Of a DNA stretch of 64,000 nucleotides, positions 1 through 64,000 are shown in pieces. Position 1 is the first letter of the stretch, and each line of letters begins with the position of its first letter. The stretch comes from Sabellastarte sp. h YS-2021 (taxonomy: Eukaryota; Annelida; Polychaeta; Sabellida; Sabellidae). The position numbers were made by a program, and so were the translations under genes. The stretch spans positions 9,958,496-10,022,495 of the forward strand of contig OZ024936.1 of assembly GCA_964017235.1 (NCBI GenBank), given 5' to 3'. The notes below the pieces were generated by a model. It was not told the origin of the DNA. It searched no databases and saw nothing but the letters and a program-made list of their open reading frames with translations.

Positions 1-1389
1 CATGTGCTTACTTAATTCTTGGCATTGGTTTTACTGGTAGCTGCGTCCTTGGTGTTCTAAATATGTGGCTATGCCCTTGGTGCCCGTGTGAGTGGTGGCT
101 GTATACTTGGCATTCATCTGGCTCTATACTGAGAATTTATCCATCTGTGTACTTGATGTCTTGACTATTGGCTGTGTTATTGGTATCCATTTTACTTGTG
201 TCTGTGTCCGTCGCATTCATTTGCGTAATGGCTTTTCTTTGGTATGCATTTGAGTCATGGTTTGTACCTTGGCATATATATGAGTGATGCCTCTTACTTT
301 AGCATCTGTTTTGGTGATGGCTGTGTCCTTTGCCTTCATCTCAATGATGGAAATTTCTTTGGCGTCTATCTGAGTGATGCTTCTTTCCTTTGCATCCATC
401 TTAGTTATAGCTGTATCCTTTGCATTCACCTCAGCAATGGTTATTTGCTGGTGTTCATGGTGAGTGATAACTGATTTTTTTCAACCACCTAATTGATTGC
501 TTGCTTGGCATCCATCTGAGCAGTTGTTACTTTGGCAACGATTTGAGTGATGACTGACACTTATGCATCAATCTGAGTGGTGACAGAATTTTTCATGCAT
601 ATGACTGCTGGCTTTAACCTTAGCATCCATATGATTTATAGTTCATTTGTTGACATCCATATGAGTGATGTTTATTTCCTTTGCATCTTAGTTATAGCTG
701 AATCCTTTGCATTCACCTCAGCAATGGGTATTTGCTTGCGTCCATGTGAGTGATAACTTAATTTTTTTCAACCACCTAATTGATTGTTTACTTGACATCC
801 ATCTGAGCAGTTGCTTTTACTTTGGCAACAATTTGAGTGATGACTGAGACTTTAAGCATCAATCTGAGTGGTGACAGAATTTTTCATGCATATGACTGCT
901 GGCTTTAACCTTAGCATCCATATGATTTATAGTTCATTTCTTGACATCCATATGAGTGATGTTTATTTCCTTTGCATCTTAGTTATAGCTGAATCCTTTG
1001 CATTCACCTCAGCAAGGGGCGTTTCCTTGTCCATGCGAGTGATAACCCATTTTTGTGTGAACCACCTAATTTGATTGCTTACTTGGCATCCATCTGAGGG
1101 ATTGCTGTGACTTTGGCGTCAAATTGAGTGATGACTGAGACTAGCATTCATCCAAGTGGTGACATCTTGCCATTGATCTGACAGCTGGCTTTTACGTTAG
1201 CATCCATCTGAGTTATCCCTGTTTCATTAGCATCCCTCTGAGTTATGGCTCATTTCTATACATCCGCATGAGTGATGACTGTTCCTTTGTCTACAACCTC
1301 GTTGATTACTTGCTTTGTATCCATATGATTGATTTGTGCGACTTTCGCATCGATTTGAGTGTTGGCTTGAGACCCTGGCATCCACCTAA
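1..1389 (+). repeat. Array 1 HOR unit 1 (left end cut by window)
   Basis: Position 1 matches position 1445 of the next unit, so about 55 bp are missing and the implied period is 1444 bp. Sub-block markers GTGGTGACA lie at 577, 868 and 1156, giving sub-blocks of 291, 288 and 234 bp. Part of 217-474 is the longest stretch of monomers in exact 30-bp register. The second sub-block ends with the variant AGCAAGGGGCGTTTCC (about 1011), shared with units 4, 6 and 7 and, in isolated form, with unit 8. Confidence 0.9.
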
Positions 1390-2829
1390 TTGGTGACAGA
1401 ACTTTGCATCAACATGACCGCTGGCTTTTATTATGGCTTGTATGCATGTGCTTACTTAATTCTTGGCATTGGTTTTACTGGTAGCTGCGTCCTTGGTGTT
1501 CTAAATATGTGGCTATGCCCTTGGTGCCCGTGTGAGTGGTGGCTGTATACTTGGCATCCATCTGGCTCTATACTGAGAATTTATCCGTCTGTGTACTTGA
1601 TGTCCTGACTATTGGCTGTGTTATTGGTATCCATTTTACTTGTGTCTGTGTCCGTCGCATTCATCTGCGTAATGGCTTTTCTTTGGTATGCATTTGAGTC
1701 ATGGTTTGTACCTTGGCATATATATGAGTGATGCCTCTTACTTTAGCATCTGTTTTGGTGATGGCTGTGTCCTTTGCCTTCATCTCAATGATGGAAATTT
1801 CGTTGGCGTCTATCTGAGTGATGCTTCTTTCCTTTGCATCCATCTTAGTTATAGCTGTATCCTTTGCATTCACCTCAGCAATGGTTATTTGCTGGTGTTC
1901 ATGGTGAGTGATAACTGATTTTTTTCAACCACCTAATTGATTGCTTACTTGGCATCCATCTGAGCAGTTGTTACTTTGGCAACGATTTGAGTGATGACTG
2001 AGACTTAGGCATCAATCTGAGTGGTGACAGAATTTTTCATGCATATGACTGCTGGCTTTAACCTTAGCATCCATATGATTTATAGTTCATTTGTTGACAT
2101 CCATATGAGTGATGTTTATTTCCTTTGCATCTTAGTTATAGCTGAATCCTTTGCATTCACCTCAGCAATGGGTATTTGCTTGCGTCCATGTGAGTGATAA
2201 CTGATTTTTTTCAACCACCTAATTGATTGTTTACTTGGCATCCATCTGAGCAGTTGTTACTTTGGCAACGATTTGAGTGATGACTGAGACTTTAAGCATC
2301 AATCTGAGTGGTGACAGAATTTTTCATGCATATAACTGCTGGCTTTAACCTTAGCATCCATATGATTTATAGTTCATTTCTTGACATCCATATGAGTGAT
2401 GTTTATTTCCTTTGCATCTTAGTTATAGCTGTATCCTTTGTATTCACCTCAGCAATGGGCGTTTCCTCATGTCCATGCGAGTGATAACCGATTTTTGTGT
2501 CAACCACCTAATTTGATTGCTTACTTGGCATCCATCTGAGGGATTGCTGTGACTGTGGCGTCAAATTGAGCGACGACTGAGACTTTAGCATTCATCCAAG
2601 TGGTGACATCTTTGCATTGATCTGACAGCTGGCTTTTACGTTATCCATCTGAGTTATCCCTGTTTCATTAGCACCCCTCTGAGTTGTGGTTCATTTCTAT
2701 ACATCCGCATGAGTGATGACTGTTCCTTTGTCTACAACCTCGTTGATTACTTGTTTGCATCCATATGATTGATTTGTGCGACTTTCGCATCGATTTGAGT
2801 GTTGGCTTGATACCATGGCATCCACCTAA
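1390..2829 (+). repeat. Array 1 HOR unit 2 (1440 bp)
   Basis: This is a full-length unit. GCTGGCTTT markers at about 1420, 2051, 2338, 2628 and (next unit) 2860 show the middle-tier spacing of 287, 290 and 232 bp after a 631-bp stretch lacking the marker. Differences from unit 1 include TTTCGTTGGC at about 1800 in place of TTTCTTTGGC, and a 4-6 bp loss near 2640. Confidence 0.9.
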
Positions 2830-4266
2830 GTGGTGACAGAACTTTGGATCAACATGACCGCTGGCTTTTATTATGGCTTGTATGCATGTGCTTACTTAAT
2901 TCTTGGCATTGGTTTTACTGGTAGCTGCGTCCTTGGTGTCCTAAATATGTGGCTATGCCCTTGGTGCCCGTGTGAGTGGTGGCTGTACACTTGGCATCCA
3001 TCTGGCTCTATACTGAGAATTTATCCGTCTGTGTACTTGATGTCCTGACTATTGGCTGTGTTATTGGTATCCATTTTACTTGTGTCTGTGTCCATCGCAT
3101 TCATCTGTGTAATGTCTTTTCTTTGGTATGCATTTGAGTCATGGTTTGTACCTTGGCATATATATGAGTGATGCCTCTTACTTTAGCATCTGTTTTGGTG
3201 ATGGCTGTGTCCTTTGCCTTCATCTCAATGATGGAAATTTCTTTGGCGTCTATCTGAGTGATGCTTCTTTCCTTTGCATCCATCTTAGTTATAGCTGTAT
3301 CCTTTGCATTCACCTCAGCAATGGTTATTTGCTGGTGTTCATGGTGAGTGATAACTGATTTTTTTCAACCACCTAATTGATTGCTTGCTCATCTGAGCAG
3401 TTGTTACTTTGGCAACGATTTGAGTGATGACTGAGACTTTAAGCATCAATCTGAGTGGTGACAGAATTTTTCATGCATATGACTGCTGGCTTTAACCTTA
3501 GCATCCATATGATTTATAGTTCATTTCTTGACATCCATATGAGTGATGTTTATTTTCTTTGCATCTTAGTTATAGCTGTATCCTTTGCATTCACCTCAGC
3601 AATGGGTATTTGCTGGTGTTTATGGTGAGTGATAACTGATTTTTTTAACCACCTAATTGATTGCTTACTTGGTATCCATCTGAGCAGTTGTTACTTTGGC
3701 AACGATTTGAGTGATGACTGACACTTAGGCATCAATCTGAGTGGTGACACAATTTTTCATGCATATGACTGCTGGCTTTAACCTTAGCATTCATATGATT
3801 TATAGTTCATTTGTTGACATCCATATGAGTGATGTTTATTTCCTTTGCATCTTAGTTATAGCTGTATCCTTTGCATTCACCTCAGCAATGGGCGTTTCCT
3901 TGTGTCCATGCGAGTGATAACCCATTTTTGTGTCACCCACCTAATTTGATTGCTTACTTGGCATCCATCTGAAGGATTGCTGTGACTTTGGCGTCAAATT
4001 GAGTGATGACGGAGACTTAAACATTCATCCAAGTGGTGACATCTTGCCATTGATCTGACAGCTGGCTTTTACGTTAGCATCCATCTGAGTTATCCCTGTT
4101 TCATTAGCATCCCTCTGAGTTATGGCTCATTACTATACATCCGCATGAGTGATGACTGTTCCTTTGTCTACAACCTCGTTGATTACTTGCTTTGTATCCA
4201 TATGATTGATTTGTGCGACTTTCGCATCGATTTGAGTGTTGGCTTGAGACCCTGGCATCCACCTAA
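2830..4266 (+). repeat. Array 1 HOR unit 3 (1437 bp)
   Basis: This is a full-length unit whose anchor carries GTGGTGACAGAACTTTGGATC, one base different from the usual TTTGCATC. A small deletion near 3386 removes most of the usual CTTGGCATC of one monomer (reads TTGCTCATCTGAGC). The variant ATCTGAAGGATTGC at about 3966 is shared with unit 5. Confidence 0.9.
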
Positions 4267-5708
4267 TTGGTGACAGAACTTTGCATCAACATGACCGCTG
4301 GCTTTTATTATGGCTTGTATGCATGTGCTTACTTAATTCTTGGCATTGGTTTTACTGGTAGCTGCGTCCTTGGTGTTCTAAATATGTGGCTATGCCCTTG
4401 GTGCCCGTGTGAGTGGTGGCTGTATACTTGGCATCCATCTGGCTCTATACTGAGAATTTATCCGTCTGTGTACTTGATGTCCTGACTAGTGGCTGTGTTA
4501 TTGGTATCCATTTTACTTGTCTGTGTCCATCGCATTCATCTGTGTAATGGCTTTTCTTTGGTATGCATTTGAGTCATGGTTTGTACCTTGGCATATATAT
4601 GAGTGATGGCTCTTACTTTAGCATCTGTTTTGGTGATGGCTGTGTCCTTTGCCTTCATCTCAGTGATGGAAATTTCTTTGGCGTCTATCTGAGTGATGCT
4701 TCTTTCCTTTGCATCCATCTTAGTTATAGCTGTATCCTTTGCATTCACCTCAGCAATGGTTATTTGCTGGTGTTCATGGTGAGTGATAACTGATTTTTTT
4801 CAACCACCTAATTGATTGCTTGCTTGGCATCCATCTGAGCAGTTGTTACTTTGGCAACGATTTGAGTGATGACTGACACTTATGCATCAATCTGAGTGGT
4901 GACAGAATTTTTCATGCATATGACTGCTGGCTTTAACCTTAGCATCCATATGATTTATAGTTCATTTGTTGACATCCATATGAGTGATGTTTATTTCCTT
5001 TGCATCTTAGTTATAGCTGAATCCTTTGCATTCACCTCAGCAATGGGTATTTGCTTGCGTCCATGTGAGTGATAACTTAATTTTTTTCAACCACCTAATT
5101 GATTGTTTACTTGGCATCCATCTGAGCAGTTGCTTTTACTTTGGCAACAATTTGAGTGATGACTGAGACTTTAAGCATCAATCTGAGTGGTGACAGAATT
5201 TTTCATGCATATGACTGCTGGCTTTAACCTTAGCATCCATATGATTTATAGTTCATTTCTTGACATCCATATGAGTGATGTTTATTTCCTTTGCATCTTA
5301 GTTATAGCTGAATCCTTTGCATTCACCTCAGCAAGGGGCGTTTCCTTGTCCATGCGAGTGATAACCCATTTTTGTGTGAACCACCTAATTTGATTGCTTA
5401 CTTGGCATCCATCTGAGGGATTGCTGTGACTTTGGCGTCAAATTGAGTGATGACTGAGACTAGCATTCATCCAAGTGGTGACATCTTGCCATTGATCTGA
5501 CAGCTGGCTTTTACGTTAGCATCCATCTGAGTTATCCCTGTTTCATTAGCATCCCTCTGAGTTATGGCTCATTTCTATACATCCGCATGAGTGATGACTG
5601 TTCCTTTGTCTACAACCTCGTTGATTACTTGCTTTGTATCCATATGATTGATTTGTGCGACTTTCGCATCGATTTGAGTGTTGGCTTGAGACCCTGGCAT
5701 CCACCTAA
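4267..5708 (+). repeat. Array 1 HOR unit 4 (1442 bp)
   Basis: This is a full-length unit. Its second half (about 4800-5700) is nearly identical by eye to the corresponding part of unit 1 and of units 6-7, including the AGCAAGGGGCG variant. In contrast, the variant GACTAGTGGCTG at about 4484 is shared with units 6, 7 and 9, so the unit looks like a mosaic. Confidence 0.9.
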
Positions 5709-6861
5709 GTGGTGACAGAACTTTGCATCAACATGACCGCTGGCTTTTATTATGGCTTGTATGCATGTGCTTACTTAATTCTTGGCATTGGTTTTACTGG
5801 TAGCTGCGTCCTTGGTGTTCTAAATATGTGGCTATGCCCTTGGTGCCCGTGTGAGTGGTGGCTGTATACTTGGCATCCATCTGGCTCTATACTGAGAATT
5901 TATCCGTCTGTGTACTTGATGTCCTGACTATTGGCTGTGTTATTGGTATCCATTTTACTTGTGTCTGTGTCCATCGCATTCATCTGCGTAATGGCTTTTC
6001 TTTGGTATGCATTTGAGTCATGGTTTGTACCTTGGCATATATATGAGTGATGGCTCTTACTTTAGCATCTGATTTGGTGATGGCTGTGTCCTTTGCCTTC
6101 ATCTCAATGATGGAAATTTCTTTGGCATCTGAGTGATGCTTCTTTCCTTTGCATCCATCTTAGTTATAGCCGTATCCTTTGCATTCACCTCAGCAATGGG
6201 TATTTGCTGGTGTTCATGGTGAGTGATAACTGATTTTTTTCAACCACCTAATTGATTGCTTACTTGGCATCCATCTGAGCAGTTGTTACTTTGGCAACGA
6301 TTTGAGTGATGACTGACACTTAGGCATCAATCTGAGTGGTGACAGAATTTTTCATGCATATGACTGCTGGCTTTAACCTTAGCATTCATATGATTTATAG
6401 TTCATTTGTTGACATCCATATGAGTGATGTTTATTTCCTTTGCATCTTAGTTATAGCTGTATCCTTTGCATTCACCTCAGCAATGGGCGTTTCCTTGTGT
6501 CCATGCGAGTGATAACCCATTTTTGTGTCACCCACCTAATTTGATTGCTTACTTGGCATCCATCTGAAGGATTGCTGTGACTTTGGCGTCAAATTGAGTG
6601 ATGACGGAGACTTAAACATTCATCCAAGTGGTGACATCTTGCCATTGATCTGACAGCTGGCTTTTACGTTAGCATCCATCTGAGTTATCCCTGTTTCATT
6701 AGCATCCCTCTGAGTTATGGCTCATTACTATACATCCGCATGAGTGATGACTGTTCCTTTGTCTACAACCTCGTTGATTACTTGCTTTGTATCCATATGA
6801 TTGATTTGTGCGACTTTCGCATCGATTTGAGTGTTGGCTTGAGACCCTGGCATCCACCTAA
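5709..6861 (+). repeat. Array 1 HOR unit 5, short (1153 bp, one ~290-bp sub-block missing)
   Basis: The unit is about 289 bp shorter than its neighbours. Only one copy of the sub-block marked GTGGTGACAGAATTTTTC is present (6336), where other units have two, so exactly one middle-tier block has been lost. A further small deletion at about 6125 (TTTGGCATCTGAGTG, versus TTTGGCGTCTATCTGAGTG elsewhere) breaks the open frame found in sister units. Confidence 0.9.
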
Positions 6862-8305
6862 TTGGTGACAGAACTTTGCATCAACATGACCGCTGGCTTT
6901 TATTATGGCTTGTATGCATGTGCTTACTTAATTCTTGGCATTGGTTTTACTGGTAGCTGTGTCCTTGGTGTTCTAAATATGTGGCTATGCCCTTGGTGCC
7001 CGTGTGAGTGGTGGCTGTATACTTGGCATCCATCTGGCTCTATACTGAGAATTTATCCGTCTGTGTACTTGATGTCCTGACTAGTGGCTGTGTTATTGGT
7101 ATCCATTTTACTTGTGTCTGTGTCCATCGCATTCATCTGTGTAATGGCTTTTCTTTGGTATGCATTTGAGTCATGGTTTGTACCTTGGCATATATATGAG
7201 TGATGGCTCTTACTTTAGCATCTGTTTTGGTGATGGCTGTGTCCTTTGCCTTCATCTCAGTGATGGAAATTTCTTTGGCGTCTATCTGAGTGATGCTTCT
7301 TTCCTTTGCATCCATCTTAGTTATAGCTGTATCCTTTGCATTCACCTCAGCAATGGTTATTTGCTGGTGTTCATGGTGAGTGATAACTGATTTTTTTCAA
7401 CCACCTAATTGATTGCTTACTTGGCATCCATCTGAGCAGTTGTTACTTTGGCAACGATTTGAGTGATGACTGACACTTATGCATCAATCTGAGTGGTGAC
7501 AGAATTTTTCATGCATATGACTGCTGGCTTTAACCTTAGCATCCATATGATTTATAGTTCATTTGTTGACATCCATATGAGTGATGTTTATTTCCTTTGC
7601 ATCTTAGTTATAGCTGAATCCTTTGCATTCACCTCAGCAATGGGTATTTGCTTGCGTCCATGTGAGTGATAACTTAATTTTTTTCAACCACCTAATTGAT
7701 TGTTTACTTGGCATCCATCTGAGCAGTTGCTTTTACTTTGGCAACAATTTGAGTGATGACTGAGACTTTAAGCATCAATCTGAGTGGTGACAGAATTTTT
7801 CATGCATATGACTGCTGGCTTTAACCTTAGCATCCATATGATTTATAGTTCATTTCTTGACATCCATATGAGTGATGTTTATTTCCTTTGCATCTTAGTT
7901 ATAGCTGAATCCTTTGCATTCACCTCAGCAAGGGGCGTTTCCTTGTCCATGCGAGTGATAACCCATTTTTGTGTGAACCACCTAATTTGATTGCTTACTT
8001 GGCATCCATCTGAGGGATTGCTGTGACTTTGGCGTCAAATTGAGTGATGACTGAGACTAGCATTCATCCAAGTGGTGACATCTTGCCATTGATCTGACAG
8101 CTGGCTTTTACGTTAGCATCCATCTGAGTTATCCCTGTTTCATTAGCATCCCTCTGAGTTATGGCTCATTACTATACATCCGCATGAGTGATGACTGTTC
8201 CTTTGTCTACAACCTTGTTGATTACTTGCTTTGTATCCATATGATTGATTTGTGCGACTTTCGCATCGATTTGAGTGTTGGCTTGAGACCCTGGCATCCA
8301 CCTAA
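6862..8305 (+). repeat. Array 1 HOR unit 6 (1444 bp), near-identical to unit 7
   Basis: This full-length unit shares with unit 7 several variants that are rare elsewhere, including GCTGTGTCCTTGG (about 6956 and 8400; GCTGCGTCC in most units) and CAACCTTGTTG (about 8211 and 9655). The tract from roughly 6950 to 8360 therefore looks like a recent one-unit tandem duplication. Confidence 0.9.
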
Positions 8306-9749
8306 TTGGTGACAGAACTTTGCATCAACATGACCGCTGGATTTTAATATGGCTTGTATGCATGTGCTTACTTAATTCTTGGCATTGGTTTTACTGGTAG
8401 CTGTGTCCTTGGTGTTCTAAATATGTGGCTATGCCCTTGGTGCCCGTGTGAGTGGTGGCTGTATACTTGGCATCCATCTGGCTCTATACTGAGAATTTAT
8501 CCGTCTGTGTACTTGATGTCCTGACTAGTGGCTGTGTTATTGGTATCCATTTTACTTGTGTCTGTGTCCATCGCATTCATCTGTGTAATGGCTTTTCTTT
8601 GGTATGCATTTGAGTCATGGTTTGTACCTTGGCATATATATGAGTGATGGCTCTTACTTTAGCATCTGTTTTGGTGATGGCTGTGTCCTTTGCCTTCATC
8701 TCAGTGATGGAAATTTCTTTGGCGTCTATCTGAGTGATGCTTCTTTCCTTTGCATCCATCTTAGTTATAGCTGTATCCTTTGCATTCACCTCAGCAATGG
8801 TTATTTGCTGGTGTTCATGGTGAGTGATAACTGATTTTTTTCAACCACCTAATTGATTGCTTACTTGGCATCCATCTGAGCAGTTGTTACTTTGGCAACG
8901 ATTTGAGTGATGACTGACACTTATGCATCAATCTGAGTGGTGACAGAATTTTTCATGCATATGACTGCTGGCTTTAACCTTAGCATCCATATGATTTATA
9001 GTTCATTTGTTGACATCCATATGAGTGATGTTTATTTCCTTTGCATCTTAGTTATAGCTGAATCCTTTGCATTCACCTCAGCAATGGGTATTTGCTTGCG
9101 TCCATGTGAGTGATAACTTAATTTTTTTCAACCACCTAATTGATTGTTTACTTGGCATCCATCTGAGCAGTTGCTTTTACTTTGGCAACAATTTGAGTGA
9201 TGACTGAGACTTTAAGCATCAATCTGAGTGGTGACAGAATTTTTCATGCATATGACTGCTGGCTTTAACCTTAGCATCCATATGATTTATAGTTCATTTC
9301 TTGACATCCATATGAGTGATGTTTATTTCCTTTGCATCTTAGTTATAGCTGAATCCTTTGCATTCACCTCAGCAAGGGGCGTTTCCTTGTCCATGCGAGT
9401 GATAACCCATTTTTGTGTGAACCACCTAATTTGATTGCTTACTTGGCATCCATCTGAGGGATTGCTGTGACTTTGGCGTCAAATTGAGTGATGACTGAGA
9501 CTAGCATTCATCCAAGTGGTGACATCTTGCCATTGATCTGACAGCTGGCTTTTACGTTAGCATCCATCTGAGTTATCCCTGTTTCATTAGCATCCCTCTG
9601 AGTTATGGCTCATTACTATACATCCGCATGAGTGATGACTGTTCCTTTGTCTACAACCTTGTTGATTACTTGCTTTGTATCCATATGATTGATTTGTGCG
9701 ACTTTCGCATCGATTTGAGTGTTGGCTTGAGACCCTGGCATCCACCTAA
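8306..9749 (+). repeat. Array 1 HOR unit 7 (1444 bp), near-identical to unit 6
   Basis: The unit opens with GCTGGATTTTAATATGG (about 8336), a variant of GCTGGCTTTTATTATGG that recurs at the start of unit 8 (about 9780). The remainder appears the same as unit 6 at a spacing of exactly 1444 bp. Confidence 0.9.
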
Positions 9750-11443
9750 TTGGTGACAGAACTTTGCATCAACATGACCGCTGGATTTTAATATGGCTTG
9801 TATGCATGTGCTTACTTAATTCTTGGCATTGGCTTTACTGGTAGCTGCGTCCTTGGTGTTCTAAATATGTGGCTATGCCCTTGGTGCCCGTGTGAGTGGT
9901 GGCTGTATACTTGGCATTCATCTGGCTCTATACTGAGAATTTATCCATCTGTGTACTTGATGTCCTGACTATTGGCTGTGTTATTGGTATCCATTTTACT
10001 TGTGTCTGTGTCCGTCGCATTCATTTGCGTAATGGCTTTTCTTTGGTATGCATTTGAGTCATGGTTTGTACCTTGGCATATATATGAGTGATGCCTCTTA
10101 CTTTAGCATCTGTTTTGGTGATGGCTGTGTCCTTTGCCTTCATCTCAATGATGGAAATTTCTTTGGCGTCTATCTGAGTGATGCTTCTTTCCTTTGCATC
10201 CATCTTAGTTATAGCTGTATCCTTTGCATTCACCTCAGCAATGGTTATTTGCTGGTGTTCATGGTGAGTGATAACTGATTTTTTTCAACCACCTAATTGA
10301 TTGCTTGCTTGGCATCCATCTGAGCAGTTGTTACTTTGGCAACGATTTGAGTGATGACTGACACTTATGCATCAATCTGAGTGGTGACAGAATTTTTCAT
10401 GCATATGACTGCTGGCTTTAACCTTAGCATTCATATGATTTATAGTTCATTTGTTGACATCCATATGAGTGATGTTTATTTCCTTTGCATCTTAGTTATA
10501 GCTGAATCCTTTGCATTCACCTCAGCAATGGGTATTTGCTTGCGTCCATGTGAGTGATAACTTAATTTTTTTCAACCACCTAATTGATTGTTTACTTGGC
10601 ATCCATCTGAGCAGTTGCTTTTACTTTGGCAACAATTTGAGTGATGACTGAGACTTTAAGCATCAATCTGAGTGGTGACAGAATTTTTCATGCATATGAC
10701 TGCTGGCTTTAACCTTAGCATCCATATGATTTATAGTTCATTTGTTGACATCCATATGAGTGATGTTTATTTCCTTTGCATCTTAGTTATAGCTGTATCC
10801 TTTGCATTCACCTCAGCAATGGGTATTTGCTTGCGTCCATGTGAGTGATAACTGATTTTTTTCAACCACCTGATTGTTTACTTGGCATCCATCTGAGCAG
10901 TTGCTTTTACTTTGGCAACGATTTGAGTGATGACTGAGACTTTAAGCATCAATCTGAGTGGTGACAGAATTTTTCATGCATATGACTGCTGGCTTTAACC
11001 TTAGCATCCATATGATTTATAGTTCATTTCCATATGAGTGATGATTATTTTCTTTGCATCTTAGTTATAGCTGTATCCTTTGCATTCACCTCAGCAAGGG
11101 GCGTTTCCTTGTCCATGCGAGTGATAACCGATTTTTGTGTCAACCACCTAATTTGATTGCTTACTTGGCATCCATCTGAGGGATTGCTGTGACTTTGGCG
11201 TCAAATTGAGTGACGACTGAGACTTTAGCATTCATCCAAGTGGTGACATCTTTCAATTGATCTGACAGCTGGCTTTTTCGTTAGCATCCCTCTGAGTTAT
11301 GGCTCATTTCTATACATCCGCATGAGTGATGACTGTTCCTTTGTCTACAACCTCGTTGATTACTTGCTTTGTATCCATATGATTGATTTGTGCGACTTTC
11401 GCATCGATTTGAGTGTTGGCTTGAGACCCTGGCATCCACCTAA
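9750..11443 (+). repeat. Array 1 HOR unit 8, long (1694 bp, extra sub-block)
   Basis: The unit is about 250 bp longer than normal because it carries three instead of two copies of the sub-block marked GTGGTGACAGAATTTTTC. It also has small losses, for example at about 11029 (TTCATTTCCATATGAG) and about 11282 (one monomer shortened). It is the reciprocal of the deletion seen in unit 5. Confidence 0.9.
10381..11239 (+). repeat. Triplicated ~290-bp sub-block inside array 1 unit 8
   Basis: GTGGTGACAGAATTTTTC occurs at 10381, 10672 and 10958, and the next related marker (GTGGTGACATC) at 11240. This gives three direct sub-blocks of 291, 286 and 282 bp. Each contains about ten degenerate 30-bp monomers, so the 290-bp tier behaves as a unit of gain and loss. 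Confidence 0.85.
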
Positions 11444-12664
11444 GTGGTGACAGAACTTTGCATCAACATGACCGCTGGCTTTTATTATGGCTTGTATGCA
11501 TGTGCTTACTTAATTCTTGGCATTGGTTTTACTGGTAGCTGCGTCCTTGGTGTTCTAAATATGTGGCTATGCCCTTGGTGCCCGTGTGAGTGGTGGCTGT
11601 ATACTTGGCATCCATCTGGCTCTATACTGAGTGTTTATCCGTCTGTGTACTTGATGTCCTGACTAGTGGCTGTGTTATTGGTATCCATTTTACTTGTGTC
11701 TGTGTCCATCGCATTCATCTGCGTAATGTCTTTTCTTTGGTATGCATTTGAGTCATGGTTTGTACCTTGGCATATATATGAGTGATGGCTCTTACTTTAG
11801 CATCTGTTTTGGTGATGGCTGTGTCCTTTGCCTTCATCTCAGTGATGGAAATTTCTTTGGCGTCTATCTGAGTGATGCTTCTTTCCTTTGCATCCATCTT
11901 AGCTATAGCTGTATCCTTTGCATTCACCTCAGCAATGGTTATTTGCTGGTGTTCATGGTGAGTGATAACTGATTTTTTTCAACCACCTAATTGATTGCTT
12001 ACTTGGCATCCATCTGAGCAGTTGTTACTTTGGCAACGATTTGAGTGATGACTGAGACTTGGGCATCAATCTGAGTGGTGACAGAATTTTTCATGCATAT
12101 GACTGCTGGCTTTAACCTTAGCATCCATATGATTTATAGTTCATTTGTTGACATCCATATGAGTGATGTTTATTTCCTTTGCATCTTAGTTATAGCTGAA
12201 TCCTTTGCATTCACCTCAGCAATGGGTATTTGCTTGCGACCATGTGAGTGATAGCTGATTTTTTTTCAACCACCTAATTGATTGCTTACTTGGCATCCAT
12301 CTGAGCAGTTGTTGTTACTTTGGCAACGATTTGAGTGATGACTGAGACTTAGGCATCAATCTGAGTGGTGACAGAATTTTTCATGTATATGACTGCTGGC
12401 TTTAACCTTAGCATCCATATGATTTATTGTTCATTTCTTGACATCCATATGAGTGATGTTTATTTCCGTTGCATCTATCTTAGTTAAAGCTGTATTCTTT
12501 GCATTCACCTCAGCAATGGGTATTTGCTTGTGTCCATGCGAGTGATAACCGATTTTTGTGTCAACCACATAATTTGATTGCTTACTTGGCATCCATCTGA
12601 GGGATTGCTGTGACTTGGGCGTCAAATTGAGTGATGACAGAATTTTTCATGTCTGTGACTGCTG
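11444..12664 (+). repeat. Array 1 HOR unit 9, truncated at the array edge
   Basis: The first 550 bp follow the other units. From about 12200 the sequence accumulates private changes: a longer T run at 12257, GTTGTTGTTAC at 12308, and CCGTTGCATCTATCTTAG at about 12467. It then ends at about 12664 after GTGACTGCTG, before the usual GCTTT. Extra divergence at the end of an array is typical of satellite edges that escape homogenisation. Confidence 0.85.
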
Positions 12665-13009
12665 TACAGACTGAGTGTCATAACAAACAATCTAGCAATT
12701 TGTAATTTAAAAATTAAAGAAAGTGTTAATACAATAAAAATTGTAACCTTGTTGTGTTGGCTAAAATATGAAAAATAACTAGTATTTGGATTTTGAAATC
12801 TAACTTCATATTGTTACAAAACATGTTTGGTCAAAAGATAATTATAAAGGAGATACATAATGACAGCTTCAGTCTGTTAAGTAATGCCAGATATGTATCT
12901 TTGACAGAAATTACATATGAATAGGACTATGCTGGTGAATATGATAGTCTAGACAGGTAATTCTAAGCTGGATCCACACAGATCTGAAAGTAAGTGAAAA
13001 TCTGTTTTA
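12665..13009. other. A+T-rich spacer start, no gene seen
   Basis: The composition changes sharply to A+T-rich and the 30-bp monomer disappears. At about 12759 the stretch GGCTAAAATATGAAAAATAACTA loosely resembles the landmark of the following 640-bp repeat (GGTTTAAATATGGAAGATAACTA), so this may be a decayed and shortened copy. That resemblance is weak. No open frame, RNA gene or promoter can be supported. Confidence 0.5.
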
Positions 13010-13060
13010 TTCTACTGGTTAAAATATTAAATAATGGTCACATGTTAATGATTGTGATGG

Positions 13061-13709
13061 TTTGAATATAGAAGATAACTTGTGTTGGACAAAATAAACA
13101 ACTGCATGTGCCTAAGTGACACATTGCAGAATTGGTCTGGTGAAATGGACACCATTCTTTGATAGCTGAACTTGAGTTATTTGTGATAGACTCCCACGCT
13201 GTCTCTCATACAGTGTAATGAAAGTAATTCTAAAGCCAAATTTACAGCTCTGAGATGAAATTTTGAATCCCACAATGATCTCAAGAGATAAAGGAGATAG
13301 TTGCTTGCCTTTGGGGAGTAGTTTACACTACAGAACCTTGGTAAAATGTATGTATTGTTTCTCTGTTCTGCCAACTACCTGTCACAATGAAAAAATAAGG
13401 TCATCGATGTGATGTAAAAGACTAAACTTAATTATAAATGCAGAGGTATAAAAATGAAATTAAACTTGGCAAAATTGTGTGTGAAGATATTTGCCAGAAT
13501 GGCCACACACTGACCAAGAGTTTGGATTGATGACCAAAATTTCACTGTGCCAAATATATACAGTATTCTAATACCTTGCGTATCTGTATACTGCAGTGAT
13601 AAATTGCATCTGTACTATCGTTTTGAAGTATCAGATGCAGCCTTGTGAAATGAAAAACTTATAAATGTAAAAACTTTGTTGGTATGTCAATGATATATTT
13701 TGCCAATGG
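13061..13709 (+). repeat. Spacer repeat unit 1 (649 bp, diverged)
   Basis: This is the most diverged clear unit. It contains TAGCTGAACTTGA at 13163 and TTTTGAATCCC at 13261, which loosely resemble tRNA-type internal promoter boxes. An open frame of 65 codons on the - strand (13177-13374) overlaps the unit but has no counterpart in the sister units. Confidence 0.8.
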
Positions 13710-14316
13710 TTTAAATATGGAAGATAAATAGTGTTGCACAAAATAATCGGCTGACAATATGGCACATGACAGAATAGGTCTGGTAAACACTGGTATCAAT
13801 TCTTTAGTGGCTGAACCCGAGGTATTTGCATTCAGCCGTCATGCAGGTGACAGTGTGTTGAAAGCAATTGAAAGCCAAATGTACACCTGAGATCAGAGTT
13901 TGAATCCCAAAATGATCTCGAGATAAGCAGGTAGTTGCTTGCCTTTGCGTAATAGTTTACACTACAGAACCTTGACACACTGTGTAAATTGATTTCCTTT
14001 TTCCTGCCAATTATCTGTCACAATTAACAGGCAAGTACCTAGGTGTGAGTTAAAATACTAAATAAATTTAAAGGAAAATTGTAATGGCATCTTTGAAGAT
14101 GTTGGCCACACACTGACCAAGACTTTGAATAGATGACCACAATTCCAATGTTGCAAATAGACACAAGATTCTAAAATGTAACCTACCAGTATACTGCAGA
14201 GAAAAACTGCCTCTTGATGTGATATAGAAACATTAGATGCAGCTGATTGAAAGCTAACATGTAAAACTTAAAAATGTCAAATATATTTAAATTTTAATGA
14301 CATGTGGTGCTGTGGG
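13710..14316 (+). repeat. Spacer repeat unit 2 (607 bp, diverged)
   Basis: The unit carries TGGCTGAACCCGAGG at 13808 and AGTTTGAATCCC at 13897, the best preserved pair of tRNA-promoter-like boxes in the repeat family. It shares the order of landmarks with unit 1 but has many substitutions. Confidence 0.8.
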
Positions 14317-14957
14317 TTTAAATATAGAAGATAACTAGTGTTCCACAAAATAGTCAGATGCACGCATTGGCACATAACCGAATTGGTCTGGTCACACTGT
14401 AACCAATTATTTGGTGGCTGAACTCGAGATATTTGTGATCAGCCTTTATGCTAGCAACAGTGTATTGAAAGCAATTTTAAAGGCATGCACAGCTACCTCT
14501 GATATTCCCAAATCGATCTCAGGTGATAAGGCTGGTAGTTGCTTGCCATTGGTCAACAGTTTACATTACAGAACCTTGATCAATTGTATGTACTAGTTTC
14601 CTCTGCCAGTCTTAACTACCTGTCACAATAGAACAGATAAGGTCCAAGGTGTGACACAAAACTAAATAAGTGTATTGATGAATCCAAATGTATCAACTTC
14701 AACTTAAGCTTGCAACAGCATCTTTAAAGATGTTTTCCATAATGGCCACACTGAACATCACTTTGGATGGTTGACCAAAAATCTACATTGCAAATTATAT
14801 TCCAAATTCTTCAACATACAGCCTACCAAAATACTGCAGTGAAAAACTGCATCTTGATGTGATCTAGAAATATCAGATGCAGCTATTCAAATTTTAAAAT
14901 TTCAAAATTAAAAATGTCAAAAATACTTTAAAATGTTAATAGCACTTTGTGCAATGG
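14317..14957 (+). repeat. Spacer repeat unit 3 (641 bp)
   Basis: The first 260 bp resemble units 1-2. From about 14560 the sequence closely matches units 4-5, for example ACTAGTTTCCTCTGCCA followed by CTTAACTACC. The switch in similarity suggests it was the founder of the younger copies. The box B-like site seen in units 1-2 is degraded here (about 14503, GATATTCCCAAATC). Confidence 0.8.
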
Positions 14958-15596
14958 TTTAAATCTGGAAGATAACTGGTGTTAAACAAAAATTAACTGC
15001 ATGTGCTTAGCAATAGGGCACATAACAAATTTGTTCTGATGATACTGGACACAATTATTTCAGTCATTTTACATTATTTGTATTGGGCCCCCTTGCTGGC
15101 AACAATGAATTCAAAGCAATTTTATATCTCAGTGTATCTAATCAACTCATTAATCAACAGTTTACATTACAGAACCTTGATCAATTGTATGTACTAGTTT
15201 CCTCTGCCATTCTTAACTACCTGTCACAATAGAACAGATAAGGTCCAAGGTGTGACACAAAACTAAATAAGTGTATTGATGAATCCAAATACATCAACTT
15301 CAACTTAAGCTTGCAACAGCATCTTTAAAGATGTTTTCCATAATGGCCAACAGCATCTTTAAAGATGTTTTCCATAATGGCCACACTGAACATCACTTTG
15401 GATGGTTGACCAAAATTCTACAGTGCAAAATATATTCCAAATTCTTCCAACATACAGCCTACCAAAATACTGCAGTGAAAAACTGCATCTTGATGTGATC
15501 TAGAAATATCAGATGCAGCTATTCAAATTTTATTAAAATTTCAAAATTAAAAATGTCAAAAATACTTTATAATGTTAATAGCACTTTGTGCAATGG
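14958..15596 (+). repeat. Spacer repeat unit 4 (639 bp)
   Basis: The unit is very similar to unit 5 across its whole length. It contains an additional local 34-bp duplication (15315-15382). Compared with units 1-3 it has lost much of the segment between AAAGCAATTTTA and TCAACAGTTTACATTAC. Confidence 0.85.
15315..15382 (+). repeat. 34-bp direct tandem duplication
   Basis: AACAGCATCTTTAAAG begins at 15315 and again at 15349, and both copies run on to ATAATGGCC. Sister units have this 34-bp segment once (for example at about 14716), so it is a private slippage or end-joining duplication. Confidence 0.9.
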
Positions 15597-16199
15597 TTTA
15601 AATCTGGAAGATAACTGGTGTTAAACAAAAATGAACTGCATGTGCTTAGCAATAAGGCACATAACAAATTTGTTCTGATGATACTGGACACAATTATTTC
15701 AGTCATTTTACATTATTTGTATTAGGCCCCCTTGCTGGCAACAATGAATTCAAAGCAATTTTATATCTCAGTGTATCTAATCAACTCATTGGTCAACAGT
15801 TTACATTACAGAACCTTAATCAATTGTATGTACTAGTTTCCTCTGCCATTCTTAACTACCTGTCACAATAGAACAGATAAGGTCCAAGGTGTGACACACA
15901 AAACTAAATAAGTGTATTGATGAATCCAAATATATCAACTTCAACTTAAGCTTGCAACAGCATCTTTAAATATGTTTTCCATAATGGCCACACTGAACAT
16001 CACTTTGGATGGTTGACCAAAATTCTACAGTGCAAAATATATTCCAAATTCTTCAATATACAGCCTACCAAAATGCTGCAGTGAAAAACTGCATCTTGAT
16101 GTGATCTAGAAATATCAGATGCAGCTATTCAAATTTTAAAATTTCAAATTTAAAAACGTCAAAAATACTTTAAAATGTTAATAGCACTTTGTGCAATGG
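15597..16199 (+). repeat. Spacer repeat unit 5 (603 bp)
   Basis: The unit is near-identical by eye to unit 4 except that it lacks the 34-bp duplication and carries small indels. It has TCATTGGTCAACAG at about 15787, where unit 4 has TCATTAATCAACTC-type changes. Confidence 0.85.
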
Positions 16200-16462
16200 T
16201 TTAAATCTGGAAGATAACTGGTGTTAAACAAAAATTAACTGCATGTGCTTAGCAATAGGGCACATAACAAATTTGTGCTGATGATACTGGACACAATTAT
16301 TTCAATCATTTTACATTATTTGTATTAGGCCCCCTTGCTGGCAACAATGAATTCAAAGCTATTTTATACCTCAGTATATCTAATCAACTCAAACTGGCCA
16401 TGTTTTTAAGACTTTTGCCAAAATGGTGACATGCTGACCAATACTTTAGATAGGTGACTAAA
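16200..16462 (+). repeat. Spacer repeat unit 6, partial with internal deletion
   Basis: The unit follows its sisters to about 16390 (ATCTAATCAACTCA). It then jumps to a diverged match of the later part of the unit (TTGCCAAAATGGTGACATGCTGACCAATACT, compare TTTCCATAATGGCCACACTGAACATCACT) before similarity ends near 16462. About 200 bp of the unit are missing. This marks the right end of the spacer repeat. Confidence 0.65.
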
Positions 16463-16904
16463 ACTAAATAACCAATTCCATATATAGTTTTACAAACTGC
16501 TTAACTGTTATACCACAATATTTTTAGCTCTAAATTCATATTAAGAGCCACTTCCTCATTACCATTCTTTAGAAAACACATTACGACTTGCTACCATAAA
16601 TATGAAGAAATAATGGGAGATTTTTCCAAAATTATTTTTTTGTTTTGATGAAACATTAATGGGTAGAAAGCCTGACAGAATGATTTTTACAATAACTGGT
16701 ACTAATTCTTTTGTTCAATATTCAGACTTTATCATTTCCTCCTAAATGAAACAAAAACCAGAACATCGGATTACTGTACAGATCACTTCTTGCCTACCAT
16801 CCTTTATTACTAAACATTGAATTTTCGGCTTTGTGAAATATTTAATTTATGAAATAAATTAAGCCACTTGCTTTCAATGATGTTGTCCAAGATGTTGTGT
16901 GACT

Positions 16905-16962
16905 ATGCTGAGTACCTGTCCCAATATGACCCTGGCTGTTGAACGGGACGTAAAACCCCAAC
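16905..16962 (+). mobile_element. Possible SINE 3'-tail remnant
   Basis: The segment contains CCTGTCCCAATATGACC and then CTGGCTGTTGAACGGGACG followed by TAAAACCCCAAC. A 'GTTGAAC-GGGACGT-AAACCC' ending is, to my memory, common at the 3' ends of short interspersed elements in some marine invertebrate genomes, molluscs in particular. No 5' part, poly(A) tail or target-site duplication is evident, so it would be a fragment at best. Confidence 0.25.
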
Positions 16963-17512
16963 TTTGTTTCTAAGATGGTGCGTTTTACTTTCACTTTAAA
17001 TATAGAAATGAGGGTTTCTTGATCTAGTTACTGTAGCAATGGGCTGGTTCCAAAAGCCATCATTGAAACACCGAATCTAGTTGGGCAAAGTTATCATGCT
17101 TTTAAGGCATAAATTTGGATAGAAGTTTTTCAAGGATGTTAAGCTAATTTGTTACCTTAGAAAACGAGTCTGTTTTTGTCACCCTTGCTGTTGATCAAAT
17201 CTAGAGTATATGTTTCACCACAGTTAAGGCTGATGATTTATCCAGAATTAAGTAATCTACTGGAAATACCAGTGTTTGTCCATCTGTCTTTGTTACTTTG
17301 ATATTTTTATAATGGTTATAGTTGGGGTGTCGCACATTGAACAACAGTGAGAAATCTGAACTGAATCTGATTTTTACTTTAAGTGTGACACATTCAATGC
17401 CCAAATGGTTAAATGCCCAAATCCTGTCATAAAAATGTTATCTTTAACATAGATTGTTTTAGCATAAGTTATCAGTGAATCCATATGTTGTCATGACTTG
17501 GTTGCTGATTTC

Positions 17513-17632
17513 CAACTGCAAGTGAGAACTAAGTAATTAGATATCTAATTTGTTACCAACTCAGGTATTGAGGCCTCCCTGAGCTGTTAGCAAGTCAGGT
17601 ATCTAATTACTGGGCTCTTTCCTCTGCAGTTG
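17513..17632. repeat. 120-nt imperfect inverted repeat (hairpin)
   Basis: CAACTGCA (17513-17520) pairs with TGCAGTTG (17625-17632). GTAATTAGAT (17533-17542) pairs with ATCTAATTAC (17601-17610). CTCAGG (17560-17565) pairs with CCTGAG (17578-17583). Between the last two helices 17 of 23 positions are Watson-Crick and three more are G-U. The apical loop is 17566-17577, itself containing the palindrome GAGGCCTC. The structure could be a foldback or MITE-like element, or a small-RNA precursor. No target-site duplication is visible and there is no second copy in the window. Confidence 0.75.
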
Positions 17633-18189
17633 TGGGTCTTATACTAGGCCATAGAGCATTTGAGATGCATTGAGAACTTGTCTAGATATACCTAGTTGTC
17701 AAAAATTATGTTAAAAACCAAAATTTTGCCATAACTTCCATATCATTTGTTCTTTTGGATTCTCCTCCATCTGTATTCTGATTCTGGTCTTCAGCTATGT
17801 GTGGGTGGGATATCAAGTCCAAACGTCAGCTTTATGTGATTCAAATCCCATGCATGTTTGTATCAATACTGAATCATCCCCATTGTATTTTGACCAATAA
17901 TAATATCGTAAAAATATAGTTTTACAGTACCGTTGGATGTTAATGAATAATAAGTACCCCATTTATACCTTAGGAGTACTGTAATATGGTCTGTTGTGTG
18001 CATAAAACACTTTTTTTGTCTTTGACATCATTCCATTCTATCACTCCATCCAGTCTTTTAGCCTTCAAGTCAGATAATAACAGCATTTACAATGCAATTA
18101 CAATCTGACATAAGTTTAGCTCTCGAAATGAATGTTTAATGCTGTAAGGCCAAGAGGGTGCATAAGTTTAGCACCTAGTCTGTCACTCT

Positions 18190-18885
18190 TTACTTTGTAT
18201 CAGAGATGGCTTTTTCTTGGCATCCATCTAGGTGATAACTGTGTCCATGACATTCATATCATTAATTGCATTTTTGTAGCATCAGTCTGAGCAATGCCTC
18301 ATTGCTTGGCATCCACTTAAATCATTGTCTCCTTGGCATACAGTCTGGAGTGTAACTGAATCATTGGCCTTCATTTAAGAAGTGACTGATTGGCATCAGT
18401 TTTCTGGTAGACCTGAGTAATTATTTGTTTTTCGCTTGGTGACAAAACTTTACATCCATATGGTTGCTGGCTTTTACCTTGACTTACCTATTGAACTGTT
18501 GGATGATTCGTTGCAATTATTTTTAGTGGTGGCAGTTTCCTTGCTGTCCATCTGAGACCCTGGCTGTGTCTTTAGCTTCTATTTGAATGATTGGTACTTC
18601 CTAGAGAATGATCTGAGTAATGGCTCTTACTTTGGCATCCATCTCAGTGCTGGGCCGTATGCTGGGCATCCAAGTGATGACTGAGTTATTGTACATTTTG
18701 GTTGTAGCTTGATCTTTGGTATTGATTTGAGCGTTTGATATTTTATTGCCATCAGTCTGACTCATAACTCAATCCTCAGTGCCCATGTGACTGTTGATTG
18801 AATGCTTTAGCATCTGAGTAATGGTGGTCTCCTTGATCTCCTGAGTGGTGACTGAATTCATTGCAACTATGTAAATAGTGACTCC
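18190..18885 (+). repeat. Array 2 decayed left edge
   Basis: Monomers are recognisable (TTGGCATCCATCTAGGTG at about 18219) but heavily diverged and irregular. Some segments are decayed versions of the HOR: TTTGAATGATTGGTACTTCC at about 18582 corresponds to TTTGAATGATGGCTACTTCC in the core, and about 18700-18880 follows the core order through TGATTGAATGCTTTAGCATC. The edge unit then jumps from AGTGACTCCTT to ATGTGTTTGATCC at about 18886, omitting roughly 285 bp found in full units. Confidence 0.85.
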
Positions 18886-19202
18886 TTATGTGTTTGATCC
18901 ATCTGTGTCACTGACTGTGTCTTTGTTGTCCATTTGAATGATGGCTACTTCCTGCAGAAATGACCCAAGTGATTGCTCTTACCTTGACAAGAATCTCGGT
19001 GCTGGCAGTTTCCTTGGCATTCATCTGAGTGATGAGTGTTTCCTTGTCACCCAACTGATTGATTGCATGTCTTTGTCAACCATTTGCACGATTGTTGTGT
19101 AATTGGCATCTATTTGAGTGGTGACAGTCCTTGGTATGCATCTGAGTGGCGGCAGACCTTTGCATCCATGTGACTACTAAATTTTATCCTGGCTTCTGAC
19201 TG
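18886..19202 (+). repeat. Array 2 first recognisable partial HOR unit
   Basis: From ATGTGTTTGATCC onward the sequence matches the last ~315 bp of a standard unit with few changes, such as CTGCAGAAATGACCC in place of CTGGAGAAATGACCC. It is continuous with unit 1. Confidence 0.85.
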
Positions 19203-20456
19203 CTAGATGAATGCCAAGGAAACTACCAACACCATCGGGGTGATAACATTTTCCTTGATAGCCAACTGAGTAGTGACTAAATCTTGGCAACCATGAGTGG
19301 TAACTCTCCTTGGGATCCATCTGAGTAATGGATGTTTCTTTGATATATGAGTGATGGTGTGCTTCGCATCCCCCAGAGTTTTGACTGAATCCTTGAGGTC
19401 CATAAGAATGGTCATTAGATTCTTAGTATCCATCTGAGAGATTGCTGTGTCCTAAGCGTCCATGAGTGGTGGCTATTACCTTGGCATTAAAATGAGCAGT
19501 GGTTGTGTCATTTGCAACCACCTGAGTACTTCCTGTGTCATTGATATCTGAGTGAAGTGTTTGTCTTTAGCATCAGAGTTGTAACTGAATCCTGGGTGTC
19601 CAAGAGTGGTGATTGCTAAGCATCTATCTGAGAGATGGGGGTTTCCTGGGCATCTGAGTGGTGATTGCATTCTTGTAGATCCAAGTTGTAACTTGATCTT
19701 TGACATTGATCTGAGCATTTGATGTTTCATTGGCATCAATGTGACTGATGAATCAATCCTGTGTCACTCTGTTGATTGAATGCTTTAGCATCTGAGGAAT
19801 GGTGGTCTCCTTGATCTGAGTGGTGACTGAATTCATTGCAACTATGTAAATAGTGACTCCTTGGAATTCATCTGAGGGATTGATGTTTCTTTATGAAGTA
19901 CCTGAGTGATAGCCTGTGCTTGGTATCCATCCGAGTGTTGGTAGGGTCCTTTTAATCTATCTCAGCAATGGCAGTTTTCTTTTACATCCATCTGAATGAT
20001 TGCTGTCTGTGAACCACCTGGCATCCATCTGAGCGATTGCTGTCTTAATGGCATCTATTTGAGTGGTGCATGAGACTTGGGGTCCGTCTGAGTGGTTCCA
20101 GAACTTTGCATCCATGTCAGAGCTGGATTTTGCCTTGGCTTTTATGTGTTTGATCCATCTGCGTCACTGACTGTCTTTGTTGTCCATTTGAATGATGGCT
20201 ACTTCCTGGAGAAATGACCCAAGTGATTGCTCTTACCTTGACAAGAATCTCGGTGCTGGCAGTTTCCTTGGCATTCATCTGAGTGATGAGTGTTTCCTTG
20301 TCACCCAACTGATTGATTGCATGTCTTTGTCAACCATTTGCACGATTGTTGTGTAATTGGCATCTATTTGAGTGGTGACAGTCCTTGGTATGCATCTGAG
20401 TGGCGGCAGACCTTTGCATCCATGTGACTACTAAATTTTATCCTGGCTTCTGACTG
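19203..20456 (+). repeat. Array 2 HOR unit 1 (1254 bp)
   Basis: The unit is 19-20 bp short, mainly because GGATTTCTTGCACTTGGC-like sequence after GAACCACCTGGC is missing (about 20010). It carries TGACTGATGAATCAATCC at about 19741, a private change. A CCTAAGCG variant at about 19451 instead of CCTGAGCG interrupts the open frame seen in core units. Confidence 0.9.
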
Positions 20457-21730
20457 CTAGATGAATGCCAAGGAAACTACCAACACCATCGGGGTGATAA
20501 CATTTTCCTTGATAGCCAACTGAGTAGTGACTAAATCTTGGCAACCATGAGTGGTAACTCTCCTTGGGATCCATCTGAGTAATGGATGTTTCTTTGATAT
20601 ATGAGTGATGGTGTGCTTCGCATCCCCCAGAGTTTTGACTGAATCCTTGAGGTCCATAAGAATGGTCATTAGATTCTTAGTATCCATCTGAGAGATTGCT
20701 GTGTCCTAAGCGTCCATGAGTGGTGGCTATTACCTTGGCATTAAAATGAGCAGTGGTTGTCATTTGCAACCACCTGAGTACTTCCTGTGTCATTGATATC
20801 TGAGTGAAGTGTTTGTCTTTAGCATCAGAGTTGTAACTGAATCCTGGGTGTCCAAGAGTGGTGATTGCTAAGCATCTATCTGAGAGATGGGGGTTTCCTG
20901 GGCATCTGAGTGGTGATTGCATTCTTGTAGATCCAAGTTGTAACTTGATCTTTGACATTGATCTGAGCATTTGATGTTTCATTGGCATCAATGTGACTGA
21001 TGACTCAATCCTGTGTCACTCTGTTGATTGAATGCTTTAGCATCTGAGGAATGGTGGTCTCCTTGATCTGAGTGGTGACTGAATTCATTGCAACTATGTA
21101 AATAGTGACTCCTTGGAATTCATCTGAGGGATTGATGTTTCTTTATGAAGTACCTGAGTGATAGCCTGTGCTTGGTATCCATCCGAGTGTTGGTTGGGTC
21201 CTTTTAATCTATCTCAGCAATGGCAGTTTTCTTTTACATCCATCTGAATGATTGCTGTCTGTGAACCACCTGGCGGATTTCTTGCACTTGGCATCCATCT
21301 GAGCGATTGCTGTCTTAATGGCATCTATTTGAGTGGTGCATGAGACTTGGGGTCCGTCTGAGTGGTTCCAGGACTTTGCATCCATGTCAGAGCTGGATTT
21401 TGCCTTGGCTTTTATGTGTTTGATCCATCTGCGTCACTGACTGTGTCTTTGTTGTCCATTTGAATGATGGCTACTTCCTGGAGAAATGACCCAAGTGATT
21501 GCTCTTACCTTGACAAGAATCTCGGTGCTGGCAGTTTCCTTGGCATTCATCTGAGTGATGAGTGTTTCCTTGTCACCCAACTGATTGATTGCATGTCTTT
21601 GTCAACCATTTGCACGATTGTTGTGTAATTGGCATCTATTTGAGTGGTGACGGAGTCCTTGGTATGCATCTGAGTGGCGGCAGACCTTTGCATCCATGTG
21701 ACTACTAAATTTTATCCTGGCTTCTGACTG
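20457..21730 (+). repeat. Array 2 HOR unit 2 (1274 bp)
   Basis: The unit is very similar to unit 1 (both have CCTAAGCG and GTGGTAACTCTCC) but regains the 19-bp segment lost there. GTTGTCATTTGC at about 20757 lacks two bases of the usual GTTGTGTCATTTGC. Confidence 0.9.
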
Positions 21731-23227
21731 CTAGATGAATGCCAAGGAAACTACCAACACCATCGGGGTGATAGCATTTTCCTTGATAGCCAACTGAGTA
21801 GTGACTAAATCTTGGCAACCATGAGTGGTGACTCTCCTTGGGATCCATCTGAGTAATGGATGTTTCTTTGATATATGAGTGATGGTGTGTTTCGCATCCC
21901 CCAGAGTTTTGACTGAATCCTTGAGGTCCATAAGAATGGTCATTAGATTCTTAGTATCCATCTGAGAGATTGCTGTGTCCTGAGCGTCCATGAGTGGTGG
22001 CTGTTACCTTGGCATTAAAATGTGCAGTGGTTGTGTCATTTGCAACCACCTGAGTGCTTCCTGTGTCATTGATATCTGAGGGAAGTGTTTTTCTTTAGCA
22101 TCAGAGTTGTAGCCGAATCCTGGGTGTCCAAGAGTGGTGATTGCTAAGCATCTATCTGAGAGATGGGGTTTCCTGGGCATCTGAGTGGTGATTGCATTCT
22201 TGTAGATCGGTGAGTGGTGGCTGTTATCTTGGCATTAAAATGAGCAGTTGTTGTGTCATTTGCAACCACCTGAGTGCTTCCTGTGTCATTGATATCTGAG
22301 GGAAGTGTTTGTCTTTAGCATCAAAATTGTAACCGAATCCTGGGTGTCCAAGAGTGGTGATTGCTAAGCATCTATGTGAAAGATGGGGTTTCCTGGGCAT
22401 CTGAGTGGTGATTGCGTTCTTGTAGATCCAAGTTGTAACTTGATCTTTGAAATTGATTTGAGCATTTGATGTTTCATTGGCATCAATGTGACTGGTGACT
22501 CAATCCTCAGTGTCACTCTGTTGATTGAATGCTTTAGCATCTGAGGAATGGTGGTCTCCTTGATCTGAGTGGTGACTGAATTCATTGCAACTATGTAAAT
22601 AGTGACTCCTTGGAATTCATCTAAGTGATAGATGTTTCTTTATGAAGTACCTGAGTGATAGCCTGTGCTTGGTATCCATCCGAGTGTTGGTTGGGTCCTT
22701 TTAATCTATCTCAGCAATGGCAGTTTTCTTTTACATCCATCTGAATGATTGCTGTCTGTGAACCACCTGGCGGATTTCTTGCACTTGGCATCCATCTGAG
22801 CGATTGCTGTGTTAATGGCATCTATTTGAGTGGTGCATGAGACTTGGGGTCCGTCTGAGTGGTTCCAGAACTTTGCATCCATGTCAGAGCTGGATTTTGC
22901 CTTGGCTTTTATGTGTTTGATCCATCTGCGTCACTGACTGTGTCTTTGTTGTCCATTTGAATGATGGCTACTTCCTGGAGAAATGACCCAAGTGATTGCT
23001 CTTACCTTGACAAGAATCTCGGTGCTGGCAGTTTCCTTGGCATTCATCTGAGTGATGAGTGTTTCCTTGTCACCCAACTGATTGATTGCATGTCCTTGTC
23101 AACCATTTGCATGATTGTTGTGTAATTGGCATCTATTTGAGTGGTGACGGAGTCCTTGGTATGCATCTGAGTGGCGTCAGACCTTTGCATCCATGTGACT
23201 ACTAAATTTTATCCTGGCTTCTGACTG
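21731..23227 (+). repeat. Array 2 HOR unit 3, long (1497 bp)
   Basis: The excess length over 1273-1276 bp is explained by a 220-bp direct duplication at 21991-22430. Other variants: GATAGCATTTTCC at about 21770 (core: GATAACATT), shared only with unit 4. Confidence 0.92.
21991..22430 (+). repeat. 220-bp direct duplication inside array 2 unit 3
   Basis: TGAGTGGTGGCTGTTA begins at 21991 and again at 22211, and each copy ends at TTCTTGTAGATC. The copies already differ (GTTTTTCTTTAGC versus GTTTGTCTTTAGC; TATCTGAGAG versus TATGTGAAAG), so the duplication is not the most recent event in the array. Confidence 0.92.
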
Positions 23228-24499
23228 CTAGATGAATGCCAAGGAAACTACCAACACCATCGGGGTGATAGCATTTTCCTTGATAGCCAACTGAGTAGTG
23301 ACTAAATCTTGGCAACCATGAGTGGTGACTCTCCTTGGGATCCATCTGAGTAATGGATGTTTCTTTGATATATGAGTGATGGTGTGTTTCGCATCCCCCA
23401 GAGTTTTGACTGAATCCTTGAGGTCCATAAGAATGGTCAGTAGATTCTTAGTATCCATCTGAGAGATTGCTGTGTCCTGACCGTCCATGAGTGGTGGCTG
23501 TTACCTTGGCATTAAAATGAGCAGTGGTTGTCATTTGCAACCACCTGAGTGCTTCCTGTGTCATTGATATCTGAGGGAAGTGTTTGTCTTTAGCATCAGA
23601 GTTGTAACCGAATCCTGGGTGTCCAAGAGTGGTGATTGCTAAGCATCTATCTGAGAGATGGGGGTTTCCTGGGCATCTGAGTGGTGATTGCGTTCTTGTA
23701 GATCCAAGTTGTAACTTGATCTTTGGAATTGATTTGAGCATTTGATGTTTCATTGGCATCAATGTGACTGGTGACTCAATCCTCAGTCTCACTCTGTTGA
23801 TTGAATGCTTTAGCATCTGAGGAATGGTGGTCTCCTTGATCTGAGTGGTGACTGAATTCATTGGAACTATGTAAATAGTGACTCCTTGGAATTCATCTAA
23901 GTGATAGATGTTTCTTTATGAAGTACCTGAGTGATAGCCTGTGCTTGGTATCCATCCGAGTGTTGGTTGGGTCCTTTTAATCTATCTCAGCAATGGCAGT
24001 TTTCTTTTACATCCATCTGAATGATTGCTGTCTGTGAACCACCTGGCGGATTTCTTGCACTTGGCATCCATCTGAGCGATTGCTGTGTTAATGGCATCTA
24101 TTTGAGTGGTGCATGAGACTTGGGGTCCGTCTGAGTGGTTCCAGAACTTTGCATCCATGTCAGAGCTGGATTTTGCCTTGGCTTTTATGTGTTTGATCCA
24201 TCTGCATCACTGACTGTCTTTGTTGTCCATTTGAATGATGGCTACTTCCTGGAGAAATGACCCAAGTGATTGCTCTTACCTTGACAAGAATCTCGGTGCT
24301 GGCAGTTTCCTTGGCATTCATCTGAGTGATGAGTGTTTCCTTGTCGCCCAACTGATTGATTGCATGTCTTTGTCAACCATTTGCACGATTGTTGTGTAAT
24401 TGGCATCTATTTGAGTGGTGACAGTCCTTGGTATGCATCTGAGTGGCAGCAGACCTTTGCATCCATGTGACTACTAAATTTTATCCTGGCTTCTGACTG
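23228..24499 (+). repeat. Array 2 HOR unit 4 (1272 bp)
   Basis: The unit retains edge-type variants (GATAGCATT, AGTAGATTC at about 23440) in its first part and core-type sequence after about 24000. A GTTGTCATTTGC change keeps one - strand phase open for 137 codons (23448-23861), the longest open frame in the window. It is unique to this unit and has no start or splice context. Confidence 0.9.
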
Positions 24500-27400
24500 C
24501 TAGATGAATGCCAAGGAAACTACCAACACCATCGGGGTGATAACATTTTCCTTGATAGCCAACTGAGTAGTGACTAAATCTTGGCAACCATGAGTGGTGA
24601 CTCTCCTTGGGATCCATCTGAGTAATGGATGTTTCTTTGATATATGAGTGATGGCGTGTTTCGCATCCCCCAGAGTTTTGAATGAATCCTTGAGGTCCAT
24701 AAGAATGGTCATTAGATTCTTAGTATCCATCTGAGAGATTGCTGTGTCCTGAGCGTCCATGAGTGGTAGTTGTTACCTTGGCATTAAAATGAGCAGTGGC
24801 TGTGTCATTTGCAACCACCTGAGTGCTTCCTGTGTCATTGATATCTGAGGGAAGTGTTTGTCTTTAGCATCAGAGTTGTAACTGAATCCTGGGTGTCCAA
24901 GAGTGGTGATGGCTAAGCATCTATGTGAGAGATGGGGTTTCCTGGGCATCCGAGTGGTGATTTCGTTCTTGTAGATCCAAGTTGTAACTCGATCTTTGGC
25001 ATTGATTTGAGCATTTGATGTTTCATTGGCATCAATGTGACTGGTGACTCAATCCTCAGTGTCACTCTGTTGATTGAATGCTTTAGCATCTGAGGAATGG
25101 TGGTCTCCTTGATCTGAGTGGTGACTGAATTCTTTGCAACTATGTAAATAATAACTCCTTGGAAGTCATCTGAGTGATAGATGTTTCTTTATGAAGTACC
25201 TGAGTGATAGCCTGTGCTTGGTATCCATCCGAGTGTTGGTTGGGTCCTTTTAATCTATCTCAGCAATGGCAGTTTTCTTTTACATCCATCTGAATGATTG
25301 CTGTCTGTGAACCACCTGGCGGATTTCTTGCACTTGGCATCCATCTGAGCGATTGCTGTGTTAATGGCATCTATTTGAGTGGTGCATGAGACTTGGGGTC
25401 CGTCTGAGTGGTTCCAGAACTTTGCATCCATGTCAGAGCTGGATTTTGCCTTGGCTTTTATGTGTTTGATCCATCTGCATCACTGACTGTCTTTGTTGTC
25501 CATTTGAATGATGGCTACTTCCTGGAGAAATGACCCAAGTGATTGCTCTTACCTTGACAAGAATCTCGGTGCTGGCAGTTTCCTTGGCATTCATCTGAGT
25601 GATGAGTGTTTCCTTGTCACCCAACTGATTGATTGCATGTCCTTGTCAACCATTTGCACGATTGTTGTGTAATTGGCATCTATTTGAGTGGTGACAGTCC
25701 TTGGTATGCATCTGAGTGGCGGCAGACCTTTGCATCCATGTGACTACTAAATTTTATCCTGGCTTCTGACTGCTAGATGAATGCCAAGGAAACTACCAAC
25801 ACCATTGGGGTGATAACATTTTCCTTGATAGCCAACTGAGTAGTGACTAAATCTTGGCAACCATGAGTGGTGACTCTCCTTGGGATCCATCTGAGTAATG
25901 GATGTTTCTTTGATATAGGAGTGATGGTGTGCTTCGCATCCCCCGGAGTTTTGACTGAATCCTTGAGGTCCATAAGAATGGTCATTAGATTCTTAGTATC
26001 CATCTGAGAGATTGCTGTGTCCTGAGCGTCCATGAGTGGTGGCTGTTACCTTGGCATTAAAATGAGCAGTGGTTGTGTCATTTGCAACCACCTGAGTGCT
26101 TCCTGTGTCATTGATATCTGAGGGAAGTGTTTGTCTTTAGCATCAGAGTTGTAACTGAATCCTGAGTGTCCAAGAGTGGTGATGGCTAAGCATCTATGTG
26201 AGAGATGGGCTTTCCTGGGCATCCGAGTGGTGATTTCGTTCTTGTAGATCCAAGTTGTAACTCGATCTTTGGCATTGATTTGAGCATTTGATGTTTCATT
26301 GGCATCAATGTGACTGGTGACTCAATCCTCAGTGTCACTCTGTTGATTGAATGCTTTAGCATCTGAGGAATGGTGGTCTCCTTGATCTGAGTGGTGACTG
26401 AATTCTTTGCAACTATGTAAATAATAACTCCTTGGAAGTCATCTGAGTGATAGATGTTTCTTTATGAAGTACCTGAGTGATAGCCTGTGCTTGGTATCCA
26501 TCCGAGTGTTGGTTGGGTCCTTTTAATCTATCTCAGCAATGGCAGTTTTCTTTTACATCCATCTGAATGATTGCTGTCTGTGAACCACCTGGCGGATTTC
26601 TTGCACTTGGCATCCATCTGAGCGATTGCTGTGTTAATGGCATCTATTTGAGTGGTGCATGAGACTTGGGGTCCGTCTGAGTGGTTCCAGAACTTTGCAT
26701 CCATGTCAGAGCTGGATTTTGCCTTGGCTTTTATGTGTTTGATCCATCTGCATCACTGACTGTCTTTGTTGTCCATTTGAATGATGGCTACTTCCTGGAG
26801 AAATGACCCAAGTGATTGCTCTTACCTTGACAAGAATCTCGGTGCTGGCAGTTTCCTTGGCATTCATCTGAGTGATGAGTGTTTCCTTGTCACCCAACTG
26901 ATTGATTGCATGTCCTTGTCAACCATTTGCACGATTGTTGTGTAATTGGCATCTATTTGAGTGGTGACAGTCCTTGGTATGCATCTGAGTGGCGGCAGAC
27001 CTTTGCATCCATGTGACTACTAAATTTTATCCTGGCTTCTGACTGCTAGATGAATGCCAAGGAAACTACCAACACCATCGGGGTGATAACATTTTCCTTG
27101 ATAGCCAACTGAGTAGTGACTAAATCTTGGCAACCATGAGTGGTGACTCTCCTTGGGATCCATCTGAGTAATGGATGTTTCTTTGATATATGAGTGATGG
27201 TGTGCTTCGCATCCCCCAGAGTTTTGACTGAATCCTTGAGGTCCATAAGACTGGTCATTAGATTCTTAGTATCCATCTGAGAGATTGCTGTGTCCTGAGC
27301 GTCCATGAGTGGTAGTTGTTACCTTGGCATTAAAATGAGCAGTGGCTGTGTCATTTGCAACCACCTGAGTGCTTCCTGTGTCATTGATATCTGAGGGAAG

Positions 27401-30400
27401 TGTTTGTCTTTAGCATCAGAGTTGTAACTGAATCCTGGGTGTCCAAGAGTGGTGATGGCTAAGCATCTATGTGAGAGATGGGGTTTCCTGGGCATCCGAG
27501 TGGTGATTGCGTTCTTGTAGATCCAAGTTGTAACTTGATCTTTGGCATTGATTTGAGGATTTGATGTTTCATTGGCATCAATGTGACTGGTGACTCAATC
27601 CTCAGTGTCACTCTGTTGATTGAATGCTTTAGCATCTGAGGAATGGTGGTCTCCTTGATCTGAGTGGTGACTGAATTCATTGCAACTATGTAAATAATAA
27701 CTCCTTGGAAGTCATCTGAGTGATAGATGTTTCTTTATGAAGTACCTGAGTGATAGCCTGTGCTTGGTATCCATCTGAGTGTTGGTTGGGTCCTTTTAAT
27801 CTATCTCAGCAATGGCAGTTTTCTTTTACATCCATCTGAATGATTGCTGTCTGTGAACCACCTGGCGGATTTCTTGCACTTGGCATCCATCTGAGCGATT
27901 GCTGTGTTAATGGCATCTATTTGAGTGGTGCATGAGACTTGGGGTCCGTCTGAGTGGTTCCAGAACTTTGCATCCATGTCAGAGCTGGATTTTGTCTTGG
28001 CTTTTATGTCTGATCCATCTGCGTCACTGACTGTGTCTTTGTTGTCCATTTGAATGATGGCTACTTCCTGGAGAAATGACCCAAGTGATTGCTCTTACCT
28101 TGACAAGAATCTCGGTGCTGGCAGTTTCCTTGGCATTCATCTGAGTGATGAGTGTTTCCTTGTCACCCAACTGATTGATTGCATGTCCTTGTCAACCATT
28201 TGCACGATTGTTGTGTAATTGGCATCTATTTGAGTGGTGACAGTCCTTGGTATGCATCTGAGTGGCGGCAGACCTTTGCATCCATGTGACTACTAAATTT
28301 TATCCTGGCTTCTGACTGCTAGATGAATGCCAAGGAAACTACCAACACCATTGGGGTGATAACATTTTCCTTGATAGCCAACTGAGTAGTGACTAAATCT
28401 TGGCAACCATGAGTGGTGACTCTCCTTGGGATCCATCTGAGTAATGGATGTTTCTTTGATATATGAGTGATGGTGTGCTTCGCATCCCCCAGAGTTTTGA
28501 CTGAATCCTTGAGGTCCATAAGAATGGTCATTAGATTCTTAGTATCCATCTGAGAGATTGCTGTGTCCTGAGCGTCCATGAGTGGTGGCTGTTACCTTGG
28601 CATTAAAATGAGCAGTGGTTGTGTCATTTGCAACCACCTGAGTGCTTCCTGTGTCATTGATATCTGAGGGAAGTGTTTGTCTTTAGAATCAGAATTGTAA
28701 CCGAATCCTGGGTGTCCAAGAGTGGTGATGGCTAAGCATCTATGTGAGAGATGGGGTTTCCTGGGCATCCGAGTGGTGATTTCGTTCTTGTAGATCCAAG
28801 TTGTAACTTGATCTTTGGCATTGATTTGAGCATTTGATGTTTCATTGGCATCAATGTGACTGGTGACTCAATCCTCAGTGTCACTCTGTTGATTGAATGC
28901 TTTAGCATCTGAGGAATGGTGGTCTCCTTGATCTGAGTGGTGACTGAATTCATTGCAACTATGTAAATAATGACTCCTTGGAAGTCATCTGAGTGATAGA
29001 TGTTTCTTTATGAAGTACCCGAGTGATAGCCTGTGCTTGGTATCCATCCGAGTGTTGGTTGGGTCCTTTTAATCTATCTCAGCAATGGCAGTTTTCTTTT
29101 ACATCCATCTGAATGATTGCTGTCTGTGAACCACCTGGCGGATTTCTTGCACTTGGCATCCATCTGAGCGATTGCTGTGTTAATGGCATCTATTTGAGTG
29201 GTGCATGAGACTTGGGGTCCGTCTGAGTGGTTCCAGAACTTTGCATCCATGTCAGAGCTGGATTTTGCCTTGGCTTTTATGTGTTTGATCCATCTGCGTC
29301 ACTGACTGTCTTTGTTGTCCATTTGAATGATGGCTACTTCCTGGAGAAATGACCCAAGTGATTGCTCTTACCTTGACCAGAATCTCGGTGCTGGCAGTCT
29401 CCTTGGCATTCATCTGAGTGATGAGTGTTTCCTTGTCACCCAACTGATTGATTGCATGTCTTTGTCAACCATTTGCACGATTGTTGTGTAATTGGCATCT
29501 ATTTGAGTGGTGACAGTCCTTGGTATGCATCTGAGTGGCGGCAGACCTTTGCATCCATGTGACTACTAAATTTTATCCTGGCTTCTGACTGCTAGATGAA
29601 TGCCAAGGAAACTACCAACACCATTGGGGTGATAACATTTTCCTTGATAGCCAACTGAGTAGTGACTAAATCTTGGCAACCATGAGTGGTGACTCTCCTT
29701 GGGATCCATCTGAGTAATGGATGTTTCTTTGATATATGAGTGATGGTGTGCTTCGCATCCCCCAGAGTTTTGACTGAATCCTTGAGGTCCATAAGAATGG
29801 TCATTAGATTCTTAGTATCCATCTGAGAGATTGCTGTGTCCTGAGCGTCCATGAGTGGTGGCTGTTACCTTGGCATTAAAATGAGCAGTGGTTGTGTCAT
29901 TTGCAACCACCTGAGTGCTTCCTGTGTCATTGATATCTGAGGGAAGTGTTTGTCTTTAGAATCAGAATTGTAACCGAATCCTGGGTGTCCAAGAGTGGTG
30001 ATGGCTAAGCATCTATGTGAGAGATGGGGTTTCCTGGGCATCAGAGTGGTGATTTCGTTCTTGTAGATCCAAGTTGTAACTTGATCTTTGGCATTGATTT
30101 GAGCATTTGATGTTTCATTGGCATCAATGTGACTGGTGACTCAATCCTCAGTGTCACTCTGTTGATTGAATGCTTTAGCATCTGAGGAATGGTGGTCTCC
30201 TTGATCTGAGTGGTGACTGAATTCATTGCAACTATGTAAATAATGACTCCTTGGAAGTCATCTGAGTGATAGATGTTTCTTTATGAAGTACCCGAGTGAT
30301 AGCCTGTGCTTGGTATCCATCCGAGTGTTGGTTTGGTCCTTTTAATCTATCTCAGCAATGGCAGTTTTCTTTTACATCCATCTGAATGATTGCTGTCTGT

Positions 30401-30864
30401 GAACCACCTGGCGGATTTCTTGCACTTGGCATCCATCTGAGCGATTGCTGTGTTAATGGCATCTATTTGAGTGGTGCATGAGACTTGGGGTCCGTCTGAG
30501 TGGTTCCAGAACTTTGCATCCATGTCAGAGCTGGATTTTGCCTTGGCTTTTATGTGTTTGATCCATCTGCATCACTGACTGTCTTTGTTGTCCATTTGAA
30601 TGATGGCTACTTCCTGGAGAAATGACCCAAGTGATTGCTCTTACCTTGACAAGAATCTCGGTGCTGGCAGTTTCCTTGGCATTCATCTGAGTGATGAGTG
30701 TTTCCTTGTCGCCCAACTGATTGATTGCATGTCTTTGTCAACCATTTGCACGATTGTTGTGTAATTGGCATCTATTTGAGTGGTGACAGTCCTTGGTATG
30801 CATCTGAGTGGCAGCAGACCTTTGCATCCATGTGACTACTAAATTTTATCCTGGCTTCTGACTG
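24500..30864 (+). repeat. Array 2 units 5-9: five-unit block, copy 1
   Basis: Anchors lie at 24500, 25773, 27046, 28319 and 29592. Diagnostic variants in order: unit 5 GATGGCGTGTTTCGC and TTTTGAATGAATCC; unit 6 GATATAGGAGTG and CCCCGGAGTTTTG; unit 7 CATAAGACTGG and TTTGAGGATTTG; unit 9 CTTGACCAGAATC upstream and GGCATCAGAGTGG. Every one recurs exactly 6365 bp later, so this is one copy of a tandem 5 x 1273 bp duplication. Its true start lies between 23970 and about 24200. Confidence 0.92.
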
Positions 30865-33800
30865 CTAGATGAATGCCAAGGAAACTACCAACACCATCGG
30901 GGTGATAACATTTTCCTTGATAGCCAACTGAGTAGTGACTAAATCTTGGCAACCATGAGTGGTGACTCTCCTTGGGATCCATCTGAGTAATGGATGTTTC
31001 TTTGATATATGAGTGATGGCGTGTTTCGCATCCCCCAGAGTTTTGAATGAATCCTTGAGGTCCATAAGAATGGTCATTAGATTCTTAGTATCCATCTGAG
31101 AGATTGCTGTGTCCTGAGCGTCCATGAGTGGTAGTTGTTACCTTGGCATTAAAATGAGCAGTGGCTGTGTCATTTGCAACCACCTGAGTGCTTCCTGTGT
31201 CATTGATATCTGAGGGAAGTGTTTGTCTTTAGCATCAGAGTTGTAACTGAATCCTGGGTGTCCAAGAGTGGTGATGGCTAAGCATCTATGTGAGAGATGG
31301 GGTTTCCTGGGCATCCGAGTGGTGATTTCGTTCTTGTAGATCCAAGTTGTAACTCGATCTTTGGCATTGATTTGAGCATTTGATGTTTCATTGGCATCAA
31401 TGTGACTGGTGACTCAATCCTCAGTGTCACTCTGTTGATTGAATGCTTTAGCATCTGAGGAATGGTGGTCTCCTTGATCTGAGTGGTGACTGAATTCTTT
31501 GCAACTATGTAAATAATAACTCCTTGGAAGTCATCTGAGTGATAGATGTTTCTTTATGAAGTACCTGAGTGATAGCCTGTGCTTGGTATCCATCCGAGTG
31601 TTGGTTGGGTCCTTTTAATCTATCTCAGCAATGGCAGTTTTCTTTTACATCCATCTGAATGATTGCTGTCTGTGAACCACCTGGCGGATTTCTTGCACTT
31701 GGCATCCATCTGAGCGATTGCTGTGTTAATGGCATCTATTTGAGTGGTGCATGAGACTTGGGGTCCGTCTGAGTGGTTCCAGAACTTTGCATCCATGTCA
31801 GAGCTGGATTTTGCCTTGGCTTTTATGTGTTTGATCCATCTGCATCACTGACTGTCTTTGTTGTCCATTTGAATGATGGCTACTTCCTGGAGAAATGACC
31901 CAAGTGATTGCTCTTACCTTGACAAGAATCTCGGTGCTGGCAGTTTCCTTGGCATTCATCTGAGTGATGAGTGTTTCCTTGTCACCCAACTGATTGATTG
32001 CATGTCCTTGTCAACCATTTGCACGATTGTTGTGTAATTGGCATCTATTTGAGTGGTGACAGTCCTTGGTATGCATCTGAGTGGCGGCAGACCTTTGCAT
32101 CCATGTGACTACTAAATTTTATCCTGGCTTCTGACTGCTAGATGAATGCCAAGGAAACTACCAACACCATTGGGGTGATAACATTTTCCTTGATAGCCAA
32201 CTGAGTAGTGACTAAATCTTGGCAACCATGAGTGGTGACTCTCCTTGGGATCCATCTGAGTAATGGATGTTTCTTTGATATAGGAGTGATGGTGTGCTTC
32301 GCATCCCCCGGAGTTTTGACTGAATCCTTGAGGTCCATAAGAATGGTCATTAGATTCTTAGTATCCATCTGAGAGATTGCTGTGTCCTGAGCGTCCATGA
32401 GTGGTGGCTGTTACCTTGGCATTAAAATGAGCAGTGGTTGTGTCATTTGCAACCACCTGAGTGCTTCCTGTGTCATTGATATCTGAGGGAAGTGTTTGTC
32501 TTTAGCATCAGAGTTGTAACTGAATCCTGAGTGTCCAAGAGTGGTGATGGCTAAGCATCTATGTGAGAGATGGGCTTTCCTGGGCATCCGAGTGGTGATT
32601 TCGTTCTTGTAGATCCAAGTTGTAACTCGATCTTTGGCATTGATTTGAGCATTTGATGTTTCATTGGCATCAATGTGACTGGTGACTCAATCCTCAGTGT
32701 CACTCTGTTGATTGAATGCTTTAGCATCTGAGGAATGGTGGTCTCCTTGATCTGAGTGGTGACTGAATTCTTTGCAACTATGTAAATAATAACTCCTTGG
32801 AAGTCATCTGAGTGATAGATGTTTCTTTATGAAGTACCTGAGTGATAGCCTGTGCTTGGTATCCATCCGAGTGTTGGTTGGGTCCTTTTAATCTATCTCA
32901 GCAATGGCAGTTTTCTTTTACATCCATCTGAATGATTGCTGTCTGTGAACCACCTGGCGGATTTCTTGCACTTGGCATCCATCTGAGCGATTGCTGTGTT
33001 AATGGCATCTATTTGAGTGGTGCATGAGACTTGGGGTCCGTCTGAGTGGTTCCAGAACTTTGCATCCATGTCAGAGCTGGATTTTGCCTTGGCTTTTATG
33101 TGTTTGATCCATCTGCATCACTGACTGTCTTTGTTGTCCATTTGAATGATGGCTACTTCCTGGAGAAATGACCCAAGTGATTGCTCTTACCTTGACAAGA
33201 ATCTCGGTGCTGGCAGTTTCCTTGGCATTCATCTGAGTGATGAGTGTTTCCTTGTCACCCAACTGATTGATTGCATGTCCTTGTCAACCATTTGCACGAT
33301 TGTTGTGTAATTGGCATCTATTTGAGTGGTGACAGTCCTTGGTATGCATCTGAGTGGCGGCAGACCTTTGCATCCATGTGACTACTAAATTTTATCCTGG
33401 CTTCTGACTGCTAGATGAATGCCAAGGAAACTACCAACACCATCGGGGTGATAACATTTTCCTTGATAGCCAACTGAGTAGTGACTAAATCTTGGCAACC
33501 ATGAGTGGTGACTCTCCTTGGGATCCATCTGAGTAATGGATGTTTCTTTGATATATGAGTGATGGTGTGCTTCGCATCCCCCAGAGTTTTGACTGAATCC
33601 TTGAGGTCCATAAGACTGGTCATTAGATTCTTAGTATCCATCTGAGAGATTGCTGTGTCCTGAGCGTCCATGAGTGGTAGTTGTTACCTTGGCATTAAAA
33701 TGAGCAGTGGCTGTGTCATTTGCAACCACCTGAGTGCTTCCTGTGTCATTGATATCTGAGGGAAGTGTTTGTCTTTAGCATCAGAGTTGTAACTGAATCC

Positions 33801-36800
33801 TGGGTGTCCAAGAGTGGTGATGGCTAAGCATCTATGTGAGAGATGGGGTTTCCTGGGCATCCGAGTGGTGATTGCGTTCTTGTAGATCCAAGTTGTAACT
33901 TGATCTTTGGCATTGATTTGAGGATTTGATGTTTCATTGGCATCAATGTGACTGGTGACTCAATCCTCAGTGTCACTCTGTTGATTGAATGCTTTAGCAT
34001 CTGAGGAATGGTGGTCTCCTTGATCTGAGTGGTGACTGAATTCATTGCAACTATGTAAATAATAACTCCTTGGAAGTCATCTGAGTGATAGATGTTTCTT
34101 TATGAAGTACCTGAGTGATAGCCTGTGCTTGGTATCCATCTGAGTGTTGGTTGGGTCCTTTTAATCTATCTCAGCAATGGCAGTTTTCTTTTACATCCAT
34201 CTGAATGATTGCTGTCTGTGAACCACCTGGCGGATTTCTTGCACTTGGCATCCATCTGAGCGATTGCTGTGTTAATGGCATCTATTTGAGTGGTGCATGA
34301 GACTTGGGGTCCGTCTGAGTGGTTCCAGAACTTTGCATCCATGTCAGAGCTGGATTTTGTCTTGGCTTTTATGTCTGATCCATCTGCGTCACTGACTGTG
34401 TCTTTGTTGTCCATTTGAATGATGGCTACTTCCTGGAGAAATGACCCAAGTGATTGCTCTTACCTTGACAAGAATCTCGGTGCTGGCAGTTTCCTTGGCA
34501 TTCATCTGAGTGATGAGTGTTTCCTTGTCACCCAACTGATTGATTGCATGTCCTTGTCAACCATTTGCACGATTGTTGTGTAATTGGCATCTATTTGAGT
34601 GGTGACAGTCCTTGGTATGCATCTGAGTGGCGGCAGACCTTTGCATCCATGTGACTACTAAATTTTATCCTGGCTTCTGACTGCTAGATGAATGCCAAGG
34701 AAACTACCAACACCATTGGGGTGATAACATTTTCCTTGATAGCCAACTGAGTAGTGACTAAATCTTGGCAACCATGAGTGGTGACTCTCCTTGGGATCCA
34801 TCTGAGTAATGGATGTTTCTTTGATATATGAGTGATGGTGTGCTTCGCATCCCCCAGAGTTTTGACTGAATCCTTGAGGTCCATAAGAATGGTCATTAGA
34901 TTCTTAGTATCCATCTGAGAGATTGCTGTGTCCTGAGCGTCCATGAGTGGTGGCTGTTACCTTGGCATTAAAATGAGCAGTGGTTGTGTCATTTGCAACC
35001 ACCTGAGTGCTTCCTGTGTCATTGATATCTGAGGGAAGTGTTTGTCTTTAGAATCAGAATTGTAACCGAATCCTGGGTGTCCAAGAGTGGTGATGGCTAA
35101 GCATCTATGTGAGAGATGGGGTTTCCTGGGCATCCGAGTGGTGATTTCGTTCTTGTAGATCCAAGTTGTAACTTGATCTTTGGCATTGATTTGAGCATTT
35201 GATGTTTCATTGGCATCAATGTGACTGGTGACTCAATCCTCAGTGTCACTCTGTTGATTGAATGCTTTAGCATCTGAGGAATGGTGGTCTCCTTGATCTG
35301 AGTGGTGACTGAATTCATTGCAACTATGTAAATAATGACTCCTTGGAAGTCATCTGAGTGATAGATGTTTCTTTATGAAGTACCCGAGTGATAGCCTGTG
35401 CTTGGTATCCATCCGAGTGTTGGTTGGGTCCTTTTAATCTATCTCAGCAATGGCAGTTTTCTTTTACATCCATCTGAATGATTGCTGTCTGTGAACCACC
35501 TGGCGGATTTCTTGCACTTGGCATCCATCTGAGCGATTGCTGTGTTAATGGCATCTATTTGAGTGGTGCATGAGACTTGGGGTCCGTCTGAGTGGTTCCA
35601 GAACTTTGCATCCATGTCAGAGCTGGATTTTGCCTTGGCTTTTATGTGTTTGATCCATCTGCGTCACTGACTGTCTTTGTTGTCCATTTGAATGATGGCT
35701 ACTTCCTGGAGAAATGACCCAAGTGATTGCTCTTACCTTGACCAGAATCTCGGTGCTGGCAGTCTCCTTGGCATTCATCTGAGTGATGAGTGTTTCCTTG
35801 TCACCCAACTGATTGATTGCATGTCTTTGTCAACCATTTGCACGATTGTTGTGTAATTGGCATCTATTTGAGTGGTGACAGTCCTTGGTATGCATCTGAG
35901 TGGCGGCAGACCTTTGCATCCATGTGACTACTAAATTTTATCCTGGCTTCTGACTGCTAGATGAATGCCAAGGAAACTACCAACACCATTGGGGTGATAA
36001 CATTTTCCTTGATAGCCAACTGAGTAGTGACTAAATCTTGGCAACCATGAGTGGTGACTCTCCTTGGGATCCATCTGAGTAATGGATGTTTCTTTGATAT
36101 ATGAGTGATGGTGTGCTTCGCATCCCCCAGAGTTTTGACTGAATCCTTGAGGTCCATAAGAATGGTCATTAGATTCTTAGTATCCATCTGAGAGATTGCT
36201 GTGTCCTGAGCGTCCATGAGTGGTGGCTGTTACCTTGGCATTAAAATGAGCAGTGGTTGTGTCATTTGCAACCACCTGAGTGCTTCCTGTGTCATTGATA
36301 TCTGAGGGAAGTGTTTGTCTTTAGAATCAGAATTGTAACCGAATCCTGGGTGTCCAAGAGTGGTGATGGCTAAGCATCTATGTGAGAGATGGGGTTTCCT
36401 GGGCATCAGAGTGGTGATTTCGTTCTTGTAGATCCAAGTTGTAACTTGATCTTTGGCATTGATTTGAGCATTTGATGTTTCATTGGCATCAATGTGACTG
36501 GTGACTCAATCCTCAGTGTCACTCTGTTGATTGAATGCTTTAGCATCTGAGGAATGGTGGTCTCCTTGATCTGAGTGGTGACTGAATTCATTGCAACTAT
36601 GTAAATAATGACTCCTTGGAAGTCATCTGAGTGATAGATGTTTCTTTATGAAGTACCCGAGTGATAGCCTGTGCTTGGTATCCATCCGAGTGTTGGTTTG
36701 GTCCTTTTAATCTATCTCAGCAATGGCAGTTTTCTTTTACATCCATCTGAATGATTGCTGTCTGTGAACCACCTGGCGGATTTCTTGCACTTGGCATCCA

Positions 36801-37229
36801 TCTGAGCGATTGCTGTGTTAATGGCATCTATTTGAGTGGTGCATGAGACTTGGGGTCCGTCTGAGTGGTTCCAGAACTTTGCATCCATGTCAGAGCTGGA
36901 TTTTGCCTTGGCTTTTATGTGTTTGATCCATCTGCGTCACTGACTGTCTTTGTTGTCCATTTGAATGATGGCTACTTCCTGGAGAAATGACCCAAGTGAT
37001 TGCTCTTACCTTGACAAGAATCTCGGTGCTGGCAGTTTCCTTGGCATTCATCTGAGTGATGAGTGTTTCCTTGTCACCCAACTGATTGATTGCATGTCTT
37101 TGTCAACCATTTGCACGATTGTTGTGTAATTGGCATCTATTTGAGTGGTGACAGTCCTTGGTATGCATCTGAGTGGCGGCAGACCTTTGCATCCATGTGA
37201 CTACTAAATTTTATCCTGGCTTCTGACTG
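30865..37229 (+). repeat. Array 2 units 10-14: five-unit block, copy 2
   Basis: Anchors lie at 30865, 32138, 33411, 34684 and 35957. The block repeats the variant series of units 5-9. The shared tract is bounded on the left by 30334 (T here, G at 23969) and on the right by 36936 (G here, A at 30571). It can therefore be up to about 6600 bp long per copy. I saw no difference inside it on spot checks. Confidence 0.92.
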
Positions 37230-40200
37230 CTAGATGAATGCCAAGGAAACTACCAACACCATTGGGGTGATAACATTTTCCTTGATAGCCAACTGAGTAG
37301 TGACTAAATCTTGGCAACCATGAGTGGTGACTCTCCTTGGGATCCATCTGAGTAATGGATGTTTCTTTGATATATGAGTGATGGTGTGTTTCGCATCCCC
37401 CAGAGTTTTGACTGAATCCTTGAGGTCCATAAGAATGGTCATTAGATTCTTAGTATCCATCTGAGAGATTGCTGTGTCCTGAGCGTCCATGAGTGGTGGC
37501 TGTTACCTTGGCATTAAAATGAGCAGTGGTTGTGTCATTTGCAACCACCTGAGTGCTTCCTGTGTCATTGATATCTGAGGGAAGTGTTTGTCTTTAGAAT
37601 CAGAATTGTAACCGAATCCTGGGTGTCCAAGAGTGGTGATGGCTAAGCATCTATGTGAGAGATGGGGTTTCCTGGGCATCCGAGTGGTGATTTCGTTCTT
37701 GTAGATCCAAGTTGTAACTTGATCTTTGGCATTGATTTGAGCATTTGATGTTTCATTGGCATCAATGTGACTGGTGACTCAATCCTCAGTGTCACTCTGT
37801 TGATTGAATGCTTTAGCATCTGAGGAATGGTGGTCTCCTTGATCTGAGTGGTGACTGAATTCATTGCAACTATGTAAATAATGACTCCTTGGAAGTCATC
37901 TGAGTGATAGATGTTTCTTTATGAAGTACCCGAGTGATAGCCTGTGCTTGGTATCCATCCGAGTGTTGGTTGGGTCCTTTTAATCTATCTCAGCAATGGC
38001 AGTTTTCTTTTACATCCATCTGAATGATTGCTGTCTGTGAACCACCTGGCGGATTTCTTGCACTTGGCATCCATCTGAGCGATTGCTGTGTTAATGGCAT
38101 CTATTTGAGTGGTGCATGAGACTTGGGGTCCGTCTGAGTGGTTCCAGAACTTTGCATCCATGTCAGAGCTGGATTTTGCCTTGGCTTTTATGTGTTTGAT
38201 CCATCTGCGTCACTGACTGTCTTTGTTGTCCATTTGAATGATGGCTACTTCCTGGAGAAATGACCCAAGTGATTGCTCTTACCTTGACAAGAATCTCGGT
38301 GCTGGCAGTTTCCTTGGCATTCATCTGAGTGATGAGTGTTTCCTTGTCACCCAACTGATTGATTGCATGTCTTTGTCAACCATTTGCACGATTGTTGTGT
38401 AATTGGCATCTATTTGAGTGGTGACAGTCCTTGGTATGCATCTGAGTGGCGGCAGACCTTTGCATCCATGTGACTACTAAATTTTATCCTGGCTTCTGAC
38501 TGCTAGATGAATGCCAAGGAAACTACCAACACCATTGGGGTGATAACATTTTCCTTGATAGCCAACTGAGTAGTGACTAAATCTTGGCAACCATGAGTGG
38601 TGACTCTCCTTGGGATCCATCTGAGTAATGGATGTTTCTTTGATATATGAGTGATGGTGTGTTTCGCATCCCCCAGAGTTTTGACTGAATCCTTGAGGTC
38701 CATAAAAATGGTCATTAGATTCTTAGTATCCATCTGAGAGATTGCTGTGTCCTGAGCGTCCATGAGTGGTGGCTGTTACCTTGGCATTAAAATGAGCAGT
38801 GGCTGTGTCATTTGCAACCACCTGAGTGCTTCCTGTGTCATTGATATCTGAGGGAAGTGTTTGTCTTTAGAATCAGAATTGTAACCGAATCCTGGGTGTC
38901 CAAGAGTGGTGATGGCTAAGCATCTATGTGAGAGATGGGGTTTCCTGGGCATCCGAGTGGTGATTTCGTTCTTGTAGATCCAAGTTGTAACTTGATCTTT
39001 GGCATTGATTTGAGCATTTGATGTTTCATTGGCATCAATGTGACTGGTGACTCAATCCTCAGTGTCACTCTGTTGATTGAATGCTTTAGCATCTGAGGAA
39101 TGGTGGTCTCCTTGATCTGAGTGGTGACTGAATTCATTGCAACTATGTAAATAATGACTCCTTGGAAGTCATCTGAGTGATAGATGTTTCTTTATGAAGT
39201 ACTCGAGTGATAGCCTGTGCTTGGTATCCATCCGAGTGTTGGTTGGGTCCTTTTAATCTATCTCAGCAATGGCAGTTTTCTTTTACATCCATCTGAATGA
39301 TTGCTGTCTGTGAACCACCTGGCGGATTTCTTGCACTTGGCATCCATCTGAGCGATTGCTGTGTTAATGGCATCTATTTGAGTGGTGCATGAGACTTGGG
39401 GTCCGTCTGAGTGGTTCCAGAACTTTGCATCCATGTCAGAGCTGGATTTTGCCTTGGCTTTTATGTGTTTGATCCATCTGCGTCACTGACTGTCTTTGTT
39501 GTCCATTTGAATGATGGCTACTTCCTGGAGAAATGACCCAAGTGATTGCTCTTACCTTGACAAGAATCTCAGTGCTGGCAGTTTCCTTGGCATTCATCTG
39601 AGTGATGAGTGTTTCCTTGTCACCCAACTGATTGATTGCATGTCTTTGTCAACCATTTGCACGATTGTTGTGTAATTGGCATCTATTTGAGTGGTGACAG
39701 TCCTTGGTATGCATCTGAGTGGCGGCAGACCTTTGCATCCATGTGACTACTAAATTTTATCCTGGCTTCTGACTGCTAGATGAATGCCAAGGAAACTACC
39801 AACACCATTGGGGTGATAACATTTTCCTTGATAGCCAACTGAGTAGTGACTAAATCTTGGCAACCATGAGTGGTGACTCTCCTTGGGATCCATCTGAGTA
39901 ATGGATGTTTCTTTGATATATGAGTGATGGTGTGCTTCGCATCCCCCAGAGTTTTGACTGAATCCTTGAGGTCCATAAGAATGGTCATTAGATTCTTAGT
40001 ATCCATCTGAGAGATTGCTGTGTCCTGAGCGTCCATGAGTGGTGGCTGTTACCTTGGCATTAAAATGAGCAGTGGTTGTGTCATTTGCAACCACCTGAGT
40101 GCTTCCTGTGTCATTGATATCTGAGGGAAGTGTTTGTCTTTAGAATCAGAATTGTAACCGAATCCTGGGTGTCCAAGAGTGGTGATGGCTAAGCATCTAT

Positions 40201-42321
40201 GTGAGAGATGGGGTTTCCTGGGCATCCGAGTGGTGATTTCGTTCTTGTAGATCCAAGTTGTAACTTGATCTTTGGCATTGATTTGAGCATTTGATGTTTC
40301 ATTGGCATCAATGTGACTGGTGACTCAATCCTCAGTGTCACTCTGTTGATTGAATGCTTTAGCATCTGAGGAATGGTGGTCTCCTTGATCTGAGTGGTGA
40401 CTGAATTCATTGCAACTATGTAAATAATGACTCCTTGGAAGTCATCTGAGTGATAGATGTTTCTTTATGAAGTACTCGAGTGATAGCCTGTGCTTGGTAT
40501 CCATCCGAGTGTTGGTTGGGTCCTTTTAATCTATCTCAGCAATGGCAGTTTTCTTTTACATCCATCTGAATGATTGCTGTCTGTGAACCACCTGGCGGAT
40601 TTCTTGCACTTGGCATCCATCTGAGCGATTGCTGTGTTAATGGCATCTATTTGAGTGGTGCATGAGACTTGGGGTCCGTCTGAGTGGTTCCAGAACTTTG
40701 CATCCATGTCAGAGCTGGATTTTGCCTTGGCTTTTATGTGTTTGATCCATCTGCATCACTGACTGTCTTTGTTGTCCATTTGAATGATGGCTACTTCCTG
40801 GAGAAATGACCCAAGTGATTGCTCTTACCTTGACAAGAATCTCGGTGCTGGCAGTTTCCTTGGCATTCATCTGAGTGATGAGTGTTTCCTTGTCACCCAA
40901 CTGATTGATTGCATGTCTTTGTCAACCATTTGCACGATTGTTGTGTAATTGCCATCTATTTGAGTGGTGACAGTCCTTGGTATGCATCTGAGTGGCGGCA
41001 GACCTTTGCATCCATGTGACTACTAAATTTTATCCTGGCTTCTGACTGCTAGATGAATGCCAAGGAAACTACCAACACCATTGGGGTGATAACATTTTCC
41101 TTGATAGCCAACTGAGTAGTGACTAAATCTTGGCAACCATGAGTGGTGACTCTCCTTGGGATCCATCTGAGTAATGGATGTTTCTTTGATATATGAGTGA
41201 TGGTGTGCTTCGCATCCCCCAGAGTTTTGACTGAATCCTTGAGGTCCATAAGAATGGTCATTAGATTCTTAGTATCCATCTGAGAGATTGCTGTGTCCTG
41301 AGCGTCCATGAGTGGTGGCTGTTACCTTGGCATTAAAATGAGCAGTGGTTGTGTCATTTGCAACCACCTGAGTGCTTCCTGTGTCATTGATATCTGAGGG
41401 AAGTGTTTGTCTTTAGAATCAGAATTGTAACCGAATCCTGGGTGTCCAAGAGTGGTGATGGCTAAGCATCTATGTGAGAGATGGGGTTTCCTGGGCATCC
41501 GAGTGGTGATTTCGTTCTTGTAGATCCAAGTTGTAACTTGATCTTTGGCATTGATTTGAGCATTTGATGTTTCATTGGCATCAATGTGACTGGTGACTCA
41601 ATCCTCAGTGTCACTCTGTTGATTGAATGCTTTAGCATCTGAGGAATGGTGGTCTCCTTGATCTGAGTGGTGACTGAATTCATTGCAACTATGTAAATAA
41701 TGACTCCTTGGAAGTCATCTGAGTGATAGATGTTTCTTTATGAAGTACCCGAGTGATAGCCTGTGCTTGGTATCCATCCGAGTGTTGGTTGGGTCCTTTT
41801 AATCTATCTCAGCAATGGCAGTTTTCTTTTACATCCATCTGAATGATTGCTGTCTGTGAACCACCTGACGGATTTCTTGCACTTGGCATCCATCTGAGCG
41901 ATTGCTGTGTTAATGGCATCTATTTGAGTGGTGCATGAGACTTGGGGTCCGTCTGAGTGGTTTCAGAACTTTGCATCCATGTCAGAGCTGGATTTTGCCT
42001 TGGCTTTTATGTGTTTGATCCATCTGCGTCACTGACTGTCTTTGTTGTCCATTTGAATGATGGCTACTTCCTGGAGAAATGACCCAAGTGATTGCTCTTA
42101 CCTTGACAAGAATCTCGGTGCTGGCAGTTTCCTTGGCATTCATCTGAGTGATGAGTGTTTCCTTGTCACCCAACTGATTGATTGCATGTCTTTGTCAACC
42201 ATTTGCACGATTGTTGTGTAATTGGCATCTATTTGAGTGGTGACAGTCCTTGGTATGCATCTGAGTGGCGGCAGACCTTTGCATCCATGTGACTACTAAA
42301 TTTTATCCTGGCTTCTGACTG
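37230..42321 (+). repeat. Array 2 units 15-18
   Basis: Anchors lie at 37230, 38503, 39776 and 41049. Private variants: CATAAAAATGG in unit 16 (about 38701), AATCTCAGTGCTGG (about 39566), AATTGCCATC (about 40949), CACCTGACGG (about 41864) and GGTTTCAGAAC (about 41960). The variant AAGTACTCGAG occurs in two adjacent units (about 39199 and 40472). No long-range block pattern is obvious here. Confidence 0.9.
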
Positions 42322-45300
42322 CTAGATGAATGCCAAGGAAACTACCAACACCATTGGGGTGATAACATTTTCCTTGATAGCCAACTGAGTAGTGACTAAA
42401 TCTTGGCAACCATGAGTGGTGACTCTCCTTGGGATCCATCTGAGTAATGGATGTTTCTTTGATATATGAGTGATGGTGTGTTTCGCATCCCCCAGAGTTT
42501 TGACTGAATCCTTGAGGTCCATAAGAATGGTCATTAGATTCTTAGTATCCATCTGAGAGATTGCTGTGTCCTGAGCGTCCATGAGTGGTGGCTGTTACCT
42601 TGGCATTAAAATGAGCAGTGGTTGTGTCATTTGCAACCACCTGAGTGCTTCCTGTGTCATTGATATCTGAGGGAAGTGTTTGTCTTTAGAATCAGAATTG
42701 TAACCGAATCCTGGGTGTCCAAGAGTGGTGATGGCTAAGCATCTATGTGAGAGATGGGGTTTCCTGGGCATCCGAGTGGTGATTTCGTTCTTGTAGATCC
42801 AAGTTGTAACTTGATCTTTGGCATTGATTTGAGCATTTGATGTTTCATTGGCATCAATGTGACTGGTGACTCAATCCTCAGTGTCACTCTGTTGATTGAA
42901 TGCTTTAGCATCTGAGGAATGGTGGTCTCCTTGATCTGAGTGGTGACTGAATTCATTGCAACTATGTAAATAATGACTCCTTGGAAGTCATCTGAGTGAT
43001 AGATGTTTCTTTATGAAGTACCCGAGTGATAGCCTGTGCTTGGTATCCATCCGAGTGTTGGTTGGGTCCTTTTAATCTATCTCAGCAATGGCAGTTTTCT
43101 TTTACATCCATCTGAATGATTGCTGTCTGTGAACCACCTGGCGGATTTCTTGCACTTGGCATCCATCTGAGCGATTGCTGTGTTAATGGCATCTATTTGA
43201 GTGGTGCATGAGACTTGGGGTCCGTCTGAGTGGTTCCAGAACTTTGCATCCATGTCAGAGCTGGATTTTGCCTTGGCTTTTATGTGTTTGATCCATCTGC
43301 GTCACTGACTGTCTTTGTTGTCCATTTGAATGATGGCTACTTCCTGGAGAAATGACCCAAGTGATTGCTCTTACCTTGACAAGAATCTCGGTGCTGGCAG
43401 TTTCCTTGGCATTCATCTGAGTGATGAGTGTTTCCTTGTCACCCAACTGATTGATTGCATGTCTTTGTCAACCATTTGCACGATTGTTGTGTAATTGGCA
43501 TCTATTTGAGTGGTGACAGTCCTTGGTATGCATCTGAGTGGCGGCAGACCTTTGCATCCATGTGACGACTAAATTTTATCCTGGCTTCTGACTGCTAGAT
43601 GAATGCCAAGGAAACTACCAACACCATTGGGGTGATAACATTTTCCTTGATAGCCAACTGAGTAGTGACTAAATCTTGGCAACTATGAGTGGTGACTCTC
43701 CTTGGGATCCATCTGAGTAATGGATGTTTCTTTGATATATGAGTGATGGTGTGCTTCGCATCCCCCAGAGTTTTGACTGAATCCTTGAGGTCCATAAGAA
43801 TGGTCATTAGATTCTTAGTATCCATCTGAGAGATTGCTGTGTCCTGAGCGTCCATGAGTGGTGGCTGTTACCTTGGCATTAAAATGAGCAGTGGTTGTGT
43901 CATTTGCAACCACCTGAGTGCTTCCTGTGTCATTGATATCTGAGGGAAGTGTTTGTCTTTAGAATCAGAATTGTAACCGAATCCTGGGTGACCAAGAGTG
44001 GTGATGGCTAAGCATCTATGTGAGAGATGGGGTTTCCTGGGCATCCGAGTGGTGATTTCGTTCTTGTAGATCCAAGTTGTAACTTGATCTTTGGCATTGA
44101 TTTGAGCATTTGATGTTTCATTGGCATCAATGTGACTGGTGACTCAATCCTCAGTGTCACTCTGTTGATTGAATGCTTTAGCATCTGAGGAATGGTGGTC
44201 TCCTTGATCTGAGTGGTGACTGAATTCATTGCAACTATGTAAATAATGACTCCTTGGAAGTCATCTGAGTGATAGATGTTTCTTTATGAAGTACCCGAGT
44301 GATAGCCTGTGCTTGGTATCCATCCGAGTGTTGGTTGGGTCCTTTTAATCTATCTCAGCAATGGCAGTTTTCTTTTACATCCATCTGAATGATTGCTGTC
44401 TGTGAACCACCTGGCGGATTTCTTGCACTTGGCATCCATCTGAGCGATTGCTGTGTTAATGGCATCTATTTGAGTGGTGCATGAGACTTGGGGTCCGTCT
44501 GAGTGGTTCCAGAACTTTGCATCCATGTCAGAGCTGGATTTTGCCTTGGCTTTTATGTGTTTGATCCATCTGCGTCACTGACTGTCTTTGTTGTCCATTT
44601 GAATGATGGCTACTTCCTGGAGAAATGACCCAAGTGATTGCTCTTACCTTGACAAGAATCTCGGTGCTGGCAGTTTCCTTGGCATTCATCTGAGTGATGA
44701 GTGTTTCCTTGTCACCCAACTGATTGATTGCATGTCTTTGTCAACCATTTGCACGATTGTTGTGTAATTGGCATCTATTTGAGTGGTGACAGTCCTTGGT
44801 ATGCATCTGAGTGGCGGCAGACCTTTGCATCCATGTGACTACTAAATTTTATCCTGGCTTCTGACTGCTAGATGAATGCCAAGGAAACTACCAACACCAT
44901 TGGGGTGATAACATTTTCCTTGATAGCCAACTGAGTAGTGACTAAATCTTGGCAACCATGAGTGGTGACTCTCCTTGGGATCCATCTGAGTAATGGATGT
45001 TTCTTTGATATATGAGTGATGGTGTGTTTCGCATCCCCCAGAGTTTTGACTGAATCCTTGAGGTCCATAAGAATGGTCATTAGATTCTTAGTATCCATCT
45101 GAGAGATTGCTGTGTCCTGAGCGTCCATGAGTGGTGGCTGTTACCTTGGCATTAAAATGAGCAGTGGTTGTGTCATTTGCAACCACCTGAGTGCTTCCTG
45201 TGTCATTGATATCTGAGGGAAGTGTTTGTCTTTAGAATCAGAATTGTAACCGAATCCTGGGTGTCCAAGAGTGGTGATGGCTAAGCATCTATGTGAGAGA

Positions 45301-48300
45301 TGGGGTTTCCTGGGCATCCGAGTGGTGATTTCGTTCTTGTAGATCCAAGTTGTAACTTGATCTTTGGCATTGATTTGAGCATTTGATGTTTCATTGGCAT
45401 CAATGTGACTGGTGACTCAATCCTCAGTGTCACTCTGTTGATTGAATGCTTTAGCATCTGAGGAATGGTGGTCTCCTTGATCTGAGTGGTGACTGAATTC
45501 ATTGCAACTATGTAAATAATGACTCCTTGGAAGTCATCTGAGTGATAGATGTTTCTTTATGAAGTACCCGAGTGATAGCCTGTGCTTGGTATCCATCCGA
45601 GTGTTGGTTGGGTCCTTTTAATCTATCTCAGCAATGGCAGTTTTCTTTTACATCCATCTGAATGATTGCTGTCTGTGAACCACCTGGCGGATTTCTTGCA
45701 CTTGGCATCCATCTGAGCGATTGCTGTGTTAATGGCATCTATTTGAGTGGTGCATGAGACTTGGGGTCCGTCTGAGTGGTTCCAGAACTTTGCATCCATG
45801 TCAGAGCTGGATTTTGCCTTGGCTTTTATGTGTTTGATCCATCTGCGTCACTGACTGTCTTTGTTGTCCATTTGAATGATGGCTACTTCCTGGAGAAATG
45901 ACCCAAGTGATTGCTCTTACCTTGACAAGAATCTCGGTGCTGGCAGTTTCCTTGGCATTCATCTGAGTGATGAGTGTTTCCTTGTCACCCAACTGATTGA
46001 TTGCATGTCTTTGTCAACCATTTGCACGATTGTTGTGTAATTGGCATCTATTTGAGTGGTGACAGTCCTTGGTATGCATCTGAGTGGCGGCAGACCTTTG
46101 CATCCATGTGACGACTAAATTTTATCCTGGCTTCTGACTGCTAGATGAATGCCAAGGAAACTACCAACACCATTGGGGTGATAACATTTTCCTTGATAGC
46201 CAACTGAGTAGTGACTAAATCTTGGCAACTATGAGTGGTGACTCTCCTTGGGATCCATCTGAGTAATGGATGTTTCTTTGATATATGAGTGATGGTGTGC
46301 TTCGCATCCCCCAGAGTTTTGACTGAATCCTTGAGGTCCATAAGAATGGTCATTAGATTCTTAGTATCCATCTGAGAGATTGCTGTGTCCTGAGCGTCCA
46401 TGAGTGGTGGCTGTTACCTTGGCATTAAAATGAGCAGTGGTTGTGTCATTTGCAACCACCTGAGTGCTTCCTGTGTCATTGATATCTGAGGGAAGTGTTT
46501 GTCTTTAGAATCAGAATTGTAACCGAATCCTGGGTGTCCAAGAGTGGTGATGGCTAAGCATCTATGTGAGAGATGGGGTTTCCTGGGCATCCGAGTGGTG
46601 ATTTCGTTCTTGTAGATCCAAGTTGTAACTTGATCTTTGGCATTGATTTGAGCATTTGATGTTTCATTGGCATCAATGTGACTGGTGACTCAATCCTCAG
46701 TGTCACTCTGTTGATTGAATGCTTTAGCATCTGAGGAATGGTGGTCTCCTTGATCTGAGTGGTGACTGAATTCATTGCAACTATGTAAATAATGACTCCT
46801 TGGAAGTCATCTGAGTGATAGATGTTTCTTTATGAAGTACCCGAGTGATAGCCTGTGCTTGGTATCCATCCGAGTGTTGGTTGGGTCCTTTTAATCTATC
46901 TCAGCAATGGCAGTTTTCTTTTACATCCATCTGAATGATTGCTGTCTGTGAACCACCTGGCGGATTTCTTGCACTTGGCATCCATCTGAGCGATTGCTGT
47001 GTTAATGGCATCTATTTGAGTGGTGCATGAGACTTGGGGTCCGTCTGAGTGGTTCCAGAACTTTGCATCCATGTCAGAGCTGGATTTTGCCTTGGCTTTT
47101 ATGTGTTTGATCCATCTGCGTCACTGACTGTCTTTGTTGTCCATTTGAATGATGGCTACTTCCTGGAGAAATGACCCAAGTGATTGCTCTTACCTTGACA
47201 AGAATCTCGGTGCTGGCAGTTTCCTTGGCATTCATCTGAGTGATGAGTGTTTCCTTGTCACCCAACTGATTGATTGCATGTCTTTGTCAACCATTTGCAC
47301 GATTGTTGTGTAATTGGCATCTATTTGAGTGGTGACAGTCCTTGGTATGCATCTGAGTGGCGGCAGACCTTTGCATCCATGTGACTACTAAATTTTATCC
47401 TGGCTTCTGACTGCTAGATGAATGCCAAGGAAACTACCAACACCATTGGGGTGATAACATTTTCCTTGATAGCCAACTGAGTAGTGACTAAATCTTGGCA
47501 ACCATGAGTGGTGACTCTCCTTGGGATCCATCTGAGTAATGGATGTTTCTTTGATATATGAGTGATGGTGTGTTTCGCATCCCCCAGAGTTTTGACTGAA
47601 TCCTTGAGGTCCATAAGAATGGTCATTAGATTCTTAGTATCCATCTGAGAGATTGCTGTGTCCTGAGCGTCCATGAGTGGTGGCTGTTACCTTGGCATTA
47701 AAATGAGCAGTGGTTGTGTCATTTGCAACCACCTGAGTGCTTCCTGTGTCATTGATATCTGAGGGAAGTGTTTGTCTTTAGAATCAGAATTGTAACCGAA
47801 TCCTGGGTGTCCAAGAGTGGTGATGGCTAAGCATCTATGTGAGAGATGGGGTTTCCTGGGCATCCGAGTGGTGATTTCGTTCTTGTAGATCCAAGTTGTA
47901 ACTTGATCTTTGGCATTGATTTGAGCATTTGATGTTTCATTGGCATCAATGTGACTGGTGACTCAATCCTCAGTGTCACTCTGTTGATTGAATGCTTTAG
48001 CATCTGAGGAATGGTGGTCTCCTTGATCTGAGTGGTGACTGAATTCATTGCAACTATGTAAATAATGACTCCTTGGAAGTCATCTGAGTGATAGATGTTT
48101 CTTTATGAAGTACCCGAGTGATAGCCTGTGCTTGGTATCCATCCGAGTGTTGGTTGGGTCCTTTTAATCTATCTCAGCAATGGCAGTTTTCTTTTACATC
48201 CATCTGAATGATTGCTGTCTGTGAACCACCTGGCGGATTTCTTGCACTTGGCATCCATCTGAGCGATTGCTGTGTTAATGGCATCTATTTGAGTGGTGCA

Positions 48301-49959
48301 TGAGACTTGGGGTCCGTCTGAGTGGTTCCAGAACTTTGCATCCATGTCAGAGCTGGATTTTGCCTTGGCTTTTATGTGTTTGATCCATCTGCGTCACTGA
48401 CTGTCTTTGTTGTCCATTTGAATGATGGCTACTTCCTGGAGAAATGACCCAAGTGATTACTCTTACCTTGACAAGAATCTCGGTGCTGGCAGTTTCCTTG
48501 GCATTCATCTGAGTGATGAGTGTTTCCTTGTCACCCAACTGATTGATTGCATGTCTTTGTCAACCATTTGCACGATTGTTGTGTAATTGGCATCTATTTG
48601 AGTGGTGACAGTCCTTGGTATGCATCTGAGTGGCGGCAGACCTTTGCATCCATGTGACGACTAAATTTTATCCTGGCTTCTGACTGCTAGATGAATGCCA
48701 AGGAAACTACCAACACCATTGGGGTGATAACATTTTCCTTGATAGCCAACTGAGTAGTGACTAAATCTTGGCAACTATGAGTGGTGACTCTCCTTGGGAT
48801 CCATCTGAGTAATGGATGTTTCTTTGATATATGAGTGATGGTGTGCTTCGCATCCCCCAGAGTTTTGACTGAATCCTTGAGGTCCATAAGAATGGTCATT
48901 AGATTCTTAGTATCCATCTGAGAGATTGCTGTGTCCTGAGCGTCCATGAGTGGTGGCTGTTACCTTGGCATTAAAATGAGCAGTGGTTGTGTCATTTGCA
49001 ACCACCTGAGTGCTTCCTGTGTCATTGATATCTGAGGGAAGTGTTTGTCTTTAGAATCAGAATTGTAACCGAATCCTGGGTGTCCAAGAGTGGTGATGGC
49101 TAAGCATCTATGTGAGAGATGGGGTTTCCTGGGCATCCGAGTGGTGATTTCGTTCTTGTAGATCCAAGTTGTAACTTGATCTTTGGCATTGATTTGAGCA
49201 TTTGATGTTTCATTGGCATCAATGTGACTGGTGACTCAATCCTCAGTGTCACTCTGTTGATTGAATGCTTTAGCATCTGAGGAATGGTGGTCTCCTTGAT
49301 CTGAGTGGTGACTGAATTCATTGCAACTATGTAAATAATGACTCCTTGGAAGTCATCTGAGTGATAGATGTTTCTTTATGAAGTACCCGAGTGATAGCCT
49401 GTGCTTGGTATCCATCCGAGTGTTGGTTGGGTCCTTTTAATCTATCTCAGCAATGGCAGTTTTCTTTTACATCCATCTGAATGATTGCTGTCTGTGAACC
49501 ACCTGGCGGATTTCTTGCACTTGGCATCCATCTGAGCGATTGCTGTGTTAATGGCATCTATTTGAGTGGTGCATGAGACTTGGGGTCCGTCTGAGTGGTT
49601 CCAGAACTTTGCATCCATGCCAGAGCTGGATTTTGCCTTGGCTTTTATGTGTTTGATCCATCTGCGTCACTGACTGTCTTTGTTGTCCATTTGAATGATG
49701 GCTACTTCCTGGAGAAATGACCCAAGTGATTGCTCTTACCTTGACAAGAATCTCGGTGCTGGCAGTTTCCTTGGCATTCATCTGAGTGATGAGTGTTTCC
49801 TTGTCACCCAACTGATTGATTGCATGTCTTTGTCAACCATTTGCACGATTGTTGTGTAATTGGCATCTATTTGAGTGGTGACAGTCCTTGGTATGCATCT
49901 GAGTGGCGGCAGACCTTTGCATCCATGTGACTACTAAATTTTATCCTGGCTTCTGACTG
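42322..49959 (+). repeat. Array 2 units 19-24: dimeric (2546-bp) higher-order pattern
   Basis: Alternate units carry two linked variants. GTGACGACTAAAT has its variant G at 43567, 46113 and 48659. GGCAACTATGAG has its variant T at 43684, 46230 and 48776. The base in GTGTG[C/T]TTCGCATC also alternates T, C, T, C, T, C from unit 19 to unit 24. The homogenising unit in this part was therefore two 1273-bp units, repeated three times. Confidence 0.92.
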
Positions 49960-52900
49960 CTAGATGAATGCCAAGGAAACTACCAACACCATTGGGGTGA
50001 TAACATTTTCCTTGATAGCCAACTGAGTAGTGACTAAATCTTGGCAACCATGAGTGGTGACTCTCCTTGGGATCCATCTGAGTAATGGATGTTTCTTTGA
50101 TATATGAGTGATGGTGTGTTTCGCATCCCCCAGAGTTTTGACTGAATCCTTGAGGTCCATAAGAATGGTCATTAGATTCTTAGTATCCATCTGAGAGATT
50201 GCTGTGTCCTGAGCGTCCATGAGTGGTGGCTGTTACCTTGGCATTAAAATGAGCAGTGGTTGTGTCATTTGCAACCACCTGAATGCTTCCTGTGTCATTG
50301 ATATCTGAGGGAAGTGTTTGTCTTTAGAATCAGAATTGTAACCGAATCCTGGGTGTCCAAGAGTGGTGATGGCTAAGCATCTATGTGAGAGATGGGGTTT
50401 CCTGGGCATCCGAGTGGTGATTTCGTTCTTGTAGATCCAAGTTGTAACTTGATCTTTGGCATTGATTTGAGCATTTGATGTTTCATTGGCATCAATGTGA
50501 CTGGTGACTCAATCCTCAGTGTCACTCTGTTGATTGAATGCTTTAGCATCTGAGGAATGGTGGTCTCCTTGATCTGAGTGGTGACTGAATTCATTGCAAC
50601 TATGTAAATAATGACTCCTTGGAAGTCATCTGAGTGATAGATGTTTCTTTATGAAGTACTCGAGTGATAGCCTGTGCTTGGTATCCATCCGAGTGTTGGT
50701 TGGGTCCTTTTAATCTATCTCAGCAATGGCAGTTTTCTTTTACATCCATCTGAATGATTGCTGTCTGTGAACCACCTGGCGGATTTCTTGCACTTGGCAT
50801 CCATCTGAGCGATTGCTGTGTTAATGGCATCTATTTGAGTGGTGCATGAGACTTGGGGTCCGTCTGAGTGATTCCAGAACTTTGCATCCATGTCAGAGCT
50901 GGATTTTGCCTTGGCTTTTATGTGTTTGATCCATCTGCGTCACTGACTGTCTTTGTTGTCCATTTGAATGATGGCTACTTCCTGGAGAAATGACCCAAGT
51001 GATTGCTCTTACCTTGACAAGAATCTCGGTGCTGGCAGTTTCCTTGGCATTCATCTGAGTGATGAGTGTTTCCTTGTCACCCAACTGATTGATTGCATGT
51101 CTTTGTCAACCATTTGCACGATTGTTGTGTAATTGGCATCTATTTGAGTGGTGACAGTCCTTGGTATGCATCTGAGTGGCGGCAGACCTTTGCATCCATG
51201 TGACTACTAAATTTTATCCTGGCTTCTGACTGCTAGATGAATGCCAAGGAAACTACCAACACCATTGGGGTGATAACATTTTCCTTGATAGCCAACTGAG
51301 TAGTGACTAAATCTTGGCAACCATGAGTGGTGACTCTCCTTTGGATCCATCTGAGTAATGGATGTTTCTTTGATATATGAGTGATGGTGTGTTTCGCATC
51401 CCCCAGAGTTTTGACTGAATCCTTGAGGTCCATAAGAATGGTCATTAGATTCTTAGTATCCATCTGAGAGATTGCTGTGTCCTGAGCGTCCATGAGTGGT
51501 GGCTGTTACCTTGGCATTAAAATGAGCAGTGGTTGTGTCATTTGCAACCACCTGAGTGCTTCCTGTGTTATTGATATCTGAGGGAAGTGTTTGTCTTTAG
51601 AATCAGAATTGTAACCGAATCCTGGGTGTCCAAGAGTGGTGATGGCTAAGCATCTATGTGAGAGATGGGGTTTCCTGGGCATCCGAGTGGTGATTTCGTT
51701 CTTGTAGATCCAAGTTGTAACTTGATCTTTGGCATTGATTTGAGCATTTGATGTTTCATTGGCATCAATGTGACTGGTGACTCAATCCTCAGTGTCAATC
51801 TGTTGATTGAATGCTTTAGCATCTGAGGAATGGTGGTCTCCTTGATCTGAGTGGTGACTGAATTCATTGCAACTATGTAAATAGTGACTCCTTGGAAGTC
51901 ATCTGAGTGATAGATGTTTCTTTATGAAGTACCTGAGTGATAGCCTGTGCTTGGTATCCATCCGAGTGTTGGTTGGGTCCTTTTAATCTATCTCAGCAAT
52001 GGCAGTTTTCTTTTACATCCATTTGAATGATTGCTGTCTGTGAACCACCTGGCGGATTTCTTGCACTTGGCATCCATCTGAGCGATTGCTGTGTTAATGG
52101 CATCTATTTGAGTGGTGCATGAGACTTGGGGTCCGTCTGAGTGGTTCCAGAACTTTGCATCCATGTCAGAGCTGGATTTTGCCTTGGCTTTTATGTGTTT
52201 GATCCATCTGCGTCACTGACTGTCTTTGTTGTCCATTTGAATGATGGCTACTTCCTGGAGAAATGACCCAAGTGATTGCTCTTACCTTGACAAGAATCTC
52301 GGTGCTGGCAGTTTCCTTGGCATTCATCTGAGTGATGAGTGTTTCCTTGTCACCCAACTGATTGATTGCATGTCTTTGTCAACCATTTGCACGATTGTTG
52401 TGTAATTGGCATCTATTTGAGTGGTGACAGTCCTTGGTATGCATCTGAGTGGCGGCAGACCTTTGCATCCATGTGACTACTAAATTTTATCCTGGCTTCT
52501 GACTGCTAGATGAATGCCAAGGAAACTACCAACACCATTGGGGTGATAACATTTTCCTTGATAGCCAACTGAGTAGTGACTAAATCTTGGCAACCATGAG
52601 TGGTGACTCTCCTTGGGATCCATCTGAGTAATGGATGTTTCTTTGATATATGAGTGATGGTGTGTTTCGCATCCCCCAGAGTTTTGACTGAATCCTTGAG
52701 GTCCATAAGAATGGTCATTAGATTCTTAGTATCCATCTGAGAGATTGCTGTGTCCTGAGCGTCCATGAGTGGTGGCTGTTACCTTGGCATTAAAATGAGC
52801 AGTGGTTGTGTCATTTGCAACCACCTGAGTGCTTCCTGTGTCATTGATATCTGAGGGAAGTGTTTGTCTTTAGAATCAGAATTGTAACCGAATCCTGGGT

Positions 52901-55900
52901 GTCCAAGAGTGGTGATGGCTAAGCATCTATGTGAGAGATGGGGTTTCCTGGGCATCCGAGTGGTGATTTCGTTCTTGTAGATCCAAGTTGTAACTTGATC
53001 TTTGGCATTGATTTGAGCATTTGATGTTTCATTGGCATCAATGTGACTGGTGACTCAATCCTCAGTGTCACTCTGTTGATTGAATGCTTTAGCATCTGAG
53101 GAATGGTGGTCTCCTTGATCTGAGTGGTGACTGAATTCATTGCAACTATGTAAATAATGACTCCTTGGAAGTCATCTGAGTGATAGATGTTTCTTTATGA
53201 AGTACCCGAGTGATAGCCTGTGCTTGGTATCCATCCGAGTGTTGGTTGGGTCCTTTTAATCTATCTCAGCAATGGCAGTTTTCTTTTACATCCATCTGAA
53301 TGATTGCTGTCTGTGAACCACCTGGCGGATTTCTTGCACTTGGCATCCATCTGAGCGATTGCTGTGTTAATGGCATCTATTTGAGTGGTGCATGAGACTT
53401 GGGGTCCGTCTGAGTGGTTCCAGAACTTTGCATCCATGCCAGAGCTGGATTTTGCCTTGGCTTTTATGTGTTTGATCCATCTGCGTCACTGACTGTCTTT
53501 GTTGTCCATTTGAATGATGGCTACTTCCTGGAGAAATGACCCAAGTGATTGCTCTTACCTTGACAAGAATCTCGGTGCTGGCAGTTTCCTTGGCATTCAT
53601 CTGAGTGATGAGTGTTTCCTTGTCACCCAACTGATTGATTGCATGTCTTTGTCAACCATTTGCACGATTGTTGTGTAATTGGCATCTATTTGAGTGGTGA
53701 CAGTCCTTGGTATGCATCTGAGTGGCGGCAGACCTTTGCATCCATGTGACTACTAAATTTTATCCTGGCTTCTGACTGCTAGATGAATGCCAAGGAAACT
53801 ACCAACACCATTGGGGTGATAACATTTTCCTTGATAGCCAACTGAGTAGTGACTAAATCTTGGCAACCATGAGTGGTGACTCTCCTTGGGATCCATCTGA
53901 GTAATGGATGTTTCTTTGATATATGAGTGATGGTGTGTTTCGCATCCCCCAGAGTTTTGACTGAATCCTTGAGGTCCATAAGAATGGTCATTAGATTCTT
54001 AGTATCCATCTGAGAGATTGCTGTGTCCTGAGCGTCCATGAGTGGTGGCTGTTACCTTGGCATTAAAATGAGCAGTGGTTGTGTCATTTGCAACCACCTG
54101 AGTGCTTCCTGTGTCATTGATATCTGAGGGAAGTGTTTGTCTTTAGAATCAGAATTGTAACCGAATCCTGGGTGTCCAAGAGTGGTGATGGCTAAGCATC
54201 TATGTGAGAGATGGGGTTTCCTGGGCATCCGAGTGGTGATTTCGTTCTTGTAGATCCAAGTTGTAACTTGATCTTTGGCATTGATTTGAGCATTTGATGT
54301 TTCATTGGCATCAATGTGACTGGTGACTCAATCCTCAGTGTCACTCTGTTGATTGAATGCTTTAGCATCTGAGGAATGGTGGTCTCCTTGATCTGAGTGG
54401 TGACTGAATTCATTGCAACTATGTAAATAGTGACTCCTTGGAAGTCATCTGAGTGATAGATGTTTCTTTATGAAGTACCTGAGTGATAGCCTGTGCTTGG
54501 TATCCATCCGAGTGTTGGTTGGGTCCTTTTAATCTATCTCAGCAATGGCAGTTTTCTTTTACATCCATCTGAATGATTGCTGTCTGTGAACCACCTGGCG
54601 GATTTCTTGCACTTGGCATCCATCTGAGCGATTGCTGTGTTAATGGCATCTATTTGAGTGGTGCATGAGACTTGGGGTCCGTCTGAGTGGTTCCAGAACT
54701 TTGCATCCATGTCAGAGCTGGATTTTGCCTTGGCTTTTATGTGTTTGATCCATCTGCGTCACTGACTGTCTTTGTTGTCCATTTGAATGATGGCTACTTC
54801 CTGGAGAAATGACCCAAGTGATTGCTCTTACCTTGACAAGAATCTCGGTGCTGGCAGTTTCCTTGGCATTCATCTGAGTGATGAGTGTTTCCTTGTCACC
54901 CAACTGATTGATTGCATGTCTTTGTCAACCATTTGCACGATTGTTGTGTAATTGGCATCTATTTGAGTGGTGACAGTCTTTGGTATGCATCTGAGTGGCG
55001 GCAGACCTTTGCATCCATGTGACTACTAAATTTTATCCTGGCTTCTGACTGCTAGATGAATGCCAAGGAAACTACCAACACCATTGGGGTGATAACATTT
55101 TCCTTGATAGCCAACTGAGTAGTGACTAAATCTTGGCAACCATGAGTGGGGACTCTCCTTGGGATCCATCTGAGTAATGGATGTTTCTTTGATATATGAG
55201 TGATGGTGTGCTTCGCATCCCCCAGAGTTTTGACTGAATCCTTGAGGTCCATAAGAATGGTCATTAGATTCTTAGTATCCATCTGAGAGATTGCTGTGTC
55301 CTAAGCGTCCATGAGTGGTGGCTGTTACCTTGGCATTAAAATGAGCAGTGGTTGTGTCATTTGCAACCACCTGAGTGCTTCCTGTGTCATTGATATCTGA
55401 GGGAAGTGTTTGTCTTTAGAATCAGAATTGTAACCGAATCCTGGGTGACCAAGAGTGGTGATGGCTAAGCATCTATGTGAGAGATGGGGTTTCCTGGGCA
55501 TCCGAGTGGTGATTTCGTTCTTGTAGATCCAAGTTGTAACTTGATCTTTGGCATTGATTTGAGCATTTGATGTTTCATTGGCATCAATGTGACTGGTGAC
55601 TCAATCCTCAGTGTCACTCTGTTGATTGAATGCTTTAGCATCTGAGGAATGGTGGTCTCCTTGATCTGAGTGGTGACTGAATTCATTGCAACTATGTAAA
55701 TAATGACTCCTTGGAAGTCATCTGAGTGATAGATGTTTCTTTATGAAGTACCCGAGTGATAGCCTGTGCTTGGTATCCATCCGAGTGTTGGTTGGGTCCT
55801 TTTAATCTATCTCAGCAATGGCAGTTTTCTTTTACATCCATCTGAATGATTGCTGTCTGTGAACCACCTGGCGGATTTCTTGCACTTGGCATCCATCTGA

Positions 55901-57597
55901 GCGATTGCTGTGTTAATGGCATCTATTTGAGTGGTGCATGAGACTTGGGGTCCGTCTGAGTGGTTCCAGAACTTTGCATCCATGTCAGAGCTGGATTTTG
56001 CCTTGGCTTGTATGTGTTTGATCCATCTGCGTCACTGACTGTCTTTGTTGTCCATTTGAATGATGGCTACTTCCTGGAGAAATGACCCAAGTGATTGCTC
56101 TTACCTTGACAAGAATCTCGGTGCTGGCAGTTTCCTTGGCATTCATCTGAGTGATGAGTGTTTCCTTGTCACCCAACTGATTGATTGCATGTCTTTGTCA
56201 ACCATTTGCACGATTGTTGTGTAATTGGCATCTATTTGAGTGGTGACAGTCCTTGGTATGCATCTGAGTGGCGGCAGACCTTTGCATCCATGTGACTACT
56301 AAATTTTATCCTGGCTTCTGACTGCTAGATGAATGCCAAGGAAACTACCAACACCATTGGGGTGATAACATTTTCCTTGATAGCCAACTGAGTAGTGACT
56401 AAATCTTGGCAACCATGAGTGGTGACTCTCCTTGGGATCCATCTGAGTAATGGATGTTTCTTTGATATATGAGTTATGGTGTGCTTCGCATCCCCCAGAG
56501 TTTTGACTGAATCCTTGAGGTCCATAAGAATGGTCATTAGATTCTTAGTATCCATCTGAGAGATTGCTGTGTCCTGAGCGTCCATGAGTGGTGGCTGTTA
56601 CCTTGGCATTAAAATGAGCAGTGGTTGTGTCATTTGCAACCACCTGAGTGCTTCCTGTGTCATTGATATCTGAGGGAAGTGTTTGTCTTTAGAATCAGAA
56701 TTGTAACCGAATCCTGGGTGTCCAAGAGTGGTGATGGCTAAGCATCTATGTGAGAGATGGGGTTTCCTGGGCATCCGAGTGGTGATTTCGTTCTTGTAGA
56801 TCCAAGTTGTAACTTGATCTTTGGCATTGATTTGAGCATTTGATGTTTCATTGGCATCAATGTGACTGGTGACTCAATCCTCAGTGTCACTCTGTTGATT
56901 GAATGCTTTAGCATCTGAGGAATGGTGGTCTCCTTGATCTGAGTGGTGACTGAATTCATTGCAACTATGTAAATAGTGACTCCTTGGAAGTCATCTGAGT
57001 GATAGATGTTTCTTTATGAAGTACCCGAGTGATAGCCTGTGCTTGGTATCCATCCGAGTGTTGGTTGGGTCCTTTTAATCTATCTCAGCAATGGCAGTTT
57101 TCTTTTACATCCATCTGAATGATTGCTGTCTGTGAACCACCTGGCGGATTTCTTGCACTTGGCATCCATCTGAGCGATTGCTGTGTTAATGGCATCTATT
57201 TGAGTGGTGCATGAGACTTGGGGTCCGTCTGAGTGGTTCCAGAACTTTGCATCCATGTCAGAGCTGGATTTTGCCTTGGCTTTTATGTGTTTGATCCATC
57301 TGCGTCACTGACTGTCTTTGTTGTCCATTTGAATGATGGCTACTTCCTGGAGAAATGACCCAAGTGATTGCTCTTACCTTGACAAGAATCTCGGTGCTGG
57401 CAGTTTCCTTGGCATTCATCTGAGTGATGAGTGTTTCCTTGTCACCCAACTGATTGATTGCATGTCTTTGTCAACCATTTGCACGATTGTTGTGTAATTG
57501 GCATCTATTTGAGTGGTGACAGTCCTTGGTATGCATCTGAGTGGCGGCAGACCTTTGCATCCATGTGACTACTAAATTTTATCCTGGCTTCTGACTG
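49960..57597 (+). repeat. Array 2 units 25-30: six-unit block
   Basis: Anchors lie at 49960, 51233, 52506, 53779, 55052 and 56325. Markers: AAGTACTCGAG (T at 50660), GAGTGATTCC (A at 50871), CTGTGTTATTG (T at 51569), GTGTCAATCTG (A at 51798), CATTTGAATG (T at 52023), GAGTGGGGAC (G at 55150), GGGTGACCAAG (A at 55448) and GGCTTGTATG (G at 56010). All recur in the next block. ATGCCAGAGC at 49617 and 53436 marks an additional three-unit (3819-bp) spacing. Confidence 0.92.
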
Positions 57598-60500
57598 CTA
57601 GATGAATGCCAAGGAAACTACCAACACCATTGGGGTGATAACATTTTCCTTGATAGCCAACTGAGTAGTGACTAAATCTTGGCAACCATGAGTGGTGACT
57701 CTCCTTGGGATCCATCTGAGTAATGGATGTTTCTTTGATATATGAGTGATGGTGTGTTTCGCATCCCCCAGAGTTTTGACTGAATCCTTGAGGTCCATAA
57801 GAATGGTCATTAGATTCTTAGTATCCATCTGAGAGATTGCTGTGTCCTGAGCGTCCATGAGTGGTGGCTGTTACCTTGGCATTAAAATGAGCAGTGGTTG
57901 TGTCATTTGCAACCACCTGAGTGCTTCCTGTGTCATTGATATCTGAGGGAAGTGTTTGTCTTTAGAATCAGAATTGTAACCGAATCCTGGGTGTCCAAGA
58001 GTGGTGATGGCTAAGCATCTATGTGAGAGATGGGGTTTCCTGGGCATCCGAGTGGTGATTTCGTTCTTGTAGATCCAAGTTGTAACTTGATCTTTGGCAT
58101 TGATTTGAGCATTTGATGTTTCATTGGCATCAATGTGACTGGTGACTCAATCCTCAGTGTCACTCTGTTGATTGAATGCTTTAGCATCTGAGGAATGGTG
58201 GTCTCCTTGATCTGAGTGGTGACTGAATTCATTGCAACTATGTAAATAATGACTCCTTGGAAGTCATCTGAGTGATAGATGTTTCTTTATGAAGTACTCG
58301 AGTGATAGCCTGTGCTTGGTATCCATCCGAGTGTTGGTTGGGTCCTTTTAATCTATCTCAGCAATGGCAGTTTTCTTTTACATCCATCTGAATGATTGCT
58401 GTCTGTGAACCACCTGGCGGATTTCTTGCACTTGGCATCCATCTGAGCGATTGCTGTGTTAATGGCATCTATTTGAGTGGTGCATGAGACTTGGGGTCCG
58501 TCTGAGTGATTCCAGAACTTTGCATCCATGTCAGAGCTGGATTTTGCCTTGGCTTTTATGTGTTTGATCCATCTGCGTCACTGACTGTCTTTGTTGTCCA
58601 TTTGAATGATGGCTACTTCCTGGAGAAATGACCCAAGTGATTGCTCTTACCTTGACAAGAATCTCGGTGCTGGCAGTTTCCTTGGCATTCATCTGAGTGA
58701 TGAGTGTTTCCTTGTCACCCAACTGATTGATTGCATGTCTTTGTCAACCATTTGCACGATTGTTGTGTAATTGGCATCTATTTGAGTGGTGACAGTCCTT
58801 GGTATGCATCTGAGTGGCGGCAGACCTTTGCATCCATGTGACTACTAAATTTTATCCTGGCTTCTGACTGCTAGATGAATGCCAAGGAAACTACCAACAC
58901 CATTGGGGTGATAACATTTTCCTTGATAGCCAACTGAGTAGTGACTAAATCTTGGCAACCATGAGTGGTGACTCTCCTTGGGATCCATCTGAGTAATGGA
59001 TGTTTCTTTGATATATGAGTGATGGTGTGTTTCGCATCCCCCAGAGTTTTGACTGAATCCTTGAGGTCCATAAGAATGGTCATTACATTCTTAGTATCCA
59101 TCTGAGAGATTGCTGTGTCCTGAGCGTCCATGAGTGGTGGCTGTTACCTTGGCATTAAAATGAGCAGTGGTTGTGTCATTTGCAACCACCTGAGTGCTTC
59201 CTGTGTTATTGATATCTGAGGGAAGTGTTTGTCTTTAGAATCAGAATTGTAACCGAATCCTGGGTGTCCAAGAGTGGTGATGGCTAAGCATCTATGTGAG
59301 AGATGGGGTTTCCTGGGCATCCGAGTGGTGATTTCGTTCTTGTAGATCCAAGTTGTAACTTGATCTTTGGCATTGATTTGAGCATTTGATGTTTCATTGG
59401 CATCAATGTGACTGGTGACTCAATCCTCAGTGTCAATCTGTTGATTGAATGCTTTAGCATCTGAGGAATGGTGGTCTCCTTGATCTGAGTGGTGACTGAA
59501 TTCATTGCAACTATGTAAATAGTGACTCCTTGGAAGTCATCTGAGTGATAGATGTTTCTTTATGAAGTACCTGAGTGATAGCCTGTGCTTGGTATCCATC
59601 CGAGTGTTGGTTGGGTCCTTTTAATCTATCTCAGCAATGGCAGTTTTCTTTTACATCCATTTGAATGATTGCTGTCTGTGAACCACCTGGCGGATTTCTT
59701 GCACTTGGCATCCATCTGAGCGATTGCTGTGTTAATGGCATCTATTTGAGTGGTGCATGAGACTTGGGGTCCGTCTGAGTGGTTCCAGAACTTTGCATCC
59801 ATGTCAGAGCTGGATTTTGCCTTGGCTTTTATGTGTTTGATCCATCTGCGTCACTGACTGTCTTTGTTGTCCATTTGAATGATGGCTACTTCCTGGAGAA
59901 ATGACCCAAGTGATTGCTCTTACCTTGACAAGAATCTCGGTGCTGGCAGTTTCCTTGGCATTCATCTGAGTGATGAGTGTTTCCTTGTCACCCAACTGAT
60001 TGATTGCATGTCTTTGTCAACCATTTGCACGATTGTTGTGTAATTGGCATCTATTTGAGTGGTGACAGTCCTTGGTATGCATCTGAGTGGCGGCAGACCT
60101 TTGCATCCATGTGACTACTAAATTTTATCCTGGCTTCTGACTGCTAGATGAATGCCAAGGAAACTACCAACACCATTGGGGTGATAACATTTTCCTTGAT
60201 AGCCAACTGAGTAGTGACTAAATCTTGGCAACCATGAGTGGTGACTCTCCTTGGGATCCATCTGAGTAATGGATGTTTCTTTGATATATGAGTGATGGTG
60301 TGTTTCGCATCCCCCAGAGTTTTGACTGAATCCTTGAGGTCCATAAGAATGGTCATTAGATTCTTAGTATCCATCTGAGATTGCTGTGTCCTGAGCGTCC
60401 ATGAGTGGTGGCTGTTACCTTGGCATTAAAATGAGCAGTGGTTGTGTCATTTGCAACCACCTGAGTGCTTCCTGTGTCATTGATATCTGAGGGAAGTGTT

Positions 60501-63500
60501 TGTCTTTAGAATCAGAATTGTAACCGAATCCTGGGTGTCCAAGAGTGGTGATGGCTAAGCATCTATGTGAGAGATGGGGTTTCCTGGGCATCCGAGTGGT
60601 GATTTCGTTCTTGTAGATCCAAGTTGTAACTTGATCTTTGGCATTGATTTGAGCATTTGATGTTTCATTGGCATCAATGTGACTGGTGACTCAATCCTCA
60701 GTGTCAATCTGTTGATTGAATGCTTTAGCATCTGAGGAATGGTGGTCTCCTTGATCTGAGTGGTGACTGAATTCATTGCAACTATGTAAATAGTGACTCC
60801 TTGGAAGTCATCTGAGTGATAGATGTTTCTTTATGAAGTACCTGAGTGATAGCCTGTGCTTGGTATCCATCCGAGTGTTGGTTGGGTCCTTTTAATCTAT
60901 CTCAGCAATGGCAGTTTTCTTTTACATCCATCTGAATGATTGCTGTCTGTGAACCACCTGGCGGATTTCTTGCACTTGGCATCCATCTGAGCGATTGCTG
61001 TGTTAATGGCATCTATTTGAGTGGTGCATGAGACTTGGGGTCCGTCTGAGTGGTTCCAGAACTTTGCATCCATGTCAGAGCTGGATTTTGCCTTGGCTTT
61101 TATGTGTTTGATCCATCTGCGTCACTGACTGTCTTTGTTGTCCATTTGAATGATGGCTACTTCCTGGAGAAATGACCCAAGTGATTGCTCTTACCTTGAC
61201 AAGAATCTCGGTGCTGGCAGTTTCCTTGGCATTCATCTGAGTGATGAGTGTTTCCTTGTCACCCAACTGATTGATTGCATGTCTTTGTCAACCATTTGCA
61301 CGATTGTTGTGTAATTGGCATCTATTTGAGTGGTGACAGTCCTTGGTATGCATCTGAGTGGCGGCAGACCTTTGCATCCATGTGACTACTAAATTTTATC
61401 CTGGCTTCTGACTGCTAGATGAATGCCAAGGAAACTACCAACACCATTGGGGTGATAACATTTTCCTTGATAGCCAACTGAGTAGTGACTAAATCTTGGC
61501 AACCATGAGTGGGGACTCTCCTTGGGATCCATCTGAGTAATGGATGTTTCTTTGATATATGAGTGATGGTGTGCTTCGCATCCCCCAGAGTTTTGACTGA
61601 ATCCTTGAGGTCCATAAGAATGGTCATTAGATTCTTAGTATCCATCTGAGAGATTGCTGTGTCCTAAGCGTCCATGAGTGGTGGCTGTTACCTTGGCATT
61701 AAAATGAGCAGTGGTTGTGTCATTTGCAACCACCTGAGTGCTTCCTGTGTCATTGATATCTGAGGGAAGTGTTTGTCTTTAGAATCAGAATTGTAACCGA
61801 ATCCTGGGTGACCAAGAGTGGTGATGGCTAAGCATCTATGTGAGAGATGGGGTTTCCTGGGCATCCGAGTGGTGATTTCGTTCTTGTAGATCCAAGTTGT
61901 AACTTGATCTTTGGCATTGATTTGAGCATTTGATGTTTCATTGGCATCAATGTGACTGGTGACTCAATCCTCAGTGTCACTCTGTTGATTGAATGCTTTA
62001 GCATCTGAGGAATGGTGGTCTCCTTGATCTGAGTGGTGACTGAATTCATTGCAACTATGTAAATAATGACTCCTTGGAAGTCATCTGAGTGATAGATGTT
62101 TCTTTATGAAGTACCCGAGTGATAGCCTGTGCTTGGTATCCATCCGAGTGTTGGTTGGGTCCTTTTAATCTATCTCAGCAATGGCAGTTTTCTTTTACAT
62201 CCATCTGAATGATTGCTGTCTGTGAACCACCTGGCGGATTTCTTGCACTTGGCATCCATCTGAGCGATTGCTGTGTTAATGGCATCTATTTGAGTGGTGC
62301 ATGAGACTTGGGGTCCGTCTGAGTGGTTCCAGAACTTTGCATCCATGTCAGAGCTGGATTTTGCCTTGGCTTGTATGTGTTTGATCCATCTGCGTCACTG
62401 TCTTTGTTGTCCATTTGAATGATGGCTACTTCCTGGAGAAATGACCCAAGTGATTGCTCTTACCTTGACAAGAATCTCGGTGCTGGCAGTTTCCTTGGCA
62501 TTCATCTGAGTGATGAGTGTTTCCTTGTCACCCAACTGATTGATTGCATGTCTTTGTCAACCATTTGCACGATTGTTGTGTAATTGGCATCTATTTGAGT
62601 GGTGACAGTCCTTGGTATGCATCTGAGTGGCGGCAGACCTTTGCATCCATGTGACTACTAAATTTTATCCTGGCTTCTGACTGCTAGATGAATGCCAAGG
62701 AAACTACCAACACCATTGGGGTGATAACATTTTCCTTGATAGCCAACTGAGTAGTGACTAAATCTTGGCAACCATGAGTGGTGACTCTCCTTGGGATCCA
62801 TCTGAGTAATGGATGTTTCTTTGATATATGAGTGATGGTGTGCTTCGCATCCCCCAGAGTTTTGACTGAATCCTTGAGGTCCATAAGAATGGTCATTAGA
62901 TTCTTAGTATCCATCTGAGAGATTGCTGTGTCCTGAGCGTCCATGAGTGGTGGCTGTTACCTTGGCATTAAAATGAGCAGTGGTTGTGTCATTTCCAACC
63001 ACCTGAGTGCTTCCTGTGTCATTGATATCTGAGGGAAGTGTTTGTCTTTAGAATCAGAATTGTAACCGAATCCTGGGTGTCCAAGAGTGGTGATGGCTAA
63101 GCATCTATGTGAGAGATGGGGTTTCCTGGGCATCCGAGTGGTGATTTCGTTCTTGTAGATCCAAGTTGTAACTTGATCTTTGGCATTGATTTGAGCATTT
63201 GATGTTTCATTGGCATCAATGTGACTGGTGACTCAATCCTCAGTGTCACTCTGTTGATTGAATGCTTTAGCATCTGAGGAATGGTGGTCTCCTTGATCTG
63301 AGTGGTGACTGAATTCATTGCAACTATGTAAATAGTGACTCCTTGGAAGTCATCTGAGTGATAGATGTTTCTTTATGAAGTACCCGAGTGATAGCCTGTG
63401 CTTGGTATCCATCCGAGTGTTGGTTGGGTCCTTTTAATCTATCTCAGCAATGGCAGTTTTCTTTTACATCCATCTGAATGATTGCTGTCTGTGAACCACC

Positions 63501-63956
63501 TGGCGGATTTCTTGCACTTGGCATCCATCTGAGCGATTGCTGTGTTAATGGCATCTATTTGAGTGGTGCATGAGACTTGGGGTCCGTCTGAGTGGTTCCA
63601 GAACTTTGCATCCATGTCAGAGCTGGATTTTGCCTTGGCTTTTATGTGTTTGATCCATCTGCGTCACTGACTGTCTTTGTTGTCCATTTGAATGATGGCT
63701 ACTTCCTGGAGAAATGACCCAAGTGATTGCTCTTACCTTGACAAGAATCTCGGTGCTGGCAGTTTCCTTGGCATTCATCTGAGTGATGAGTGTTTCCTTG
63801 TCACCCAACTGATTGATTGCATGTCTTTGTCAACCATTTGCACGATTGTTGTGTAATTGGCATCTATTTGAGTGGTGACAGTCCTTGGTATGCATCTGAG
63901 TGGCGGCAGACCTTTGCATCCATGTGACTACTAAATTTTATCCTGGCTTCTGACTG
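57598..63956 (+). repeat. Array 2 units 31-35: shortened copy of the preceding block
   Basis: Anchors lie at 57598, 58871, 60144, 61415 and 62684. The first five markers of the preceding block recur at +7638 bp (58298, 58509, 59207, 59436, 59661). The last three recur at +6363 bp (61513, 61811, 62373). One unit is thus missing between 59661 and 61513. Unit 33 has lost GA at about 60379, which breaks its frame, and unit 34 has lost four bases at about 62398 (CACTGTCTTTG). Confidence 0.9.
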
Positions 63957-64000
63957 CTAGATGAATGCCAAGGAAACTACCAACACCATTGGGGTGATAA
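63957..64000 (+). repeat. Array 2 unit 36, cut by the window edge
   Basis: The anchor CTAGATGAATGCC recurs at 63957, 1273 bp after the previous one, so the array continues beyond the window. Confidence 0.95.

Follow-up and report, generated by a model that had tools for sequence, protein, structure and literature searches.

The tandem arrays described here very probably form part of a non-coding, neutral satellite family whose members are homogenised locally through unequal exchange; the genome that carries it measures 1.79 Gb. The window is the whole stretch of DNA that was analyzed, 64,000 nucleotides from the annelid Sabellastarte sp., and the locus lies at 9.9-10.0 of the 99.7 Mb of its contig (C14). 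It carries an HOR array with a unit of 1273 bp (array B). This locus is not isolated: the window holds a second, more deeply nested array (array A), and diverged relatives are found elsewhere, including a near-uniform 30-bp array. The features of the window are collected in Table 1.

Table 1. Features of the C14 locus; positions are those of the window.
Feature	Position	Strand	Basis or remarks
Array A, right part: 30-bp family, units of ~1153/1157/1440/1706 bp made of ~290-bp rows	1..12638	+	
AT-rich spacer between arrays A and B	12639..18199	.	contains older tandem repeats of its own, with periods of ~600 and ~1242 bp; the most similar pair is ~79% identical
Array B, 1273-bp HOR	18200..64000 in the window, continuing to ~78760 (C14 ~10037250)	+	diverged left edge at 18.2-19.2 kb
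220-bp tandem duplication within one array B unit	21991..22428	+	source of the 1497-bp spacing
6601-bp exact direct repeat, copy 1	23970..30570	+	lag 6365 (5 units)
6601-bp exact direct repeat, copy 2	30335..36935	+	
Run of 29 successive anchors set exactly 1273 bp apart (28 spacings)	24500..60156	+	anchor matches and spacings
Representative array B unit	30865..32137	+	~43-45 monomers, mostly 24-31 bp, consensus TTGGCATCCATCTGAGTGATGGCTGTGTCC
Pair of array B units, one with 2 bp deleted and the other with 4 bp	60144..62683	+	spacings 1271 and 1269

Array B was tracked with the anchor sequence CTAGATGAATGCC, which has 36 exact matches in the window against 0 expected from 100 shuffles. The initial annotation claimed that the anchor recurs every 1273 bp over 35.6 kb with no net length change. 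The recurrence is exact, 28 spacings in succession from 24500 to 60144 being 1273 bp each, and the constancy of length holds for these 28 intervals; other array B units carry indels. The four anchor intervals just left of 24500 are 1254, 1274, 1497 and 1272 bp, and to the right of 60144 come 1271 and 1269 bp before 1273 is regained. In the source genome the whole array has 46 anchors in a row, with 39 of the 45 spacings exactly 1273 bp, so the interval first annotated is about 60% of the array. The array starts around 18.2 kb with a diverged left edge (18.2-19.2 kb) and ends approximately 14.8 kb past the window. Its six irregular units have indels of 1, 2, 4 and 18 bp and one internal duplication of 220 bp. 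Genome-wide, 46 of 58 exact anchor matches fall in this cluster and the other 12 are isolated (a reversed control gave 6), in a search which by its nature misses units without an exact anchor.

The monomer has a period of 30 bp and the consensus 30-mer TTGGCATCCATCTGAGTGATGGCTGTGTCC. Monomers within a unit had been described as diverged from each other, and the 43 monomers scored have a mean pairwise identity of only 58.6%. The 28 core units of array B (units 12-41, minus two of other length) are 99.56% identical on average, with 0-12 differences per pair, so it is the 1273-bp unit and not the monomer which is copied, just as the initial annotation stated. The pairwise identity matrix proposed there as a check was calculated for 29 of the 35 units in the window, all exactly 1273 bp long, the other 6 having other lengths; the mean identity is 99.05%, with 0-40 differences per pair. 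Array B has all that defines an HOR: diverged monomers, a unit identity far above the monomer identity, and 46 contiguous anchors. The 28 exact spacings together with the identity of the core units support the view that it is young and homogenised.

The fit to the array B consensus is lowest near the ends. The leftmost units fit at 96.4% and 97.4%, the third, in two pieces, at 94.4 and 97.9%, and the next at 98.1%; at the right end the values are 98.6% and, for a partial unit, 97.2%. Eleven interior units listed between 58871 and 72867 are 99.4-99.9% identical to the consensus. Some interior units deviate: those at 27046 and 33411 have 35 differences, many of them in one short cluster, and those at 24500 and 30865 have 16 each. 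Besides the 6601-bp repeat, exact repeats of 2758 and 2027 bp are present in array B, both at a lag of two units. Core units lying close together resemble each other no more than pairs drawn at random (p 0.32, 28 units), so simple recent local duplication fails to explain the core, although the exact blocks fit with it. Among 153 informative pairs of sites in the core, 13 have all four combinations, a pattern expected from exchange between units or from recurrent mutation.

Array A, which starts upstream at about -42.5 kb relative to the window (C14 ~9915990), is nested at four levels: 30 bp, ~290 bp, 1.15-1.7 kb, and a super-repeat of 5460 bp containing four units. Among 37 intervals the unit order ~1440/1153/1157/1706 is found 5 times; when the interval classes were shuffled 10000 times, this number was never reached. 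An exact repeat of 10090 bp is found at lag 5460. The initial annotation did not include array A, though it lies in the same window and its monomer family is common to array B. At the threshold used, every match to the 30-mer inside the two arrays lies on the same strand, and none were found in the spacer at 14-18 kb. It should be noted that CpG observed/expected is low, 0.17-0.39 over the six stretches measured; this is a lead only.

The relatives of the C14 arrays are located on C6 (1160-bp period), C18 (417-bp period) and C15; like C14, these contigs are as large as chromosomes or are named as chromosomes. The genome DNA search for relatives skips very common words, and array B itself is absent from its matches. 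A core 24-mer of the monomer allowing up to 3 mismatches occurs 319+22 times genome-wide against 0 for the reversed control, and among the matches listed its places are C6, C14, C15 and C18. The consensus monomers of five sampled loci (arrays A and B, C6 and two at C18) are 0-2 bases from one 30-mer, an agreement biased towards that 30-mer as all loci were aligned to it. At the HOR loci the monomer copies are ~27-29% diverged from the consensus. The 1160-bp units on C6, where identity in the best stretch is 94.5%, are colinear with positions 724-1246 and 1-348 of the array B unit at 67-77% identity. At 5.745 Mb on C18 there is a near-uniform 30-bp array of 34 monomers with 92% pairwise identity, and at 2.8 Mb on the same contig matches return with lags of 21.0 and 23.1 kb. 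Identity within an array is far above identity between loci.

The history which we propose starts with an ancestral 30-bp minisatellite that would have dispersed to at least four contigs (C6, C14, C15 and C18). At the HOR loci its copies would then have diverged, and after this divergence segments of several monomers may have been amplified head to tail. Homogenisation would have been local, by unequal exchange or block duplication together with gene conversion, and the outcome would be HOR units private to each locus: 1273 bp and ~1440/5460 bp on C14, ~1160 bp on C6 and ~417 bp on C18. The order of these events, the mechanism of recombination and the lack of a selected function are what we infer. 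A more tentative idea, which we consider possible though somewhat less likely than its opposite, is that one genome keeps successive stages in the birth of HORs from one 30-bp minisatellite: uniform at 5.745 Mb on C18, moderate on C6, strongly homogenised in array B, and nested at several levels in array A and at 2.8 Mb on C18. In which direction evolution ran is unproven: the uniform array might have arisen by recent re-amplification instead of representing the founder state. If the idea of stages is true, a private period at each locus built from one word makes nesting a general outcome of local exchange which requires no special property of centromeres.

That the assembler has over-expanded or over-regularised a short array is very unlikely. 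It is true that exact repetition reaches 6.6 kb in some stretches of array B and 10.1 kb in some of array A. However, the 204 kb examined contain zero N, the 28 core units can be told apart by substitutions at 44 variable sites, and array B has just three exact repeats of at least 2 kb, the longest being 6.6 kb. Furthermore, the outer ends of arrays A and B pass into other sequence, and on other contigs the family forms HORs with different periods. Hardly credible is the hypothesis that the arrays are, or derive from, a gene for a repetitive protein, even though translation of the 30-mer on its minus strand gives the decapeptide ETAITQMDAK. Array A has recurrent open minus-strand frames of 86-87 aa (~8 decapeptides), with 32 of 115 matches full or nearly full length without stops, C18 has an open frame of 269 aa, and third positions of the decapeptide frame are the least conserved in arrays A and B alike. 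Against this, 1273 is no multiple of 3, monomer lengths vary, the single minus-strand frame translated from a unit has many stops, and on C18 the remaining two minus frames are likewise open. Pfam gave no match for the two array frames scanned. In the HOR arrays 146 of 618 changes are synonymous against 142.1 expected from column permutation (p 0.41), a test on the 84 of 94 monomers that remained after removal of near-duplicates. In the uniform C18 array, where the 13 distinct gap-free variants among the 34 monomers were compared, 4 of the 23 distinct changes are synonymous against 21% of all possible changes. A coding origin was therefore rejected, the long open frames and weak third positions being suggestive but the synonymous tests having failed in both kinds of array.

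A mobile element which carried the 30-mer arrays as internal repeats between chromosomes is unlikely to be the explanation. Related arrays on four contigs, the colinearity of the C14 and C6 units, and the presence of piggyBac-like and reverse-transcriptase frames close to the C14 locus could be taken in its favor, but the nearest such frame is ~4 kb outside array A, the spacer and the right flank have only short patches of 45-134 bp in common, and no element ends were seen at the two outer edges, which were inspected by eye. Improbable, too, is a functional macrosatellite comparable to DXZ4 or D4Z4, acting as a chromatin boundary or through a non-coding RNA with selection on copy number. The single cluster of anchor-bearing units, the unit of more than 1 kb and the strong strand asymmetry would agree with such a function; unit sequence and length, however, vary from locus to locus, and the best CTCF-like motif in the unit scores 11/14 where shuffles have a mean of 10.9 and a maximum of 13. 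Within the window Rfam gave no match at gathering score and ARAGORN no tRNA.

Arguments about the origin of HORs usually draw on primate centromeres, whose arrays are very long and bound up with centromere function. The compact loci described here, all in one genome, seem to have a common 30-bp founder word and differ in period and homogenisation. They are a natural replicate set for asking if unequal exchange alone builds nested hierarchies, and their exact internal duplications of 6-10 kb are hard cases for assemblers.

In macrosatellites such as D4Z4 and DXZ4, a single locus carries a long tandem array of units exceeding 1 kb. Array B follows this pattern in unit size, length and, for units with the exact anchor, single location; it differs from D4Z4 and DXZ4 in that its unit is a decayed minisatellite, in which no gene or insulator motif was found. 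Alpha satellite is a centromeric family with a monomer of 171 bp, and the monomer of human HSat1A is 42 bp. Diverged monomers and HOR units are common to alpha satellite and the arrays here, but the monomer is ~171 bp in the one and the period 30 bp in the other, and the window has no exact match to the CENP-B pattern (chance expectation 0.02). HSat1A is likewise a short-monomer satellite with higher order, although with another monomer and as a pericentromeric human family. Its higher-order organisation is described as predominantly nested 9-mers, and a 42-unit repeat is named (PMC9909926). The ~290-bp rows of array A resemble the rows of repeated monomer types inside the unit which characterize the cascading HORs of human chromosome 3 alpha satellite (PMC11157248). 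The initial annotation saw an alpha-satellite-like HOR on a short minisatellite-like monomer; the HOR part stands, but HORs on ~30-bp monomers are not new. Two ruminant studies describe deer satellite I as 31-bp subrepeats in monomers of 0.8-1 kb, a subrepeat being closer to its counterpart at the same position than to others in its own unit, and postulate the same origin for bovid satellite I (PMC7288315; PMC7835801). Array B may be likened to this in organisation, with diverged short subrepeats in a unit of 1273 bp, but its period is 30 and not 31. Whereas cervid satellite I is described as centromeric and present throughout deer species (PMC7288315; PMC7835801), the anchor-bearing units here are at one locus, for which macrosatellite-like may be a better description than centromeric satellite.

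The window lies at C14:9958496-10022495 of a genome of 1.786 Gb in 647 contigs (C6, C14, C15 and C18 are four of them). For array B the initial annotation postulated 28 consecutive intervals of 1273 bp between 24500 and 60144, with the 1273-bp unit and not the ~30-bp monomer inside it as the copied object. Both claims hold. The window contains 36 exact copies of the anchor CTAGATGAATGCC (none in 100 shuffles), and 28 spacings from 24500 to 60144 are exactly 1273 bp. When both flanks are included array B has 46 consecutive anchors, spaced by exactly 1273 bp in 39 of 45 cases. The units of other length, six in all, have indels of 1, 2, 4 and 18 bp and a single duplication of 220 bp. Genome-wide the anchor has 58 exact matches, 46 in the array B cluster and 12 isolated, against 6 for the reversed control. 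Autocorrelation peaks at 1273 bp (0.944) and its multiples, and also at 30 bp (0.383). Wrap-around alignment of one unit to a 30-mer scored 1111.5, compared with 305.9 ± 25.8 for 20 shuffles. Most monomers are 24-31 bp long, and the 43 scored (rows with more than 6 gaps excluded) have a mean pairwise identity of 58.6% and are 73% identical to the word TTGGCATCCATCTGAGTGATGGCTGTGTCC. Of the 35 units in the window, the 29 that measure exactly 1273 bp have a mean identity of 99.05%; for the 28 core units (units 12-41 without two of other length) it is 99.56%, with 0-12 differences. The 1273-bp unit is therefore what has been copied.

The fit to the array B consensus is poorest near the ends. Units at the left end show 96.4%, 97.4%, 94.4 + 97.9% (one unit in two pieces) and then 98.1%, those at the right end 99.0% (three), 98.6% and, for a partial unit, 97.2%. 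Interior units show 99.4-99.9% in the 11 rows listed between 58871 and 72867 (all listed rows begin below 26 kb or above 58 kb); exceptions are the units at 27046 and 33411, each with 35 differences, many in a short cluster. Units 9-12 are identical to units 4-7; the exact run measures 6601 bp (lag 6365), and at lag 2546 there are two smaller ones of 2758 and 2027 bp. In the core all four combinations occur in 13 of 153 informative site pairs, and units 1-3 apart are not closer than random pairs (p 0.32). Taken together, these observations agree with unequal exchange and conversion acting along the array and with occasional duplication of blocks, a mechanism which we infer from the pattern.

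Array A is nested more deeply. Its 38 anchors (at most 8 mismatches of 53) give 37 intervals, mostly 1153, 1157, ~1440 and ~1706 bp. The lengths 1153, 1444 and 1735 differ by steps of 291, which is the period of the rows within the unit. The order ~1440/1153/1157/1706 (5455-5460 bp) is seen five times, three of them consecutive; shuffling the interval classes 10000 times never gave as many as five. Exact repetition extends over at most 10090 bp, at lag 5460. The repeats of array A are thus nested on four scales, namely 30 bp, ~290 bp, 1.15-1.7 kb and 5.46 kb.

Coordinates of the arrays, their surroundings and their relatives (L009 and L019-L022 are flanking segments of C14)
Feature	Position	Remarks
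Array A	~42.5 kb upstream to window 12638	
Break in left edge of array A	L009 7.9-8.2 kb (C14 ~9916376-9916690)	~310 bp of other sequence; short-insertion-like by eye
Composite tandem repeat	C14:9888496-~9900000 (L020 1-10000 + L019 start)	~16 kb left of array A; GC-rich (~50%); 25-bp minisatellite blocks (CAGCCGCCACAGCCTGCCATGCCTG, a different word) within longer repeats
Transposon frames	L009 1849-3218; L021 3-1145; L022 8528-9124	One piggyBac-type transposase (PF13843), two reverse transcriptase (PF00078, second below cut-off)
Spacer	window 12639-18199	AT-rich
Older tandem repeat in spacer	13057-15788 vs 13706-16391	78.7% identity
Tandem duplication in spacer	15314-15383	34 bp, perfect
Array B	window ~18.2 kb to ~78760	
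C6 relatives	138.28-138.33 Mb (of 143.6 Mb)	Diverged
C18 relatives	2.78-2.87, 5.74, 6.65-6.71 Mb	Diverged
C15 relatives	0.35-0.40 Mb	Matches at 349572, 365176, 396274 (15.6 and 31.1 kb apart)

A genome search with unit B found array A and the diverged relatives on C6 and C18. It omits very common words and array B itself is absent from its results, so these relatives are lower bounds. Protein and pattern searches added those on C15, whose spacing hints at a ~15.5-kb repeat bearing a copy of the 30-mer stretch. The core 24-mer (at most 3 mismatches) has 319 forward and 22 reverse matches in the genome and none for the reversed control; the matches whose places are listed, a part of the total, fall on C6, C14, C15 and C18. 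The C6, C14 and C18 loci each lie within ~10 Mb of a contig end. At five loci (arrays A and B, C6 and two on C18; several units pooled for C6 and C18 2.854 Mb) the monomer consensus is 0-2 bases from one 30-mer, an agreement favoured by alignment to that 30-mer. For the C6 units of ~1160 bp, identity is 94.5% over the longest self-match, while further pairs show 81-96%. C18 has a 417-bp period at 2.854 Mb, strongest at the double, 833. Matches at 2.800-2.841 Mb reappear 21022 and 23105 bp further on, suggesting large super-repeats above the 417-bp higher-order repeat (HOR). The 30-bp array at 5.745 Mb is almost uniform, with 35.1 copies and 91% matches, and its 34 scored monomers are 92% identical pairwise.

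The simplest history, in which we infer that the founder came first, would be that a 30-bp minisatellite was dispersed to several loci, where its copies decayed, and that segments of several monomers were then amplified locally and repeatedly into private HORs. Judged from the sequences, the unit order seems partly older than the separate arrays, because the C6 units are colinear with B 724-1246 and 1-348 (67-77% identity). Alternatively, the uniform array on C18 might have been re-amplified late. A third-position pattern and open frames weakly favour coding; translation of a unit in one minus-strand frame, a domain profile search with two array frames and tests for synonymous change, C18 included, gave no sign of it in the arrays. 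No RNA family or CENP-B motif was found in the window, and no CTCF motif in the unit.

The arrays are closest in build to ruminant satellite I, which has 0.8-1 kb units of position-fixed 31-bp subrepeats (PMC7288315, PMC7835801). The variable rows of array A resemble cascading alpha satellite HORs (PMC11157248). Other work describes nested 9-mers in HSat1A (PMC9909926), and a paper on bivalves discusses how HOR units arise from subrepeats (PMC5874043). The repeat type is already known and the 30-bp family is an additional case of it, whose worth lies in the apparent series of stages within one genome.
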